Shown here one piece after another: positions 1 to 64,000 of a stretch of DNA of 64,000 nucleotides. A program made the translations under genes and the position numbers. The stretch is taken from the NCBI RefSeq assembly GCF_017744135.1, contig NZ_JAGHQU010000002.1:186001-250000 (forward strand), written 5' to 3'. Under the pieces are notes generated by a model. That model ran no database searches, had not been told where the DNA came from, and saw only the letters and a list, made by a program, of their open reading frames with translations. Each line of letters begins with the position of its first letter. Position 1 is the first letter of the stretch. The stretch comes from Endozoicomonas sp. G2_2. Its GTDB lineage: Bacteria > Pseudomonadota > Gammaproteobacteria > Nevskiales > Salinisphaeraceae.

Positions 1-3000
1 GGCACGGTGTTCTCCAGTGGCTTGGGAGCGTTCGTTCTCAAATGCTATGACGATGCAATCGCCGATGGCGATGACATTCTTGCGGTAATCCGTGGCAGCG
101 CCATCAACAACGACGGCGCATCCAAGATGAGTTTCACCGCGCCCAGCCCGGCGGGGCAGGCGGCCGTGATCCACGCCGCGCAAAAAGCCGCGGGGGTGAC
201 GCCCGACGAGGTCGGCTATATCGAAGCGCACGGCACTGGGACGCCGCTCGGGGATCCGATCGAGGTCGAAGGTTTGGCGATGGCGTGGCGCGAGGGCGGT
301 GCCACGGGCGCGCCGGTATGGCTGGGTTCGGTCAAACCCAACATCGGCCATCTCGACTCGGCGGCTGGCGCAGCGGGTCTGGTCAAGGTGGTGCATGCGG
401 TACGCGAAGGGCAGCTGCCCGCAACCCTGCATTACAGGCGTCCCAATCCGCGCATCGATTTTTCAGCGACGCCGTTCACGATCGTCGGCGCGCTCACGCC
501 GTGGCCGGCCCAGCCTGATCGTCCGCGTATTGCCGGCGTGTCCTCATTCGGCGTAGGCGGCACCAACGCGCATATTATTGTGTCCGAGCCGCCGCCCCGG
601 CCTGTGAGCAGCGTACCCCCTCGGGCGCCGCAGCTGCTTATCTTGTCCGCGAAGACGCCGACCGCACTTGCGGCGCGTTGCACGACGCTGGCCGAGTGGC
701 TGAACGCGCACCCGGACGCAGTGCTAGCTGACGTAGCGTGGACGCTGGCAGTCGGGCGCGCACAGATGCGTTATCGCATCAGTTTGGTAGCGGCGACGCC
801 GGCCGAGGCTGCCGAAGCCTTGGCTCGTGCCGCACGCCGAGCTGCGACGCGGCCCGCGACCGAATCCGACGCACCGCCGATACTTTTTGTAATGCCAGGC
901 CAGGGTGCCCAGCATCCGGGGATGGGGCGCGCGCTCTATGACGTGCCCGGCGTCTTCCGGGATACAGTGGATCGTCTCGCCGGATACCTAGCGGAACCGC
1001 TTGGGCTCGACCTGCGGGAGCTGATTTTTCCGGCACCTGCCGCGCAGGCCGTAGCAGCGGACCGGCTGGCCGATACCGCCATCACCCAGCCTGCAGTCCT
1101 CGTGATTGAACTGGCGCTGGCCTATCAATGGCGCGCATGGGGGATCGAGGCACAGACGCTGATCGGGCATAGTCTTGGCGAGTTTGCCGCGGCCGTGCTC
1201 GCGGGCGTATTTACCGAGGCCGACGCATGTCGGCTGATTGTGACCCGCGCACGCCTCATGGCGGCACAGCCCAGCGGTGCGATGCTGGCGATACACGCCG
1301 CGCCCACACAGGTTCAAGCGCATCTGGATGACAGCGTAGAGATCAGTGCGATCAACGCGCCGGAATTATGTGTGGTTTCCGGCGATCACACGGCGATCGA
1401 TGCGCTCGACGATCGTTTGCTGACGGCAGGTCTCCGAACCACCCGGCTTGCCACGTCGCACGCCTTTCATAGCCGCGCCATGGCGCCTGCGATGACCGCG
1501 CTGGAAGAGGCCGTGGCGGCGGTGTCTCGCGCGCCGGCGCAACGCCCGATCATATCCACGCTCACTGGCGCCGCGTTGACAGCCGACGACATGAGCGCGC
1601 CTGACTACTGGTCGCGCCAGATGCGCGAGGCCGTGCGTTTCGCGCCGGCCATCGAGGCCGCGCACGAAAGCCTTCGCCCGGTCTTTCTCGAATGCGGGCC
1701 CGGTGGGCAACTCACGGCTGCCATCAGCCAGCAGCACGCCGCCGATTCGCCGCCGGTCGCCATCGCCAGCCAACCAGGCGCGCGCGATGACACGCCGGCC
1801 GACGTGGCGTTACTTAGCGCACTGGGCGCGCTCTGGCAGGTGGGCGTAATGCCCGACTGGCGCGGGGTGTTCGGCTGCGAGCAGGCGCCGCGCCTGCGCT
1901 TGCATCTGCCGACCTATCCCTTTGAACGCCAGCGCTACTGGATCGACCCGCCGAATCGCGTGTCGCCCGATGTCGCGTCTGCCATGGAATCGGCTATGTC
2001 CGCCAGCCCGCCTCCCGAGACCGCCATGCCTGTACCCGATCGTCTGCCGGAACTGCGCGAGCAGCTGAGAGTGCTGTTCGAGGATCTATCGGGTATCGAT
2101 ATATCGGGGGACGCGGCATCGCGAACATTCGCCGCACTCGGCATGGACTCGATGTTCCTGACCCAAGTCGCCGCCGAAATTTCGCGCACATTTGGCGTAC
2201 GCGTGAGATTTCGCGACCTGCTAGAACGTGTCGACACGCTGGGCGCGTTGGCGGCACATCTGGACAACGAAATGCCGGCGGCTGCGCCAGTAGCGCCGCC
2301 GACGCAGGAGCGACCCGAGCAAGCACAACCGCCGACGATGGCACAGTCTGCGGCCGCATCGCAGGCCGACATGCCCGCGAACACATCACCGTCGCTGTCG
2401 TCGGCCGCGCCGGCCAGCAGTCAGACCCATCAACTTATTGAGCAACAGCTCGCTGTGATGCAGCAGCAACTCGCACTGCTCGGGGCGGGGTCTTTGCCGG
2501 CAGCGCCCACGCCGCTCCCGTCACCGGCGGCAAGCTATGCCGCGCTGCAAGCCCCAGCACCCGCGGTCGTCGGACCGACAGGGCCCGCGGTGCAGGCACG
2601 CCTGCATGACCGGCAACAGGGCGGGCGGACAACCGCCGCCAACGGCCGCTTCGGGCCATACACCGCTGTCGCAACGGGCGCCGCTGGGGCGTTGACTGCG
2701 ACCCAACGAGACTTCATCGACACATTGACCCTCCGCCTGAACGAACGGACACCGTCCTCGCGCGCGCTCGCCGAGAGCGGTCGCCGGCACTTGGCGGATC
2801 CGCGGCATATCGTGGGTTTTCATCGTGATTGGAAAGGCCTGGCCTACCAGATCGCGATGCGTGCCAGCGACGGCGCGCACGTCACCGATATCGACGGCAA
2901 TGACTATGTCGACCTGACGATGAGCCTCGGTGTGGCGTTTCTCGGACATGGCCATCCGGCCGTTCGCAAAGCAGTGCATGCGCAGCTCGACCGCGGCATG

Positions 3001-6000
3001 GAACTGGGGCCACAGGCTCCCGCGGCCGCGCGCGTGGCCGAACGGCTATGTCGTTTGACCGGACACGAACGCGCTACTTTTACAACCACCGGCTCCGAAG
3101 CGGTCATGGCAGCACTACGGTGTGCCCGTACCGTCACCGGCCGTCACAAAGTGGTGTACTTCACGGGTGATTATCACGGGACGTTCGACGGCGTGCTCGG
3201 CCGCGCGCACGTGGCCGACGACACGCTTAGCACGCGCCCGGTGGCGCCCGGGATCACGTCGGCGTCGGTCGACGACGTGATGGTGCTCGACTACGACGCG
3301 CCCGATTCACTCGCGATCCTGCAGGAACAGGCCGATCAGATTGCTGCGGTACTGGTGGAGCCGGTACAAAGTCGCCACCCGAACCGACAGTCGGCGGCCT
3401 TCGTCAAGGAATTGCGGCGCATCACGGAGCAGGCCGGTGCGGCACTCATCCTCGATGAGATGATCACAGGCTTTCGCTGTGCGCCGGGCGGACTCAATGC
3501 CCTCTGGGGGGTGCGCGCGGATATGTGCACCTACGGCAAGATCCTCGGCGGCGGCCTGCCGATCGGTGCGATTGCCGGCGGCGCCCGCTGGCTGGATGCG
3601 ATCGACGGCGGCAGTTGGGCCTTTGATGACGACTCCATGCCCGAAGCGACGATGACTTTTTTCGCCGGCACGCATGTACGCCATCCACTTGCCATGTCCG
3701 CCGCGGAGGTCGTGCTCGAATGGATCGAGACGGACGCGGGTGCGGCACAACGCGCGCTAGATACTGCGACGGGCGCGTTCGCCGCACGTGTCAACACGGC
3801 CATGGAAGCGCGCGGGGTGCCGCTTCGAATCCTGCATTTCTCCTCCTGGTTTCGGTTTGATGTGCCTGCCGATCAGCCACTTGCGGCACTGCTGTTTCCT
3901 TGGCTGGTCGCGCATGGCGTCTACGTGCGCGATGGCGCGCAGAACTGTTTCTTCTCGATTGCACATACCGCGCAGGACATCGCGATCGTCGAAAACGCGA
4001 TATTAGCCGGCGTGAACGCACTCGTGACGGCGGGCGCACTGCCCGGTACGATCCAAGCCACAGCAACGCCTACTGCACTGCCGTTCGGGTCAGGTTCTGC
4101 GCGCCTGGAGGTCGGAGAATCCATACCGCTGATCGAGGCGCAACGCGAAATTTGGCTGGCGCTACAGGTGGATCCGGCGGTCGCACCCGCCTACAACGAT
4201 GTCTCGCGACTTACGCTGGACGGGCCGCTGGATCACGATGCGTTCTCCGAGGCAGTCCACGCGGCAGCGGATCGCTACGAAGCGCTGTCGTTGCGCTTCG
4301 CGGCGGACGGCGAATCTCAGTATCGGGCCGACGCGCGTGTCGTGCAGCTCGACTGGATCGATCAACGAGAGCACGCGCAGCCGCAGGCAGCGGCCAACGC
4401 GGCTATCGAGGCCATGAGCAATCGCGTGCCGGACATCACGGATGCCGATACAGCGCTGCTCGGCGTCACCGTGCACCGCGTCGCGGCAGACCGTCATGTT
4501 ATCGGCGTGATCTCGCATCATCTGGTGTGCGACGGCTGGTCGTCGATGCTGTTCTTCCGTGACCTGGGCACGCTGTACGGCGCATACGTGGAAAGTCAGA
4601 GTGCGAACCTGCCCGAGCCGGCGGCTTTCTCGCAGCATGTCGCACGGCTGTTGGCGCGCGATGTGGCACCTGATCTGGCCTGGTGGCGGGCCCTCTATGC
4701 CACCGCACCGCCGGCACTGACCCTGCCGACACGGGCCGCGCGCCCAGCGTACCGACTGGCGGCGGGGCACACCGCAAGACATGCGCTTGCGGACGAACTG
4801 GCTGCGCGGATTGCCTCCCTTGCAGTTGAGTGTTCTACGACGCGGTATGCGCTTACATTCACCGCGTTTGTCGCACTCATAATGCGGCTGTCCGGGCAGA
4901 ACGATATTGTCGTGGCCATGCCGGTCGCCGGTCAGGTGCTCGAAGGCGAAACCGAGTTGTTTGGTCATTGTGTACAGACTCTGCCGCTGCGATTGACGGC
5001 CCTCGAAGACGCGCGGTTCGTCGATCTGCTTGCGACCGTGCGGCGCGTGATCAGCGCAGCCAGCGATCATGCCGGGGCGACTTACGGCCAGATCGTGCGC
5101 GAAGTCGCAGCCAAGCGCGATCCATCGCGTCTGCCGTTGGCCGAAATCGTATTCAACTGCGCGCCGGATGATGGCCCGCCCGTTCTGCCCGGCCTGGAAA
5201 GCGCGGTCGATAATCCGGTGAAGACCGCGACCCAGTTTGATCTGCATTTCGACCTACAAATCGGCGCCGACGGGTGGGTTATCGACTGCGATTACGCAAC
5301 GGCTCTCTTCGATGCCGACATGATCGCGGATTGGCTGAGCGACTACGCGGCCGTGCTGTCGGCTGTCGCAGATGATGTCGAGATTCCAGTCGCGACATTG
5401 CCGGTGCGCACGGGCGTGCGCGACGATCCGGGCGCGCGCTTCAATTCGGCACCGTCAATTATTGATCCGGACGTGGATTTAGTGGCCGGATTACGCAAGG
5501 TCGCGTCAGAAAGGCACGACGCCGTTGCAGTGGCGCATGAGACGGGCGACTGGAATTACGCCAGGTTGGACAGCGCATCGGACTGCATTGCCGCAGCACT
5601 CGACGAGCGCGGAGTATCCCCCGGCGATCGGGTCGGGCTGTGCGCGCGCCGTACACCGGCGTTGATCGCCGGGATGATCGGGATCCTGAAAGCCGGCGCG
5701 GCTTATGTGCCGATGGATCCTGCGTATCCGATCGAGCGACTGGCTTTCATATCCGAGGACAGCGGTATTAAGTTGATTCTTGTCGACGACACGGAGATAG
5801 CGCTAAGTGATGTTGCCACGCTGACGCTCGATACCGCGATGGCGGTAACTGCTCAGTTACCGAAGCCTGCCGTCGATATCGAGCGCGAGGCCTATGTGAT
5901 TTACACCTCGGGCTCGACCGGTCGGCCCAAGGGCGTGTCGGTGCGCCATCGCAATGTGCTGGCGCTTTTGGCCTGGTCGGAAAGCGCGCTGGCAGACGAC

Positions 6001-7350
6001 GAGATTGCCCGCATGCTCGCGGCTGCCTCCATCTGTTTCGATTTCTCGGTGTTCGAGTTGTTTGTGCCGTTGTACCGCGGCGCGACCGTTGTGCTGGTAG
6101 AGGATCTACTGGCCCTGGTTGCCCCGTTGCCGACGCCTCCGACCATGATCAGCGGAGTGCCTTCGGTGCTCTCGACCTTGCTGCGTCATGTGGAACTGCC
6201 CGCATCGGTTCGTAGCGTCATGGCAGGCGGAGAGCCGGTACGCCGCGAACTGGTGGCACGGCTTGCAGACCAACCGGGTGTGACCCGCGTGATGGAATGT
6301 TATGGCCCGACGGAGGCAACGGTGTTCACGACCGTGAGCGAACGCCACGTCGACGGGCCCGACACGATCGGCGCCCCGATTTCCGGATGGCGGGTTCAGA
6401 TCGTGGACGAGCAAGACCGGCCCGTCCCCGTGGGTGAGTTGGGCGAGCTGCTGGTCGGCGGAGCCGGTGTCGCGGCGGGCTATGTCGGCCGCCCTGAATT
6501 GACCGCCGAGCGCTTTGTACCGGATCCCGAAGGTGGCGATGGCGCGACGCGTTATCGAACCGGAGATATGGCCCGGTGGCGCAGCGATGGGCAGATCGAG
6601 TTTGTCGGCCGTGCCGATACGCAGGTCAAGCTCCGCGGTTTTCGTATTGAACTCGGCGAAGTCGAGGCCGCACTCACCGAGCATCCGGCGGTGGAAGAGG
6701 CCGTGGTGTCGGTGCGGGCAGCGAGTGAGGGCGATGATCAGCTCGTGGCTTGGTGGCAGCCTGCGAGCGGTCATGCCGGGATTGAATCGGCCGTGCTTCG
6801 GCGTTATCTGCGCGAACGCCTGCCGCTGCACATGGTGGCCCAGCAGTTCGTCGTCCAGAACGAATGGCCACGCTTGTCGAATGGCAAGATCGATCGCAAG
6901 ACGCTTGTCGATCCGTTCGAAAACGGCGCGGCCGAAGCCGTTGTGGATGCGCCGGGCACACAGGCATTGGCTGACGTCACCGCGCTCTGGGCGGACGCGC
7001 TGGGTCACGCGGTATCGCCGGCGCCGGAGGACACGTTCATCGATATCGGCGGGCATTCTCTACTTGCTGTTCGCGCGGTGGCTGCGGCGCGTGAACGTTA
7101 TGGTGTTGAGGTGCCGGTACGCGCCATGATGCTCGATAGTCTCGGGCAACTGGCCATGCGACTGGCGACTGCCTTCCAGGACGCCGCCGAGCCCGCCGTC
7201 GTATCGTCCGAGACCGAACACAATTCTCGCCTTGTCGACGCCCAGGTATCAGCAGAAACGACCGGCGACGATCAGGCGAGTACGCCGGCTGGGCGCAGGG
7301 ATGCGCGCGGCGGCCTAATCGCGCGCATGGGTTTTTCGCGGCGCTCCTGA
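1..7350 (+). CDS. Hybrid PKS-NRPS megasynthase (KS-AT-ACP-AMT-C-A-PCP), 5' end outside window
   Basis: The frame is open from base 1, so the N-terminal part is missing. Counting codons from base 1, the order is: C-terminal half of a ketosynthase (about 1-198, with EAHGTGT and NIGHLD); acyltransferase (about 292-610, GHSLGE with Ser391, and HAFH, the malonyl-type motif); acyl carrier (LGMDS, Ser717); PLP class III aminotransferase (about 900-1330, DEMITGFR, Lys1180 in YGKILGGG); condensation (HHLVCDG, His1507, Asp1511); adenylation (TSGSTGRPKG near 1969, YGPTEAT); peptidyl carrier (GGHSL, Ser2353). No thioesterase, ketoreductase or dehydratase is present in what is visible. The layout resembles mycosubtilin/iturin synthetase A but with a cis AT. 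By that analogy it would extend an acyl chain with malonate, turn the beta-keto group into a beta-amine, and couple the product to one amino acid. My reading of the adenylation pocket is D-F-F-S-M-G-C-V-F(-K), which I cannot assign to an amino acid. Confidence 0.95.
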   Translation, partial: GTVFSSGLGAFVLKCYDDAIADGDDILAVIRGSAINNDGASKMSFTAPSPAGQAAVIHAAQKAAGVTPDEVGYIEAHGTGTPLGDPIEVEGLAMAWREGGATGAPVWLGSVKPNIGHLDSAAGAAGLVKVVHAVREGQLPATLHYRRPNPRIDFSATPFTIVGALTPWPAQPDRPRIAGVSSFGVGGTNAHIIVSEPPPRPVSSVPPRAPQLLILSAKTPTALAARCTTLAEWLNAHPDAVLADVAWTLAVGRAQMRYRISLVAATPAEAAEALARAARRAATRPATESDAPPILFVMPGQGAQHPGMGRALYDVPGVFRDTVDRLAGYLAEPLGLDLRELIFPAPAAQAVAADRLADTAITQPAVLVIELALAYQWRAWGIEAQTLIGHSLGEFAAAVLAGVFTEADACRLIVTRARLMAAQPSGAMLAIHAAPTQVQAHLDDSVEISAINAPELCVVSGDHTAIDALDDRLLTAGLRTTRLATSHAFHSRAMAPAMTALEEAVAAVSRAPAQRPIISTLTGAALTADDMSAPDYWSRQMREAVRFAPAIEAAHESLRPVFLECGPGGQLTAAISQQHAADSPPVAIASQPGARDDTPADVALLSALGALWQVGVMPDWRGVFGCEQAPRLRLHLPTYPFERQRYWIDPPNRVSPDVASAMESAMSASPPPETAMPVPDRLPELREQLRVLFEDLSGIDISGDAASRTFAALGMDSMFLTQVAAEISRTFGVRVRFRDLLERVDTLGALAAHLDNEMPAAAPVAPPTQERPEQAQPPTMAQSAAASQADMPANTSPSLSSAAPASSQTHQLIEQQLAVMQQQLALLGAGSLPAAPTPLPSPAASYAALQAPAPAVVGPTGPAVQARLHDRQQGGRTTAANGRFGPYTAVATGAAGALTATQRDFIDTLTLRLNERTPSSRALAESGRRHLADPRHIVGFHRDWKGLAYQIAMRASDGAHVTDIDGNDYVDLTMSLGVAFLGHGHPAVRKAVHAQLDRGMELGPQAPAAARVAERLCRLTGHERATFTTTGSEAVMAALRCARTVTGRHKVVYFTGDYHGTFDGVLGRAHVADDTLSTRPVAPGITSASVDDVMVLDYDAPDSLAILQEQADQIAAVLVEPVQSRHPNRQSAAFVKELRRITEQAGAALILDEMITGFRCAPGGLNALWGVRADMCTYGKILGGGLPIGAIAGGARWLDAIDGGSWAFDDDSMPEATMTFFAGTHVRHPLAMSAAEVVLEWIETDAGAAQRALDTATGAFAARVNTAMEARGVPLRILHFSSWFRFDVPADQPLAALLFPWLVAHGVYVRDGAQNCFFSIAHTAQDIAIVENAILAGVNALVTAGALPGTIQATATPTALPFGSGSARLEVGESIPLIEAQREIWLALQVDPAVAPAYNDVSRLTLDGPLDHDAFSEAVHAAADRYEALSLRFAADGESQYRADARVVQLDWIDQREHAQPQAAANAAIEAMSNRVPDITDADTALLGVTVHRVAADRHVIGVISHHLVCDGWSSMLFFRDLGTLYGAYVESQSANLPEPAAFSQHVARLLARDVAPDLAWWRALYATAPPALTLPTRAARPAYRLAAGHTARHALADELAARIASLAVECSTTRYALTFTAFVALIMRLSGQNDIVVAMPVAGQVLEGETELFGHCVQTLPLRLTALEDARFVDLLATVRRVISAASDHAGATYGQIVREVAAKRDPSRLPLAEIVFNCAPDDGPPVLPGLESAVDNPVKTATQFDLHFDLQIGADGWVIDCDYATALFDADMIADWLSDYAAVLSAVADDVEIPVATLPVRTGVRDDPGARFNSAPSIIDPDVDLVAGLRKVASERHDAVAVAHETGDWNYARLDSASDCIAAALDERGVSPGDRVGLCARRTPALIAGMIGILKAGAAYVPMDPAYPIERLAFISEDSGIKLILVDDTEIALSDVATLTLDTAMAVTAQLPKPAVDIEREAYVIYTSGSTGRPKGVSVRHRNVLALLAWSESALADDEIARMLAAASICFDFSVFELFVPLYRGATVVLVEDLLALVAPLPTPPTMISGVPSVLSTLLRHVELPASVRSVMAGGEPVRRELVARLADQPGVTRVMECYGPTEATVFTTVSERHVDGPDTIGAPISGWRVQIVDEQDRPVPVGELGELLVGGAGVAAGYVGRPELTAERFVPDPEGGDGATRYRTGDMARWRSDGQIEFVGRADTQVKLRGFRIELGEVEAALTEHPAVEEAVVSVRAASEGDDQLVAWWQPASGHAGIESAVLRRYLRERLPLHMVAQQFVVQNEWPRLSNGKIDRKTLVDPFENGAAEAVVDAPGTQALADVTALWADALGHAVSPAPEDTFIDIGGHSLLAVRAVAAARERYGVEVPVRAMMLDSLGQLAMRLATAFQDAAEPAVVSSETEHNSRLVDAQVSAETTGDDQASTPAGRRDARGGLIARMGFSRRS

Positions 7351-7357
7351 CGTGACG

Positions 7358-8143
7358 ATGGTTCCTTTTTTCTTTGGGGAACGCGCGTCGCTCTACGGGT
7401 CGTATCATCGACCGCCCGAGGGCGCCTCGGGCCCGGAAACCGCATTGGTGATTTGCCAGGGCATCGGCCACGAATACATGCGTGCCTATCGTGCTTGCTG
7501 GCAGATCGCAGAAGCCGCGGCGGCACGCAATGCGCACGTGCTGCGCTTCGATTACCGCGGTACGGGCGACAGCCATGGCCGCCAGCACGATGCCAGCTGG
7601 TCCGCCTGGATCGATAGCACGGTTGCAGCCATGGCGTGGTTGCGCGAGACGACCGCCCTGACGCATATCCGAGTTCTAGGTATGCGCGCGGGCGCCCTGA
7701 TCGCGGCAGCCGCCGCCGCAAGGGATTCGGAGCGTCAGCGCGTGCTGTTCTGGGATCCGGTGGTCAACGGCGAGGCTTATCTGGGCGACATCGCCGACAT
7801 GCACGAAAGTCAGACGCGAAATATGAATCGCTATCGCCCGCGTAGACATCATCATGCAGAACGGGGCGCCGACGAATATCTCGGTTTCCATTGGCCCGAG
7901 GCGGTGGTCGCCGGAATTCGAGACGCAGACCTGATGGCCTACGCCGCGTCTCGTATCGATGATTGGCACTTGGTATTGAGCGACGGCGAGCAGGCGCCGG
8001 CACTGGCGGAGTCGATCACCGCGCGTGGCGGGCATGTCCTCGATTTGCCAGAAACAATGGACTGGGCCGATATACGCGCCCAGTACCGGCGCGTTGCGTT
8101 GCCGCGGTCTACCCACGATGTGCTCAATCTGTTGCTGGCCTGA
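7358..8143 (+). CDS. Alpha/beta hydrolase-like protein, nucleophile elbow without serine
   Basis: About 261 residues with an alpha/beta-hydrolase N-terminal half (ICQGIGHEYMRAYRA, then RFDYRGTGDSHG). It resembles the hydrolase 2 family found beside exosortase/exopolysaccharide loci. At the nucleophile elbow the sequence is GMRAG (near residues 108-112), so the expected serine is an arginine. This may be a non-catalytic or acyl-binding member rather than an esterase. It starts 7 bases after the synthetase stop (GTG at 7352 is an alternative start) and ends 1 base before the next hydrolase, so all three genes are probably co-transcribed. A role in handling or releasing the synthetase product is inference from position and from the absence of a thioesterase. 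Confidence 0.75.
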   Translation: MVPFFFGERASLYGSYHRPPEGASGPETALVICQGIGHEYMRAYRACWQIAEAAAARNAHVLRFDYRGTGDSHGRQHDASWSAWIDSTVAAMAWLRETTALTHIRVLGMRAGALIAAAAAARDSERQRVLFWDPVVNGEAYLGDIADMHESQTRNMNRYRPRRHHHAERGADEYLGFHWPEAVVAGIRDADLMAYAASRIDDWHLVLSDGEQAPALAESITARGGHVLDLPETMDWADIRAQYRRVALPRSTHDVLNLLLA

Positions 8144-8144
8144 C

Positions 8145-8978
8145 ATGCACGAAACGCCGCAGGTCTTTGGTCACGAGTCGCATCTGGTTGGCGTGCTCTG
8201 CGCGCCGAACGCCGATAACCGTTCCGAACGGCCCGGCGTGCTTTTTCTCAACGCCGGGCTCGAGCACCGGGTGGGCCCGCGCGGGTTGTCCGTCGCGGTG
8301 GCCCGGGCGTTGGCCAACGCGGGATTTGCCAGTCTGCGTTTCGATTATGCGGGCACGGGCGAGAGCCGTAAGCCCCGGCGCCCGTTGGCCGCTGATCGCG
8401 CGGCCGAACTGATTGCAGAATGCGCGGCGGCGGCTGAATTGTTACGCGACCGTTCCGGCTGTCGCGGCGTCGTGCTTTTCGGGCTGTGCAGCGGGGCCGA
8501 CGATGCCCATCGTGTCGCGCTGGCCGATGCCGGAATTGAAGGAATGGTACAGGTGGATGGCCACGCGGCGATCACGGCCGGCTTCAAGATGCGCTATTTA
8601 GGCCACCGCCTGGCGTCACCGCGACGCTGGCAGAACTGGTTTCGGCGCGTATTTTCAGCCGCTGACGACAGTGATCACGCCGTGATCGAGGGCGTTGACT
8701 TCTTTCAGATGCCCGACCGCGATACGTTAGCGCGAGATTTGTCGACGCTGGTCGATCGAAATGTGCGCCTGTTCTATGCCTATTCGGGCGCTACCCACAG
8801 CTACTACAACTACGCAGGACAACTACGCCGCGCTCTCACGGATGTCGATCTGGGCACCCGGCTCGAAGAGCATTTCATCCCCTCGGCCGATCACACGTTT
8901 TCACGCAACGCCGAGCGCATGATGCTGATCGAAGCGGTCATCGCCTGGCTTCAAGCCGGCTGGCCGGTCGACGCATGA
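8145..8978 (+). CDS. Alpha/beta hydrolase, candidate stand-alone releasing enzyme
   Basis: 277 residues with a complete-looking catalytic set: RFDYAGTGES in the N-terminal half, nucleophile elbow GLCSGA with Ser116, and a C-terminal PSADHTF histidine. It is a paralogue of the preceding gene but keeps the serine. The start is the ATG 1 base after the upstream stop. The family includes short-chain esterases and thioesterases that sit beside biosynthetic clusters. Since the megasynthase lacks a terminal thioesterase, hydrolytic or transfer release of the carrier-bound product is plausible, though not shown. The last 28 bases overlap the 3' end of the opposite-strand phosphopantetheinyl transferase. 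Confidence 0.78.
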   Translation: MHETPQVFGHESHLVGVLCAPNADNRSERPGVLFLNAGLEHRVGPRGLSVAVARALANAGFASLRFDYAGTGESRKPRRPLAADRAAELIAECAAAAELLRDRSGCRGVVLFGLCSGADDAHRVALADAGIEGMVQVDGHAAITAGFKMRYLGHRLASPRRWQNWFRRVFSAADDSDHAVIEGVDFFQMPDRDTLARDLSTLVDRNVRLFYAYSGATHSYYNYAGQLRRALTDVDLGTRLEEHFIPSADHTFSRNAERMMLIEAVIAWLQAGWPVDA

Positions 8979-9607
8979 CAATAGGCCGTGCAGACTCCCC
9001 GTTCGCCAATCAGACAATGACGGACGAGAATTTCTGGGACCGGCGGTGCGCCGCGACTCATCCGCAGGCGATATCCCCATACTTGCGGCTGCATTTCGAA
9101 ATCGCTGAACTCGGCCGGCGGTTGGCCGAGTCCGGCGAGGCATTTGTAGGCGGCTTCCTTGGCCGAAAACAGGCGGGCGGCAGCATGGCTGTCGGTCAAT
9201 GCCGCACACTCGGCCTGTGTGAATACGCTGCCCCACGTCGACAGGCTCAGCGTGCGTGGGCCTTCGATATCGATACCCAGTCCGGCGAGCGCTGTCTTGC
9301 GTGCGACAGCCGCGGCGACCACGCCGTGCGCGTGCGTCAAGCTGCCGACTACGCCGTCGGGCCAGTCCGGCCCTGCACCGGGCGTGGCGCCCAGCGCCTG
9401 CACGGGTCGGCCGAGGGCGGCCAATGCGTTACGCGCAAGCACCCGGCCGCTGGCAAATTCGGCCCGACGCGTCTCGACCGCGCGAGTTATCAGGCGGGCT
9501 TCGATCGTCGGCAGCGGCCCGGCCGCTACGATAGGCCCCGCGCGCACGATCACGCCGGGTGGCAGCAGGCCAAGAATGATGTCTTCCAGAGCGCGATCGC
9601 GTGTCAT
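8951..9607 (-). CDS. 4'-phosphopantetheinyl transferase (Sfp/EntD type)
   Basis: 218 residues. It would transfer the phosphopantetheine arm of CoA to the conserved serine of carrier domains. Diagnostic motifs are GIDIEG (Asp113 and Glu115, Mg2+ binding) and FSAKEAAYK (Glu151, Lys155), with a basic RRAEFASGR stretch near residue 47 as in EntD-like enzymes. The gene lies convergent to the hydrolases and divergent from the flippase. The adjacent synthetase has at least two carrier domains (Ser717, Ser2353), so it is the obvious client. The start is the ATG at 9607; the 44 bases up to the flippase start must hold both translation start regions. Confidence 0.9.
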   Translation of the reverse strand: MTRDRALEDIILGLLPPGVIVRAGPIVAAGPLPTIEARLITRAVETRRAEFASGRVLARNALAALGRPVQALGATPGAGPDWPDGVVGSLTHAHGVVAAAVARKTALAGLGIDIEGPRTLSLSTWGSVFTQAECAALTDSHAAARLFSAKEAAYKCLAGLGQPPAEFSDFEMQPQVWGYRLRMSRGAPPVPEILVRHCLIGERGVCTAYCHASTGQPA

Positions 9608-9651
9608 ATGCGTATTGTCGCCGGTCTACGTCTCGAAAGGCAGCGGGTTTC

Positions 9652-11130
9652 ATGCTGAAGTGGTTGTCGTCTTCTTTGGCCGATGCGCTGGGCCGCATAC
9701 TGCTCAAGGTGGCCACGACGGTCGTGTTCGCGCATTGGCTGTCGCCGATGGTATTCGGACGCGCCTCACTGACGATCGTGATCGTAAGCCTGCTCGCGAT
9801 CTTCGTCACCGCCCCGTTCGAGGAATCGCTGGTCCAGAGGCGGCTCATCTCGCGCGTTCATTTCTCGGGGGCGCTGGCGGTCGTCCTTGCGGTCTCGGTG
9901 GCGCTGATGGCCGCGACTGGCGTGGCTGCCGTCTGGATCACCGAAGTCTGCCCGCCGGGTAGCGAGACCGTGACCCTGGCATGGCTTGTCGCGGGATTCA
10001 GCCCGATTCTGCTCGCCCACGCCGGTGTCGCGATCTTTACCGCGATGGCACGCCGCCATCAGGCGTTTGCGCGTATCGCCTGGTCGAATCTCGTCGGAGA
10101 CGTGACCGGCACGATTGCCGGCCTGCTGCTGGTGTTCTCGGGTGTAGGGGTATGGTCTCTGCTCGCGGTGCGCCTGGTATCGCGTTTCGTCACGTTGATA
10201 TGGCTCGTGGTAGACAGCCCTGTGCGCATCGCGCCCGGCTGGTCGCCCGGACGACTTGGCGAACTCTCGGACGTCGCCGGTTGGTTTTTCGTAGCGCGCT
10301 GCGTGGACAAGGCAAGCGATGCTGTTTTCCAAGGTTTGGTGGCACGTCTGTTCGGGCTCGAAGGGGCGGGTTATCTGAATATGGCGCTGCGTATCATTGA
10401 GCCGGTACGGGGGCCGACAGCGTCGGTCAGTCACAATATCGCGATGTCGTTTTTCGTCCGTGCACAGCACGCGCCGGAACGCCTGCGTGCGGCCGTGGCG
10501 AGTACGGTGTCGCATACGGCGCTGGTGTTGATGCCGGTGTTTCTTGGGCTCGCGGTGTGTGCGCCCACGCTGATCGCGCTGTTGGGCGGTGCGAAATGGA
10601 CCGCCGCCGGGCCCATCGCAGCCGGTCTGGCGCTGGCCTGTGTCATCGGTGCGACCACGCATTTCTTGATGACAGCACTGGCATCACGTGGACAGGCACG
10701 TCTGTGCTGTCTGGCCCTCACGTGGGAACTGATCTGGATGGCCGTTGCGCTGATCGCACTGCATCCGTTGAGTTGGCCGGCCATCGGCATCGCGCGGATC
10801 GTGTCCGCTTGCGCGCTAGGCGGTTTCTATCTCGCCGTTGCGCGCCCCGTACTCGGCATCGATCGCCTAAGTTTTGTGCGCTCGGTGGTGCCGTCCTTGA
10901 TCAACGCGTCGATCATGGCGGTCGCTGTTTTCGGGGTCGGTGAACTGACGCTATTGGCCGATTCGTCTGTGCTACGTCTGATCGCACAGGTCGCCGCGGG
11001 TGTTATGGTGTATGGCGGCTTGGCGCTGGCTTTTCAGCGCGCGCTGCTGTATTCCATTCTGGATGTGCTGCGCAGGCGCAAATCAAAGGCGTCCACGTCC
11101 GTATTCAGCGCGGCTCAGGATCAAGGGTGA
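9652..11130 (+). CDS. Polysaccharide flippase, Wzx/WzxC-like (MOP superfamily)
   Basis: About 492 residues, almost entirely hydrophobic helices (12-14 predicted by eye), beginning MLKWLSSSLADALGRILLK, typical of the polysaccharide-specific MOP exporters that flip undecaprenyl-linked repeat units. ATG 9652 is preferred over the in-frame GTG at 9601 because the extra N-terminal residues are not family-like. It is the only flippase visible here, yet it sits on the strand opposite the exopolysaccharide operon and next to the PKS-NRPS genes. Its 3' end overlaps the beta-barrel gene by 26 bases tail to tail. It could flip the exopolysaccharide unit or a lipopeptide-modified intermediate; the sequence cannot decide. 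Confidence 0.88.
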   Translation: MLKWLSSSLADALGRILLKVATTVVFAHWLSPMVFGRASLTIVIVSLLAIFVTAPFEESLVQRRLISRVHFSGALAVVLAVSVALMAATGVAAVWITEVCPPGSETVTLAWLVAGFSPILLAHAGVAIFTAMARRHQAFARIAWSNLVGDVTGTIAGLLLVFSGVGVWSLLAVRLVSRFVTLIWLVVDSPVRIAPGWSPGRLGELSDVAGWFFVARCVDKASDAVFQGLVARLFGLEGAGYLNMALRIIEPVRGPTASVSHNIAMSFFVRAQHAPERLRAAVASTVSHTALVLMPVFLGLAVCAPTLIALLGGAKWTAAGPIAAGLALACVIGATTHFLMTALASRGQARLCCLALTWELIWMAVALIALHPLSWPAIGIARIVSACALGGFYLAVARPVLGIDRLSFVRSVVPSLINASIMAVAVFGVGELTLLADSSVLRLIAQVAAGVMVYGGLALAFQRALLYSILDVLRRRKSKASTSVFSAAQDQG

Positions 11131-12280
11131 TCCGCACCGCCAGGCCACCGACCCATTCGCGATAGCCGAATTCCGGCTGGTTCGACTCACGCACGACCCG
11201 TTGGGCACTGGCGATGATCGACAGTTGGCGCCGGGGCCGCCAAGTCAGATCGAGCCCGTAGTCCCGGACCTTGTCATTACGGCCGTCAATGGCGGTCGAG
11301 GTCCGCTGGTAGTCGCGACGATCCCAGGCCAAGTGCCCGGTGACGTTGATTGCCGGGCTGTATTCCCAATTGAGCTCGATGCGCGCGCCGCGATTGCGTA
11401 AGGCGTTGGCGTCGACATTGTCGGCGGAATAGATATCTTGCGATACGGCAACGCTGAGCTGGGTCTTCGCGGAGATATCACGGATATAAGCAAGACGGCC
11501 GGTCGGCGAGGCGTAGTCTTCGGACTGGCCGCCCCGGTTGTTCCGGCTGGCGTAGCCGGCCCGGAGCTGTACGCGTGACAGGCCGGAAAAACGCCAGTCC
11601 AGACGTCCGAAGGGCTCGTGCTGAACGAAGCGTCGCGCCAGTGGATCGTCCACGTCGCGTTCTGGGTATTCGCCGTCGATACGCTCGACGCCCGCGGTCA
11701 GTATGGCGCCCGGCGCGCCGATATATTGGAGTGTGAGGCGTGACTGGACTTCGTTGCGATTGAAGCGGCGCTCGGTGTCGAGCGTGTGTCGACGTTCCAG
11801 ATAATCGACACCGGCGCCCACCTGCCAATGCGGCGTCATAGCGAGCGCGGTTTCGAACCCCGGATTACGGACCTGGATGAAATCCTCGACGCGATTGCTG
11901 CGGTTCTCGAACCCGGTGAGCTCGCGCGACCTGTTGTAGTACAGCTGTCCTCTCAGCGCGTTGCCAACGGCATAGTTCCAGACGAAATTGCCGTGATAGG
12001 CGTTGTGATTGAGCCGCGTGTTTGTGGCGTAGCTGATACGACTGAGATCGATATGCAGCGACAGCGACTGACGCGACATGCCCCAGCGGGCATCGACGCC
12101 GATGGTGGCATGACGGCGCGTATCGGCGGCGCGTGAGGCCTCGCGGGCTGCGTACAGATTGGTGTCGCGGCTGACGCCCGTTTCCACATACGGTGACAAA
12201 CGCAACTCGCCCGAGCGTGCACTCCAGGGAAGCGCAACGACCGTGGCAGCGAGGATATATCGGAACTCAATAAGCCGCAC
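11105..12280 (-). CDS. Outer-membrane beta-barrel protein (BBP2-like porin)
   Basis: 391 residues from a GTG start that overlaps the sugar-transferase stop by 14 bases. It has an N-terminal signal segment (RYILAATVVALPWSARS) followed by alternating amphipathic strands rich in Tyr, Arg, Asp and Asn and ending in a basic strand, as in putative beta-barrel porin 2 proteins at the end of exopolysaccharide operons. It is likely an outer-membrane protein helping surface export or anchoring of the polymer. It is the last gene of the minus-strand operon. No enzymatic motif is visible. Confidence 0.78.
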   Translation of the reverse strand: MRLIEFRYILAATVVALPWSARSGELRLSPYVETGVSRDTNLYAAREASRAADTRRHATIGVDARWGMSRQSLSLHIDLSRISYATNTRLNHNAYHGNFVWNYAVGNALRGQLYYNRSRELTGFENRSNRVEDFIQVRNPGFETALAMTPHWQVGAGVDYLERRHTLDTERRFNRNEVQSRLTLQYIGAPGAILTAGVERIDGEYPERDVDDPLARRFVQHEPFGRLDWRFSGLSRVQLRAGYASRNNRGGQSEDYASPTGRLAYIRDISAKTQLSVAVSQDIYSADNVDANALRNRGARIELNWEYSPAINVTGHLAWDRRDYQRTSTAIDGRNDKVRDYGLDLTWRPRRQLSIIASAQRVVRESNQPEFGYREWVGGLAVRITLDPEPR

Positions 12281-13658
12281 GATCGCGGAATATCAGCGCG
12301 ACGGTGCGCAATATGATGTAGACATCGAGTCCGGGAGACCAGGTCCGAATATAGCGGAGATCGAATTCGACGCGCCGCTGCATGCATTCGAGCATCCGGA
12401 CTTCGCCGCGCAGGCCGTTGATCTGGGCCAGTCCGGTCAGACCGGGGCGTACCTTGTGGCGCAGCATGTAGCGTTCGATCAGCCCGCGATACGCTTCGTT
12501 GTGCTCGATGGCATGTGGGCGCGGACCGACCACGCTCATGTCGCCTCGCAGCACATTCCAGAATTGCGGCAGTTCATCGATCGAGGTGCGGCGCAGCAGG
12601 CGTCCGATAGGCGTCACGCGCGCATCGTCCCGGGTGGCCTGGGCTACGGTGTCGTCGGATTCATCGACGTGCATGGTGCGGAACTTGTGCACAACTATAC
12701 GCTGGCCATCCAGGCCATAACGCTGCTGCGCGAACATCACGGGCCGCCCGGATGTCAGCCAGATCAGGAGCGCGATTACAAGGAATAACGGCGCCAACGT
12801 AATCAGTACGCCGCAGGATAAAAGAATATCCATGAGCCGCTTGAGAACACCGTCGGCGCCGAAAAAGGGTGTTTCGCTGAAAGAGAACACCGGCACGCCA
12901 CCGACTTCCGCGAACTGCAGATGGTCGGTCCGGAACAAGGGCGAAGCGGGCATGAAATAGATCGAGGCGGTGGTATTACCCAATTGGCGCACGATTTCGG
13001 CCGCACGGTCCGCACCGTCCAGAGGCAACACAATAAAAACGACATTCACGCGATGAGCATTCACGTAATCCACCACCTCATCGGTGCCGCCGAGTACCGG
13101 TTCATCATTTTCGGTATGACCGACACGTTCTGAACTGCGATCTTCAAAATACCCCAGCAGGCTGAACTTCGGCACCTCGAGATCGCTCAATACATGGGCG
13201 AGACGCTGCGAATCGGCACTCACGAAAACGATGACCGCGGTTCTCGATTTCATCGAGCTGGGGAAATATCGGAAGAACAGATAACGGATGACGTGATGCG
13301 CGCAGATGAACAGAATCGGCGTCAACGCTAGCCAAAGGAGGATTACGCCCCGCTCGAACTCCCCGGTCTGGCGCGTGATGAAACCCAGGAAGACGAAACC
13401 GGTCGCGCACATCGCCCAGCTCATCATCACGCCGGTGCCGATCGAACCAGAGCGGCCCACATGCCAGCGCCAGAGCAGGCTGTAACGGCCGAATACGATG
13501 CCGATCACAATCAGCGCGATGACCGCTAGTTGGCGGTCGTGTTCACTGGTGCCCTGATCGGAAAAAGCGGAGATCAGCAGCAACAGCGCCGTGCTTAGTG
13601 CCCCGTAAGTCAGCCCGTTGAACAACGGCGCCGAGAAGGTGCGGCCGTTGAACTTCAT
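12267..13658 (-). CDS. Undecaprenyl-phosphate sugar-1-phosphate transferase (WcaJ/PssA type)
   Basis: 463 residues. The N-terminal half has four to five membrane helices followed by a nucleotide-binding-like segment; one further helix near residue 275 precedes the C-terminal bacterial sugar-transferase domain with TSIDELPQFWNVLRGDMS and VGPRPHA. These enzymes start repeat-unit assembly by moving hexose-1-phosphate from a UDP-sugar to undecaprenyl phosphate at the inner membrane. ATG 13658 forms an ATGA overlap with the upstream glycosyltransferase; a longer reading to 13925 only adds an out-of-family N-terminus. UDP-glucose from GalU (31571) is a likely donor, by inference. Confidence 0.92.
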   Translation of the reverse strand: MKFNGRTFSAPLFNGLTYGALSTALLLLISAFSDQGTSEHDRQLAVIALIVIGIVFGRYSLLWRWHVGRSGSIGTGVMMSWAMCATGFVFLGFITRQTGEFERGVILLWLALTPILFICAHHVIRYLFFRYFPSSMKSRTAVIVFVSADSQRLAHVLSDLEVPKFSLLGYFEDRSSERVGHTENDEPVLGGTDEVVDYVNAHRVNVVFIVLPLDGADRAAEIVRQLGNTTASIYFMPASPLFRTDHLQFAEVGGVPVFSFSETPFFGADGVLKRLMDILLSCGVLITLAPLFLVIALLIWLTSGRPVMFAQQRYGLDGQRIVVHKFRTMHVDESDDTVAQATRDDARVTPIGRLLRRTSIDELPQFWNVLRGDMSVVGPRPHAIEHNEAYRGLIERYMLRHKVRPGLTGLAQINGLRGEVRMLECMQRRVEFDLRYIRTWSPGLDVYIILRTVALIFRDRAAY

Positions 13659-14599
13659 GGCGAGTGCCGCACGCCGACAAGATGACGCCGGGCTGCGCTG
13701 AATGCTGAACGCGGTAATGCCGCAAGTTGGCGAAGCTGCCAGCGGCGCAGATTCGCACGAAATTCGGGATCTGGATAGCGCTTGGCGCCCTGAGCTGCTG
13801 CGCGGAAATAACCGGCGATGATCAGAAGACCACCGACCACATAAGGCCAGTCGCGCATCCGATAAAGACCGGAGGCCACCGCATAAGCCGGGTGATAACC
13901 CATGAAATGAATGCCGCGCCCCCACCGCATCCGCCCGTGCACGATGCTGACCTGAGATGACCCCATTAACCGATGGTGATGGATGCGTGCTTCGAGATTG
14001 GCGATATTATAGGTGCGCCAACCCGTCATGCGCGCCCGGTGAATATCGATACCGTCCCACTGGAGAGTCTGCTCGAACCCGCCGATCGCTTCGAAGGCGG
14101 CCCGCCGGTAAAACTTGAACGGCCCGCACACCATGTCGGCGCTCTTGCGTTCCTCGACGTCCCCACCCGGCTCGGGCCTAAAGACACGTCCCGACACCGC
14201 AGCGAGCCGGTGTTCACGGGTGAACTCGGCCAGCATCAGTTCGATATAGCGCGGTCCGTAGGTGATATCCGCATCGAGTTTGATGATGTAGTCCCAATCC
14301 GCGATGGGTGAAGCCGAGAGCCCGAAGTTGAAGGCTTCGATCACGCCAGAGCCGACATGGCGGTGGCCGCGATCGGGCTTGTCCACGACGGTTATGAAGT
14401 CGAGTTCGGCGGCGCGGGTTCGTGCCATGGCAGCAGTGTGGTCGGTCGAACCGTCATTGACGATCACCCAAGCCGTGGGACGAACCGTTTGCGCGGCCAT
14501 GCTGTCTATCGCGGCGTCGATGAAACGAGCTTCGTCGCGAACCGGCGAGATCACCAGAATCGACGGCCGCGCCGCGCCCTGAAATTTGCTATCAGTCAC
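13655..14599 (-). CDS. Family 2 glycosyltransferase
   Basis: 314 residues with a GT-A fold signature: VISPVRDEARFIDAAIDSM, then VNDGSTDHT, and a KLDADITYG motif whose DAD acts as the metal-binding DXD. A C-terminal hydrophobic stretch (about 235-260) may associate with the membrane. It should add one sugar to the lipid-linked repeat unit in the cytoplasm. ATGA overlaps at both ends place it inside a translationally coupled operon. Donor and linkage cannot be read from sequence. Confidence 0.9.
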   Translation of the reverse strand: MTDSKFQGAARPSILVISPVRDEARFIDAAIDSMAAQTVRPTAWVIVNDGSTDHTAAMARTRAAELDFITVVDKPDRGHRHVGSGVIEAFNFGLSASPIADWDYIIKLDADITYGPRYIELMLAEFTREHRLAAVSGRVFRPEPGGDVEERKSADMVCGPFKFYRRAAFEAIGGFEQTLQWDGIDIHRARMTGWRTYNIANLEARIHHHRLMGSSQVSIVHGRMRWGRGIHFMGYHPAYAVASGLYRMRDWPYVVGGLLIIAGYFRAAAQGAKRYPDPEFRANLRRWQLRQLAALPRSAFSAARRHLVGVRHSP

Positions 14600-15810
14600 G
14601 ACAGCACCCGCTCGTAGGCCGCAAGCAGCTTGGGCACCTCGTGGTTCCAGGCGAGCACGTCCTCTATACGACGCTTACCGTATGCGCCCATTGTTTCTCG
14701 CATCTGCCGATCATCGATGAGGGTGAGTATCTGGTCGACGAAATCGCCACGATCCCCCGGACGCGCATACAGGGCAGCATCGCCGGCCGACGCGCGACCT
14801 TCGGTCAGATCGTACTGCACGAGCGCTTTGCCCAACGCCATGTATTCCAGAATCTTGTTCATCGTCGACTGGTCGTTCATGTCGTTTTTCGGATCGGGGC
14901 TAACACAAATATCGGCAGAAGACAGCACGCGCAGCAGCTCGTCACCGTCGAGACGGCCGGGGAAATCCACGTAATTACCAATTTTTAGCGTGTCCGCGAG
15001 CGTGCGGAGCCCCGCCAGCGACGGCCCGAAGCCAACCAGGCAGAATTGAATATCGGTGCGACCACGCTCATGCACGATATTCGCCACCATATGGAGTAGA
15101 TCCTCGAGGCCTTCCTGTTCGCCCATGACACCCACATAGCCAACGAGATACTCGCGGCCTCGGCGTAGCGATGGGTCAGTAAGCAGGGGTCTGATTCGCT
15201 CGAGATTCGGGCCGCTGCGCACCACGAATACATCGTCTTCGGCCATCCCGCCGCGAGCACAGGCGATGCGCTTGAACGAATCGTTTGTGGCAATCGACAC
15301 TTTCGCCAATGCGAAGGTCGTGCGCTCCAATATCCGCATCAACCGATACATCACACCGCGACGGCCGAATTTGGCCACAAACAATTCCGGGCAGAGATCG
15401 TGGTGATCGAACAGGAATCGCACACCGAACGGTCGCGCCAGCGCGGCGACAAGAAAGATCGTATCGGGGGGATTGCAGGCATGAATGACCTGGATGCGCC
15501 GCTTGCGGGCGATACGCACCGTCAACACTAGTTGCCAGAATAGTGCGGTGGCATATTCCAGCGGATAGGCCCAGGCGCCTTTAGCTTCCACAGGCAGTGG
15601 GTGCCTGTGAATGGCGATACCTTCCAGTTGGACATAGCGCGCGTCGTAGCCCTCGGCCTGCGGGCAGATGATCGATACCGCATAGCCGGCATCCCGCAGC
15701 GCACAGGCCTGTTGCCAGACTCGGCGATCGAAGGGCAGGGGCAGATTCTCGACAATGATCAGCACATGCGCACTTGCCGACCCGTTATCGAGCGGCCGTC
15801 GATCGTTCAT
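14596..15810 (-). CDS. Family 4 glycosyltransferase (GT-B)
   Basis: 404 residues. The N-terminal domain starts VLIIVENLPLPFDRRVWQ and contains the FDHHDLCPELF segment; the C-terminal domain has VGYVGVMGEQEGLEDLL, DICVSPDPKNDMN and KILEYMALGKALVQYD, the donor-binding part of GT4 enzymes. The start at ATG 15810 was chosen because family similarity begins a few residues later and it lies 16 bases after the upstream stop; a longer reading to 15933 would overlap the upstream gene deeply. It probably adds a sugar to the exopolysaccharide repeat unit. Confidence 0.9.
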   Translation of the reverse strand: MNDRRPLDNGSASAHVLIIVENLPLPFDRRVWQQACALRDAGYAVSIICPQAEGYDARYVQLEGIAIHRHPLPVEAKGAWAYPLEYATALFWQLVLTVRIARKRRIQVIHACNPPDTIFLVAALARPFGVRFLFDHHDLCPELFVAKFGRRGVMYRLMRILERTTFALAKVSIATNDSFKRIACARGGMAEDDVFVVRSGPNLERIRPLLTDPSLRRGREYLVGYVGVMGEQEGLEDLLHMVANIVHERGRTDIQFCLVGFGPSLAGLRTLADTLKIGNYVDFPGRLDGDELLRVLSSADICVSPDPKNDMNDQSTMNKILEYMALGKALVQYDLTEGRASAGDAALYARPGDRGDFVDQILTLIDDRQMRETMGAYGKRRIEDVLAWNHEVPKLLAAYERVLS

Positions 15811-15826
15811 GCGTGCATCCCCGTGG

Positions 15827-16975
15827 TCACTGATCGGCACTCGGTTCGCGCCGTTGGCCGGCCTGTGTTGCTGCGCTGCAATAAACTGCTGCGGTGTACT
15901 CTGCCAGGCGTGGCCAGCCACGTTCGCCGTCACCCTCGACTGCGACGTTGCGCCGAACTGTTTCTAGCGCATCGGGGCGGCTCTTGAGCTCTGTTAAACG
16001 CGCGGCCAACGTATCGACGTCCACTGGGTTCAACAGAAATCCCGTGCGCTCGTTGTCGATCACTTCCGACAGACCGCCGATACCGCTCGCCAGCACCGCG
16101 CTTTGATAAGTCAGCGCCAGCATTAGCACACCGGATTGATCGATTCGGCGATAGGGCAGGACCACCAGATCGGCGGCTGCGAAATAGCGGGCAGTCGCTT
16201 CGGCATCGACGCGACGCAGGTCGGCCATTACATCGCTACGGCCTTTGATATCCCGGGCAGCGTCGCCAAACATGTCTTCACCGGCAACAATAAGCTGGAT
16301 ATTGGGATCGGCAAGACGGTCGAGTGCCGCGACCAGCATATCCAGACCCTTGTACGGCCGTAGGCGTCCGAACAGCAGGAGCACGAAAGTGCTGTCATCG
16401 ATACCGAGCGAGGCGCGTGCGGCAGCGCGTGTCGGGGCCGGACGGGCGCTGAGCGAGAGTGGGCCATGGGCGATGACGTGAACACGCGTGGCTGATACGT
16501 CCAATTGCCTGATTAATGTGTCAGCGGTATGACGGGTGTGGGCGATGACGGCATCGACACGACGATAGATCTGGCGGAACAGCGCTTTATCAGTGCTGCG
16601 ATTCTCATGCGGCAGGCTGTTATGCGCCGTCCAGATCAGGCTGGCGCCGCGCAGCCGGGCGACCAGCAGCAGCGGCCAGTCAAGTATTGGTCGGTGCAGC
16701 GCCTGGACATGAAAGACATCCGGACGTTCCCGCCATATACACGCGGCGCTACGGGCCAGGGCGACCAAATGCCCCGCCAGCTGTTGCCAGCGACTGCGTT
16801 CGCTATGGGCTGCGGGATAACAGCGGGCCAAGAGCGCGGCGCCTACCGCGTCGGCGTACGCAAAATCCGCACGCACAATGACGCACAGACGCGTGATGTT
16901 CTCGCGCGCGGCCAATGCCGCGGCAAGTTCCGTCACATATTCGGCCGGCCACGGCGCATGCATGAGTACCCGCAT
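15827..16975 (-). CDS. Family 4 glycosyltransferase (GT-B)
   Basis: 382 residues. The N-terminal Rossmann domain contains PDVFHVQALHRPI and WTAHNSLPHE; the C-terminal donor domain has LLLFGRLRPYKGLDMLV and LVVLPYRRIDQSGVLMLAL, with the usual glutamate position replaced by a divergent sequence. It would act in the cytoplasm on the lipid-linked oligosaccharide. It sits 7 bases downstream of the secreted BNR-type gene and 16 bases upstream of the second GT4. Sugar specificity is unknown. Confidence 0.88.
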   Translation of the reverse strand: MRVLMHAPWPAEYVTELAAALAARENITRLCVIVRADFAYADAVGAALLARCYPAAHSERSRWQQLAGHLVALARSAACIWRERPDVFHVQALHRPILDWPLLLVARLRGASLIWTAHNSLPHENRSTDKALFRQIYRRVDAVIAHTRHTADTLIRQLDVSATRVHVIAHGPLSLSARPAPTRAAARASLGIDDSTFVLLLFGRLRPYKGLDMLVAALDRLADPNIQLIVAGEDMFGDAARDIKGRSDVMADLRRVDAEATARYFAAADLVVLPYRRIDQSGVLMLALTYQSAVLASGIGGLSEVIDNERTGFLLNPVDVDTLAARLTELKSRPDALETVRRNVAVEGDGERGWPRLAEYTAAVYCSAATQAGQRREPSADQ

Positions 16976-16982
16976 GAAAGGC

Positions 16983-18425
16983 CTATCCTTTGCTCAGACG
17001 AATGATTGTGACGCGATCGTCGCGACAGCGACCGTCGTCCAGAACATTGGCGTGCACATAGAACAGGGCACCGCTTTCGGACGGTGCGGGCATTGCCCGG
17101 GTATGACACAGTGCGGTGCCATCACTCGCGTTGCCTGTGTAGACCGTTTGCCAGTCGCCGGTCGGTATGCCGTGTGTGTCGACTGACCGGCGCAGCACCC
17201 TGAGGCCGGAGGCAAACGCCCACTCGTGGCCGCTGTCATCGTAATGTTGTTCAAAAGCCTGTTCCGGCACTGGAACCGGATCGGACCAGTGCTTGTCCGC
17301 GAGCCGCGTTCTATAGCGCGGCCCGTGCACCGACTGCAGCGCGACCACGGGGTGGCCGCCGGCGCTCACGCTGATTCGGGCCGGGCTATACAGACCGTCC
17401 GGGGCCAGCCGCGCGATACGCGCCGGCGCGACGCGACTCGCCGACGCGAGGTCGATCGGCAGCTCGTAGCGTTCACCGGTGGCATCATAGGCCGTATCGC
17501 TGCCGGGCGGCAGATAGGCGTAGCTGGCGAAATTCTGATCCACACCCGAGTCGCCGCGCCGCCACAGCCAAGCCACGTGCATGCCGTTGGATGCGTCGAA
17601 TGCTAGGCGCATCTGGTAGACCCACCAGCCGGGCTGGCTGATGAACGGTCGGCTGGTATATTCAGTCTGCCCCGGCGGCAGCTGGACATCGTTCCGACCG
17701 ACGGTAACGTCACCGCCGATCGCGCTCCAACGGCGCGTCTGCTCGTCATAGCGTGCGAGGCCGCCCGAGAAAAGTCGCTCCGACCACGTGCGGGCTGGGC
17801 GCACGGCATAGCGGTAGGTCACGTAGAGGCGTCCGTCGCGATCGTTGAAGAACGCGGGGTATGTGACCTGTGTACCCGGGATCGACGCGGTACCAGGCGC
17901 GGGGAATTCGACGCGCCGATTCTGGCTCCCCCAACGCGCCTTGGCGGTTACACGCTGGCCTCGAAAAACGAATGTATCAATCGTCTCGGGCTGCGACGAG
18001 ACCGAATATTGCCAGGGCAGATTATGCATATCATAGGCAACGTGCACGAAGCCGCTCCGATCGAGTCCGATGGAGGCGGCGGTGTGATACGGGTCGTTAG
18101 CCGTATCCACGTCGAGCCGATAAGTCTGCCACGCCCAGCTACCGTTATCGCTGCGTACGCCTTTTCGTATGACGGTGTAGAGGCCGAAACTATGAATCGG
18201 CACCGGCCGAGCGCCCGGTTCGACGTTGACCGTATAAACTGCCTGCGCGGACACAGCCAAGGGTGTCGCAAACACACTGGCGTTGGCTTGAGCGACGGCG
18301 ATCGGCGGTAGCACGACCTCTGCCGTGACCTCTGCCATAGCTGAACCAGCAGCCATGCATAGCGCTGCGGCCGGGGCGGCGCGTGCTGCCAGGCTACGGC
18401 TGAATAAGGCGTTGCGCATACGCAT
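16983..18425 (-). CDS. Secreted BNR-repeat protein, possible polysaccharide lyase-like propeller
   Basis: 480 residues with a signal peptide (basic MRMRNALFSRS, then an alanine-rich core ending AMA). The mature part contains HTAASIGLDRSGFVHVAYD and MHNLPWQYSVS, followed by repeated blade-like segments such as DRDGRLYVTYRY and DASNGMHVAWLW. This fits the BNR_4 type beta-propellers, a group that includes PL24/PL25-like lyases. Its place between the ligase and the glycosyltransferases suggests trimming, binding or turnover of the exported polymer in the periplasm or outside. Catalytic residues cannot be assigned, so enzyme activity is a guess. Its ATG shares one base with the upstream stop. Confidence 0.72.
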   Translation of the reverse strand: MRMRNALFSRSLAARAAPAAALCMAAGSAMAEVTAEVVLPPIAVAQANASVFATPLAVSAQAVYTVNVEPGARPVPIHSFGLYTVIRKGVRSDNGSWAWQTYRLDVDTANDPYHTAASIGLDRSGFVHVAYDMHNLPWQYSVSSQPETIDTFVFRGQRVTAKARWGSQNRRVEFPAPGTASIPGTQVTYPAFFNDRDGRLYVTYRYAVRPARTWSERLFSGGLARYDEQTRRWSAIGGDVTVGRNDVQLPPGQTEYTSRPFISQPGWWVYQMRLAFDASNGMHVAWLWRRGDSGVDQNFASYAYLPPGSDTAYDATGERYELPIDLASASRVAPARIARLAPDGLYSPARISVSAGGHPVVALQSVHGPRYRTRLADKHWSDPVPVPEQAFEQHYDDSGHEWAFASGLRVLRRSVDTHGIPTGDWQTVYTGNASDGTALCHTRAMPAPSESGALFYVHANVLDDGRCRDDRVTIIRLSKG

Positions 18426-19714
18426 CAACTTTCCTGATTCGGCGAATCGATCGCACGCAGACGTGCGAGCGCCAGACTGGCGTGAACAGACAGCAGAAAC
18501 ATGAAATGGATCGGGCGGAACAGGCTGGATTCCGCCAGGTTGGCAAGGCTGAGAAAAGCAATGAAGCCGAGCACCCAGGCCGCCTCGGCCCGCCATCCCG
18601 GCAGCAGCAGCACACCGCGGCGGATCGTATTGGCGAGAAATCCGATCCCCAGCAGCAGGCCCGGCACGCCCAGCTCGTTAGCCAAGTCTAGATAGCCGTT
18701 GTGGGCCTGCCAGAGGACGCCGTAAAGGTTCTGGGTGACCCAGGGCGCGGGGCCGCCGATACCGAGCCAGAACGCCTGGAAGCCGGTGCCGAACAACGGG
18801 TGCTTGAGGACTTCCGCATACACTAGACGCCAGATCTCGAGACGCCCGGTGAAGGTCACGTCGCGGCCGACGGCGTTTGCGACCGGGGCGACGATTTCGC
18901 GCCAGCCTGGCACGCCGTGGGTAATGAGCACGACGAAAAATATGCTGAGCACAACTGCGCCGAGCGCGAGCGCGCTGCCGAACAGAAGGCCCCGCAACGA
19001 TATAACCGGACGCAACATCAACCACATCGGCGGCAGCACCGCCATCACGCAAAGCAGCGCCGTGGCGTTGCGCGCCATGATGAGGGTGACCGCGGCCACC
19101 GCAGTCCAGCCGATGGCCGGCAGCGGGCGTACTTCGCCGATCGCCAGTCCGTGCATCCACAGCACCATTACCAGGCTCGCAGCCATGCCAAGGTGGTTCT
19201 TGCTGCGGGTGATGCCGGTCCAGGCATTCTCGTAGCCCGCGACATGTCCGATGTTGGGCAGGGCGAAAACCACGATGATTGAAAACACGATCAGTGTCGT
19301 TAGGCAGGCGCGTGTGTGGCGGCGCAGCCGATCCGGTCGCCAGGCGGCAACCTGGAATGACAGGGCGATCAGCCCTGTGCCGACAAGCAGCACGAGCTTG
19401 CGAACAGTCACCATCGGATAATCCGACCAGCCGACACTGAGCACGGCCCAGCCGAGGAACAGCCACAGAAATGGGTCGATCTGGCGGGCAATGCGCAGGG
19501 CTACGCCGCGGCGTAGCCAGATCACCAATGCACAGAACAAAAAAGGTGTCATCCATTGCAGACGCCGGATCACGGAGCCGCCCTGCGCATCATTGGACGC
19601 CGCATTGCTGGCCCAATCGAGACCATCGGGAAGCAGCGCGAACGCCAGGGTGACCCAGAACAGCACAACGAGCAGCCGGTGGAAACGCGTATCGTGTTCG
19701 ACCGGAAGAGGCAC
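18425..19714 (-). CDS. O-antigen ligase/polymerase family membrane protein (Wzy/WaaL-like)
   Basis: 429 residues, about 11-12 hydrophobic helices with a large external loop (around 270-360) containing RLEIWRLVYAEVLKHPLFGTG and HNGYLDLANELG, which match the conserved Arg and His sites of the O-antigen ligase superfamily. It starts with GTG 5 bases after the CpsD-like stop. In this operon it most likely acts as the Wzy polymerase, since Wza-, Wzz- and Wzx-type partners are all present. A ligase role cannot be excluded from sequence alone. Confidence 0.88.
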   Translation of the reverse strand: MPLPVEHDTRFHRLLVVLFWVTLAFALLPDGLDWASNAASNDAQGGSVIRRLQWMTPFLFCALVIWLRRGVALRIARQIDPFLWLFLGWAVLSVGWSDYPMVTVRKLVLLVGTGLIALSFQVAAWRPDRLRRHTRACLTTLIVFSIIVVFALPNIGHVAGYENAWTGITRSKNHLGMAASLVMVLWMHGLAIGEVRPLPAIGWTAVAAVTLIMARNATALLCVMAVLPPMWLMLRPVISLRGLLFGSALALGAVVLSIFFVVLITHGVPGWREIVAPVANAVGRDVTFTGRLEIWRLVYAEVLKHPLFGTGFQAFWLGIGGPAPWVTQNLYGVLWQAHNGYLDLANELGVPGLLLGIGFLANTIRRGVLLLPGWRAEAAWVLGFIAFLSLANLAESSLFRPIHFMFLLSVHASLALARLRAIDSPNQES

Positions 19715-19719
19715 TGGTC

Positions 19720-20337
19720 TTATTCCTCGATGAGCAAGGTGCCCAATACGCGAGTGCCGCTCTCGCGTAATCGATCGGTCAGGGTGCGTAGCCTGTGAAC
19801 AGGGGTGATACCTCGCTGCACGATGAGCAACGCGCCGTCACTGAGGTTGCCGGCAGAAATCGCGTCCAGATCGCTCGGATGGGCCGACGTATCGATTAAG
19901 ATGTATTCATATTTGCGGCCTAGTTCCGTCATGGCCTGGGCAAACTGTGCCGGCGCTTCGATCAGTGTGTCGGCCAGCGACGGCTGGGTCTCAGTGCCGG
20001 TTACGACGGTCAATCTTGGCACAGTGGTTGCTGTGCTAGCAGTGTCGATTGAAGAGAGTCCGAAAAGCAGATGTTGCCGCGGTCTCTCGCGTGCCGCGTC
20101 GATCAATGCCGTACGTTGGCCGGACTGCGCTAGCAGGACGGCGAGGTTTGCCGCCACGAAACTGCGACCTGAGCCGGCCATGCAGCCGACCACCGCCAAA
20201 CGCCGGACAGGCGTATCGTTGAGTTCGATGCGTGCCAGCGCAGCGCGCAATGTATCGGCAGATTGCCCTCGCGGTACATGAAACGCGAATACGTCGCGAT
20301 GTATGTCCGCGTGTGCCGGTCGTCGATCCATGTTCAT
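19720..20337 (-). CDS. CpsD/Wzc-kinase-like ATPase with altered Walker A and no tyrosine tail
   Basis: 205 residues resembling the cytoplasmic ATPase half of bacterial tyrosine kinases that partner Wzz proteins. The P-loop reads GCMAGSGRS (51-59), so the invariant lysine is Arg58; the Walker A' region is LIDAARERP and the Walker B-like strand ILIDTSA. The protein ends LGTLLIEE with no tyrosine cluster. It is therefore unlikely to be a classical autokinase and may be a regulatory ATPase-like partner of the co-polymerase upstream, with which it overlaps by ATGA. Arg in place of Lys usually weakens ATP hydrolysis; that is family knowledge, not measured here. Confidence 0.8.
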   Translation of the reverse strand: MNMDRRPAHADIHRDVFAFHVPRGQSADTLRAALARIELNDTPVRRLAVVGCMAGSGRSFVAANLAVLLAQSGQRTALIDAARERPRQHLLFGLSSIDTASTATTVPRLTVVTGTETQPSLADTLIEAPAQFAQAMTELGRKYEYILIDTSAHPSDLDAISAGNLSDGALLIVQRGITPVHRLRTLTDRLRESGTRVLGTLLIEE

Positions 20338-21749
20338 GCCGTTGCTCCGCGTTTGAGTACGCCGAACACCGGCAATGCCAGCTCGCGCTCGATATCCTCG
20401 GGCGCACGTACGCGCCGGTCGAGCAGTTCCTGGAGCAGGGCGATCATGACGCCAACGATTCCGCCCAGCACGAGGCTCAATAACAACTTGCGCTTGAGGC
20501 CCAGGCCGGCTCTTTTCGTCGGCGGCGTTGCACGCGTGACTACAGACACATTCTGCGGGCTAAGCTCGCTGCCGCCGAGCACTTGGTCGTAGTTCGACAG
20601 CGCCGCTTCGTAGACCTGTAACGCGCTTTCGAGCCGCCGCTGGTAACTGGCCAGCTGACCCCGCTTGCTTTGCTTGTCCATGACGTCTGCCCGGGCCGCA
20701 TCGTAATTGTTCTGTAAGGCGTCGACCTCGCCGCGCGCGGCCTTTGCACTTTGGCGTGCGGCCGCGAGATAGGCATCGATCTCGGCGCTCAGGCGCGCTC
20801 TTACGGTGTCGATCTGCCCATCGATGGCGCGAATACGCGGATGATTGGGGCCTAGTGATTGGGCAATGTCAGCGCGTTGGGCCAAAAATCCGACTAGGCG
20901 ATCCTTCAAGTCCTGGACCACGTTGCTGTCGAGAATGTCCGCCTGAGCGGTGACCGGTTTCCGGTTTGAACGTGCGGCGTTGATCTGATCGACTTCAGAC
21001 TGAGCACTCTGCATCCGGGCCTGCGCGGCATTTAGGCGTGTGCCGAGATCGGTCAGACGGTCAGTATCGACGGTAGTTGCGCCCGCTGCATCAATCACAT
21101 CAAGGCGTTGACGCGCTGCGGTCAATTCCTCCTGCGCCTGGTCAACCTTGCCGCGTAGACCGTCGAGAAAATCCGCGTATTGACCGAGACGCTGGCGCGC
21201 CGGATCGGAGGCCATGTTCGCGCTGGCCTTCATATACTGGTCGATCACTGCGTTGACGATGGCGGCGCTTTGTTTGGCGTTCTCGCCTCGAAAAGAGACC
21301 ACGAGCAATTGACTGATCTCGCCGGCGCGAATCTGAAGACCATCACCCAGCTGAGCCGCCAGCCTCTGCCGAAAGGACCCCTCGCCGTTGTCTTCGGTTT
21401 CGAAATCAGCCAGTGCTTGCGGGTCGTCTGCCAGGCCTAGTTGATCGACCACGCCCAGCATGACGTTCTGGCTAGTTAACAGGTCGATCTGCGTCGCACG
21501 ATAGCTCTCGGCCAATGCCGAGGAACGCGCCTGACCGGTGAGTGGGTCCACTGTTGGGAACTCGATTACAAGCGACGCGCGCGCCTCATAGCTCGTCGAA
21601 AACAGTGATGCCATGATTGCCAGAGCGGTAAACAAGGCCACCGTAATCGCGACAGTGCGCCAATGGGCGCGAACCGCGCGCCAGAGCTGGCCGACGGTCG
21701 GCGTGGCCTGCATGCCGGGGATCAGTGGCCGATCGACTTGGGCGCTCAA
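20334..21749 (-). CDS. Wzz/GumC-type polysaccharide co-polymerase
   Basis: 471 residues: N-terminal membrane helix (about 30-52, TVAITVALFTALAIMASLF), a Wzz domain with IDLLTSQNVM, a long periplasmic coiled coil (about 190-390), and a second helix (LLLSLVLGGIVGVMIALL) before a short cytoplasmic end. Such proteins set chain length and bridge the polymerase to the Wza exporter. The start is a TTG in a TTGA overlap with the upstream gene, backed by a strong AAGGAG ribosome-binding site inside that gene's end. The kinase-like partner is the next, separate gene, as in Gram-positive CapA/CapB pairs. Confidence 0.9.
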   Translation of the reverse strand: MSAQVDRPLIPGMQATPTVGQLWRAVRAHWRTVAITVALFTALAIMASLFSTSYEARASLVIEFPTVDPLTGQARSSALAESYRATQIDLLTSQNVMLGVVDQLGLADDPQALADFETEDNGEGSFRQRLAAQLGDGLQIRAGEISQLLVVSFRGENAKQSAAIVNAVIDQYMKASANMASDPARQRLGQYADFLDGLRGKVDQAQEELTAARQRLDVIDAAGATTVDTDRLTDLGTRLNAAQARMQSAQSEVDQINAARSNRKPVTAQADILDSNVVQDLKDRLVGFLAQRADIAQSLGPNHPRIRAIDGQIDTVRARLSAEIDAYLAAARQSAKAARGEVDALQNNYDAARADVMDKQSKRGQLASYQRRLESALQVYEAALSNYDQVLGGSELSPQNVSVVTRATPPTKRAGLGLKRKLLLSLVLGGIVGVMIALLQELLDRRVRAPEDIERELALPVFGVLKRGATA

Positions 21750-22645
21750 AAGAAACGCTCCTTCACGAAAATCACGTCACCAGCCTGTACGCGCGTGGTA
21801 GGCGACCCATCGAGCGTTTTCACCGTGCCGTCGGGTGCACGACGATGAATGGCAAAACGAGAGTTGGAGCCACGATCGGTGAGGCCGCCGCCGGTGGAAA
21901 TAGCCTGAATGACGGTCATCCCGGGCCGGATCGCGTAGGCGTCAGGGCGCTGAACCTGACCGTAGATGTAGAATAGCGGCGCCTCAGGCACGTAGACCGT
22001 GTCGCCGGCGCGTAAGACGCTGGCAGTGCTGTCGCCAGCGACCAATGCATCGATATCAATACGCTCTCTCATCTCGGCGTCTTTACCGGCGTGAATCAGC
22101 ACGACTGAACGCGCGCCCCGTGCCGTAATGCCGCCCGCCTCGGCCAGCACATCGAGAAGCGTCGTGCGACTGGTTAACGAGAACCGTCCGGGTTGATTCA
22201 CCGCACCGAGGACTGAGACCTGTTGGCTACGGTGTTCCACTAACGTCAGGCTGATTTGAGGATCACGAAAATAACCGCCTTCTCGATATGCTGTCTCGAT
22301 ACGGGTCTGAGCCGCATTGGGTGTCAGATCGCCGATATTGACAATGCCCAGCAGGGGCAGTGATATCTGTCCGGTGTCGGACACAAACCCCTGGATGTTC
22401 ATGTCGGCCTGACCGAACATGCTCATTTGAACAATATCGCCTGCGCCAATGATGACGCCCTCCGAACTTGTCGCGGATGAGTCGGCCGGTTGATCCGACG
22501 GTATCGGCAGGTTTGACGGATTCACGGACGGTGGTGCAGGAGCTATCGATTCGGCCGTTTGGTTCGGGGCCGGTGATCCAGCGCAAGCGGCGAGCAGGAT
22601 AGAGAGTCCCGCGACCGTCAGAACGATCCGATAATCAGTCAGCAC
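21746..22645 (-). CDS. Polysaccharide export lipoprotein (Wza/EpsE-like)
   Basis: 299 residues starting at GTG. A lipoprotein signal ends in LLAAC (Cys21). The polysaccharide-export domain (GVIIGAGDIVQMSMFGQADM, about 64-160) is followed by two SLBB-like segments (VSVLGAVNQPGRF and FYIYGQVQRPDAY). This is the outer-membrane channel for capsule or exopolysaccharide export and the first gene of the ten-gene minus-strand operon. A G-rich Shine-Dalgarno lies 9 bases before the start and a palindrome 34 bases upstream of it. Confidence 0.92.
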   Translation of the reverse strand: MLTDYRIVLTVAGLSILLAACAGSPAPNQTAESIAPAPPSVNPSNLPIPSDQPADSSATSSEGVIIGAGDIVQMSMFGQADMNIQGFVSDTGQISLPLLGIVNIGDLTPNAAQTRIETAYREGGYFRDPQISLTLVEHRSQQVSVLGAVNQPGRFSLTSRTTLLDVLAEAGGITARGARSVVLIHAGKDAEMRERIDIDALVAGDSTASVLRAGDTVYVPEAPLFYIYGQVQRPDAYAIRPGMTVIQAISTGGGLTDRGSNSRFAIHRRAPDGTVKTLDGSPTTRVQAGDVIFVKERFF

Positions 22646-22654
22646 GGCAATTAT

Positions 22655-22664
22655 CCCCCCCTTT
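22655..22664 (-). promoter_or_regulatory. Strong Shine-Dalgarno for the export-lipoprotein GTG start
   Basis: On the minus strand the sequence AAAGGGGGGG lies about 9 bases before the GTG at 22645. It supports that GTG as the true start although no ATG is nearby. Confidence 0.6.
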
Positions 22665-22678
22665 AGTACCCGTGTAGA

Positions 22679-22696
22679 AGATATTAACCCATATCT
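22679..22696. promoter_or_regulatory. Palindrome in exopolysaccharide operon leader, candidate operator
   Basis: Perfect inverted repeat AGATAT-N6-ATATCT in an AT-rich patch of an otherwise GC-rich genome, 34 bases upstream of the first gene of the exopolysaccharide operon. The position suits a regulator-binding site overlapping a promoter. TAATAT-like and TAGATA-like hexamers occur within or beside it but no good -35 box is seen, so the promoter itself is unassigned. Confidence 0.35.
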
Positions 22697-22989
22697 AAAG
22701 TTCGTCTACGGCACTTTGTTTAACGACCCATGTTTCGCGGCATGTTTTCGAGGATAGAGGTGGCAAATTGCATATTTCACGGGATACGCAATCCACGGGA
22801 AATGACGCGCAACTCTGCGCGGCAACTGGCTCAAGGAAAGTGCCTCGGACGACTCATCCCCGGCCGGCTAGATGTGCGTTCCGGAACGGGAACGCTAAAG
22901 TTGGATGGGTAGCCTCGATGCCGGCTCGAATGCGCGATTGAGAACTCGTGCTTGCGGTCGAGACGTTTAACCACCCGGCCGTTCGTGAA
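22697..22989. other. Non-coding stretch upstream of exopolysaccharide operon
   Basis: No convincing gene. The part near 22697-22740 is AT-rich and probably belongs to the operon promoter region; the remainder shows short open frames only and merges into the transposase relic. Confidence 0.4.
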
Positions 22990-23625
22990 CAAGCGGAGCC
23001 GGCCGACCGGTGGCTGGTAACCGAGGCCGGCGTGCCGGCTTTGCCTGATGCAGTCATGCAGCCAATTTCGCAGACTGACCGCGCTCTGAGCTAAGTACCC
23101 GTCGGATCGTGCGTACGCCCATTCGCACCGCCGGCTGGATCAGTCGCTCGACCTGACCGTTGTTGCGCGGCCAAAAATCTCTTGTCCGGTGTTGCAAATG
23201 CCTAGACAGTGATGTGCCGATATGTTGGATCGACCGGTGCGTAGTGTTCCTAGCGGAGAATTGGCGTGGTTGGCTTCAGCGCGGCCAGCCAATTCGGGCA
23301 GGCCTTTCGCAATGCAGGCCATTGCCGGTATAGGCATGTCGACGGTCTCGGCGATTTCTTGATAAATCGGGCGCGCTCGACGCAATGCGATGATCCGATT
23401 GCGTTCGACTGGGATCAGCTGATACGAAAATGCGTCGGGAAAAGCCTGTGCCAGGCGAATCCCGAAGAGCGTTTGCCTGATAATGTTGCAGCCGGTTGTC
23501 GCTGTTCGCGAGATCACTCCGATCGCCTGACCTGCCTCGATAAGCAGCATGCCGTCATCGCCGACCTACTGACCGAGGTGGATTCGACCGTGAACGCTCA
23601 GACGCGAATTCTTGTGCGTTTTCAT
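22990..23625 (-). pseudogene. Degenerate IS481-family transposase
   Basis: Read on the minus strand in several frames, the pieces line up in order with IS481 transposases: an N-terminus MKTHKNSRLSVHGRIHL from ATG 23625 followed by a stop; a middle frame with VERNRIIALRRARP, then MACIAKGLPELA, matching the helix-turn-helix/linker part; then NGQVERLIQPAVRMGVRTIR with RRVLSSER, another stop and shift; and the C-terminal RHAGLGYQPPVGRL. The catalytic core between the middle and C-terminal pieces (the DDE region) is deleted. The element is dead. No terminal inverted repeats or target duplication could be made out. It lies between the exopolysaccharide operon and tRNA-Leu. Confidence 0.75.
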
Positions 23626-23846
23626 CTGGGTTGCTCCTCGGACTGCCGGACTTTGAACAGCCGTCGGCTTCGGGATCGCGGCCCAGATGAACGACCAACT
23701 GAAAGATCGCATCTGGACGACCTGCAAAGTCAGCGGCCGCGCCTAAAACCCCTGAATTAAATTATGTTCTAACTACACTGCCTGCCTAACTTGTACGCAG
23801 ATTGCCGACGCGCGCTACGTTATAGCTGCTAAAATCCAGCGCTCGC
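23626..23846. other. Non-coding gap between transposase relic and tRNA-Leu
   Basis: Nothing recognisable as coding. It becomes AT-rich around 23735-23785, and a TAAAAT hexamer at 23830 lies close to the tRNA start, but no well-spaced -35 box supports a firm promoter call. Confidence 0.35.
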
Positions 23847-23933
23847 GCCCGGATGGCGAAATTGGTAGACGCATGGGACTTAAAATCCCTTGTCCTTCGG
23901 GACGTGCCGGTTCGAGTCCGGCTCCGGGCACCA
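23847..23933 (+). tRNA. tRNA-Leu (anticodon UAA)
   Basis: 87 bases including the encoded CCA. Acceptor arms GCCCGGA and TCCGGGC pair exactly, the D-arm contains TTGGTAGAC, the anticodon loop is CTTAAAA with TAA at 23881-23883, a long variable arm (TGTCCTTCGGGACG) marks a class II tRNA, and the T-arm holds GGTTCGAGTCC. It reads UUA codons. ccmA follows 34 bases later. Confidence 0.97.
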
Positions 23934-23967
23934 GCCACTTGGTCTTGGGCCACCCAGAACGCCTTCT

Positions 23968-24606
23968 ATGACGCAGCCGCGCCTGCTTGTCCGGAATCTG
24001 AGCTGCGGCCGTGGCGAGCGGGCGCTGTTCCATGATCTCGACTTCGAACTGCGAGGCGGGGAGGCCGCGCGCGTGCGCGGCGAGAATGGCTGCGGCAAGA
24101 CCACGCTGCTGCGAACGCTCGCTGGGCTGCAGGCGCCGCATGCAGGGACTGTGCACTGGCAAAGCGCGACACCCGCGCGTGACGGCGAGCCGGTTTTGCT
24201 TCAGGACGACCTGTGTTTTGTCGGCCACGAAAACGCGCTCAACGGCGCGTTGACGCCGTCCGAGAATCTCGACGTACTCATGCGCCTGGCGGCGCGCCGC
24301 GTTTCGGTGCGCGCCATCCGTCAGGTGCTTGCCGAGCTCGGGCTCGATCGGGTCGCCGAGAGGCCCTGTGAACGACTTTCCGCAGGGCAGAAGCGGCGCG
24401 TGTCGCTTGCGCGGCTCTGGCTTAGCGAGGCGCCGCTATGGTTGCTGGACGAGCCCGCGTCGGCGCTCGACGTGGAATCCCGCGCGGTGCTGTGTGCGCG
24501 TATCGATGCACACGTCGCCGGTGGCGGGATCGTCGTGTTCACGACCCATGAAGAGCTCACGCTTACCCATACCCGGGTTCGTGCCATCGAACTGACGCCA
24601 TGCTGA
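23968..24606 (+). CDS. ccmA: Cytochrome c maturation ABC transporter ATP-binding subunit
   Basis: 212 residues. Walker A GENGCGKTTLL, signature LSAGQKRRVSLARL and Walker B LWLLDEPASALD are all intact. With CcmB it forms the ATPase that drives release of holo-CcmE from CcmC/CcmD in haem delivery to apocytochromes c. ATG 23968 was chosen over an in-frame upstream start inside tRNA-Leu. It overlaps ccmB by 7 bases and opens the operon ccmABCDEFGHI. Confidence 0.96.
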   Translation: MTQPRLLVRNLSCGRGERALFHDLDFELRGGEAARVRGENGCGKTTLLRTLAGLQAPHAGTVHWQSATPARDGEPVLLQDDLCFVGHENALNGALTPSENLDVLMRLAARRVSVRAIRQVLAELGLDRVAERPCERLSAGQKRRVSLARLWLSEAPLWLLDEPASALDVESRAVLCARIDAHVAGGGIVVFTTHEELTLTHTRVRAIELTPC

Positions 24607-25268
24607 GTGTGTTCTGGGCGGTATTGCGGCGCGATCTGCTGTTGGCGTTTCGTCAGCGGGGCGTGCTGGTACATCACCTGCTGTTCTTCGTGCTTGTGGT
24701 CGCCCTGTTTCCGCTGGGCACCGGAGCGGATGCGCGCATTCTCGTAACCGTATCGCCGGCCCTGATCTGGATGGCGGTGCTGCTTGCGGCGCTGCTTTCA
24801 CTGCAGCGCCTGTTCCGGCCGGACTACGAGGACGGCACCCTGGAACAGTATGTCCTGTCGCCGGAGCCGCTGGCGCTGATCGCGTTGGCCAAGGTCGCGG
24901 CGTACTGGCTGGCGAGCGGCCTGGTGTTCGTTATGGCTTCGCCGTTGCTGGTGTTGCTGCTCGGGGTGCCTGCGCACGCCGTACCCGTTATCATGGCCAG
25001 CCTGCTGCTGGGTACGCCCACGCTCGGGCTGGTCGGTGCCATCGGTACCGCTCTGACGTTGAGTCTGCCGCGTGCGGGGCTGCTGCTCAGCCTGTTGATC
25101 TTCCCGCTTTATGTGCCGGTGCTGATTTTCGGTGCCGGGGCGATGCGGGCAGCGATCGCCGGGTTGCCGGCGGCCGGCGCGCTGTATCTGCTCGGGGCGT
25201 TGCTGGCGCTGGGTATCACGACGGCGCCTATCGCGATAGCGGCGGCGCTGAAAATCAGCCTCGAGTAG
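24600..25268 (+). CDS. ccmB: Cytochrome c maturation ABC transporter permease CcmB
   Basis: 222 residues with six hydrophobic helices. It begins MLSVFWAVLRRDLLLAFRQRG, the short cytoplasmic lead and first helix typical of CcmB, and contains the family-like FRPDYEDGTLEQYVLSP. It is the membrane partner of CcmA at the cytoplasmic membrane. The 163-base space after it is the only real gap in the ccm operon and holds the riboswitch-like element. Confidence 0.95.
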   Translation: MLSVFWAVLRRDLLLAFRQRGVLVHHLLFFVLVVALFPLGTGADARILVTVSPALIWMAVLLAALLSLQRLFRPDYEDGTLEQYVLSPEPLALIALAKVAAYWLASGLVFVMASPLLVLLLGVPAHAVPVIMASLLLGTPTLGLVGAIGTALTLSLPRAGLLLSLLIFPLYVPVLIFGAGAMRAAIAGLPAAGALYLLGALLALGITTAPIAIAAALKISLE

Positions 25269-25331
25269 GGAGCGCAACGCCGCTCGCGCTGTCGAAACCC
25301 GAGGCGCTGTGCGGATCGCAGTGAAAACAAT

Positions 25332-25408
25332 AGACAGGAGAACGCGCATCGCGCGCTAAGCATATGCGTCGACAGGCAACAGAACTCTCAGGCAACGAGA
25401 CGGGCTAG
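25332..25408 (+). promoter_or_regulatory. Glycine-riboswitch-like RNA element upstream of ccmC
   Basis: The order of blocks matches a glycine aptamer: GGAGA at 25337, a short hairpin (GCGCAT pairing with ATGCGT), then CGACAGGCAA in place of CGAAGGAGCAA, then AACTCTCAGGCAA at 25383-25395 and GAGACGGG after it. The last block is the most diagnostic. The outer P1 pairing is not clear and the CGAAGG box carries an insertion, so this may be a diverged or decayed aptamer. No terminator follows, so control would have to be at translation of ccmC. A glycine sensor inside a ccm operon would be unexpected. Confidence 0.45.
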
Positions 25409-25431
25409 GCGTTTTGGCAAAGTCCGCGTTC

Positions 25432-26166
25432 ATGCTCTGGCTGCACCGCTTCGGGTCGCTGCCGTATTTCTATCGCATCAGCCGGCCGATCGCGCTGGCG
25501 CTTGCCGTGCCTGGCGTGCTGCTCGCCGCTTATGGCGTCTATGGCGGCCTGGTGGAAGCGCCGGTCGATTATCAGCAGGGCGATGCGTTTCGCATTCTGT
25601 ATATTCACGTACCGAGCGCCTGGCTGTCGCTGTTCGGTTATACGAGCATGGCGGTGGCGGGGTTCGTCGCACTGGTCTGGCGGCTCAAGCTGGCCGAGAT
25701 ATTCCTCGTGGCGGCCGCCCCGGTAGGCGCAAGCTTCACGTTCCTCGCACTGGTCACCGGCTCGATCTGGGGCAAGCCGATGTGGGGCACCTGGTGGGTG
25801 TGGGATGCGCGCCTGACGTCCGAGCTGATCCTGCTTTTTCTCTATCTCGGCGTGATTGCCCTGCATAACGCGATCGAGTCGCCGCGCACCGCAGCGCGCG
25901 CCTGTTCGCTGCTGGCGCTGGTCGGCGTGATCAACGTGCCGATCATCCACTACTCGGTGGAGTGGTGGAATACGCTGCATCAGGGGCCGACGGTCACGCG
26001 GTTCGGCCGTCCGGCCATGGAAATGGACATGCTCGTGCCGCTATTGTGTGCCGCGCTCGGTTTCACGCTCATCTTCGGCTGGCTCACGCTCTGGGGCATG
26101 CGCGCGCAACTGCTCTGGCGCGAGCGGCGTAGTCGCTGGGTGAAAAGGCTTTTCTCCGATGGATGA
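25432..26166 (+). CDS. ccmC: Haem-handling protein CcmC
   Basis: 244 residues with six membrane helices. It contains the periplasmic tryptophan-rich segment GKPMWGTWWVWDARLTSEL and the flanking conserved histidines in YIHVPSAW and PIIHYSVEWWNTLHQ. It presents haem to CcmE. ATG 25432 gives the family-like start MLWLHRFGSLPYFY; a TTG at 25414 would add six residues. It overlaps ccmD by 8 bases. Confidence 0.96.
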   Translation: MLWLHRFGSLPYFYRISRPIALALAVPGVLLAAYGVYGGLVEAPVDYQQGDAFRILYIHVPSAWLSLFGYTSMAVAGFVALVWRLKLAEIFLVAAAPVGASFTFLALVTGSIWGKPMWGTWWVWDARLTSELILLFLYLGVIALHNAIESPRTAARACSLLALVGVINVPIIHYSVEWWNTLHQGPTVTRFGRPAMEMDMLVPLLCAALGFTLIFGWLTLWGMRAQLLWRERRSRWVKRLFSDG

Positions 26167-26311
26167 TTTCTGGGCAATGGGCGGCTATGCCGCATATGTC
26201 TGGAGCAGCTACGGTATTGCCGCCGTGGTGCTGCTGGGCAATGTCTTCGGCCCGCTGATCGCGCACCGGCGCATCGCGCGGCGTATCAAGAACGAGGAAT
26301 TCGATGACTAG
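26159..26311 (+). CDS. ccmD: Haem exporter accessory protein CcmD
   Basis: A 50-residue protein beginning MDDFWAMGGYAAYVWSSYG, one membrane helix (about 13-35), then a basic tail RRIARRIKNEEFDD. It helps release holo-CcmE from CcmC. It overlaps ccmC by 8 bases and ccmE by 8 bases. Size, topology and position all match CcmD. Confidence 0.93.
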   Translation: MDDFWAMGGYAAYVWSSYGIAAVVLLGNVFGPLIAHRRIARRIKNEEFDD

Positions 26312-26768
26312 GACCCGACGCCGTCGGCTGATGCTGGTGGGTGGCCTGTTCGTCGGACTGGCCGCCGCGGTCGCGCTCGCGCTGACCGCATTCAGCGAAA
26401 ATATTCTCTACTTTTACCAGCCGAGCGAGATCGCGGCAGGCGAGGTGCCGACCCACACGCGTTTTCGTATCGGCGGTCTGGTCGAGAATGGCTCGGTCGA
26501 ACGCAACAACGACGATCTGCTGGTGCGTTTCACGCTCGCGGACTGCGAGGCCAGCGTGCCGGTCCAGTTCAAGGGCACGTTGCCGGATCTGTTCCGCGAG
26601 GGGCAGGGTATCGTGGCCTATGGCGCGTTGAACGAATCCGGTCAGTTCGTTGCCGATGAAGTGCTGGCCAAGCACGACGAGAACTACATGTCGCCGGACG
26701 TGGCAGAAGCGATGAAGAACCAGCAAGGCGAAAGCTGCATGCCGACCAATATGCAGGCCAAGCGATGA
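26304..26768 (+). CDS. ccmE: Periplasmic haem chaperone CcmE
   Basis: 154 residues: basic N-terminus, one membrane anchor (about 9-30), then the OB-fold domain with FRIGGLVENGSVER and the haem-attachment motif LAKHDENYMSPDV, where His124 would bind haem covalently and Tyr128 coordinates it. It shuttles haem from CcmC to CcmF/CcmH. It overlaps ccmD and ccmF. Confidence 0.96.
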   Translation: MTRTRRRRLMLVGGLFVGLAAAVALALTAFSENILYFYQPSEIAAGEVPTHTRFRIGGLVENGSVERNNDDLLVRFTLADCEASVPVQFKGTLPDLFREGQGIVAYGALNESGQFVADEVLAKHDENYMSPDVAEAMKNQQGESCMPTNMQAKR

Positions 26769-28732
26769 TTCCGGAGATCGGCCATTTCGCGCTGATCCTG
26801 GCCTTGGGCCTGGCGACGATTCAGACCGTCGTGCCGCTGTACGGGTTCGCGCGCTCGCGCACGGATTGCCTCGCGGTGGCGGCACCCGCGGCGATCGGCC
26901 AGTTCGCAATGCTCGGCATCGCCTTTGCCGCGCTCGCGTTCGCCTTCTACGGCAACGATTTCTCGGTGGCCTACGTTGCGGCGAACTCGAATACGCATCT
27001 GCCGTGGTTCTATCGCATCGCCGCGGTATGGGGCGCCCACGAGGGCTCGCTGCTGCTGTGGATGACGCTGCTGTCGTGCTGGAGCCTCGCCGTGGCTGCG
27101 GCCAGCCGGACACTGCCGCGTGAAGTGGCGAGCTGCGTGCTCGCCGTGATGGGCGCGGTGAGTGTCGGCTTTCTGCTGTTCACGCTATTCACCTCCAACC
27201 CGTTCACGCGTCAGTTCCCGCCGCCGGCCGAAGGGCGCGATCTGAATCCGCTGCTGCAGGATCCCGGCCTCGTGATCCATCCGCCGATGCTCTACATGGG
27301 CTATGTGGGTTTCTGCGTGGCGTTCGCGTTCGCGATCACGGCATTGCTGACGGGGCGTGTCGATAGTGCCTGGACCCGCTGGACGCGCCCTTGGACGACC
27401 GCAGCATGGGTGTTTCTGACCATTGGCGTGACCCTGGGCAGCTGGTGGGCCTACAACGAGCTCGGTTGGGGCGGCTGGTGGTTCTGGGACCCGGTCGAGA
27501 ACGCGTCCTTCATGCCGTGGCTGGTCGGCACCGCCCTGATCCATTCGCTGGCGGTGACCGAGAAACGCGGCATCTTCAAGAGCTGGACCGTACTGCTGGC
27601 GATCAGCGCCTTCGCGCTGTCGCTGCTCGGGACATTCCTGGTGCGTTCGGGCGTGCTGATCTCGGTGCACGCGTTTGCCACCGATCCCGCACGCGGTGTT
27701 TATATTCTCGCCTTCTTCGCGATCGTGATCGGCGGCTCGCTGCTGCTTTATGCAATACGCGCGCCGCAGTTCGAGGCCGGCACCGAGCCCGTGGCTGCGC
27801 TGTCGCGCGAGGGCTTGTTGCTGCTGAACAACATCTTCCTGGTCGTGGCCGCGGCCGGCGTGCTGCTGGGCACGTTGTATCCCATTCTCGCGGATTCGCT
27901 GGGTATGGGGCGTATCTCGGTAGGCCCGCCGTATTTCAACAAGGTCTTCATCCCGCTGACCGCGCCGCTGGTGCTTCTGATGGGGGCGGCTGCCGTGATG
28001 GCGTGGAAGCGTACGCGTGCTGAAGTGCTTCGGTCGCGGCTCTGGGTGCCGCTATTGATCGCGATCGGCCTGGGGGTCGCCATGCCGCTGCTGACTGTCG
28101 GCGCGGGCGCGCTGGCCGCGATCGCAGGCTGTGTACTCGGGTGCTGGGCCATTGCCACGGCACTCGAGGATGTCGTCCGACGTTGCCGCGGACGCCGCAT
28201 CATGCTGCCGCGCAACGTGCTCGGCATGGCGCTTGCGCATGTCGGCGTGGGCGTGTTCGTGATCGGCATCAGTCTGGTGAGCGGCTTCGGCGGCGAGCAT
28301 GATGTGCGTCTCGCGCCGGGCGAAAGTGCATCGATGGCGGGTTACGATTTCACCTTCCTGGGCACGCGCCATGTCGAGGGCCCCAATTTCGTGGCCGAGG
28401 TCGGTGATTTCGTGGTTCGCAAGGATGGCGAGCAGATCGCCGAGCTCTACCCGTCGAAGCGTCGCTACAACGCCAGCGGCCAGACGATGACGGAATCGGG
28501 TATCGATGTCGGCTTCTGGCGTGATCTCTACGTCTCGCTGGGCGAGCCGTTATCGGGCGATGCCTGGAGCGTGCGCATCTATCATCGACCGTTCATTCGC
28601 TGGATCTGGGGCGGCGCGTTCCTGTCGGCCTTCGGCGGGCTGCTGGCCCTGTCGGACAAGCGTTACCGGCGTCGCGCGCGCGCCGGCAAGGCGGTGGCCA
28701 GTGATCGCCCGCGAAAGACGGCCTACGCGTGA
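26765..28732 (+). CDS. ccmF: Cytochrome c haem lyase subunit CcmF
   Basis: 655 residues with about 14-15 membrane helices. The WWD signature GWGGWWFWDPVENASFMPW lies near residues 234-252, with family histidines in VWGAHEGSLLLW and PGLVIHPPMLYMGY. CcmF is the core of the haem ligation complex with CcmH and CcmI. ATGA overlaps at both ends show translational coupling. Confidence 0.97.
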   Translation: MIPEIGHFALILALGLATIQTVVPLYGFARSRTDCLAVAAPAAIGQFAMLGIAFAALAFAFYGNDFSVAYVAANSNTHLPWFYRIAAVWGAHEGSLLLWMTLLSCWSLAVAAASRTLPREVASCVLAVMGAVSVGFLLFTLFTSNPFTRQFPPPAEGRDLNPLLQDPGLVIHPPMLYMGYVGFCVAFAFAITALLTGRVDSAWTRWTRPWTTAAWVFLTIGVTLGSWWAYNELGWGGWWFWDPVENASFMPWLVGTALIHSLAVTEKRGIFKSWTVLLAISAFALSLLGTFLVRSGVLISVHAFATDPARGVYILAFFAIVIGGSLLLYAIRAPQFEAGTEPVAALSREGLLLLNNIFLVVAAAGVLLGTLYPILADSLGMGRISVGPPYFNKVFIPLTAPLVLLMGAAAVMAWKRTRAEVLRSRLWVPLLIAIGLGVAMPLLTVGAGALAAIAGCVLGCWAIATALEDVVRRCRGRRIMLPRNVLGMALAHVGVGVFVIGISLVSGFGGEHDVRLAPGESASMAGYDFTFLGTRHVEGPNFVAEVGDFVVRKDGEQIAELYPSKRRYNASGQTMTESGIDVGFWRDLYVSLGEPLSGDAWSVRIYHRPFIRWIWGGAFLSAFGGLLALSDKRYRRRARAGKAVASDRPRKTAYA

Positions 28733-29268
28733 TGCGCTGGCGGCTCGTCATTCCGGTCGTCGTCGTGCTGATGCTGATCGTGCTGCTCGGTTACGGGCTG
28801 ACCCGGCGACCGGATGTTCTCCCATCCGCGCTGATCGACAAGCCGGCACCCCAATTCGATTTGCCCACGCTCGCCTCGGATCGCGAGCGCATTCGTACGG
28901 CCGATCTCAAGGGCAAGGTCACACTGGTCAACGTCTGGGCGAGTTGGTGCGTGGCCTGTCGCGCCGAACATGCTTTGATCACCGAAATCTCGCGTCGTAC
29001 CGGCGTGCCGGTGGTTGGACTCAACTATAAGGACACCAAAGAGGGCGCCTTGCGCTGGCTGGGGCGGTACGGCAACCCGTTCGCCGTGGTCGCCTTTGAT
29101 CGCAGCGGCGAGGTCGGGATCGACTGGGGTGTGGCGGCGGTGCCGGAGACCTTCGTCGTCGATCGCCAGGGCACCATTCGTTACAAGGTGGTCGGCGCCA
29201 TCACGCGTGACGAAATGAACGACACGCTTGTGCCCACCCTCGAACGGCTCAAGGCCTCTGGATCGTGA
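28729..29268 (+). CDS. ccmG: Thiol:disulfide oxidoreductase CcmG/DsbE
   Basis: 179 residues: an N-terminal membrane anchor (about 5-24) and a thioredoxin fold with the active site WASWCVACRAEH (Cys74, Cys77) and VAAVPETFVVD carrying the cis-proline. It keeps the apocytochrome CXXCH motif reduced in the periplasm. The CVAC active site differs slightly from the more usual CXPC. Overlaps by ATGA on both sides. Confidence 0.95.
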   Translation: MMRWRLVIPVVVVLMLIVLLGYGLTRRPDVLPSALIDKPAPQFDLPTLASDRERIRTADLKGKVTLVNVWASWCVACRAEHALITEISRRTGVPVVGLNYKDTKEGALRWLGRYGNPFAVVAFDRSGEVGIDWGVAAVPETFVVDRQGTIRYKVVGAITRDEMNDTLVPTLERLKASGS

Positions 29269-29750
29269 TGCGCTGGCTGATTGTTCTGCTGTTGGCGATC
29301 GGCTGGGCGACGGGCGCTTCGGCGGTGGATCTTGAAGGTGAGGCGCTGGCGCGCTATCACGAACTCAACGCCGAGCTGCGCTGCCTGATCTGCCAGAACC
29401 GCAGCATCGCCGAATCCGACGCCCCGCTCGCCCAGGATCTGCGGGCCGTGGTCGCAGGCCAGATCGCGGCGGGGCGCAGCGACGCCGAGATCAAGCAATA
29501 CCTCGTCGATCGCTACGGTGAGTGGGTGCTCTACGATCCGCCGTTGAACGCGAACACGATCATCCTCTGGGCCGGGCCGTTCGTTCTGCTCGCGCTCGGC
29601 CTGCTGGTCGTGTTCGTGATCATGCGCCGGCGCCGCGACAGCGCCGACACCGCGCCGGCCGTGGATCGCGAACGCCTGTCACGCCTTCTTGACGCCGAGG
29701 CGCAACGCGGCGCCGCGGACGACGACGATTCCTCTCGAGAGCATTCATGA
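29265..29750 (+). CDS. ccmH: Cytochrome c maturation protein CcmH (CcmL type)
   Basis: 161 residues with a signal peptide, the redox motif LRCLICQNRSIAESDAPLA (Cys40, Cys43), an LVDRYGEWVLYDPP segment and a C-terminal membrane helix (about 100-122). This is the short CcmH form; the TPR part is carried by the separate next gene. It works with CcmG in reducing the apocytochrome. Confidence 0.95.
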   Translation: MMRWLIVLLLAIGWATGASAVDLEGEALARYHELNAELRCLICQNRSIAESDAPLAQDLRAVVAGQIAAGRSDAEIKQYLVDRYGEWVLYDPPLNANTIILWAGPFVLLALGLLVVFVIMRRRRDSADTAPAVDRERLSRLLDAEAQRGAADDDDSSREHS

Positions 29751-30574
29751 CCGAGTTTCTCGTATTCGCGGCGCTGCTGGTCGTCGCGAGCCTTGTGTTC
29801 GTACTCGTGCCGCTCTGGCGTGCGGGCACGCCTTCGCCAGACAAGCGTCGCGAGGCCAATATCGCGATCTATCACCAACGTTACGACGAGATCGAGCGCG
29901 AGGTCGGCGCGGGTCGCATGAACCGCGTCGAAGCCGAGCGTGAAAAGGACGAACTGGGCGCGCGCCTGCTGGCAGACGTCGACGAAACACCGGCGCTGAT
30001 CGCGCAGCCGCGCAGCGCGTCACGGCCCTGGCTGGCCACGCTTCTGATCGCGGGGCTGCTGGTGGGCGGCAGTGGCGCGACCTACTGGTATCTGGGCGAC
30101 TATCAGGCCATGACCGGCGAACAGATGCCGGACATCGCGACCATGATCGGTGAACTCGAGCAGCGCGTGGCGGATAACCCGGACGATATTCAGGCTCGCG
30201 CCATGCTTGCCCGCGCCCAGCAGGCGACCGGCGACTTTGCCGCCGCGGCCCGCAACTACCGCGAGATCAACGCGGCGATGCCGCAGCCCCGCGCGCCGAT
30301 TCTGGCGGCCGAGGCGGCGGCCACATTGCAGGCGACCGATGATCTGCAGGGGCGTACCGCCGAGCTTTACCGCCGTGTGCTCGAACTCGATGCCGAGAGC
30401 AGCGAGGCCTTGTGGTATCTGGGGCTGGCCGCTGCCGAACGCGGCGAGTCGGCTCAAGCGATCGACTACTGGGACCGGCTGCTCGCGCAGGACATTCCGC
30501 AGGAGTTTGCCGAGATGGTGCGCAATCGTCGCGCCGAACTCGCGGGCGACAAACCCGCACTGCAGGGGGGTTGA
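29747..30574 (+). CDS. ccmI: Cytochrome c maturation TPR protein CcmI
   Basis: 275 residues: two membrane helices (about 3-23 and 92-110) flanking a cytoplasmic leucine-zipper-like segment (RYDEIEREVGAGRMNRVEAE), then a periplasmic TPR region with repeats such as NPDDIQARAMLARAQQATGD and ALWYLGLAAAERGES. It chaperones apocytochromes to the CcmF/H ligase. It is the last gene of the ccm operon and is also called CcmH C-terminal half in enteric bacteria. Confidence 0.93.
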   Translation: MTEFLVFAALLVVASLVFVLVPLWRAGTPSPDKRREANIAIYHQRYDEIEREVGAGRMNRVEAEREKDELGARLLADVDETPALIAQPRSASRPWLATLLIAGLLVGGSGATYWYLGDYQAMTGEQMPDIATMIGELEQRVADNPDDIQARAMLARAQQATGDFAAAARNYREINAAMPQPRAPILAAEAAATLQATDDLQGRTAELYRRVLELDAESSEALWYLGLAAAERGESAQAIDYWDRLLAQDIPQEFAEMVRNRRAELAGDKPALQGG

Positions 30575-30638
30575 TCGTATTGTCTCGCCCCGACAAAGGG
30601 GTTACCGTCCCGACCAACGCTTATCTACGATATAACGC

Positions 30639-31526
30639 ATGGCCAACGAGACACGGCTCGAATACGAATCCCTGCCGGCGGTCGCGCCGTCGTACCTGAA
30701 AGCCGCGACGACGCTGTCCGGCGGTCTGTCCAAGGGCGAGACGATCCCCGACATCGTCGCCGAGGTGCCGGACCTGGAAGTACGGGCCGAGGAACTCGCC
30801 AAATACAGAAAGGTCTGTGGCTTTCGGCATACGCCACATCTGCCCGTGACCTATCCGCACGTGCTCGCTTTTCCCTTGCATATGGCCGTGATGACGCACA
30901 AGGATTTCCCGCTGAAATTGCTGGGGCTGATCCACGTGCGTAACGAGATCACCCAGTATCGCCCCATCGAAGCGGCGGAAAAGCTGCAGCTCGAAGTCAG
31001 CGTCGGTGGCCATACCGAAGTTGCCAAAGGCGTCGAATTCGGGCTGGTGACCCGGGTGCGGGATCGAGCCGGGGATCTGGTGTGGGAATCCACCGGCACC
31101 ATGTTGTCGCGTCAGAAGACCAGCGTGTCCGGCGGGTCGTCGAAGCCACGCAAGACACAAGAGGAAGGGCTGCCGTTCGAGCCGGCGGAGCACAGCGAGT
31201 GGGACGTGCCCGCGGATATCGGGCGGCGCTACGCCGGTGCAGCCGGTGACTACAACCCCATTCATCTGCACTCGCTGAGCGCGAAGCTGTTCGGCTTTCC
31301 GCGCGCGATCGCCACGGGCATGTGGACCAAGGCGCGCGCCGCGGCCGAACTCGAACCGCAGCTCGAGCAGGCGGCCTATACGTTGTCGCTGGGGTTCAAG
31401 AAACCGGTCTTTCTGCCCAGCAAGGCACGCTTCGCCTACAGCCTCACGGATAGCGGCGCCAATTTTGCATTAACCAACCAGAAAGGCGACATCCTCCATC
31501 TTTTGGGCGATGTTCGCTATATCTGA
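30639..31526 (+). CDS. MaoC-type hot-dog acyl dehydratase
   Basis: 295 residues with two hot-dog segments. The C-terminal one carries the hydratase motif region YAGAAGDYNPIHLHSLSAK (Asp and His of the catalytic pair) followed by GFPRAIATGMW; the N-terminal half (VTYPHVLAFPLHMAVMTHKD) matches the degenerate first fold of double hot-dog enzymes. It would hydrate/dehydrate an enoyl/3-hydroxyacyl thioester. It has its own upstream gap (64 bases with a TACGAT-like -10 hexamer at 30626) and stands alone, so the pathway is unknown. Confidence 0.85.
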   Translation: MANETRLEYESLPAVAPSYLKAATTLSGGLSKGETIPDIVAEVPDLEVRAEELAKYRKVCGFRHTPHLPVTYPHVLAFPLHMAVMTHKDFPLKLLGLIHVRNEITQYRPIEAAEKLQLEVSVGGHTEVAKGVEFGLVTRVRDRAGDLVWESTGTMLSRQKTSVSGGSSKPRKTQEEGLPFEPAEHSEWDVPADIGRRYAGAAGDYNPIHLHSLSAKLFGFPRAIATGMWTKARAAAELEPQLEQAAYTLSLGFKKPVFLPSKARFAYSLTDSGANFALTNQKGDILHLLGDVRYI

Positions 31527-31570
31527 CGACTATTTCGTTTTGTAGGGCCTTCGAGCCAAAGGAATCGTTT

Positions 31571-32476
31571 ATGCGTATTCGTAAAGCCGTCTTCCCGGTC
31601 GCCGGACTGGGGACGCGTTTCCTGCCCGCCACCAAGGCCAGCGCCAAGGAAATCCTGCCGGTCGTCGACAAGCCGCTGATTCAGTACGCCGTCAAGGAGG
31701 CGATCGCCGCCGGCGCCGAGGAAATGGTCTTCATCACCAGCCACACCAAGAACTCGATCATGGATCACTTCGATCGGGACTATGAGCTGGAGGCCACGCT
31801 CGAGGCCAAGGGCAAGGAAGAGCTGCTGCAGGCCGTCAAGGATGTGTTGCCGCCCGGAATCAGCTGCGTCTATATCCGCCAGCCCGAGCAGATGGGCCTG
31901 GGTCACGCGATCAACTGCGCGCTGCCCGCCGTCGGTGACCAGGATTTTGCCGTCATTCTCGCCGACGACCTGATCGCGGGCTCGTTCCAGCCGTGCATGG
32001 CACAGATGCAGCGCGTCTATCAGGAGTACGGCACGAGCGTGCTCGCGGTCCAGCGAGTGCCCTGGGAAGAAACCTATAAGTACGGCATCGTGGAAGCCGA
32101 GCCGATCGGCCCCGGGCTGTCGGAAATTCGCGGCATTGTCGAGAAGCCGGACCCGGACAAGGCGCCGTCCAACCTGGCCGTGGTCGGCCGTTACATTCTC
32201 ACGCCGCGAATCTTCAGGCTGCTGGACAAGACCAAGCCGGGCGCAGGCGGCGAGATTCAGCTTACCGATGCCATCGAGGCATTGATGGGCGAGCAGACCG
32301 TGCTGGCTTACGAATTCGAAGGCACGCGTTATGACTGCGGCAGCAAGTTCGGCTATCTGAAGGCCAACGTCGAGATGGGCCTGCAGCATCACGAGATCGG
32401 CGACGAGTTCCGCGATTACCTCAAGAACCTGACCTCCGGCTGGGACGACGAGGACAGCACCGAGAAAAGCGCCTGA
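31571..32476 (+). CDS. galU: UTP-glucose-1-phosphate uridylyltransferase
   Basis: 301 residues. The nucleotide-binding start KAVFPVAGLGTRFLPATKAS, ILPVVDKPLIQYAVKEA and the later EKPDPDKAPSNLAVVGRYIL are hallmark GalU sequences. It makes UDP-glucose from UTP and glucose-1-phosphate in the cytoplasm. UDP-glucose can feed envelope glycans and possibly the exopolysaccharide operon at 11-22 kb, although the genes are not linked in one operon. Confidence 0.96.
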   Translation: MRIRKAVFPVAGLGTRFLPATKASAKEILPVVDKPLIQYAVKEAIAAGAEEMVFITSHTKNSIMDHFDRDYELEATLEAKGKEELLQAVKDVLPPGISCVYIRQPEQMGLGHAINCALPAVGDQDFAVILADDLIAGSFQPCMAQMQRVYQEYGTSVLAVQRVPWEETYKYGIVEAEPIGPGLSEIRGIVEKPDPDKAPSNLAVVGRYILTPRIFRLLDKTKPGAGGEIQLTDAIEALMGEQTVLAYEFEGTRYDCGSKFGYLKANVEMGLQHHEIGDEFRDYLKNLTSGWDDEDSTEKSA

Positions 32477-32480
32477 TCGA

Positions 32481-32499
32481 CCGTTGTAAAACACAACGG
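32481..32499 (+). terminator. Hairpin after galU, weak terminator candidate
   Basis: CCGTTGT-AAAAC-ACAACGG forms a 7-bp stem with a 5-base loop just after the galU stop. No clear T-run follows, so termination strength is doubtful. Confidence 0.35.
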
Positions 32500-32612
32500 C
32501 GCGTTCCCTGGTTTGTTATCATGAGCCGCGACAACGCCTACCGGCAGGCGCCCAAGCGGCACGGTTTGAACGAGGCGACCCCGGCGCCTCCATGCGGCCA
32601 CGAGCCTTCTTT

Positions 32613-35510
32613 ATGAAAAGCGAACTTAACGAGAAGTTCATCTCCAATTCGCCGCTCTTCGGTGGCAATGCGGCCTACGTCGAGGCCTACTACGAGCAGT
32701 ATCTCAAGGATCCGGATTCAGTCGAGCCCAGCTGGCGCGAATATTTCAAGAGTCTGAATGGCGATGGCGCGGAAGATATTCCGCATAGCCCCATTCGCGA
32801 CTCGTTTGTCGATACTGCGGCATCCGCGGGCCAGGGCGCTCGCCCCCGGGCCAGCATGTCCCAACAGGCCGCGCAGAAGCAGGCCGGCGTGCTGCGCCTG
32901 ATCAACTATTATCGTGTGCGCGGCCATCAGGCGGCGGATCTCGACCCGCTCGGTCTTTATCAGCCCCCGGCGGTACCCGATCTCGACCCGGCCTTTCACG
33001 GTCTCGGCGAAGCCGACATGGACACGGTGTTCAACACCGGCTCGCTGTTTACCGAAGCCGACGAATTGCCGCTTCGCGACATCATCGATATCTGCAAGCG
33101 CGTGTACACGGGCACGATCGGCACCGAGTACATGTACATCACCGACACGCGCCAGAAACGGTGGATCCAGCGCCGCCTGGAAGCCAGCGTCGACCAGCGT
33201 CGCCTGGAAGACAAGGAAAAGCGCGAAGTGCTGCGGCAGCTGACCGCGGCCGAAGGCATCGAGCGCTATCTGCATACGAAATACGTCGGCCAGAAGCGTT
33301 TTTCGCTGGAAGGTGCCGACAGCATGATTCCGGCACTCGATGAAGTGGTGCGCTCGGCGGCGCGCAGTCATGTCGACGAGATCGTGATCGGCATGGCCCA
33401 CCGCGGGCGTCTGAACGTGCTAGTGAACATTCTCGGCAAGTCGCCGCAGGAACTCTTCGCCGAGTTCGAGGGCGACTACGATCTCGACGATCTCGAAATG
33501 TCGGGTGACGTCAAATATCACCTCGGTTTTTCGACCGATATCGAGATCGAGGACGAGCGCGTGCATCTCGTGCTGGCTTTCAACCCCTCGCATCTCGAAG
33601 CGGTGAACCCGGTGGTGCAGGGCTCGGTAAAGGCGCGCCAGGAGCGCCGTCACGACGACGACGGCGACACCATCCTGCCGGTCCTGATCCACGGCGACGC
33701 GTCGTTCGCCGGCCAGGGCATCGTCATGGAGACGCTGCAGCTGTCGCAGGCCGAAGGCTATGCCACCGGCGGCACCGTGCACATCATCGTGAACAACCAG
33801 CTCGGTTTCACGATGCAGAACCCGATCACCGCAAAGCTCGGCGAGTTCTCGCGTACCTCGCAGTACTGCACGGACATCGCCAAGATGCTCGAAGCGCCGG
33901 TGTTTCACGTCAACGGCGACGATCCCGAAGCGGTGGTGTTCGTCACTCGTCTGGCGATGGACTATCGCGAGACGTTCGGCAAGGACGTGATCATCGACAT
34001 GATCTGTTACCGGCGCCACGGCCACAACGAGGCCGATGAGCCAGCGGTCACGCAGCCGCTGATGTATCAGAAGGTCAAGCAGATGGAGACCACCCGCAAA
34101 CTGTATGCGGGCCGGTTGGCTGCCGAGGGCGTGATCGACGACGACGAGGCCGAGAAGCTGGCGCAGGCCTATCGCGACGGCCTCGATGAAGGCAAGAACA
34201 TCTCGCGTACGACGCTCGGCCTGGTCGGCAACGAGCACACGGTGGACTGGGCACGCTACAGCCGTGATCACTGGTCGCATGTGGTCGACACGTCGGTGCC
34301 GGTCGAGACGTTGCAGCGGCTCGCCGCGAAGCTCCACGAGCTGCCCGACAGCTTCGAACTGCACAAGCGCGCACAGCGCATCATCGACGACCGCGGCAAG
34401 ATGGCCGCCGGCGCCTCACGGATCGACTGGGGCTTCGCCGAGCACATGGCTTATGCCAGCCTGCTGGACGACGGCTTCAATGTGCGTCTGTCCGGCCAGG
34501 ACTCTGGTCGCGGCACCTTCTTCCATCGGCACTCGGTTCTGTACAACCAGAAGGACGGCCAGGAATTCATTCCGCTGCGCCATGTGGGGCGCGACAACGC
34601 GGTATTCACGGTCAACGACACATTGCTGTCCGAAGCCGGTGTGCTCGGTTTCGAATACGGCTACGCGACCGCCGATCCGGCGACGCTGACCATCTGGGAG
34701 GCGCAGTTCGGCGACTTCGTCAACGGTGCCCAGGTGATCATCGACCAGTTCATTTCCAGCGGTCAGGCCAAGTGGGGCCGGCTGTGCGGGCTGGTGATGT
34801 TTTTGCCCCACGGTTACGAAGGCCAGGGGCCGGAGCACTCGTCGGCACGCCTCGAACGCTTCCTGCAGCTGTGCGCGGAGCGGCACATGCTGGTCTGTGT
34901 CCCCTCCACGCCGGCGCAATGGTTTCATCTGCTGCGCCAGCAGATGGTGCGCGACCTGCGCATGCCGCTGGTGGTGCTCACGCCGAAGAGTCTGCTGCGT
35001 CATCGGCTGTCCACCTCGACGCTGGAAGACCTGGCCGAAGGGCAGTTCAACTTCATCATCGACGAGCCGGACAGCGTCGACGACGACGCGATCGAGCGTG
35101 TCGTCTTCTGTAGCGGCAAGGTCTACTACGATCTCTACCAGGCCCGTGAGGAGCGCGAACTCGACAACGTGGCGCTGGTGCGTATCGAGCAGCTGTATCC
35201 GTTCCCGGCCAACGACTATGCCGCGGTCCTGGAGCGCTACAAGAACGCCGACGAGGTCGTGTGGTGCCAGGAAGAGCCCGAGAACCAGGGTGCGTGGTAT
35301 CAGATCAAGCACCGTCTGCAGGTGCCGCTGGCCGAGCGTCATGAACTGCTCTATGCCACGCGCCCGGGGGCGGCGACCACGGCCGTGGGTTACCACAAGC
35401 TGCATGTGAAACAGCAGGAAGCGGTCATCGAAGCGGCGCTGCTCGGTGGCGAACGCCTCGTCGACAAGGGCAAGGCCCAGACACGCAAACCCCGCTCAAA
35501 GAAGAAGTGA
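32613..35510 (+). CDS. sucA: 2-oxoglutarate dehydrogenase E1 component
   Basis: 965 residues, normal for the family. It begins with the E2-binding segment (SNSPLFGGNAAYVEAYYEQY), followed by the thiamine diphosphate domain with EYMYITDTRQKRWIQRRLE, MAHRGRLNVLVNILGK, GDASFAGQGIVMETLQLS and RRHGHNEADEPAVTQPLMY, and ends with CQEEPENQGAW. It decarboxylates 2-oxoglutarate in the TCA cycle. ATG 32613 was preferred because MKSELNEKFISNS fits the family start; ATG 32592 would add seven residues. sucB follows after 61 bases. Confidence 0.96.
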   Translation: MKSELNEKFISNSPLFGGNAAYVEAYYEQYLKDPDSVEPSWREYFKSLNGDGAEDIPHSPIRDSFVDTAASAGQGARPRASMSQQAAQKQAGVLRLINYYRVRGHQAADLDPLGLYQPPAVPDLDPAFHGLGEADMDTVFNTGSLFTEADELPLRDIIDICKRVYTGTIGTEYMYITDTRQKRWIQRRLEASVDQRRLEDKEKREVLRQLTAAEGIERYLHTKYVGQKRFSLEGADSMIPALDEVVRSAARSHVDEIVIGMAHRGRLNVLVNILGKSPQELFAEFEGDYDLDDLEMSGDVKYHLGFSTDIEIEDERVHLVLAFNPSHLEAVNPVVQGSVKARQERRHDDDGDTILPVLIHGDASFAGQGIVMETLQLSQAEGYATGGTVHIIVNNQLGFTMQNPITAKLGEFSRTSQYCTDIAKMLEAPVFHVNGDDPEAVVFVTRLAMDYRETFGKDVIIDMICYRRHGHNEADEPAVTQPLMYQKVKQMETTRKLYAGRLAAEGVIDDDEAEKLAQAYRDGLDEGKNISRTTLGLVGNEHTVDWARYSRDHWSHVVDTSVPVETLQRLAAKLHELPDSFELHKRAQRIIDDRGKMAAGASRIDWGFAEHMAYASLLDDGFNVRLSGQDSGRGTFFHRHSVLYNQKDGQEFIPLRHVGRDNAVFTVNDTLLSEAGVLGFEYGYATADPATLTIWEAQFGDFVNGAQVIIDQFISSGQAKWGRLCGLVMFLPHGYEGQGPEHSSARLERFLQLCAERHMLVCVPSTPAQWFHLLRQQMVRDLRMPLVVLTPKSLLRHRLSTSTLEDLAEGQFNFIIDEPDSVDDDAIERVVFCSGKVYYDLYQAREERELDNVALVRIEQLYPFPANDYAAVLERYKNADEVVWCQEEPENQGAWYQIKHRLQVPLAERHELLYATRPGAATTAVGYHKLHVKQQEAVIEAALLGGERLVDKGKAQTRKPRSKKK

Positions 35511-35571
35511 CGCGAACACGTAACACGACGTCTGCGTACTCAAAGATCTCGACAAGTTAGGAACGACAAGC

Positions 35572-36891
35572 ATGGCCACAGAAGTCAAAGTCCCGGAGCT
35601 TCCGGAATCCGTCAGTGAAGCCACCGTGGGTGAATGGCAGAAGAACAAGGGCGACAAGGTCGGCCGCGACGAGAATCTCGTCGATCTGGAAACCGACAAG
35701 GTCGTGCTTGAGGTTCCGTCCACCTCGGCCGGTGTGCTGACCGAAATCAAGGTGTCGGCCGGCGATACCGTCAAGGCCGGCGACGTGCTGGCGATCGTCG
35801 AAGAAGGCGAGGGCGCCGCCAGCAGCGACGATGACGGCGACGACCAGCAGGATTCGGACAACAGCAAGACAAAGGGCGACGCGTCCGAGTCGAAGTCCGA
35901 CGACCAGGACGCCGATCAGGCCGACGCCGACGAACCGGTCGCCAGCCCGGCGGCCAAGAAGCTGATGGATGAAAACGACATCGCCGCGCGCAATGTCGAG
36001 GGTTCCGGCAAGGATGGCCGGATCACCAAGGCCGACGTCCAAAAGGCGATCGACGACAAGAGCAGCGGCAAGGCGTCGCAGCAGAGCGCAGCCAAGTCCG
36101 AAGGCAAGGGCGACGGTGCCCAGTCCGAACGCGAAGCCCAGGCGGTGTCCGAGCAAGCCGATCGTCAGGCGCTCGCCGACGCGCCCAACGAGCGCACCGA
36201 ACAGCGGGTGCCGATGACCCGCATTCGTCAGCGTATTGCCGAACGTCTGCTCGACGCGAGCCAGAACACGGCCATGCTCACGACCTTCAACGAGGTCGAC
36301 ATGCAGCAGGTCATGGATCTGCGCAACCAGTACAAGGACAAGTTCGAGAAGGACCACGATGTCCGCCTCGGCTTCATGTCCTTCTTCGTCAAGGCTGCGG
36401 TCGAGTCGCTCAAGCGCTTTCCGATCGTCAACGCCTCGATCGACGAGGGCGACATCGTCTACCACGGCTATTACGACGTGGGTGTTGCCGTGTCCTCGCC
36501 GCGTGGCCTGCTGGTGCCCGTGCTGCGTGACGCCGACCAGATGTCCTATGCCAACGTCGAATCCACGATCCGCGACCTCGGCAAGCGCGCCCAGGAAGGC
36601 AAGGTCACGATGGACGAGATGACCGGCGGCACGTTCACCATCACCAATGGCGGCGTGTTCGGCTCCTATCTGTCGACCCCGATCATCAACCCGCCGCAGG
36701 CGGCGATCCTGGGCATGCACGCCACGAAGGAACGCCCGGTGGTCGTCGATGGCGAGATCGTGGTGCGGCCGATGATGATGCTGGCCCTGTCCTACGATCA
36801 CCGTCTGATCGACGGCCGTGACGCGGTGCTGTTCCTGCGCACGATCAAAGAACTGATCGAGGACCCGGCCCGCCTGCTGCTGCAGGTCTAG
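35572..36891 (+). CDS. sucB: Dihydrolipoamide succinyltransferase (2-oxoglutarate dehydrogenase E2)
   Basis: 439 residues: one lipoyl domain (1-78, lipoyl-lysine Lys43 in ETDKVVLEV), a long Asp/Ser/Lys-rich linker (about 80-122), an E1/E3-binding domain (about 124-160, [12 protein letters not shown]), a second charged linker, and the catalytic domain with His410 and Asp414 in [12 protein letters not shown]. It transfers the succinyl group to CoA. The first linker is unusually acidic (many Asp in a row between Ala residues), which fits a salt-adapted proteome. Confidence 0.96.
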
Positions 36892-36933
36892 AGCCGCACG
36901 TCGCGCCCGCTACACGTTATTGCAAGGAAGAGC

Positions 36934-38373
36934 ATGAGCAAGAAATTCGACGTCGTCGTCATCGGCGCTGGCCCGGCAGGCTACGTCGCCGCCATTCGCG
37001 CCGCGCAGCTCGGCATGGACGTCGCCTGTATCGATAAATGGCTGGATCTCAACGACAAGCCTTCGCTGGGCGGCACCTGTCTCAACGCCGGCTGCATCCC
37101 CTCGAAAGCACTGCTGGAATCCAGCGAGCTGTACGACCGTGCCAACTCCGAATTCGCGGATCACGGCATCAAGACCAGCGGTGTGGAACTCGATCTGGGC
37201 CAGATGCAGAAGCGCAAGGCTGGCGTGGTGTCACAGCTGACCGGCGGCATCGGCAGCCTGTTCAAGGCCAACGGCGTGACGTCGTTTGCCGGCAGCGGGC
37301 AGGTGGTCGACTCCGGTGAAGTGCTGTTCGTCGGTCACGACGGCAAGGAAGAGACCTTCACCACCGAAAACATCATCATCGCCGCAGGCTCGGAGCCGGT
37401 CGAACTCGATATCGCGAAGTTCGACGGCGATCGCATCGTGGATTCCTGGGGTGCGCTCGAGCTGGACGAAGTGCCGAAGAAACTCGGCGTGATCGGTGCC
37501 GGCTATATCGGCGTGGAACTCGGCAGCGTGTGGTCGCGTCTGGGCAGCGAAGTGACGCTGCTGGAAGCGGTGGATGACTTCATGCCGATCGCCGATCGCG
37601 ACGTCGCCAAGGAAGGCCTCAAGGCATTCAAGAAGCAAGGTCTGGATATCCAGCTCGGTGCGCGCGTCACCGCGACCAAGGTGAACAAGCAGTCGGTCAA
37701 GGTCGACTACACCCAGGGTGACGAATCCAAGTCGGCGACGTTCGATCGTCTGATCGTTGCCGTGGGGCGTCGGCCGCACACGAAGGATCTGTGCGCCAAG
37801 GGCGCGCGCGTCGAGCTCGACGACAAGGGCTTCGTGGATGTGAACGACAGCTTCCGTACCAGTCTGCCGGGCGTATATGCCGTGGGCGATGTGATCGGCA
37901 ACCCGATGCTCGCGCACAAGGGCATGGAAGAGGGCGTGGCGGTCGCCGAAATCCTGGCCGGCCAGAAACCGCATCTCAACTACGACGTGATCCCGTCCGT
38001 GGTCTATACCCATCCCGAGATGGCCTGGGTCGGCAAGAGCGAAGCACAGGTGAAATCCGCGGGCACGGATTACCGCGTCGGGCAGGTCCCGTTCGCCGCC
38101 AACGGCCGCGCGAAGGCACTCGGCCAGCAGGGCGGTTTCATCAAAATGATCGCCGATGCCAACACCGACGAAATTCTCGGCGTGCACATGATTGGCCCGT
38201 ACGTGTCCGAGCTGGTGCAGGAAATGGTCGTCGCCATGGAATACAAGGCGTCGAGCGAGGATATTGCGCGCATCATCCATGGCCACCCGACGCTTGGCGA
38301 GACGGTCCACGAGACGGCGCTCGCCGTCGACGGCCGCCCGATCCACTTCCCGCCCAAGCGCGGCAAGAAGTAG
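36934..38373 (+). CDS. lpdA: Dihydrolipoamide dehydrogenase (E3)
   Basis: 479 residues. FAD site VVIGAGPAGYVAAIRAAQ, redox pair GGTCLNAGCIPSKALL (Cys49, Cys54), NAD site GVIGAGYIGVELGSVW and the C-terminal HGHPTLGETVHE with the catalytic His-Glu. It reoxidises dihydrolipoamide on SucB, passing electrons to NAD+. Placed 42 bases after sucB, so sucA-sucB-lpdA form a complete complex operon. Confidence 0.97.
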   Translation: MSKKFDVVVIGAGPAGYVAAIRAAQLGMDVACIDKWLDLNDKPSLGGTCLNAGCIPSKALLESSELYDRANSEFADHGIKTSGVELDLGQMQKRKAGVVSQLTGGIGSLFKANGVTSFAGSGQVVDSGEVLFVGHDGKEETFTTENIIIAAGSEPVELDIAKFDGDRIVDSWGALELDEVPKKLGVIGAGYIGVELGSVWSRLGSEVTLLEAVDDFMPIADRDVAKEGLKAFKKQGLDIQLGARVTATKVNKQSVKVDYTQGDESKSATFDRLIVAVGRRPHTKDLCAKGARVELDDKGFVDVNDSFRTSLPGVYAVGDVIGNPMLAHKGMEEGVAVAEILAGQKPHLNYDVIPSVVYTHPEMAWVGKSEAQVKSAGTDYRVGQVPFAANGRAKALGQQGGFIKMIADANTDEILGVHMIGPYVSELVQEMVVAMEYKASSEDIARIIHGHPTLGETVHETALAVDGRPIHFPPKRGKK

Positions 38374-38379
38374 GCGCGG

Positions 38380-40377
38380 ATGACCGCCGAAGAAGCGGAT
38401 CGATCGTTAGCCAAGGGCAGCAAGAACGGCGCGGGCAAGAAGGATGGCGACAACGCCCGCGCCAATGCGTCCGGTAACGGCGACGGCGGCGGTCATACGA
38501 AAGACGAAGAACACGGGGAAGGGCAGTCGCTGCCCTTCCTCTGTCTTGCCGCGCTGGGCATCGTCTATGGCGATATCGGCACCAGCCCGATCTATGCCCT
38601 GCGCGAGGCGTTTTTCGCTCACGACGGCATAGCCGTCGCGCCAGCCAATATCTTCGGTGTGCTGTCGCTGATCTTCTGGTCGTTGATCATCGTGATCTCG
38701 ATCAAGTATCTCGCGGTGGTCATGCGCGCCAGCAACAACGGTGAGGGCGGCATTATCGCCCTGGTTGCGCTGCTCAATCCCTGGAAGACCGAGAAGAAAA
38801 GCCGCCGATATCTGCTCATGCTGCTAGGCCTTTTCGGCGCGGCGCTACTCTATGGCGACGGCACCATCACGCCGGCGATCTCGGTGCTCAGCGCGATCGA
38901 GGGTCTGGAAGTCGCCACGCCGGCATTCAAGCCCTACGTGGTGCCCATCACGATCGCCATTCTCATCGGCCTTTTTCTCATCCAGAAGCGCGGCACGGCC
39001 GCGGTCGGGTCGATGTTCGGCCCGGTGATGCTGACCTGGTTCGTCGTGCTGGGGTTGCTCGGCATCAACGGCATTATCCAGCACCCCGGCGTCTTTGCGG
39101 CGCTCAACCCACTCCACGCCATCGGCTTTTTCCAGTCCAACGGGCTCGCGGGCTTTCTCGTGCTGGGTACCGTGTTTCTGGTGGTCACCGGCGGCGAAGC
39201 CCTGTACGCGGATATGGGCCATTTCGGCCTCGCGCCGATTCGCCTGGCCTGGTTCTTTCTGGTCCTGCCGGCGCTGGTGCTGAATTACTTCGGTCAGGGC
39301 GCGATGATGCTCGAGAATCCGGAGATTACGCAGCCGTTCTACCAGATGGCACCCGGGTGGGCGCTCTATCCGGTGGTGGGGCTCGCCACGCTGGCGACCG
39401 TAATCGCGTCGCAGGCGGTGATTTCGGGTGTGTTCTCGCTTACGCGCCAGGCGGTGCAGCTCGGTCAGCTGCCGCGCCTGAATATCGTGCAGACTTCGCA
39501 CGAGTCCTACGGCCAGGTCTATATCCCGTTCATGAACTGGATCCTCATGGCCGCGACCATCGGTCTGGTGCTCGGCTTCCAGTCGTCAAGCAACCTCGCC
39601 GCGGCCTATGGCGTGGCGGTGTCGATGGACATGGTGATCACCACCATTCTCGCGTTCTTCGTGGCCTATCGCTGGGACTGGTTCCCGCGTGTCGCGGCGG
39701 TCATAGCCGTACTGCTTCTGGTCGTGGACCTGGCGTTTTTCGGCGCGAACCTGTTCAAGGTGCCCGAAGGCGGCTGGTACCCGCTGGTCGTGGCCGGGGC
39801 CATCTTCTTCATCATGGGCACCTGGCGGCGTGGGCGTGAGCTCGTCGGGCGTCAGCTGCGTGGCGATACCGAGCCGCTCGAAGACTTCATCGAATCCATC
39901 GAGGCGGACACCTCGAAGCGTATCGAGGGCACCGCGGTGTTCATGACCGACGCGGGCAAGAAGACGCCGCCCATGCTGCTGCATCATCTGCGCCACAACC
40001 GGGTGCTGCACGAACAGGTGATCCTGCTCACGGTGCATACGCTGGACGTGCCGCGCGTGGCCGCCGCGGATCGGCTCAAGATCGAGAACCTGGGCAAGGG
40101 CGTCTATCGGCTGCAGGTCTATTACGGCTTCATGCAGGCGAGCAACGTGCCGGTGGCGCTGCGTTTCGCCGGCGAGTTCGATCTCGACGTCGATCTGGAC
40201 GAGACAACCTTCTACGTCGGGCGTGAATCGCTGATTCCCACCAGTGAGGTTCCGGGCATGATGGTATGGCGCGAGCACATGTTCGCGTTCATGGCGCTCA
40301 ACGCCACGCGGGCGACCGCCTATTATCATATTCCGCCGGATCGGGTCGTGGAGCTCGGCATCCAGATCGAGATCTGA
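38380..40377 (+). CDS. kup: Low-affinity potassium transporter Kup
   Basis: 665 residues: a hydrophilic Gly/Asp/Lys-rich N-terminus (about 1-45), about 12 membrane helices beginning LPFLCLAALGIVYGDIGTSP, the signature GDGTITPAISVLSAIEGLEV, and a C-terminal cytoplasmic domain. It imports K+ with H+. The gene starts 6 bases after lpdA, so it may be read through from the sucAB-lpdA operon. The extended charged N-terminus is longer than in E. coli Kup. Confidence 0.95.
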   Translation: MTAEEADRSLAKGSKNGAGKKDGDNARANASGNGDGGGHTKDEEHGEGQSLPFLCLAALGIVYGDIGTSPIYALREAFFAHDGIAVAPANIFGVLSLIFWSLIIVISIKYLAVVMRASNNGEGGIIALVALLNPWKTEKKSRRYLLMLLGLFGAALLYGDGTITPAISVLSAIEGLEVATPAFKPYVVPITIAILIGLFLIQKRGTAAVGSMFGPVMLTWFVVLGLLGINGIIQHPGVFAALNPLHAIGFFQSNGLAGFLVLGTVFLVVTGGEALYADMGHFGLAPIRLAWFFLVLPALVLNYFGQGAMMLENPEITQPFYQMAPGWALYPVVGLATLATVIASQAVISGVFSLTRQAVQLGQLPRLNIVQTSHESYGQVYIPFMNWILMAATIGLVLGFQSSSNLAAAYGVAVSMDMVITTILAFFVAYRWDWFPRVAAVIAVLLLVVDLAFFGANLFKVPEGGWYPLVVAGAIFFIMGTWRRGRELVGRQLRGDTEPLEDFIESIEADTSKRIEGTAVFMTDAGKKTPPMLLHHLRHNRVLHEQVILLTVHTLDVPRVAAADRLKIENLGKGVYRLQVYYGFMQASNVPVALRFAGEFDLDVDLDETTFYVGRESLIPTSEVPGMMVWREHMFAFMALNATRATAYYHIPPDRVVELGIQIEI

Positions 40378-40432
40378 TCGCAACGTCCGTTTTCACACCG
40401 TGTGCGGCCGTATTCGAACGGCGCGCGGCTGT

Positions 40433-40438
40433 TAGAAT
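40433..40438 (+). promoter_or_regulatory. Candidate -10 box upstream of yebC
   Basis: TAGAAT lies 35 bases before the yebC start in the 95-base gap after kup. The TATTCG hexamer 16 bases further up is a poor -35. Offered as the likely promoter region for the yebC-ruvCAB-tol block. Confidence 0.3.
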
Positions 40439-40472
40439 CAGCGCACGGTTTGCAGCGCAACCACGAGGCATC

Positions 40473-41222
40473 ATGGCAGGCCACAGTAAATGGGCGAATA
40501 TTCAGCACCGCAAGAACGCCCAGGACAAGAAGCGCGGTAAGATCTTCACCAAGCTCATCCGCGAGATCACGGTCGCGGCGCGCATGGGCGGGGGCGACCC
40601 GAACGACAACCCGCGCCTGCGGCTGGCCTGGGACAAGGCGCTGGCCGCCAACATGCCCAAGGACAATATCGAACGCGCGGTCAAGCGCGGTACCGGCGAC
40701 GGTCAGGCCGACAACTACGAAGAGATCCGCTACGAAGGCTACGGCCCGAACGGTGTGGCGATCATGGTCGACTGCATGACCGACAACAAGAACCGCACGG
40801 TGTCCGAGGTTCGCTACACGTTCAATCGCAATGGCGGCAATCTGGGCGCGGACGGCTCCGTGGCCTATCTGTTCGATCGCAAGGGCGTGCTCACCTACGG
40901 GCCGGAAAACGACGACGAGGACGTACTCGCGCCCGCGCTCGATGCCGGCGCCGAGGATCTGGTCGAGTACGAGGACGGCTCGTTCGACGTGCTGACCTCG
41001 CCCGACGAGTACAACACCGTCAAGGCCGCGGTCGAAGCCGCGGGTTTCGCGCCCGATGCGGCGGACGTGACCATGCGCCCGGCGACCACCGTCGATCTGC
41101 AGGGCGAGGATGCCCAGAGCTGCCTGAAACTGCTCGACGCGCTCGAGGACCTGGACGACGTCCAGAACGTCTACAGCAACGCCGAGCTCGATGAAGAAAC
41201 GCTTTCCGGCGCGCCCGCCTAG
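40473..41222 (+). CDS. yebC: YebC/PmpR-family (TACO1) protein
   Basis: 249 residues, starting MAGHSKWANIQHRKNAQDKK, the near-invariant family N-terminus, followed by MGGGDPNDNPRLRLAWDKA and MVDCMTDNKNRTVSEVRY. YebC proteins have been described as DNA-binding regulators and as translation factors relieving ribosome stalling. Its link to ruvC is the usual proteobacterial order. Confidence 0.95.
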   Translation: MAGHSKWANIQHRKNAQDKKRGKIFTKLIREITVAARMGGGDPNDNPRLRLAWDKALAANMPKDNIERAVKRGTGDGQADNYEEIRYEGYGPNGVAIMVDCMTDNKNRTVSEVRYTFNRNGGNLGADGSVAYLFDRKGVLTYGPENDDEDVLAPALDAGAEDLVEYEDGSFDVLTSPDEYNTVKAAVEAAGFAPDAADVTMRPATTVDLQGEDAQSCLKLLDALEDLDDVQNVYSNAELDEETLSGAPA

Positions 41223-41223
41223 G

Positions 41224-41736
41224 ATGCCCCGGATACTCGGGATCGACCCCGGCTCGACGATCACCGGCTTCGCCGTTATCGAATCCGGGGCCCAGCCTCA
41301 CGCCATCGTCATCGACTGCATTCGTCTGCCGCGCACCGATTTCCCGAGCCGCCTGGGCCTCATCTTCGAGGGCTTGCGCGAGGTGATCGAACGATACCAG
41401 CCCGACGAAATGGCCATCGAAGACGTGTTCGTCTCGCGCAATGCGGCAAGCGCACTCAAGCTCGGCCAGGCGCGCGGGGCGGCCATCTGTGCCGGGGCGG
41501 CGCGCGGGCTGCCGGTGTCCGAATACACGCCCACCCAGATCAAGCAGGCAATCGTCGGGCGTGGGCATGCCGACAAGACCCAGATTCAGCACATGGTGAA
41601 AGTACTGCTTGGCGTGAAGGACGCGCTCCAGGCCGATGCCGCCGACGCGGCGGGCGTGGCGATCTGTCATATCCACCACGCGCGCACGGCTTCGCGTATG
41701 CGGGTTGCCGCGAATACCACGGGGCGTCGGGCATGA
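41224..41736 (+). CDS. ruvC: Holliday junction resolvase RuvC
   Basis: 170 residues. It begins MPRILGIDPGSTITGFAVI with the first catalytic Asp at position 7; the second acidic site is in MAIEDVFVSRN and the last in DAADAAGVAICH. It cuts Holliday junctions in complex with RuvAB. ATG 41224 gives the family start; an upstream ATG at 41191 would overlap yebC. It overlaps ruvA by 4 bases. Confidence 0.96.
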   Translation: MPRILGIDPGSTITGFAVIESGAQPHAIVIDCIRLPRTDFPSRLGLIFEGLREVIERYQPDEMAIEDVFVSRNAASALKLGQARGAAICAGAARGLPVSEYTPTQIKQAIVGRGHADKTQIQHMVKVLLGVKDALQADAADAAGVAICHIHHARTASRMRVAANTTGRRA

Positions 41737-42353
41737 TCGGCCAGCTGCGCGGTCGGATCATCGAGAAACAGCCGCCCCGGCTGGTCATCGATGTCGGGGG
41801 CGTCGGCTATGAAGTCGAGGCGCCGCTGTCCACGTTTTTCACGCTCGGACAGAACGCGGGGGCCGGCAACGGCGAGGTGACCTTGCTTACGCAGATGGTC
41901 GTACGTGAAGACGCCATGCTGCTCTACGGGTTTGCCACGAACGACGAGCGCAGCCTTTTCCGCGAACTGATCAAGGTGTCGGGCGTCGGCGCGAAACTGG
42001 CGCTTACCGTGCTCTCGGGCATGAGCGTGGCCGATTTCGTCGCCACTATCGAAGCCGACGACGCCGCCCGTCTGACGGGGCTGCCCGGCGTGGGCAAGAA
42101 AACGGCGGCCCGCCTGCTGGTCGAGATGCGCGACAAGCTCTCCGGCAGCGCGATCGCGCCGGCGTTGGCGCCCGCGGCGCCGGGTGGCGACGGCGCGAGC
42201 GGCGCTGGCGACGCCAAGGCGGTCGCGCGCCAGGCGCTCATGTCGCTGGGCTACAAGCCGGCCGAGTCGGAACGTTTGCTGGGCGGTATCGAGGCCGAGG
42301 GCATGGATAGCGAAACGCTGATCCGCGAAGCGCTGCGCCGGGCGGTACGTTGA
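41733..42353 (+). CDS. ruvA: Holliday junction branch migration protein RuvA
   Basis: 206 residues: OB-fold N-terminus ([20 protein letters not shown]), helix-hairpin-helix domain with [18 protein letters not shown] and [19 protein letters not shown], an Ala/Gly/Pro linker, and the C-terminal RuvB-binding domain with [16 protein letters not shown]. It binds the four-way junction and loads RuvB. Confidence 0.96.
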
Positions 42354-42355
42354 CC

Positions 42356-43411
42356 ATGGAAGAGCCGGAACGTCTCATCGGCGCAACCGAGCAGGGCGAC
42401 GACAGCCGCATCGATCGGGCACTGCGCCCGCGCGGCCTGGCTGAATACATTGGCCAGGCCAGCGTTCGCGAGCAGATGGAGATCTTCGTGAGCGCCGCGC
42501 GTGCACGCGGCGAGGCGCTCGACCATGTGCTGATCTTCGGCCCGCCGGGGCTGGGCAAGACCACACTGGCCCACGTGATCGCGAACGAAATGCAGGTCGG
42601 GTTTCGCCAGACCTCGGGTCCGGTACTCGAGCGCCCGGGCGATCTGGCCGCGCTCCTCACCAATCTCGAACCCAACGATGTCTTGTTCATCGACGAGATC
42701 CATCGCCTGTCGCCCGTTGTCGAGGAAGTGCTCTACCCGGCGCTCGAGGATTATCAGATCGATATTGTCATCGGCGAGGGGCCGGCGGCGCGTTCGATCA
42801 AGCTCGACCTGCCGCCGTTCACCCTGGTTGGCGCCACGACGCGTGCCGGCGCGCTGACGTCGCCACTACGCGATCGCTTCGGGATCGCGCAGCGGCTCGA
42901 ATTCTATTCCCACGCGGACCTCGCCCGTATCGTCGAGCGCTCCGCCCAGATTCTCGGCGTCGAGATGGCGGATGCCGGCGCCGGCGAGATCGCCCGTCGC
43001 GCGCGCGGCACGCCGCGAGTCGCGAATCGGCTGCTTCGCCGTGTACGCGACTACGCGGAAGTGCGTGCGGATGGTCGCGTCAGCGAAGCGGTCGCGCAGC
43101 AGGCCATGGACATGCTCAAGGTCGACGACAACGGTTTCGACATCATGGACCGCAAGCTGCTGGGCGCGCTGGTGGAGAAGTTCGACGGCGGCCCGGTGGG
43201 CGTGGAGAGTCTCGCCGCCGCGATAGGTGAAGCGCGCGAAACGATCGAGGACGTGATCGAGCCGTACCTCATCCAGCAGGGGTTCATGATGCGCACGCCG
43301 CGCGGGCGGCTGGCCACGCATGCCACCTATCGACATTTCGGCCTGCCGCAACCCGCCCGACGCGAGGTGCCGGGCGCGGACCTGTTCGAGGATGGCGACG
43401 ATGGCGTCTGA
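42356..43411 (+). CDS. ruvB: Holliday junction branch migration ATPase RuvB
   Basis: 351 residues. Walker [18 protein letters not shown], Walker [13 protein letters not shown], sensor region [20 protein letters not shown], and the winged-helix end [15 protein letters not shown]. It is the motor of the RuvABC resolvasome. ATG 42356 is 2 bases after the ruvA stop; a TTG at 42350 is less likely. It overlaps ybgC. Confidence 0.97.
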
Positions 43412-43820
43412 ACGCGCGCACATCGAACCCGCATTCGAGACGCGCATCCGTGTCTTCTACGAAGACACGGACGCCAGCGGCGTGGTCTATCACGCCAATT
43501 ATCTCAAGTATCTCGAGCGGGCCCGGACACTCTGGCTGGAGGCGCACGGCCATAGCCATCGTGTACTAGCCGACGACCATGGCGTGGCCTTCACGCTTGC
43601 CGATGTCGCCATGCAGTTCAAGGCGCCGGCCCGTCTGGACGACACGCTCGACGTGCGCACGCGCGTTGCGGAACGACGGCGCGCACGCATTGTCTTCGAG
43701 CAGGAGATTCATTGTAAGAATCGGCTGCTCATTAAGGCACTATTCACGGTCGCCTGTGTCAGAATTCGCGACTTCCGGCCTTGCGCGCTGCCCGAATTTT
43801 CTCAGAAGGAGATGGAATGA
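43401..43820 (+). CDS. ybgC: Tol-Pal-associated acyl-CoA thioesterase YbgC
   Basis: 139 residues, hot-dog fold with the catalytic segment [20 protein letters not shown], in which the Asp after YEDT acts on acyl-CoA thioesters. The GAGGA at 43388 suits ATG 43401; an ATG at 43392 is also possible. It overlaps ruvB by 11 bases and tolQ by ATGA. It is the standard first gene of the tol-pal cluster. Confidence 0.94.
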
Positions 43821-44578
43821 ACGTTGCGACCGACATGTCCCTGTGGGGACTGGTCATGCAGGCGAGCCTGCTGGTCAAGCTCGTCATGCTCTCGTTGCTG
43901 TTGGCGTCCGTCGCATCGTGGATCGTCATCTTCTCCAAGCGTCGGCTGCTCAAGCAGACGCAGAACGACATGGAGTGGTTCGAGGACCGCTTCTGGTCCG
44001 GCGGCAACCTCAAGGACATCTACGCCGAAACCCAGCAGCAGGCCGACACCAGCCGCGGCATGCCATCGATATTCCGCGGCGGCTACGAAGAACTCAAGCG
44101 CCAACGCAGCGGGGGGCACGCCACACCGCAGGAAACCGTACCGTCGGTCCAGCGCGCCATGCGCGTCGCGCTTTCGCGCGAGCTCGAGCGCCTGGAGCGC
44201 GGCCTGGCGATGCTTGCCACGATTGGCTCGATCAGCCCCTATGTCGGCCTGTTCGGTACCGTCTGGGGCATCATGAGTGCATTTATCGCCCTCGGTAACG
44301 TCAAGCAGGCGAGCCTGTCGATGGTGGCGCCGGGTATCGCCGAAGCCCTCATCGCGACGGCCATGGGCCTGTTCGCCGCCATTCCGGCGGTCGTGGCCTA
44401 TAACTTCTTCAGCAACAAGGTCGACTTCATCGAGAACCGCTTCCAGACATTCATGGAAGAGATGTCGGGCATCGTGGAGCGCGGCATGAACGCTGCCAGC
44501 CCGGCCACCCGCACGGCCAGCGAAAAACCGCGACCGGCCGCGAACCCGGAACCGGTTCGCACCCCGCCGGAACTCTAG
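43817..44578 (+). CDS. tolQ: Tol-Pal proton channel subunit TolQ
   Basis: 253 residues with three membrane helices (about 15-38, 140-165, 180-205), including GSISPYVGLFGTVWGIMSAF and PGIAEALIATAMGLFAAIPA, the conserved channel helices of the TolQ/ExbB/MotA family. An AGAAGGAGA ribosome site precedes ATG 43817. With TolR it uses the proton gradient to energise TolA. Confidence 0.96.
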   Translation: MNVATDMSLWGLVMQASLLVKLVMLSLLLASVASWIVIFSKRRLLKQTQNDMEWFEDRFWSGGNLKDIYAETQQQADTSRGMPSIFRGGYEELKRQRSGGHATPQETVPSVQRAMRVALSRELERLERGLAMLATIGSISPYVGLFGTVWGIMSAFIALGNVKQASLSMVAPGIAEALIATAMGLFAAIPAVVAYNFFSNKVDFIENRFQTFMEEMSGIVERGMNAASPATRTASEKPRPAANPEPVRTPPEL

Positions 44579-44599
44579 GCTTTCCACGGGACAACTCAG

Positions 44600-45040
44600 A
44601 TGGGTATTCGAGGAAAACGCCGGCTGGCGAGCGAGATCAACGTCGTACCGTATATCGACGTGATGCTCGTGCTGCTGATCATTTTCATGGTGACGGCGCC
44701 GCTGCTGACCACCGGTGTGGAGGTCGAGCTGCCGCAGGCGCCGGCCGAAACGATCGATTTCAGCCAGGAAAACGAGCCGATCGTGCTGTCGGTAACCAGC
44801 GACGGAGGCCTATACCTCAACGTGGGCGAAAGCCCGGATACGGCGCTGTCACCCGACGAAGTGACCGATATCGCCAGCCGCGTGATCCGCGCGCGTCCGG
44901 ATGCCCCGGTGGCCGTTCGTGGCGATGGCGCGGGATCCTACGGCAATGTCGTGCGCGGCATGGTGATGCTGCAGCGCGCGGGTGCCGAGCAGGTCGGGTT
45001 GCTCACCGACGGTATTGACGACTCGGAGACCGAACGCTGA
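44600..45040 (+). CDS. tolR: Tol-Pal proton channel subunit TolR
   Basis: 146 residues. One membrane helix begins at VVPYIDVMLVLLIIFMVTAP with the proton-carrying Asp20; the rest is a periplasmic ExbD/TolR domain. It works with TolQ. Its stop is directly followed by tolA. Confidence 0.95.
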   Translation: MGIRGKRRLASEINVVPYIDVMLVLLIIFMVTAPLLTTGVEVELPQAPAETIDFSQENEPIVLSVTSDGGLYLNVGESPDTALSPDEVTDIASRVIRARPDAPVAVRGDGAGSYGNVVRGMVMLQRAGAEQVGLLTDGIDDSETER

Positions 45041-46111
45041 ATGTTTCGAAAGCTCGCTGACAACTGGCGGTCGGTACTGCTCGCGGTCGGGCTGCACGTG
45101 CTCATCGCGGTCGTCCTCGTGGTGGGCGTGAACTTCGTGAGCGATTCGTCCTCGCGCGGCAATCACGGGCAGAAGATCGTCAAGGCGTCGGTTGTCAATC
45201 CGGATGCCGTGAATACGGACATGCCGGCGATGCCGGAGCCGGTATCGCCCGCGTCGGAGACGAAACCCGAGCCCGAGGAAGAACCCGAGCCTGACAAGGC
45301 AGCGGAAAAGGCCGAGCAGAAACAGGCGCAGGAGCAGGCAGCCCGGGAAAAGGCGCAGGCGGAGAAGGCCGCGGCAGCGAAAGCCGAAGCCGCCCGCGAG
45401 AAGGCCGAAGCCGAGAAACAGGCGCAAGCTGAAGCGCAGCGCAAAGCCGAGGCCGAACGCAAGGCCGAGGCTGAACGTCAGGCGAAAGCCGAAGCGCAGC
45501 GCAAGGCCAAGGCGGAAGCCGAGCGCAAGGCAAAAGAACAGGCAGCGCGGGAAAAAGCCCAGGCCGAAGCGAAACGCAAGGCCGAAGCCGAAGCGAAGGC
45601 TGAGGCCGCGCGCAAGAAAGCCGAGGCCGAGCGCAAAGCCAAGGCCGAGGCGGAACGCAAGGCGCGCGAAGAAGCGCAGCGCAAGGCCGAAGCCGAAAAA
45701 CGTGCCCGCGAGGAAGCGGCCCGAAAAGCGCGCGAGGAAGCACAGCGCCGTGCCGCCGCGGAGCAGGCGGCCCGGGAATCGGCCATGCGCGAAGCCATGC
45801 AGCGCGAAGCGGCCGGACGCACGAACGCACGCAATTCCCAGGCCTTGGGCGCATACGTGCAGGCGATCAAGGACCGCGTCGAGTCGAACTGGCTGCGCCC
45901 GCCGGGTGCACGCAATATTTCCTGTAAAGTACGGGTAAACCAGCTGCCGGGCGGCCAGATTACCGGATTTCGCCTGTTGGGCTCCTGCGGCAACGCAGCG
46001 GTCGATCGGTCCGTGGAGCAGGCGATTCGCAAGTCGGACCCGTTGCCACGTGCGCCGTCGGACAGCGTGTTTTCACCTGAAATCGAGTTCAATTTCGAGC
46101 CGGATCAATGA
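45041..46111 (+). CDS. tolA: Cell envelope protein TolA
   Basis: 356 residues: inner-membrane anchor (about 12-35), a Pro/Glu stretch, a very long Ala/Lys/Glu/Arg helix (about 83-260) built of degenerate KAEAERKA-type units, and the C-terminal domain III (QALGAYVQAIKDRVESNWLR, VRVNQLPGGQITGFRLLGSC). It bridges the inner membrane to Pal and TolB during constriction. The low-complexity helix also explains the long false open frames on the other strand. Confidence 0.95.
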   Translation: MFRKLADNWRSVLLAVGLHVLIAVVLVVGVNFVSDSSSRGNHGQKIVKASVVNPDAVNTDMPAMPEPVSPASETKPEPEEEPEPDKAAEKAEQKQAQEQAAREKAQAEKAAAAKAEAAREKAEAEKQAQAEAQRKAEAERKAEAERQAKAEAQRKAKAEAERKAKEQAAREKAQAEAKRKAEAEAKAEAARKKAEAERKAKAEAERKAREEAQRKAEAEKRAREEAARKAREEAQRRAAAEQAARESAMREAMQREAAGRTNARNSQALGAYVQAIKDRVESNWLRPPGARNISCKVRVNQLPGGQITGFRLLGSCGNAAVDRSVEQAIRKSDPLPRAPSDSVFSPEIEFNFEPDQ

Positions 46112-47418
46112 AGAAATCTCTAGCCAGAACTTATGTGGCCTTCACGGCCCTGGTCGGACTCGTGCTGACTGCAGCGGCACCGGCCCAGGCAGCATTGCAG
46201 GTCGATATCACCGACAGCTCCCAGAGCGCGATCCCGATCGCGATCGCGCCCTTTGGCAGCGATGGGGGGCAGCTGCCGGTCGACGTGGCACAGGTGGCCA
46301 GCGACGATCTTGAATCCACCGGCCTTTTCGATGTCTTCGAGCGCCGGAACATGGTCGCCAAGCCCACGCGCGCCGATCAGGTGAACTACGACAACTGGCG
46401 TACGTCCTCGGTCGACAACCTGGTCGTGGGTTCCGCGGCGCCGAATGGTCAGGGCGGCTATCGCATCACTTTCGACCTGCTCGACGTGTATCAGGGCCGT
46501 TCGATTGCGAGCTTCCAGATCAACGCCGGGCGTAACGAGCTGCGCGACGCGGCGCACACGGTCGCGAACCTAATCTACGAAAAATTCGTTGGCGAGAAGG
46601 GCTATTTTTTGTCGCGCATCGCCTACATCACGATGGCCAAGGAAAATGGCGGGCTGCGCTATCGGCTGATCGTGTCCGATTACGACGGCAACAACCCGGC
46701 GACGGTCTATTCCTCGCGCGACCCGATCATGTCGCCGTCCTGGTCGCCCGACGGCAGCAAGATCGCGTACGTGGCCTTCGATATCAATCGTGGCCGCAGC
46801 AGCCTTCGGGTACAGGATCTGGCCACCGGTAATATCCGCGAAATTTCCTCGCGTGAGGGCATCAACGGGGCGCCGTCGTGGTCGCCGGACGGCCGTCGTC
46901 TGGCGATGACGTTGTCGTACCGCGGCAATCCGGACATTTACAGCTACGACCTGGGTACCAACCAGCTCACGCAGCTCACCAACAACGGCGCCATCGATAC
47001 GGAGGCCAACTGGTCGCCCGACGGCAATTACATTGCGTTCACCTCGGACCGTGGCGGCAAGCCGCAGGTCTATCGCATGCGCAGCAACGGCAGCCAGGTG
47101 GAACGGCTGACGTTCGAGGGCGAGAGCAACCAGCGCGCCAGTTATTCGCCCGATGGCGAGCAAATCACGATGGTCCAGAAAAGCGGCAACGGTTTCCGTA
47201 TTGCCGTAATGGACACGCAGACCAATAATATCCGCATTGTCAGCGAGGGTCCGCTCGATGATGGTCCGGATTTCGCGCCCAACGGCCAGGCGATCATCTA
47301 CGCCCGCCAGGGACGCAACAACGAACTGGCTACGGTCTCCACGGATGGTCAGACGCGCTCGCGTCTGTCGCAGAGTGGCGAAGTCCGCGAGCCGGCTTGG
47401 GGACCGCTGGGTTACTGA
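46108..47418 (+). CDS. tolB: Tol-Pal system beta-propeller TolB
   Basis: 436 residues with a signal peptide ending near AAPAQA. An N-terminal domain is followed by propeller blades marked by SPDGSKIAYVAF, SPDGRRLAMTLS, SPDGNYIAFTSD and SPDGEQITMVQ. Periplasmic; it binds Pal and TolA. It starts in an ATGA overlap with tolA. Confidence 0.96.
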   Translation: MKKSLARTYVAFTALVGLVLTAAAPAQAALQVDITDSSQSAIPIAIAPFGSDGGQLPVDVAQVASDDLESTGLFDVFERRNMVAKPTRADQVNYDNWRTSSVDNLVVGSAAPNGQGGYRITFDLLDVYQGRSIASFQINAGRNELRDAAHTVANLIYEKFVGEKGYFLSRIAYITMAKENGGLRYRLIVSDYDGNNPATVYSSRDPIMSPSWSPDGSKIAYVAFDINRGRSSLRVQDLATGNIREISSREGINGAPSWSPDGRRLAMTLSYRGNPDIYSYDLGTNQLTQLTNNGAIDTEANWSPDGNYIAFTSDRGGKPQVYRMRSNGSQVERLTFEGESNQRASYSPDGEQITMVQKSGNGFRIAVMDTQTNNIRIVSEGPLDDGPDFAPNGQAIIYARQGRNNELATVSTDGQTRSRLSQSGEVREPAWGPLGY

Positions 47419-47487
47419 ACACCGGTCGGGTTGTTCTTGAGATAAAAACGGCGAGACGCCGAACAGTCCATAGGAGTTTTCACAAGG

Positions 47488-48069
47488 ATGAAAAACATGA
47501 CGATTAACAAGGGCCAGCGTTTTTCGCTGGTGGCGTTGCTGATGGCCGCGGCAGTGGCGCTGGCGGCGTGCGGGGGCAACAAGAACCTGCGTGATGGCGA
47601 AGACATGCCGGCCGCTGGCATGGGTGAGCAGGGCGATCAGGGCATGGGCATGAATTCGGGTCGCGACATCGACGTGCGCGGCCTCGAAGGCATCGACCCG
47701 GCCGATCGCAGCATGTTCACCGACCCGAACAACCCGCTGTCCACGCGCATCATCTACTTCGATCTCGATCAGAGCGCGATTCCGTCGCGGTTCTCCCAGG
47801 CCATTCAGGCCCACGGTCGCTATCTGAGCGAGCACCCGAACGTGAAGCTGCGTCTGGAAGGTCACACCGACGAGCGCGGCACGCGTGAATACAACGTCGC
47901 CCTGGGCGAGCGTCGTGCCGAGTCGGTACAGCAGGCGCTCGTGCTCTCGGGTGCCAGTGCCAGCCAGCTTTCCACGCTTTCGTTCGGCGAAGAGCGTCCG
48001 GCCGAGCTCGGCTCGACCGAATCTGCGTATTCGCAGAACCGCCGCGTCGAGTTCATTTACACCAAGTAA
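47488..48069 (+). CDS. pal: Peptidoglycan-associated lipoprotein Pal
   Basis: 193 residues. Lipoprotein signal ends VALAAC (Cys28). An acidic/Gly/Met-rich linker leads to the OmpA-like domain (about 85-193) with IIYFDLDQSAIP and the peptidoglycan site GHTDERGTREYNVALGERRA. It anchors the outer membrane to the cell wall. A short hairpin (CGGCG-AGA-CGCCG at 47449-47461) lies in the 69-base gap after tolB and could tune expression relative to tolB. Confidence 0.96.
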   Translation: MKNMTINKGQRFSLVALLMAAAVALAACGGNKNLRDGEDMPAAGMGEQGDQGMGMNSGRDIDVRGLEGIDPADRSMFTDPNNPLSTRIIYFDLDQSAIPSRFSQAIQAHGRYLSEHPNVKLRLEGHTDERGTREYNVALGERRAESVQQALVLSGASASQLSTLSFGEERPAELGSTESAYSQNRRVEFIYTK

Positions 48070-48078
48070 GTACCCGTC

Positions 48079-48852
48079 ATGCGTCACGCTCTACCTATCG
48101 CACTCGTGACGTTTGCCGTGGCCACGGCGGCCGGGACCCAGTCCCGGCCGGCGTCGGCCGCTCCGGCGAACGATCAGCCCGTCATGCTTGCGCAGAACAA
48201 CAGCGGCGGGCCGAACCTGTTCTCGTTGTTCCAGGATATTCAGCGGCTCCAATCCGAGGTCCGGGATCTGCAGGGGCAGGTGGATACGCTGCAGTATCAG
48301 CTGCGCCAGAACGAGCAGGGTCAGCGTGACCTCTACGAGAATCTCGACAAGCGTCTGAACCAGCTGGAGAACGGCGGCGGCATGTCGTCGGGCCAGGGTG
48401 CCGGATCGGGATCCTACGACGGGGGCGATGCTTCGTCGGGCCAGCAAAGCAACGATTACAGCACCTCCCAGGATCCGGAAGTCGAGAAGCAGTATTCGGC
48501 GGCCTTCGATCAGCTGAAGAACGGCAATTACGACGCCGCCATCGGCGCGTTCAAGGGCTTTCTCCAGCAGAACCCGGAAAGCAGCTTCAGCGACAACGCC
48601 TGGTACTGGTTGGGCGAAGCCAACTACGTCAAGCGCAACTACGACGCATCGCTCGAAGCGTTCCAGACCGTGGTGAACCGTTTTCGCGCCAGCGACAAGG
48701 TGCCGGGATCGCTCTACAAGATCGGTGTGATCCAGGACGAGCGGGGTGAAGTGGACAACGCCTACGGCACCCTCAAGCGTGTGGTCGACCAGTACCCCGA
48801 CAGCAACGTGGCCGAGATGGCGCGTAAGCGGCTGCAGGGCCTGGACGGCTAG
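48079..48852 (+). CDS. cpoB: Cell division coordinator CpoB (YbgF)
   Basis: 257 residues: signal peptide ending near RPASA, a trimerising coiled coil (about 48-100, FQDIQRLQSEVRDLQGQVDT), a Gly/Ser/Gln-rich linker, then TPR repeats (about 135-257, FDQLKNGNYDAAIGAFKGFL; NAWYWLGEANYVKRNYD). It couples Tol-Pal to peptidoglycan synthesis in the periplasm. Located 9 bases after pal. Confidence 0.94.
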   Translation: MRHALPIALVTFAVATAAGTQSRPASAAPANDQPVMLAQNNSGGPNLFSLFQDIQRLQSEVRDLQGQVDTLQYQLRQNEQGQRDLYENLDKRLNQLENGGGMSSGQGAGSGSYDGGDASSGQQSNDYSTSQDPEVEKQYSAAFDQLKNGNYDAAIGAFKGFLQQNPESSFSDNAWYWLGEANYVKRNYDASLEAFQTVVNRFRASDKVPGSLYKIGVIQDERGEVDNAYGTLKRVVDQYPDSNVAEMARKRLQGLDG

Positions 48853-48854
48853 GG

Positions 48855-49568
48855 TTGCCCAGCGTAATCGAGACTGCGCAACGGTCTCGCGCCGAAGGCG
48901 TCACACACAGCCGCTGGCCGGAGCGCGTCAACGCGCTGCGTCTGACCGAGATATTCTGTTCGTTGCAGGGCGAGGCGCGCGATGCGGGGGCGGTCTGTAC
49001 GTTCATACGGCTGACCGGCTGTCCGTTGCGGTGCCATTACTGCGATACCGCTTATGCCTTCTCGGGCGGTGAATGGCAGGATATCGATTCGATCGTCGCG
49101 CAAGTCGACGCGCTTGGGGCGCATCACGTGTGTGTCACCGGCGGTGAGCCTCTGGCGCAGCCGAATGCCTCCGTGCTCGTGCGCCGGTTGTGCGATGCCG
49201 GCTATGCGGTCAGTGTCGAGACGGCAGGCGCGCTGGATATCAGCGATGTCGACACACGCGCATCGCGCGTGGTGGACATCAAGACGCCCGATTCCGGCGA
49301 GGCGGCACGCAATCTCTGGAAGAATATCGATCGGCTGACCGACCACGATCAGCTCAAGTTCGTGATCTGCTCGCGTGCGGATTATGAATGGTCCCGCGAT
49401 CGCGTGGCTGAGCTGACGGTTCCCCAGGGCTGCACCATCTGGTTCTCGCCAGCCTTCGGCGCGGTGGATGCGCGTGCGCTGGGCGAGTGGATCATCGCGG
49501 ATCGCCTGCCCGTGAGGCTTCAGCTGCAACTGCACAAACAGCTATGGGGCGACGAACCCGGACGCTAA
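48855..49568 (+). CDS. queE: 7-carboxy-7-deazaguanine synthase (radical SAM)
   Basis: 237 residues. The cluster-binding motif [16 protein letters not shown] has Cys56, Cys60 and Cys63 (CX3CX2C), followed by [13 protein letters not shown]. It makes CDG from carboxy-tetrahydropterin in the queuosine/preQ0 pathway. No ATG fits; the TTG at 48855, 2 bases after cpoB, is the best start. Linkage to cpoB and queC is common in gammaproteobacteria. Confidence 0.93.
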
Positions 49569-49587
49569 CCCAACCCGGGTGACCCCC

Positions 49588-50283
49588 ATGACCGAACGCC
49601 ACCGCGCGCCGCGTGCTGTCGTGCTTTTCTCCGGCGGCCTGGATTCAACCACGTGCCTGTCACAGGCGAGGGCGGACGGCTATGTCTGCCATGCGCTCAG
49701 TTTCGACTACGGTCAGCGCCATACCGCGGAGCTGAATGCGGCGATGGCCTACACCGCGGCGCGCGACTGGATCGTGGACCATAAATGCGTGCGTATCGAT
49801 TTCGACGGCATGGGGGGGTCCGCGTTGACCGACGCCGAAATCGATGTGCCCGAGACGCCGAGCGAGGGTATTCCCGATACCTATGTGCCCGCCCGGAACA
49901 CGTTGTTTCTGTCCGTAGCGCTGGGATGGGCCGAAGTACTGGCTGCCGACGCCATCTACATCGGCGTGAACGCGGTCGACTACTCCGGATACCCCGATTG
50001 CCGGCCCGAATTCATCGCGGCGTTCGAGCGGCTTGCGGGTGTGGCTACCAAGGCGGCCGTCCAGGACGGCGTGCGTATTCAAGTACGCACGCCGCTGATG
50101 CAGCTGAGCAAGGGCGAAATCATCCGCCTTGGCACGTCGCTCGGCGTCGACTATGCGGAAACGGTTTCCTGTTATCAGGCAGACACGGAAGGACGGGCTT
50201 GTGGCGTGTGCGATGCGTGTCGGCTCAGGCGGGCCGGCTTCGAAGAGGCTGGCGTTTCGGACCCGACACGATATCGCAACTAA
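49588..50283 (+). CDS. queC: 7-cyano-7-deazaguanine (preQ0) synthase
   Basis: 231 residues from ATG 49588 (GTG 49579 adds three). The PP-loop [14 protein letters not shown] binds [17 protein letters not shown] follows, and a C-terminal zinc site [20 protein letters not shown] holds four cysteines. It converts the QueE product to preQ0 using ATP and ammonia. It is the last gene of the tol-que block. Confidence 0.95.
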
Positions 50284-50298
50284 AACATCATCTCGGCG

Positions 50299-50327
50299 CT
50301 GATTTTCGTGTAAGAATCGGGTATGAT
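50299..50327 (+). promoter_or_regulatory. Candidate promoter of tRNA-Lys
   Basis: TATGAT at 50322-50327 is a good -10 box; CTGATT 17 bases upstream is a modest -35. Transcription would start about 10 bases before the tRNA. Confidence 0.4.
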
Positions 50328-50343
50328 GCGCGCCGCAACAGCG

Positions 50344-50419
50344 GGGCCGTTAGCTCAGTCGGTAGAGCAGTTGACTTTTAATCAATTGGTCGCAGGTTCG
50401 AATCCTGCACGGCCCACCA
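50344..50419 (+). tRNA. tRNA-Lys (anticodon UUU)
   Basis: 76 bases including the encoded CCA. Acceptor arms GGGCCGT and ACGGCCC pair; D-arm has AGCTCAGTCGGTAGAGC; the anticodon loop CTTTTAA holds TTT at 50377-50379; the T-arm holds GGTTCGAATCC. A T-rich stretch (ATTCTTCTTGTTTG) follows and may end transcription. Confidence 0.97.
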
Positions 50420-50712
50420 TTCTTCTTGTTTGCTGGCAACCGCGTCCGAATTGGACAGCGAACCAGCCCTGATCCGCCGCCGTGCGTTGTCCGCGCCTTC
50501 TTCCTGCGGGTACCGACGCGTAGCGGCCTCGTCCGCTGTTTTTAGCGCCGTGCAGAGCGCCATGCCGCATCGCAGACTTTCAAAAGCTCGCGCTATCGGG
50601 TCCAACCCGCAAATGGCGTGAACTACGGATAGCCTCACGCATCGCCGATCTCCAGAATTGCCGGCCAATCAAAGGGTGCCTTCTCGGGTGCCAAACGAAT
50701 TCTGGAAGAAAA
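50420..50712. other. Gap without a supported gene after tRNA-Lys
   Basis: Apart from the T-rich end of the tRNA transcript, no gene or RNA could be recognised. The short frames here lack ribosome sites and have arginine-rich shadow composition. GGAAG at 50704 serves the next gene. Confidence 0.4.
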
Positions 50713-51216
50713 ATGTATAGCGAACGTGTACTTACCGCCGACCTCGCGCCGCCGCTGGCGGGCGCGACGGTGGCGAACGGCGAGAACCAGGCGCCGTTCG
50801 TATTTGGCGACTATCGACCAAACAAGGTGACAGCCGTGGTGCTCCTTGCGCGCTTCATCCCGACACGAGTGCTCTGGATGCTCGCGATCGGGTATGGCCT
50901 CGTCTGGCTTACGGCATTCGTTGGCGGCGGCACGACGGCCGCTCATATCGAGAGTCTGTTGCCTGCAGCGCTGGCTGCAGGTGGTGCGTGCCTCGCGGCC
51001 ACCCTCAAGCGCGCGATCCGCCGATACGACGCGTATCCGGTGTCGCTTCCCGATGTGCGGGCGCTTAGTGCGCGTGCGGCGCGGCATCGTGTACTCAACC
51101 CGATGTTCGATGCTCAAGGCAGAACCCATGATATATGGCGCGTAGGACATATCCGCGAAGCCCATGCTGTCATCGATCGAATGGCTGTGGTCGCTGCTCA
51201 ATCGCGAACCGGGTGA
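50713..51216 (+). CDS. Unrecognised small membrane protein
   Basis: 167 residues, family not recognised. A polar N-terminus (about 1-45) is followed by two hydrophobic segments (about 49-74, RVLWMLAIGYGLVWLTAFVG; and about 78-100, LLPAALAAGGACLAATL), then a basic cytoplasmic-like tail (LKRAIRRYDAYPV and beyond). A GGAAG ribosome site precedes the ATG. Low conservation signals make it likely accessory. The opposite frame is arginine- and histidine-rich and judged false. Confidence 0.5.
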   Translation: MYSERVLTADLAPPLAGATVANGENQAPFVFGDYRPNKVTAVVLLARFIPTRVLWMLAIGYGLVWLTAFVGGGTTAAHIESLLPAALAAGGACLAATLKRAIRRYDAYPVSLPDVRALSARAARHRVLNPMFDAQGRTHDIWRVGHIREAHAVIDRMAVVAAQSRTG

Positions 51217-51369
51217 CTCACGCGCGAGCGCCTGGGCGGTATGGAATGCGATCGGCAGGAAAGCGAGTCACCGCGAAGCCACACCGCTGCAGTATCCGCA
51301 AAGAAACGGAGAGATTGGCGCATCGACGCTGATTATTCTGCGCGTCTTTGATCCTCGGAATGCGGGCAG

Positions 51370-51852
51370 ATGCGGCCGATAGACGCCATTGTCGACTACC
51401 TGACGGAACACGAACTCAAGATCGCGACCGCGGAATGCGGGACGGGGGGGCTGATCGTGTCCGAGTTGTTGCGAGCCGATCGCGGCCATGCGGTGGTTGA
51501 GTATGGCGTCTTTGCGCAATCGCTCGAAGCGAAGGATCGGCTTATTGGTGTCGGCGATGATCTGCGCCGAGCGCATGGGGCAACAAGTGATGTGGTTGTC
51601 GTCGCGATGGTTCAGCAGATCCTCAAGTCCAGCGCTGCCCACCTCGTCATCGTGAACACCAACATCGAAACCCACGCTGCCGATGGCGCCTCGCCATGCG
51701 GCCGCGCGGTCCTGGGCTGGGGGCTTCGGAACGGCGGACGCTCGTATATCCATGTCAAGGCTTGTGTTTTCGAGGGTGATCGATTCGATCAGCGCCTCGA
51801 AATGGCCTACTGCGGGCTACGCGAGGCGATTCGCCTGCATGGTGGTTTCTGA
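51370..51852 (+). CDS. CinA C-terminal domain-like protein with altered active site
   Basis: 160 residues resembling stand-alone CinA-C/PncC nicotinamide-nucleotide deamidases: LTEHELKIATAECGTGG replaces the usual AESCTGG, so the conserved serine aligns with Cys; LEAKDRLIGV keeps the conserved lysine; but the G-rich GPGG motif is replaced by NTNIETHAADGASP. It is either a diverged deamidase or a non-catalytic relative. It has no clear operon partner; the 153 bases before it contain no convincing gene. Confidence 0.65.
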   Translation: MRPIDAIVDYLTEHELKIATAECGTGGLIVSELLRADRGHAVVEYGVFAQSLEAKDRLIGVGDDLRRAHGATSDVVVVAMVQQILKSSAAHLVIVNTNIETHAADGASPCGRAVLGWGLRNGGRSYIHVKACVFEGDRFDQRLEMAYCGLREAIRLHGGF

Positions 51853-52288
51853 GTGCGTCCGGATAAACGCAAGCAGACTGATCGGCACCGATACCGGTAG
51901 TTCAGCCTATATAACTTCGACATCTGCCGAGGGAATAGCCCAAGGCCGGGTAGGCAAAAACACGGAAATACCCGGCGCTACGGGGCAGGTTTGCGATAAA
52001 CGCCCTAGAACGTCGTGAACCGTGCCCTCATACCAGACAGCAATGCTTCCGGCGTTCTGCATTACGAAACACGACTCTTGAAAACCGCGGAGCAGTCCGT
52101 AAATAAACTTCACTGCGGCGGCGCTGCTGTATGTCCGAACAACACATCAGCGCGGCATCGAATCTTTATCCGTTTCAATACAACTCGGGGCTAGGCCCCA
52201 TGCAGAAAGAGGCACTTCTGCGTCACTGAAGAACTGGGTTCCCGTCAATACATGCTTGTCATGGATCAAGTAATCCCAGGAGATAACA
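51853..52288. other. 436-base gap upstream of the response regulator
   Basis: No firm gene. A minus-strand frame of 68 codons (52113 to 51907, GTG start, MKFIYGLLRGFQESCF) has protein-like composition but no ribosome site, so it is only noted. A 5-bp hairpin GGGGC-TAG-GCCCC lies at 52187-52199. The right end holds the AGGAGATAACA ribosome site of the next gene. Confidence 0.35.
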
Positions 52289-52957
52289 GTGAGTGATTAT
52301 ATTTCGATCATCGACGACGACGACGCGGTACGCGAGTCCGTAAAAGGTCTGGTCGCGGGCGCCGGCTATCGGGCGCGGTGCTTCAGTAGCGCCGAGCGGT
52401 TTCTGGATCATTCCGAAGCCACTAGCGATCGTTGTGCGGTCATTGATATTCGCCTGCCCGGAATGGATGGCCTCGCGCTTCAACAAGCGATCAGCGGACG
52501 AGGTTTACGCGTTCGCACGCTGTTCATGACCGGCCATGCCTCGGTTCCACTGGCCGTGGAAGCGATGCGACTCGGTGCGGCCGGATTCCTGCGCAAGCCG
52601 GTTGCGCCCGAGTGCCTTCTGGCCGAGATCGCGCACTGCGTGAAAAGCGGCGCCCATACGCATGCACAGCGTGACGACACGCGCATGTATGTCCAGCAAC
52701 TCAAGCGACTCACGCCCCGCGAGGCAGAGATCGCCAGCGGCATGGTGCAGGGGCTTTCCACGCGCCAGGTCGCGGCGGCACTGGGCATCAGCCGGCGCAC
52801 CGCGGAGAGCCATCGCGCGAACATCATGGGCAAGCTGCATATCGGTTCGGTCGCGACACTCACCAAGATGGCGTGCCTCACCGAGCACTACGACAGTCTG
52901 CCGCCGTTCGACGATATCGCCGGCCATGTCGATGCGGCGACAGGGCCCAGAAGCTGA
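52289..52957 (+). CDS. FixJ/NarL-type response regulator, orphan
   Basis: 222 residues. Receiver domain (about 3-120): acidic pocket IIDDDDAVRES, phospho-acceptor Asp53 in CAVIDIRLPGMDG, FMTGHAS and the conserved lysine in FLRKPVAPE. LuxR-type helix-turn-helix (about 138-195): LTPREAEIASGMVQGLSTRQ, then VAAALGISRRTAESHRANIM. It starts at GTG with a strong AGGAGA site. No histidine kinase is adjacent, so the input signal is unknown. FixJ-type regulators often control respiratory or dehydrogenase genes. Confidence 0.9.
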   Translation: MSDYISIIDDDDAVRESVKGLVAGAGYRARCFSSAERFLDHSEATSDRCAVIDIRLPGMDGLALQQAISGRGLRVRTLFMTGHASVPLAVEAMRLGAAGFLRKPVAPECLLAEIAHCVKSGAHTHAQRDDTRMYVQQLKRLTPREAEIASGMVQGLSTRQVAAALGISRRTAESHRANIMGKLHIGSVATLTKMACLTEHYDSLPPFDDIAGHVDAATGPRS

Positions 52958-53134
52958 ACGGCTGACTGGCGTGAGCCTGACGGTGCTCCTGCGGCCCTTC
53001 GCGCGCAAGGGTGGTCTAGCAGACACGCCGCGCGCGACGCCACCCGTAAATTTTCCCAGCGAAAAACCCCCGATATCCCGCTATTCGGCATCGCTTTATA
53101 TTTCGCGGCCAATCCAATGTAAGGAAACAGTGTC

Positions 53135-53776
53135 ATGTGGCAATTCGTTATCGAGCATGCCGCGGCACTGACGGTCATCGTGACCGGGCTGACACTCATC
53201 GTTTGGACGGTGTATGGCCAGCTCATGTCGGCGAACCAGAAGCGCCAACAGAAACCACGGCTTTTCATCAAGCAGGGCGATGGCACGGGCCTGGACTCGA
53301 TGTGCCTGTTCAGCAATATGGGGAAGGAATTCGTCTATCTGCGTGGCGTTTTCGTCAATCTTCACACGCAGGACGGCGATCAGTTCTGCGAACTGGTCGA
53401 AAAAGAATGGGACACCGATGGCGCCGGCTGTACCGCCGAAGAGATCGGCCAGGGGCCGGTCGAATCCAGCCAGCAGGTGGCGCTGGGCCCGTTTTACCGG
53501 CTTGTCCGTGAAGCGGCTCGCAAGGCGGGGTTTGATGCGTCCGCGGAGTCGGAGCGCGACGACGCGTTATGGCGGCAAATTCGCGCGTTCGAGGTGACCG
53601 CGATTGTCACGGTCGGGCCCTATGAGCAAACAATCGGTGCCGAGCGCTCCTTTTCTGTCGACCACGCGAACGCACGGCTGGTGCCGGATAGCGCCGGAAC
53701 CACTCTGCGGTGCTCCCGGCGCGATGCGCGCACGCTGCGGCGCTATTTGATAAGCACGACGGAAGCGACAGCCTGA
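53135..53776 (+). CDS. Unrecognised membrane-anchored protein
   Basis: 213 residues, family not recognised. One N-terminal helix (about 9-30, AALTVIVTGLTLIVWTVYGQ) is followed by a soluble domain rich in charged residues with beta-strand-like segments (FVYLRGVFVNLHTQDGDQFC, FEVTAIVTVGPYEQTIGAE). AAGGAAA lies well placed before ATG 53135. The lack of a signal cleavage site suggests an anchored protein with most of its mass on one side of the inner membrane. Confidence 0.65.
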   Translation: MWQFVIEHAAALTVIVTGLTLIVWTVYGQLMSANQKRQQKPRLFIKQGDGTGLDSMCLFSNMGKEFVYLRGVFVNLHTQDGDQFCELVEKEWDTDGAGCTAEEIGQGPVESSQQVALGPFYRLVREAARKAGFDASAESERDDALWRQIRAFEVTAIVTVGPYEQTIGAERSFSVDHANARLVPDSAGTTLRCSRRDARTLRRYLISTTEATA

Positions 53777-53884
53777 TACGAGCCAGGCTTGTGGAGTGCG
53801 CATGACCGAACCGGCTGTTCGGTCGGCACGTGGGGCAATGCGTATTCGCGTCGCAATGACTAGCGCAAAAGGCTGGGCCGACAA

Positions 53885-53916
53885 GGCGCCGGGTCCGTAT
53901 CGGCCAACCCGGCGCC
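53885..53916. terminator. Hairpin between convergent genes, candidate bidirectional terminator
   Basis: GGCGCCGGGT and ACCCGGCGCC form a perfect 10-bp stem around a 12-base loop, midway between the convergent ends at 53776 and 53976. The following T content is low (CGTTATCTCG), so it may end transcription only partly. Confidence 0.45.
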
Positions 53917-53975
53917 CGTTATCTCGCACAGGCATTACCCAAGTCGAATGCCGGTAATGCTCGGATTAGCAGTCG

Positions 53976-54488
53976 CTATTTGCGAGCGACCAGTTCGATC
54001 CAATAACGGTCCGGGTCGAGCACGAAGGCGATGTGACTCATGCGCCCGTCCTCGGGCCGCTTCTTGAACGCGACATCGTTCTTGTCCATCCACTCGCATG
54101 CCGCTTGCAGGTCCGGCACCGTGAAGCAGATGTGGCCATAGCCCTGCGGCTCCTCGTTGCCGTTGTGATAACGGGCGTTCGGGTCTTTTTCCGTACCCCA
54201 GTTGTGGGTCAGTTCGAGCACGCCTTCACGCCCATTGACGTACTTGGCGCGCGCGTCCTTATCGTCGGGTACGTCGTCGTCGCCCACGCAGGCCAGAAAA
54301 TAGAGCGTGAACTCGCCTTCCGGCATATCGACCTTGCGCAGCAGGCGCATGCCGAAAACCTTGGTGTAGAACGCCAGCGACGCTTCTGGGTCGACGATGC
54401 GCACCATCGTGTGGTTGAAGATGAAGCCGTTCGTCTCGGCCGGCACATCGGCGTGTACGCCCGGCGCGTCCTCGGTGTTGAAAGCCAT
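53976..54488 (-). CDS. gloA: Lactoylglutathione lyase (glyoxalase I)
   Basis: 170 residues. Metal-binding positions are seen in FNHTMVRIVDPEAS (His26), LELTHNWGTEKD (Glu), GHICFTVPD (His) and RYWIELVAR (Glu). The extra NGNEEPQGYGH loop matches the longer, zinc-type glyoxalase I of pseudomonads and plants. It detoxifies methylglyoxal with glutathione. ATG 54488 was chosen because the region upstream to 54545 does not look coding. Divergent from the thioesterase gene, sharing a 77-base promoter region. Confidence 0.94.
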   Translation of the reverse strand: MAFNTEDAPGVHADVPAETNGFIFNHTMVRIVDPEASLAFYTKVFGMRLLRKVDMPEGEFTLYFLACVGDDDVPDDKDARAKYVNGREGVLELTHNWGTEKDPNARYHNGNEEPQGYGHICFTVPDLQAACEWMDKNDVAFKKRPEDGRMSHIAFVLDPDRYWIELVARK

Positions 54489-54565
54489 ATCGGGTTCTTT
54501 CGAGAGCGATGAATGAGTGCGTTGTACTATGCCTGAGCCATACACATGCGTGAACAGGACTGCCC

Positions 54566-55000
54566 ATGTCGAGCTACTGGTTTGAACCCGTCGATCTGGA
54601 ACGACTCAATACGTTGAACGCCCGCGACATGATCTCGCGTCTGGGCCTTGTCTATACCGACATCGGCGACGGCACGCTGGAGGCCGAGTTTGAGATTGAC
54701 GAGCGCACCCGTCAGCCCTTCGGTCTTCTGCATGGCGGTGTGTCCTGCGCCGTGTCGGAGTCCATGGGCAGCATCGCCGCGAATCTGTGCGTGGACCGCA
54801 AGCGCTTCGCCTGTGTCGGGATCGACATCAACGCGAGCCATCTGCGCGGCGCATCGGCGGGCCGGGTGACCGCACGCTGTACGCCGATACGCGTCGGCCG
54901 AAGCACCCATGTCTGGCAGACGGATCTCTACGACGACCAGCAGCGCCATCTGTGCGTGTCGCGGCTGACGGTGGCGGTGGTCCCGGCGCCCGAGGGTTAG
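54566..55000 (+). CDS. PaaI/YdiI-type hot-dog thioesterase
   Basis: 144 residues. The hot-dog signature GLLHGGVSCAVSESMGSIAA holds the substrate-binding HGG and the catalytic Glu. The family hydrolyses acyl- or aroyl-CoA esters (YdiI, EntH, PaaI); the exact substrate cannot be told. AGGA precedes ATG 54566. The next gene follows after 66 bases. Confidence 0.88.
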   Translation: MSSYWFEPVDLERLNTLNARDMISRLGLVYTDIGDGTLEAEFEIDERTRQPFGLLHGGVSCAVSESMGSIAANLCVDRKRFACVGIDINASHLRGASAGRVTARCTPIRVGRSTHVWQTDLYDDQQRHLCVSRLTVAVVPAPEG

Positions 55001-55066
55001 CAGCGCGCGGCCTGTCGGCCAGCGATACGCTATATTCGAACGGCAAAGATCACACAAGGATTCAGA

Positions 55067-56719
55067 TTGAAAGCATCCGACCTGTTTGTTCGATGCCTGG
55101 AGGAAGAGGGCGTCGAGTATGTGTTTGGCGTGCCGGGCGAGGAAAACCTCGACCTGCTGGAGTCGCTGCGCGAGAGCCGTGTCCAGCTTGTTGTCACCCG
55201 ACACGAACAGCACGCTGCATTCATGGCCGCGACCTACGGGCGTCTGACAGGGCGCGCGGGCGTGTGTCTGTCCACGCTCGGACCCGGCGCCACGAATCTC
55301 CTGACGGGCGTTGCCTATGCGCAACTCGGTGGTATGCCACTGCTGGCAATCACCGGCCAGAAGGCGATTCGCGACAATCGCCAGGGCAAGTTCCAGTTGA
55401 TCGACGTGGTCGACACTTTCCAGCCGGTCACGAAGTGGGCCTACTCGATCACCGACAGCGGCGTCATTCCGCGCTGTGTGCGTCATGCGTTCAAGCTGGC
55501 CGAGAGCGAGCGTCCGGGTGCGGTCCATTTGGAACTGCCCGAAGATATTGCCGGCGAGGACATCGCGCCGAGCGTGCCGCAACGACGCATCACGCTGCGC
55601 CGGCCCAATGCGGACGATCAGGCGACCCAGCAGGCCGCCGACATGATCCGCGCGGCACGCCAGCCGATCATCATCTATTCGGCCGGGGCCAACCGCAAGC
55701 GCATCACCGAACAGCTCGAAGCGTTTGTCGAGGCCACCGGCCTGTTTGCGATCGGCACGCAGATGGGCAAGGGCGTACTGGCGGACGACCATCCGCAGAG
55801 CCTGTTCTGCATGGGCATTCACAAGCACGACTACGTGCATTCGGCGATCGACGAAGCCGATCTCGTCATCACGCTGGGTTACGATGTTGTCGAGTACCCA
55901 CCTGCGGTATGGAATGTCGACAAGGACAAGCGGATCGTCCACATCGATTTCGTCACCGCGGATCCGGACGAGTACTACAGCCCGGCACACGAGGTGATCG
56001 GCGACATATCCAACACGCTGGAAAATCTGCGCGCCCGGCTTCAGGGCACGACGTTCGACCGTACGCGTCTGGCCCGGCTGCGCGACTACGTCAACGACAC
56101 GCTTCATCTGAGCGAACCGGCGTACAGCTATCCACTTACGCCCCAGCGCATCGTCCAGCAGGTTCGCACGGTCATGGACCGTACGGACGTCATCAGCCTG
56201 GACAACGGCATCTACAAGATCTGGTTCGCGCGCATGTATCCCGCCTACGGCCACAACACCGTATTGCTCGACAACGCCCTGGCCAGCATGGGCGCGGGCC
56301 TGGCGGCCGCCATGGCGGCCAAGATCGTGCACGCAAACCGGCGCGTGCTCGCGGTCTGCGGGGACGGCGGGTTCATGATGAACAGCCAGGATCTCGAGAC
56401 TGCCGTACGGCTGGGGCTGGACCTGGTGATTCTGCTCGTGCGTGACGACGGCTACGGCTTCATTCGCTGGAAGCAGTCTGGGGAAGGGTTCCAGGATTTC
56501 GGCATGTCCTTCGGCAACCCCGATTTCGTGGCCTATGCGCAGGCCTACGGCGCAACCGGCCTGCGTGTCGAGGAGGGCGACCGGCTCGGCGAGGTACTCG
56601 AGCGCGCGTATGCGCAGGGCGGTGTGGTACTGGTCGATTGTCCGATCGACTACCGGGCCAACCAGGACCTGGACAATGCCCATCACGTCCCGAAATCGAT
56701 CCTTGATGGCAGCGGTTGA
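55067..56719 (+). CDS. Thiamine-diphosphate enzyme, acetolactate synthase large-subunit-like
   Basis: 550 residues. The N-terminal domain starts MKASDLFVRCLEEEGVEYVF with catalytic Glu47 in TRHEQHAAF; the middle FAD/DHS-like domain spans about 195-330; the C-terminal thiamine site is GDGGFMMNSQDLETA with NDGYGF-like DDGYGFIRWKQ. No regulatory small subunit is adjacent, as for catabolic acetolactate synthases. Start is TTG 55067 with AAGGA 8 bases upstream; no ATG fits the family start. Confidence 0.9.
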   Translation: MKASDLFVRCLEEEGVEYVFGVPGEENLDLLESLRESRVQLVVTRHEQHAAFMAATYGRLTGRAGVCLSTLGPGATNLLTGVAYAQLGGMPLLAITGQKAIRDNRQGKFQLIDVVDTFQPVTKWAYSITDSGVIPRCVRHAFKLAESERPGAVHLELPEDIAGEDIAPSVPQRRITLRRPNADDQATQQAADMIRAARQPIIIYSAGANRKRITEQLEAFVEATGLFAIGTQMGKGVLADDHPQSLFCMGIHKHDYVHSAIDEADLVITLGYDVVEYPPAVWNVDKDKRIVHIDFVTADPDEYYSPAHEVIGDISNTLENLRARLQGTTFDRTRLARLRDYVNDTLHLSEPAYSYPLTPQRIVQQVRTVMDRTDVISLDNGIYKIWFARMYPAYGHNTVLLDNALASMGAGLAAAMAAKIVHANRRVLAVCGDGGFMMNSQDLETAVRLGLDLVILLVRDDGYGFIRWKQSGEGFQDFGMSFGNPDFVAYAQAYGATGLRVEEGDRLGEVLERAYAQGGVVLVDCPIDYRANQDLDNAHHVPKSILDGSG

Positions 56720-56749
56720 GATCCGGCAGTAAGCGACGGAGACCACCCC

Positions 56750-59311
56750 ATGAATGCGCCCAACGCGGACGAGCCAGCCCAGATCCGGGCGCTGTTCGCT
56801 CGCCGGTTCGAACACCTCGACACGGCGCTGGGCGACATCGTCGAGACGGCGGCCGCGGTGCTCGATGTCAGCCGGGTGTCGGTCTGGCTGTTTTCGCGGG
56901 ACCGGCGGCGCATCAATCGCGTGTGCTGCTGGCCCGCCGTGCCGGATGATGAAGCCGGCCTCACGCTCGACATCTCGCTGCGGCCCGAGTACCTGCAGGC
57001 ACTCGACAGCGACGCGGTCTTTCGCTTGAGCGATGCCGCGGAAATGTCGCCGCGCTCCGGGGATGCGTTTTCCGCCTATCTGTCGTCGTTCGGCATTGTG
57101 TCCCTGCTCGACGCGGCGGTTTATGTCGACGGCGTGCTCACCGGGGTGCTCTGTCACGAGGACAGCCGGCCCCGGCAGTGGTCGACCACAGAGCGCGACC
57201 GCGCCATTCGCCTAGGCGCGGTCGTCGGGCGCGCGATCGTGCAGACGCGTGCGCATCAGTCGGTATCGTACGGTGAGCGATTTCGCCGCATCGTCGAAGC
57301 GAGCGTGGATGCCATCGGCATGGCCCGGCCGGATGGCGGCCTGGAATATCTCAACCCGTCGGCGCGGGAAATACTGGGCCTGGCACCCGACGAGCCCATC
57401 GCCGAATTCCGGCTGATGGACTTCATCCAGCCGGACAGCCGTGAACACGTCAGGGCAACGATATTCCCGACCGCGCGGCGCAACGGGCACTGGACGGGCC
57501 CGCTGCGTATGCGCACGCGACAACGCGAGCGCTTCGACGCCACGATCACCATCGATGTGCACCGGGATAGCGCGGGTGCGGTCGAATACATAAGCTGCAC
57601 GATCGGGGATCTCGCACGCAATCTCGAGCTCGAACGCCGCGTCAACGAGGTCCGCAGTCGTTACGAGAGCGCCTTCGCCCAAACCGGCGACAGCGTATTT
57701 CTCATCGATCCGGTATCCGCGCGCATTCTCGACTCGGACGCGTCGTTTCGCGAACTGCTTGGCTACAGCGCAAGCCAACAAGCACTCGTGACGCTGCACG
57801 AAATCAGCGAGGAGGCGGTCAGCGAAGTCGAGGCCCGCATCGCCCGGGCGCTGCGCGATGGCCATGTGCTCTGCGGCGAACGACGCCTGCTGCATGCACG
57901 CGGCGGCTGGATGGATGTCGAGATGTCGATGCTGCGTACCGAGTGGCAGGAAACCACCGCGATTTCCGTTCGGTTGCGGGACATCGCCGAACTGGTGCAG
58001 CGTCGCCGCGACATCGAACAGCTGGCGTATTTCGATCCGCTCACCGGCCTCGCCAACAGCAACCTGCTGCGCGAGCGGGCCGACGGCATGCTGGAGCAGA
58101 GTCTTGCCGGCGAGCGCACGGTGCACTTTATGCTGCTCCAGATCGTGCGCTGGGAGCGGGTCTTCGATATCCAGGGCTACCGTATCGCCGAATCGCTGAT
58201 ACAGCAGATCGGTACGCGGCTACAGGACGCGTTCAATGGCCATGACGCCACGCTCGCGCGCGTGCTGGGTGGCGGAGAACTCGGCCTGTTGTTCGACGAA
58301 CGCGAAGATCCCGAGCGGATGGTGGAAATCGCACGCGAGGCGTTCGAACCGCCGTTCATGGCCGACGCGGAGCCGATTCATCTGCGCGTCCGAACCGGCA
58401 TGGCGCAGGCGCCCCGCGATGCGGTCAATTTCAAGGATCTGACCAAGCGTGCCGGGCTGGCCTTGCGCCATGCCCATCTGCACAGCATGGCGCATTGTCG
58501 CTACGACCCGACCCATTCCAGCCGCATCCAGGATGAGCGGTTGCTGGAAGAGGACCTGCGCGAGGCTCTTCAGAGCGACCAGCTGAGTCTGCGTTACCAG
58601 CCGGTGCGGTCGATCGCGCGGCAGGGCGCCTGGAGCGCCGTCGAGGTGTTGCTACGCTGGCACCATCCGCAGCTGGGCGAAGTGGCGCCGACCGATTTCG
58701 TGCCGCTCGCCGAAGACAGCGAACTCATACTCGATCTCGATCGCCGCACGCTCAACGAGGCCTGTACGGCTGCCGCAGGCTGGCAGAAGCGGCTGCGCGG
58801 TTTGCGCGTATCGGTGAACATATCGGCGGTCACGCTCATGCATCCGCAGATGCTCGATCTCGTGGAAGAGGCGATCCGCACGACGCATATCGAGGCATCG
58901 CAGCTGTGTCTGGAGGTCACCGAAACCGCCGTAATGCGCGATCGCAGCCTCGCCGCATCGGTACTCCGTCGCCTGCATGACCTGGGTGTCTATATCGCGC
59001 TCGACGATTTCGGTACCGGGTTCTCCTCGCTGGCTTATCTAAAGGATCTGCCGGTCGACGTGCTCAAGATCGATCGTGATTTCGTGCGTGGTATCGGCAC
59101 CGACACGCGGGACGAGCGCACGATTCTCGCGATTATCCAGCTCGGCCACGATCTGGGGCTGAAAGTCGTGGCAGAGGGTGTGGAAACCCGCAGCCAGTAC
59201 GCCTGGCTGGCGCGCCGGGATGTCGATTTCGTGCAGGGTTTTCACGTCGGCGCACCGATGCGCGCCGAACAGCTCGCACGCGCTCGGGGCGTGCGCTCGC
59301 GTCAGCCGTAG
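56750..59311 (+). CDS. GAF-PAS-PAS-GGDEF-EAL protein, likely c-di-GMP phosphodiesterase
   Basis: 853 residues, no membrane segment. GAF (about 15-165), PAS (about 172-290, FRRIVEASVDAIGMARPDG), PAS (about 300-420), GGDEF-like (about 420-585) and EAL (about 600-850). The GGDEF site reads GGGEL (near 507), so cyclase activity is unlikely. The EAL side keeps its metal and catalytic residues: EVLLRWHHP, VNISAVTLMHP, LEVTETAVMRD, LDDFGTGFSSLAYL, LKIDRDFV, VAEGVET and VQGFHVG. It probably lowers cyclic-di-GMP in response to small ligands sensed by GAF/PAS, and could affect exopolysaccharide output, by inference. Confidence 0.92.
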   Translation: MNAPNADEPAQIRALFARRFEHLDTALGDIVETAAAVLDVSRVSVWLFSRDRRRINRVCCWPAVPDDEAGLTLDISLRPEYLQALDSDAVFRLSDAAEMSPRSGDAFSAYLSSFGIVSLLDAAVYVDGVLTGVLCHEDSRPRQWSTTERDRAIRLGAVVGRAIVQTRAHQSVSYGERFRRIVEASVDAIGMARPDGGLEYLNPSAREILGLAPDEPIAEFRLMDFIQPDSREHVRATIFPTARRNGHWTGPLRMRTRQRERFDATITIDVHRDSAGAVEYISCTIGDLARNLELERRVNEVRSRYESAFAQTGDSVFLIDPVSARILDSDASFRELLGYSASQQALVTLHEISEEAVSEVEARIARALRDGHVLCGERRLLHARGGWMDVEMSMLRTEWQETTAISVRLRDIAELVQRRRDIEQLAYFDPLTGLANSNLLRERADGMLEQSLAGERTVHFMLLQIVRWERVFDIQGYRIAESLIQQIGTRLQDAFNGHDATLARVLGGGELGLLFDEREDPERMVEIAREAFEPPFMADAEPIHLRVRTGMAQAPRDAVNFKDLTKRAGLALRHAHLHSMAHCRYDPTHSSRIQDERLLEEDLREALQSDQLSLRYQPVRSIARQGAWSAVEVLLRWHHPQLGEVAPTDFVPLAEDSELILDLDRRTLNEACTAAAGWQKRLRGLRVSVNISAVTLMHPQMLDLVEEAIRTTHIEASQLCLEVTETAVMRDRSLAASVLRRLHDLGVYIALDDFGTGFSSLAYLKDLPVDVLKIDRDFVRGIGTDTRDERTILAIIQLGHDLGLKVVAEGVETRSQYAWLARRDVDFVQGFHVGAPMRAEQLARARGVRSRQP

Positions 59312-59356
59312 AAAGTGCTGCGTGGCGTCGTCTCTTCGGTTACGATAGCGGCCGCT

Positions 59357-59443
59357 GCCGTCGTGGTGGAATTGGTAGACACGCTAGGTTTAGGTCCTAG
59401 TAGCCGAGAGGCTGTGGGGGTTCAAGTCCCTCCGACGGCACCA
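59357..59443 (+). tRNA. tRNA-Leu (anticodon UAG)
   Basis: 87 bases including the encoded CCA. Acceptor arms GCCGTCG and CGACGGC pair; anticodon stem CTAGG/CCTAG encloses TTTAGGT with TAG at 59391-59393; a long variable arm and GGTTCAAGTCC T-arm follow. TACGAT at 59341 may be its -10 box. Confidence 0.97.
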
Positions 59444-59655
59444 TCCATCCCTTCTGTCATCGTGGCTGCGCCCACCGACACGATGCGCCGTGAAACTCCG
59501 TTTTAAACGCTTCAAAAGCGGCATTTCGGATGCGGCAACGGTAAAGAAAATTGTTCTGTTGCGGATACAGCAGGCGAGCGGGGTATTTATTTCCACGAAC
59601 CGCTCCGTTTGCGAAGTGGTGTTATTTTCAACTCCGTCAGCTACAGGGCCTAGCA

Positions 59656-59958
59656 ATGGCATCCCGGCGTCGATATCTCGAAATTCTCCAGGCTTTGAGT
59701 ACGGTGGGTAGCCGTCGCAAGACCCGGCAGGTATTGCTCGAAGCGTTCATGGAGACCGACGACGAGGTGCTTGCCGAGCAGCTCGAGAGCGTGCTCGACG
59801 ACATGCTTCGTTCGCGTACCAACCTGCGTCGCACACCGATCCGCGATGCGCCGGATATCGACAGCGCAGCGCTGAGTCACCATTGCAGTCGTCGCATCTT
59901 CGGGGACATCGGCCTGACGTCGCTCGCCATGCCACGAACCGGAACGTTCTGGTTATAG
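59656..59958 (+). CDS. Small unrecognised protein, helical
   Basis: 100 residues, family not recognised. It starts MASRRRYLEILQALSTVGSR, then an amphipathic helical stretch (about 25-50) rich in Glu, Leu and Asp, and ends in a less ordered tail. No signal peptide or membrane segment. The 212 bases before it (after tRNA-Leu) are AT-richer than average, with a TTATTT hexamer near 59622 that may be part of its promoter. A longer frame to 59551 is open but lacks an ATG. Confidence 0.45.
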   Translation: MASRRRYLEILQALSTVGSRRKTRQVLLEAFMETDDEVLAEQLESVLDDMLRSRTNLRRTPIRDAPDIDSAALSHHCSRRIFGDIGLTSLAMPRTGTFWL

Positions 59959-60026
59959 ATGATGCGCTAGAGCGCCTCAGGTGCATCGCAGGCACCGGGT
60001 GTCGTCTGTTCTGCTACATTCGAGCG

Positions 60027-60518
60027 ATGGGGTATTCGAACCGGTTCCGTGTTCTGGTTGTCCTGCTCTGCGCTCTGATCGGCACGGGCGCGGCGGCTGC
60101 CGAGCGCGCGCGCTACGATCAGGTTGCGCCGGCGGACAAGGCGTTCGTCGATGTCGTGCTGGACCTCGAGCAGGCCATCGGCCAGCACAATTTTGCCCTG
60201 GTAGGCCGTCACGAGATCGGCCAGGCCGTGCGCGATCGTGGCCACCCGGCGTTTGGCGACGCCGCCATCCTGCATTTCTGCAATCTCGAGTACGCCCGGC
60301 GCGCAATCGAGATCGACCCGTCGCTGATCCTCTACATGCCGTGTCGTATCGCTGTGTTCGAAGAGGGCGATGGTGTTCACGTCGCCAGCCTCCTGTTGCC
60401 GACTCATACGGCTCACGACGCGTTCAACACGATGGCTGTCGAGGTTAACGCCCAGATTCGGGAAATCATCGATTACGCGATCACACCGGTCGTGCCGCCG
60501 GCGGCCGAGAAGCGCTAA
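60027..60518 (+). CDS. Secreted DUF302-family protein
   Basis: 163 residues with a signal peptide (RVLVVLLCALIGTGAAAA). The mature part matches DUF302: FALVGRHEIGQAVRDRGHPA, then ILHFCNLEYARRAIEIDPSL and MPCRIAVFEEGDGVHV. Function of the family is not known; members are often periplasmic and near sulfur or redox genes. It converges on the minus-strand PQQ-associated operon with 58 bases between stops. Confidence 0.82.
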   Translation: MGYSNRFRVLVVLLCALIGTGAAAAERARYDQVAPADKAFVDVVLDLEQAIGQHNFALVGRHEIGQAVRDRGHPAFGDAAILHFCNLEYARRAIEIDPSLILYMPCRIAVFEEGDGVHVASLLLPTHTAHDAFNTMAVEVNAQIREIIDYAITPVVPPAAEKR

Positions 60519-60576
60519 GACTGTAAAGCTGCTGCGGCGAACGCCGGTACTTAGCGCGCGCTGCCAGTGCCGGTAT

Positions 60577-61173
60577 CTATTGCGGCCCGTGCCCGGACTT
60601 CTTGCGGCGCGCGTGATAATTGTCGAGCAGGCTGTGTTGCACGAGGTAGAGGGCCGCGTCGCGCCATGCCGTGTCCGTGTTGCCGCGCATGTCTACCGAG
60701 GCGCCGCCTACCGTCTCGCCGGTTTCGACATCGTAGAGCGCAGCGTTGATGTTGATGATGAGATTGCTGACTTTCTGTACCCAGCCCGTCATCACGAGAT
60801 CGGCGTCGGCTGCCTTGCCGAGGTCCGTCTCGCAGCCGTTGCAGGCATAGAGGTAGCGATACGTGCGCTGCGCATCGTGAATCCGGTCTGCGACCGGCGC
60901 GTCACGAATCACGTTGAAATCGGGCTGATCATCCAGCGCGCGGTGGACCACGGCCTCGGTTCGCTGTAGCCGGGCGACATCCGCCTCGAGCGGGCCGTGG
61001 TTCATATCACCCTGCAGGCTGCTGTCGACCATATCGAAAGGCAGGATCAGAAGACGTTTCGCATGCTGTGCGGACACAGCCGTGGCGTGACTGCCGATCA
61101 GCAGGGCCAGAGCGAGCGCGACGTAGCGCAATCGGCTGTCGCGAGGCCGCTCAACTGCCGGTGGACGGGTCAT
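60577..61173 (-). CDS. DUF3280/DUF2380-type secreted protein of PQQ-dehydrogenase loci
   Basis: 198 residues with a signal peptide (YVALALALLIGSHATAVSA). The mature part has RLLILPFDMVDSSLQGDM and DADLVMTGWVQKVSNLIINI, typical of a small periplasmic family found with quinoprotein dehydrogenase genes; LYACNGCETDLGKAA holds two cysteines that could bind a ligand or form a disulfide. It is the last gene of the minus-strand operon and overlaps its upstream neighbour by 23 bases. Role unknown. Confidence 0.78.
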   Translation of the reverse strand: MTRPPAVERPRDSRLRYVALALALLIGSHATAVSAQHAKRLLILPFDMVDSSLQGDMNHGPLEADVARLQRTEAVVHRALDDQPDFNVIRDAPVADRIHDAQRTYRYLYACNGCETDLGKAADADLVMTGWVQKVSNLIININAALYDVETGETVGGASVDMRGNTDTAWRDAALYLVQHSLLDNYHARRKKSGHGPQ

Positions 61174-61891
61174 GCGTGGCGCGTTTTACGGATTCCAGCG
61201 CGAGGCGTTCCACGGTCGCTTCATGCGTTTCGTCCTGGGCCGGGGTTTCGCTACGCATCTCGAGCACGCCGCCGGGTACTTCATTGGACAGCGTGAAGAC
61301 ATAGCGCTTTTCGGTTGCCTTGCCGAGCGCGTTGCGATGCGCCTTTTCCGCGATGAAAGGCTGCATCGATACGCGCTGCACCTTGATTTCGTGGCCGTCG
61401 TAGCGGGCCTTGTCCTCGTCGACCGTGGCATCGTCCTCGAGCGCAAACTTCATGCGCCGCTGGAAATAGCGCCAACTGCCACCGGTGCGCTCGGCGAGCG
61501 TCGACACCTCGTTCTGAAGAAACATCATGATGACGGGGTTGCCATGCGCATTGCCGACGTCGGGAACATAGCGATGCCGATCGCCGGTGAGGAAGTCGAC
61601 CTTCACGCGCTTGCCGTCGCGCTCGCCCTCGGCCACATCGAGATCGACGTGATCCTGGTAGCTGTCGTTCGCGTCGCCGGATCGCGTGAAGCTGTAGCTC
61701 AGCTTCGCCGGCACGTCGACGTTGCGCATGTGATCGGTCATGAACAGCAGACGATTGGCCTGCGAGAACTCGTCCGAACGCGCCGCCTGGTCCTCGGCCG
61801 CATGGCTCGACGAGACGACGGCGCACGCCGCCACGAGCGCGACCAATAGTCCGGTCGTCTGGCGGCGCATTGCAGTGCGGGTATCAATCAT
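61151..61891 (-). CDS. Unrecognised secreted protein in PQQ-accessory operon
   Basis: 246 residues from ATG 61891, which overlaps the upstream stop by 8 bases. A signal peptide (RRQTTGLLVALVAACAVVSSSHA) precedes a domain that looks like alternating beta strands, with AKLSYSFTRSGDANDSYQDH, VKVDFLTGDRHRYVPDVGNA and KRYVFTLSNEVPGGVLEMRS. The pattern is reminiscent of LolA-like/lipoprotein-sorting folds, but I do not recognise a named family. Its place between the MoxJ-like and DUF3280-type genes suggests a periplasmic role in the same pathway. Confidence 0.7.
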   Translation of the reverse strand: MIDTRTAMRRQTTGLLVALVAACAVVSSSHAAEDQAARSDEFSQANRLLFMTDHMRNVDVPAKLSYSFTRSGDANDSYQDHVDLDVAEGERDGKRVKVDFLTGDRHRYVPDVGNAHGNPVIMMFLQNEVSTLAERTGGSWRYFQRRMKFALEDDATVDEDKARYDGHEIKVQRVSMQPFIAEKAHRNALGKATEKRYVFTLSNEVPGGVLEMRSETPAQDETHEATVERLALESVKRATHDPSTGS

Positions 61892-62804
61892 CGTCGTCCT
61901 CCTGTACCTGGCGATCCTCTTCACGCAGGGGCACGATCGGTACCCCGTAATCCTCGAGAATGGCGAGAATCTCGTCGCGGTTGTCGTCGATCAATCCCTG
62001 AACGGTGTGCAGCCAGGCGTCGTTGCCGTAACGCACGCCCATCGAGACGGGGAAATCGAACATCGGGCCGTCCTCGCGCGAGAAGGGAACGACCTTGATG
62101 TTTTCATTGTCCACCTGCCGGGAGTAATAACCCGCGATCGGCCCCCAGACCACGGCCACGTCGATATCGCCGTCGGCGAGGTCCTTGGTGACCATGTCGG
62201 CGGGGTCAACGTCGTAGCCGCCCGACTGGGCCCGATAACTCACGATCTGGCCGATGAATCCATTCTGGATCACCCAGTCGCCCGCCGGCGAGCCGGTAAA
62301 CACACCAATACGCAGGTCACGTTTGGTGTCGTCGGGCAGGGTGGTGAGGTCTTCGGGTCGCTCGACCGCGTCGAGGTCGTGACCCTTGATATAAGCCAGC
62401 GCGTAGGTCGAGCGGTAGTAGGGCAACGTGCTCTTGCCGACTTCGAACCCGCTGCCGACGCTGATGATCAAATCGCAGGCATAGCGGTTTTCTTCCGGCA
62501 ACCACCGCTTGAGGGTATTGCGCCCGAACCCCATCTGCTCGGGCATCCAGGTGTATTCCACCGGCACGCCGAGCTTTTCCCCGAACAGCGCGGCGATCTT
62601 GTTTTCGAAGCCTTCACGCTTGTCGTTCGAAAACGGCATGTTGCTCGGGTCTGCGCATACGCGTAGCGCTTCGCTCGCGGGATTTTCGACGCGGCGGTCG
62701 GCGCCTGCCGCCGGACCGGCGGCTGCGAACCAGAGCGCCGTGGCGCCGGCCATCAGGGCCAGCGCCGGTCGTGCGCGACGAATCGGATGCATGTTGAAGA
62801 TCAT
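61884..62804 (-). CDS. Quinoprotein-dehydrogenase-associated substrate-binding protein (MoxJ-like)
   Basis: 306 residues from ATG 62804, which forms an ATGA overlap with the SoxYZ-like gene. The signal peptide (ALALMAGATALWFAAAGPAAG) is followed by a type 3 solute-binding fold: LRVCADPSNMPFSNDKREGF, then YEIIS-like CDLIISVGSGFEVG and VDPADMVTKDLADGDIDVAV. This subfamily sits beside PQQ alcohol or methanol dehydrogenases and is thought to help their maturation or electron transfer rather than transport. It ends in an acidic tail (QEDDDD). Confidence 0.88.
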   Translation of the reverse strand: MIFNMHPIRRARPALALMAGATALWFAAAGPAAGADRRVENPASEALRVCADPSNMPFSNDKREGFENKIAALFGEKLGVPVEYTWMPEQMGFGRNTLKRWLPEENRYACDLIISVGSGFEVGKSTLPYYRSTYALAYIKGHDLDAVERPEDLTTLPDDTKRDLRIGVFTGSPAGDWVIQNGFIGQIVSYRAQSGGYDVDPADMVTKDLADGDIDVAVVWGPIAGYYSRQVDNENIKVVPFSREDGPMFDFPVSMGVRYGNDAWLHTVQGLIDDNRDEILAILEDYGVPIVPLREEDRQVQEDDDD

Positions 62805-63673
62805 GACGAGGTTCCGTTGGATTGAGACAGCCCGGCCTGTTTGTCCGGCCAGGTCTGTTTGAACTGTTGGTCCTTGTTGTCGTGAACGTGCACCGAAAGC
62901 GCGCCGCGCGCGTCGTCTCGCACGTTGAATTGCAGGCTCGGGTTGGCGCTCAGCGAAAATGTCATCTGTGAATCCAGCACCAGGGCGTCGCCCTTGCGTA
63001 CGTTGATCGCATCGACGAAATGGGCGGGTTCGACAAGCCGCGTGAGCTGGTCCATCTGCAGGCCGGTGATGTTCGGGTGGCGGATCAACAGCTGCGTGCG
63101 CCGGTCGTCGCCTTCGCCCACGCGTATCTGGCGCAGGCGCATCTGCCCCATGTTCTCGCGCGCGGCATCGAGGTCGCGCCCGATCGGCGCCGAACAGCCG
63201 CCGCTGGCCTTGACGTATTTCTTGACCATATACAGCTTCTGATCGGCGGTTTCCGCGATCACGCGCATATAGGTATAGGAATTGACCCGCACCCGGGTCG
63301 CGAGCGTCGCGGATTCGGCCGCCGGGCCGAAATCGAAACGGGCCGACATCGGCACGGGATTGTTGTCGATGACCAGCCACAGGCGGCGTATGGGCGGCGC
63401 GTCTGTGCCGGCGCGTTCGTCGGTGATGGTGATCGGCACGACGGATGGATCCTCGGCGCGGTAGGGCGCATCGAGCGTGATCACATCCTCGCCGTCAGCA
63501 ATCGACCGGTCGGGGAAGTGTTCGGCGCGCAGGCTCTTCCAGGCCGCTTCGTCCTGATCCCGTCGCTGCACATCGGCTTCGGCGGGCAGCGTGAATACGG
63601 CTGCGAGCACGACCATAAAGCCCATGGCGAGCTGGCGTTGCCAGCGGGCGCAAGCGGCGCTGCGGGCTGTCAT
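62801..63673 (-). CDS. Fused SoxYZ-like carrier of quinoprotein systems
   Basis: 290 residues with a signal peptide (LAMGFMVVLAAVFTLPAEA). An N-terminal SoxY-like domain ends in the cysteine motif KASGGCSAPIG; a C-terminal SoxZ-like domain (about 170-290) contains RHPNITGLQMDQLTRL and FNVRDDARGALSVHVHDN. Family members accompany PQQ-dependent dehydrogenases; the cysteine may carry a substrate or redox partner as in SoxY. ATG 63673 (ATGA overlap) or 63679 are both possible starts. Confidence 0.85.
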   Translation of the reverse strand: MTARSAACARWQRQLAMGFMVVLAAVFTLPAEADVQRRDQDEAAWKSLRAEHFPDRSIADGEDVITLDAPYRAEDPSVVPITITDERAGTDAPPIRRLWLVIDNNPVPMSARFDFGPAAESATLATRVRVNSYTYMRVIAETADQKLYMVKKYVKASGGCSAPIGRDLDAARENMGQMRLRQIRVGEGDDRRTQLLIRHPNITGLQMDQLTRLVEPAHFVDAINVRKGDALVLDSQMTFSLSANPSLQFNVRDDARGALSVHVHDNKDQQFKQTWPDKQAGLSQSNGTSS

Positions 63674-64000
63674 TCCCATTCCAGTTCGGTGTAGGCCGCG
63701 GTGATGTTGCGCGGATGGTAATCGTCGAAGAGAAGCCATCGATCACGCTCCGTCTGTGTCGCGTGGGTTGCGGTGTGCTGCAGGCTGTAACCCTCGGCAA
63801 TGGCTTCGCGCACGTCGTCCCGTACCGTTTCGAGATACCGTTGCTGCGGCGCCATCGCTGCCGCCAGATCGTTGCTGACCGGGCCGTGGCCGGGAATGAC
63901 GGTTGCCACTATGCGGTTTGCCGCGAAGTCGTCCATCGTCTCGAGCCAGCCGGTGATGCTGCCGTCGATCGACGGTATGCGATCGACGAACAGCAGATCG
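63670..64000 (-). CDS. MBL-fold metallohydrolase, partial (quinoprotein relay type)
   Basis: Only the C-terminal 109 residues lie in the window; the frame runs off at base 64000. Visible are DLLFVDRIPSIDGSITGWLE and VIPGHGPVSNDLA, where the GHG histidine is a zinc ligand of metallo-beta-lactamase-fold enzymes. With the downstream SoxYZ-like and MoxJ-like genes it matches the zinc metallohydrolase of quinoprotein relay loci. It overlaps the next gene by ATGA. Confidence 0.8.
   Translation of the reverse strand, partial: DLLFVDRIPSIDGSITGWLETMDDFAANRIVATVIPGHGPVSNDLAAAMAPQQRYLETVRDDVREAIAEGYSLQHTATHATQTERDRWLLFDDYHPRNITAAYTELEWE

Follow-up and report, generated by a model that had tools for sequence, protein, structure and literature searches.

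Do the genes for sugar-polymer export and the peptide/polyketide assembly line that are united in one cluster of this marine bacterium, a Salinisphaera, belong to one pathway or to two? The cluster lies at the left end of the window, the 64,000-nucleotide stretch of DNA that was analysed, and runs in the order synthetase, hydrolase-like genes hyd2 and hyd1, phosphopantetheinyl transferase (PPTase), wzx, and a ten-gene exopolysaccharide (EPS) operon. It is bordered by a tRNA-Cys gene on the left (G000:C22:181314-181387) and a tRNA-Leu(taa) gene on the right (23847..23933, plus strand). We put at about even the chance that the locus is, as its sequence suggests, an EPS pathway that has an assembly line dedicated to aminoacyl decoration, the two forming one composite pathway. 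The gene classes named in an earlier sequence-only reading are all backed by Pfam or NCBIfam matches, and the tail-to-tail overlaps that it described are present, spanning 28 bp between hyd1 and the PPTase gene and 26 bp between wzx and epsL.

The PKS-NRPS synthetase gene (1..7350, plus strand) is truncated by base 1, with the C-terminal 2449 of 3759 aa encoded in the window; the whole gene (G000:C22:182071-193350) starts 3.9 kb upstream. Positions 7-7350 encode KS(C-term)-AT-ACP-AMT-C-A-PCP by Pfam and NCBIfam, and a further C-A-PCP and the N-terminus of the KS sit upstream, so that the full order is C-A(Gly-like)-PCP-KS-AT-ACP-AMT-C-A-PCP. A complete second NRPS cluster or second flippase upstream of base 1 had been raised as a possibility; the extension recovered the rest of the same synthetase, neither a flippase nor an NRPS was found in the eight ORFs scanned upstream of it (~C22:173000-180500), and the two condensation domains of the genome (E<=1e-25) are both in this protein. 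Its KS-AT-ACP-AMT-C-A-PCP order and MycA-like AMT are those of AMT-type PKS-NRPSs, and the chain-end cis-thioesterase of that class is missing: there is no PF00975 match, and about 60 aa follow the last PCP. The protein has the C-terminal tail GLIARMGFSRRS.

The closest known layout is that of the mycosubtilin synthetase MycA, which begins with an acyl ligase and has the same KS-AT-ACP-AMT-C-A-PCP middle. The AMT is nearest to that of MycA (best PDB match 6kfm, 364 bits; best stand-alone aminomutase, 170 bits), and the first condensation domain, C1, is closest in the PDB by sequence to the PvdL C domain. The synthetase described here differs from MycA in beginning with C-A(Gly-like)-PCP, in having no cis-thioesterase, and in sitting in an EPS locus. 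Since the first unit is predicted to be glycine, a diamino-acyl chain would be expected, not the simple beta-amino acid implied by the beta-amino-acyl group first proposed. The Salinisphaera shabanensis protein F7QBN5 is an ortholog of this synthetase. It has been reported as C-A-CP-KS-AT-CP-PLP1-C-A-CP with the prediction Gly-Mal-Nrp, and the main text of that report lists it merely as an AMT-bearing synthetase and uses the word 'polysaccharide' 0 times (Milano et al. 2013, PMC3870968). No description of an NRPS-PKS with an EPS cluster was found in literature titles and abstract openings, among which subscription journals are thinly covered.

The two alpha/beta-hydrolase-like genes are on the plus strand. 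The product of hyd2 (7352..8143) is related to TIGR03101 (86.8 bits, cut-off 202.75) and has the elbow GMRAG, with an Arg where the nucleophile would stand; that of hyd1 (8145..8978) is related to TIGR03100 (88.2 bits, cut-off 168.45), has the elbow GLCSG (Cys115) and His250, and is a putative trans-acting acyl transferase/thioesterase. Against Pfam models hyd2 scores above cut-off and hyd1 below. The PPTase gene (8951..9607; PF17837 77.9 bits and PF01648 39.1 bits, both above cut-off) is on the minus strand, which it shares with the EPS operon; the enzyme had been recognised before, but on the wrong strand, and the plus-strand ORF at 8975-9658 matches no family and is rejected as PPTase. The Wzx-type flippase gene (9652..11130, plus strand; PF13440 120.4 bits, cut-off 23) is the sole flippase gene of the locus and lies on the PKS side, as had been stated, and one genomic place matches this wzx (E<=0.001).

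The EPS genes of the operon described earlier are all on the minus strand, all ten being recognised by Pfam or NCBIfam, some below cut-off. They code for EpsE, a Wza/OPX export protein with SLBB domains (21746..22645; PF02563 57.5 bits, cut-off 28), an EpsF-like Wzz/co-polymerase (20334..21749; TIGR03017 239.5 bits, cut-off 422.75; PF02706 24.2 bits, cut-off 25.5), a short EpsG-like P-loop kinase (19720..20337; TIGR03029 82.2 bits, cut-off 313.8), a Wzy-type polymerase (18425..19714; PF04932 43.1 bits, cut-off 31.7), a BNR_4 repeat protein that is a possible polysaccharide hydrolase/lyase (16983..18419, start uncertain), two GT4 glycosyltransferases, a (15827..16975) and b (14596..15810, start uncertain), a GT2 glycosyltransferase (13655..14599), the initiating enzyme, a WcaJ-type undecaprenyl-phosphate glucose phosphotransferase (12267..13658; TIGR03023 456.8 bits, cut-off 410.75), and the outer-membrane beta-barrel EpsL (11105..12280; TIGR03014 215 bits, cut-off 275). 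The hexose-1-phosphate transferase, Wzx with Wzy, and OPX/Wza protein by which a Wzx/Wzy-dependent EPS locus is recognised are thus all present. No dedicated sugar acyltransferase was identified, which counts against a decoration pathway. The WcaJ, glycosyltransferase, Wzx, Wzy, EpsE/F/G, and EpsL barrel genes resemble those of EpsE-F-G-L-type Wzx/Wzy EPS clusters (TIGR03028/03017/03029/03014), although EpsE, EpsF, EpsG, and EpsL score under the cut-offs of these models, the locus adds a PKS-NRPS, a PPTase, and two hydrolase-like genes, and the genome is without an exosortase.

The hydrolase pair is reminiscent of the XrtA/PEP-CTERM (exosortase) EPS region, where a tandem TIGR03100/03101-related pair is found near EPS genes and where the layout includes a stand-alone ligase, an ACP, a PLP enzyme, and hydrolases 1 and 2. 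The locus could be a variant of this region in which one multidomain synthetase has replaced the stand-alone enzymes; hyd1 and hyd2 have TIGR03100 and TIGR03101 as their nearest families, a hyd2-hyd1 frame lies next to epsE/F/G in genome G413, and the operon of the Salinisphaera genome G016 includes a TIGR03108-like amidotransferase. All three proteins nevertheless score under their curated cut-offs, and exosortase (PF09721) has 0 matches in the genome at E<=0.001. Membership of the XrtA/PEP-CTERM group is rejected because there is no exosortase and hydrolases 1 and 2 fall below cut-off, and the variant is very unlikely.

Four Salinisphaera species share the complete unit in synteny, and a fifth has fragments of it; among 14 congeners, 5 carry the synthetase, wzx, and a close epsF together and 9 carry none of the three. 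In G016 the unit is whole but in a different genomic place, with roughly 40-70% identity per gene, and wzx is on the EPS strand beside epsL, so that the strand switch involves wzx alone and not the PPTase gene. In genome G001 the EPS and wzx genes are present but a condensation domain is not (E<=1e-25). The carriers may form a single clade that reflects one gain (80/91, UvrC tree), and for this reason Salinisphaera synteny alone is weak evidence. Two unrelated clusters might even have arrived on one tRNA-Cys/tRNA-Leu island and stayed together by hitch-hiking, as the cluster occupies an interval that is short in most non-carriers (the two tRNA genes are near each other at 8 of the 12 uvrC loci compared from non-carriers, which were trimmed 1.5 kb past uvrC), and the possible single clade, the separation of the arms in G444 (see below), and the missing arm in G001 fit this too. 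The intact G016 unit at a different place and the NRPS-EPS linkage in other genera argue against it; this explanation is already weakened, and we consider it unlikely.

Linkage beyond the genus is the stronger evidence. An NRPS adjoins epsE/F/G/wzy in eight genomes from three genera of one other family of the same order (G389, G404, G410, G411, G409, G422, G425, G431), and adjoins epsF/G/wzy in G098, outside the order. In three of the eight (G409, G422, G431) the epsE-F-G-wzy run is flanked by a C-A-PCP-TE gene and a KS-AT-ACP-AMT-C-A gene. Thirty EpsF-bearing genomes contain 28 condensation domains, 17 of them no more than 30 kb from epsF, a distance of our choosing, with about 1.4% expected per domain, the rows of this count not being independent. 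The EPS-linked synthetases occupy two separate clades of the tree. Co-occurrence of synthetase and EPS genes thus recurs in other genera, but the synthetase-hyd2-hyd1 cassette is also found away from EPS genes. The closest synthetase outside the genus, in G444, is in a cassette with no Salinisphaera EPS-profile match in 51 kb, and cassettes with no EPS genes beside them in the sequence examined are also found in G440 (51 kb), G438 (20 kb), G415 (a 9.6-kb contig), and G205. A Pfam scan covered five flanking ORFs in G444, where a 459-aa hydrophobic protein beside the PPTase has no Pfam, NCBIfam, or PDB match and an hhalign probability of 0.4 percent as a flippase.

The main alternative is a free small product of the synthetase, a (lipo)peptide or a diamino acid, that hyd1/hyd2 release and that leaves through an unlinked pump; the linkage would then reflect co-regulation or a shared niche, as for a biofilm metabolite, and not a covalent bond to the polymer. 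The solitary cassettes favor this, as do the AMT synthetases outside the order, whose genomes have no EpsF at E<=1e-30 (0/8 in the class sample), and the nearest PDB sequences, the PvdL C domain and MycA AMT, which both come from free-product pathways; release of a free or cyclic product is also within the capability of Cys thioesterases. However, the cluster proteins include no recognisable regulator and no exporter other than wzx (E<=0.001), the linkage recurs in several genera with differing gene orders, and synthetase genes flank the EPS operon in G409, G422, and G431. We regard a free product as a real possibility, though less likely than not. The functional coupling suggested by the sequence-only reading is favored by the synteny, the congener pattern, the position of wzx in G016, and the NRPS-EPS linkage in other genera, and is countered by the cassettes away from EPS genes, G001, the lack of EpsF in the eight sampled genomes, and the possible single clade; it is thus supported in part. 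Similar pairings in some relatives point to a chemical decoration of the polymer as the product of the assembly line.

For such a decoration pathway the chemistry, docking, and acceptor that we infer are as follows. The PPTase would activate the carrier domains, and module 1 would load a residue like glycine, which the N-terminal C domain may acylate; the KS-AT would add one malonyl unit, the AMT would convert the beta-ketone to an amine, giving a 3,4-diaminobutanoyl unit if the first residue is indeed glycine, and module 3 would append one further residue. As the synthetase has no cis-thioesterase, removal of the chain from the last PCP is assigned to the hyd2/hyd1 pair, with hyd1 providing the cysteine nucleophile and hyd2 helping to dock hyd1, perhaps via the conserved C-terminal tail. 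At the cytosolic face the chain would be transferred to a sugar residue in the lipid-linked repeat, which WcaJ and the glycosyltransferases would build, Wzx flip, Wzy polymerise, and EpsE/F/G/L export.

More tentatively, and with a chance we put somewhat below even, these loci may represent a recurring class of surface polymers, Wzx/Wzy-exported polysaccharide-nonribosomal peptide hybrids in which a PKS-NRPS (di)amino-acyl chain is put on the lipid-linked repeat by a cysteine acyltransferase, predicted to be either a cis Cys-thioesterase or the hyd1-hyd2 pair. If so, decoration of Wzy-type polymers would be a regular task of thiotemplate assembly lines, in addition to the making of free metabolites, genome mining should handle such loci as a single pathway, and what hydrolases 1 and 2 do near EPS genes could be put to the test. 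The recurrent layouts provide a defined list of genomes for polymer isolation and a search for glycine and diamino acids.

At the sequence level, the machinery for release looks unusual: hyd1 or the cis-thioesterase has a Cys, hyd2 can be fused to the synthetase, and the tail is conserved. hyd1 is present in 22 of 85 genomes of the order, and G-x-C-[ST]-G is found in 18 of 23 aligned copies (including G061 and G205 from outside the order, with the G402, G407, and G410 copies left out), across which a catalytic-triad Asp is not conserved. A predicted hyd1 model of low confidence (mean pLDDT 55) places Cys115 between strand 109-114 and helix 116-127. The cis-thioesterases have the motif GWC in 8/8 cases of the order and also in G098, so that a Cys at the release step is common to both variants. 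Cys-bearing hyd1 copies in G413 and on contig C2 of G438 have no adjacent NRPS, and the Cys therefore tracks the synthetase imperfectly. In G205, G411, and G415, hyd2 is fused to the terminal C-A-PCP. The C-terminal tail, scored with a pattern composed after the tails had been inspected, is present in 11 of 12 unfused hyd-linked terminal synthetase proteins (excluding G439c, which is on a different contig from hyd1/hyd2), in 0/8 TE-bearing and 0/3 fused proteins, and in 28 of 2139 background frames. A second, non-terminal synthetase protein of G061 carries the tail too.

The window spans G000:C22:186001-250000 of a Salinisphaera-type genome (G000), and its base 1 cuts the synthetase gene, whose frame runs from C22:182071 to 193350 and encodes 3759 aa. 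Extension upstream of base 1, proposed in the sequence-only reading, revealed the rest of the protein: Pfam matches give C-A-PCP-KS upstream of the window and KS-AT-ACP-AMT-C-A-PCP inside it. By its motifs the AT reads as malonyl-type. The first A domain has the code DILQLGMVWK by hand reading (DILQ[LM]GMVWK in G008 and G012), which we take to specify glycine on the basis of published codes, and nearly identical codes are present in many related clusters; the code of the second, DFFSMGCVFK, yields no clear substrate reading. With the synthetase as query, genome contigs yielded three relatives: one in Salinisphaera shabanensis (73%), another in a Salinisphaera MAG (70%) and a distant one in a Legionella MAG (30%). 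The synthetase has already been published as a domain layout, the S. shabanensis orthologue appearing as Gly-Mal-Nrp in Table 2 of Milano et al. 2013 (PMC3870968). Among the papers listed by literature searches, none was seen to describe a composite EPS/PKS-NRPS locus of this sort.

Genes for two alpha/beta-hydrolase-like proteins, hyd2 and hyd1, lie 3' of the synthetase, followed by the PPTase gene (minus strand), the flippase gene wzx (plus) and ten EPS genes (minus), with overlaps of 28 bp between hyd1 and the PPTase gene and 26 bp between wzx and epsL. The block is flanked by tRNA-Cys and tRNA-Leu(taa). Because these tRNA genes lie near each other in 8 of the 12 uvrC loci of non-carriers, the block resembles an insertion between them; its G+C equals that of the remainder of the window (0.629 vs 0.632). 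A BNR_4 repeat protein encoded within the EPS operon (window:16983-18419), which may be a polymer-cleaving enzyme, is kept in the four syntenic species. At window:52350-52426 ARAGORN calls a tRNA-Leu(cag) that scores below the Rfam gathering threshold.

The synthetase is present in five of 14 Salinisphaera genomes (G000, G008, G012, G016 and, in fragments, G010), and wzx with a close epsF is common to the same five; the epsF search of the nine non-carriers gave only weak matches in five (E 7e-11 to 2e-5) and none in four. We favour, at about even chances, an EPS pathway that owns an aminoacyl-decorating assembly line, with putative attachment of the product to the polymer. G000, G008 and G012 have identical gene order. 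The more diverged cluster of G016 retains every gene, with the synthetase split over two proteins, wzx on the EPS strand and two added genes, and lies ~90 kb away from uvrC. One added gene (the two lie at L031:6495-8354 and 9480-11450) encodes a 620 aa protein without Pfam or NCBIfam matches; the other product is asparagine-synthase-like, nearest to the XrtA amidotransferase TIGR03108 at 498 bits against a cut-off of 817. That the EPS region is an XrtA-type variant is, in our view, very unlikely. The four testable carriers form one clade of the UvrC tree (support 80/91), so a single gain of the cluster by the Salinisphaera carriers is possible. A partial condensation domain on the G012 uvrC contig (G012:C31:73204-73800) probably represents the N-terminus of the synthetase of that genome, split off by a contig break.

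Within the order Nevskiales, 36 of 85 genomes have EpsF matches at E<=1e-20. A PF00668 search of 30 of these (omitting G010, G384, G400, G401, G448 and G449) detected, at E<=1e-25, C domains in 17 genomes, 28 in all; 17 of the 28, spread over 11 of these 17 genomes, lie <=30 kb from an epsF on the same contig. A naive binomial test (with 60 kb out of 4.2 Mb as the expected share and manually assigned numbers of loci and genera) gives p ~8e-25 per domain, 8e-16 per locus (11/20) and 4e-5 per genus (4/8), the first two being far too small because the genomes are related. We regard coincidence as an unlikely explanation for EPS and synthetase clusters lying together. Another family has a C-A-PCP-TE gene divergent to epsE (G389, G404, G410, G411, G409, G422, G425 and G431; the C domain is partial in G404), with a PPTase gene inside the fetched region in G389, G409, G422, G425 and G431, and with a KS-AT-ACP-AMT-C-A gene beyond the EPS genes, on the opposite side, in G409, G422 and G431. 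The TE has a Pfam match in G409 and G389, and a profile built from these two matches the other six. Other fetched EpsF loci, e.g. those of G388, G416, G418, G436, G437, G398 and G443, have no NRPS. Near a contig end, G392 has synthetase-hyd2-hyd1-PPTase-epsL in the same order as G000, with epsF on a different contig. Of the 22 genomes of the order that have hyd1-like genes (E<=1e-12), 16 also have EpsF, compared with 20 of the remaining 63 (Fisher p 0.001, relatedness uncorrected).

Outside the order, just three of 25 EpsF-bearing genomes in the class sample have a C domain, and only in G098 does it adjoin epsF, with the C-A-PCP-TE/epsF layout seen again; none of the eight AMT-synthetase genomes of that sample has EpsF (E<=1e-30). 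In G061 the synthetase and the two hydrolases share a region with Wzy_C and GT4 genes, and a Wzx-like gene lies ~19 kb farther on. A KS+AMT tree built from 20 synthetases (from 24 AMT rows) requires three or more changes to account for those linked to EPS genes, so that linkage was acquired or lost on more than one occasion. Several genomes speak against strict coupling. Genome G001, with EPS genes and wzx, has no C domain at E<=1e-25. The G444 synthetase, sister to that of Salinisphaera on this tree, is accompanied by hyd2, hyd1 and the PPTase gene, with epsF on a different contig and nothing in 51 kb that matches the EPS profiles from Salinisphaera; the situation is similar in G440 (51 kb), G438 (20 kb) and G415 (a 9.6-kb contig), and the neighbours of the G205 synthetase appear housekeeping-like by eye. 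A synthetase that makes a free metabolite is a possible but less probable reading than one owned by the EPS pathway. The hyd2-hyd1-PPTase trio also occurs in G395, G400, G401, G403 and G404 (L184, L123, L182, L125, L183), with no synthetase found beside it in the 20-60 kb fetched; in G404 an NRPS adjoins epsF at a separate location. Next to the G444 PPTase gene, in the slot of the Salinisphaera wzx, is a gene (L119:11812-13188) for a strongly hydrophobic 459-aa protein without family or PDB matches.

The hydrolases would act as release partners that take the chain off the synthetase. The hyd1 elbow residue is Cys in 18 of 23 aligned copies and His in five, the latter being exactly those of the five genomes whose fetched flanks hold the trio and no synthetase; the correspondence of Cys with NRPS is inexact, because two of the 18 (G413 and G438 contig C2) have no adjoining NRPS. 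All 22 aligned hyd2 copies have Arg at the elbow, and hyd2 is fused C-terminally to C-A-PCP in G205, G411 and G415. The cis-TE motif is GWC in 8/8 copies within the order and in G098. A short hydrophobic/basic tail ends 11 of 12 terminal synthetase proteins adjoining unfused hydrolases (the exception is G392), vs 0/8 TE-bearing proteins, 0/3 fused proteins and 28/2139 background frames, by a pattern devised after the tails were viewed and a background that contains positives. This tail may dock hyd2/hyd1, or, equally possibly, bind the membrane.
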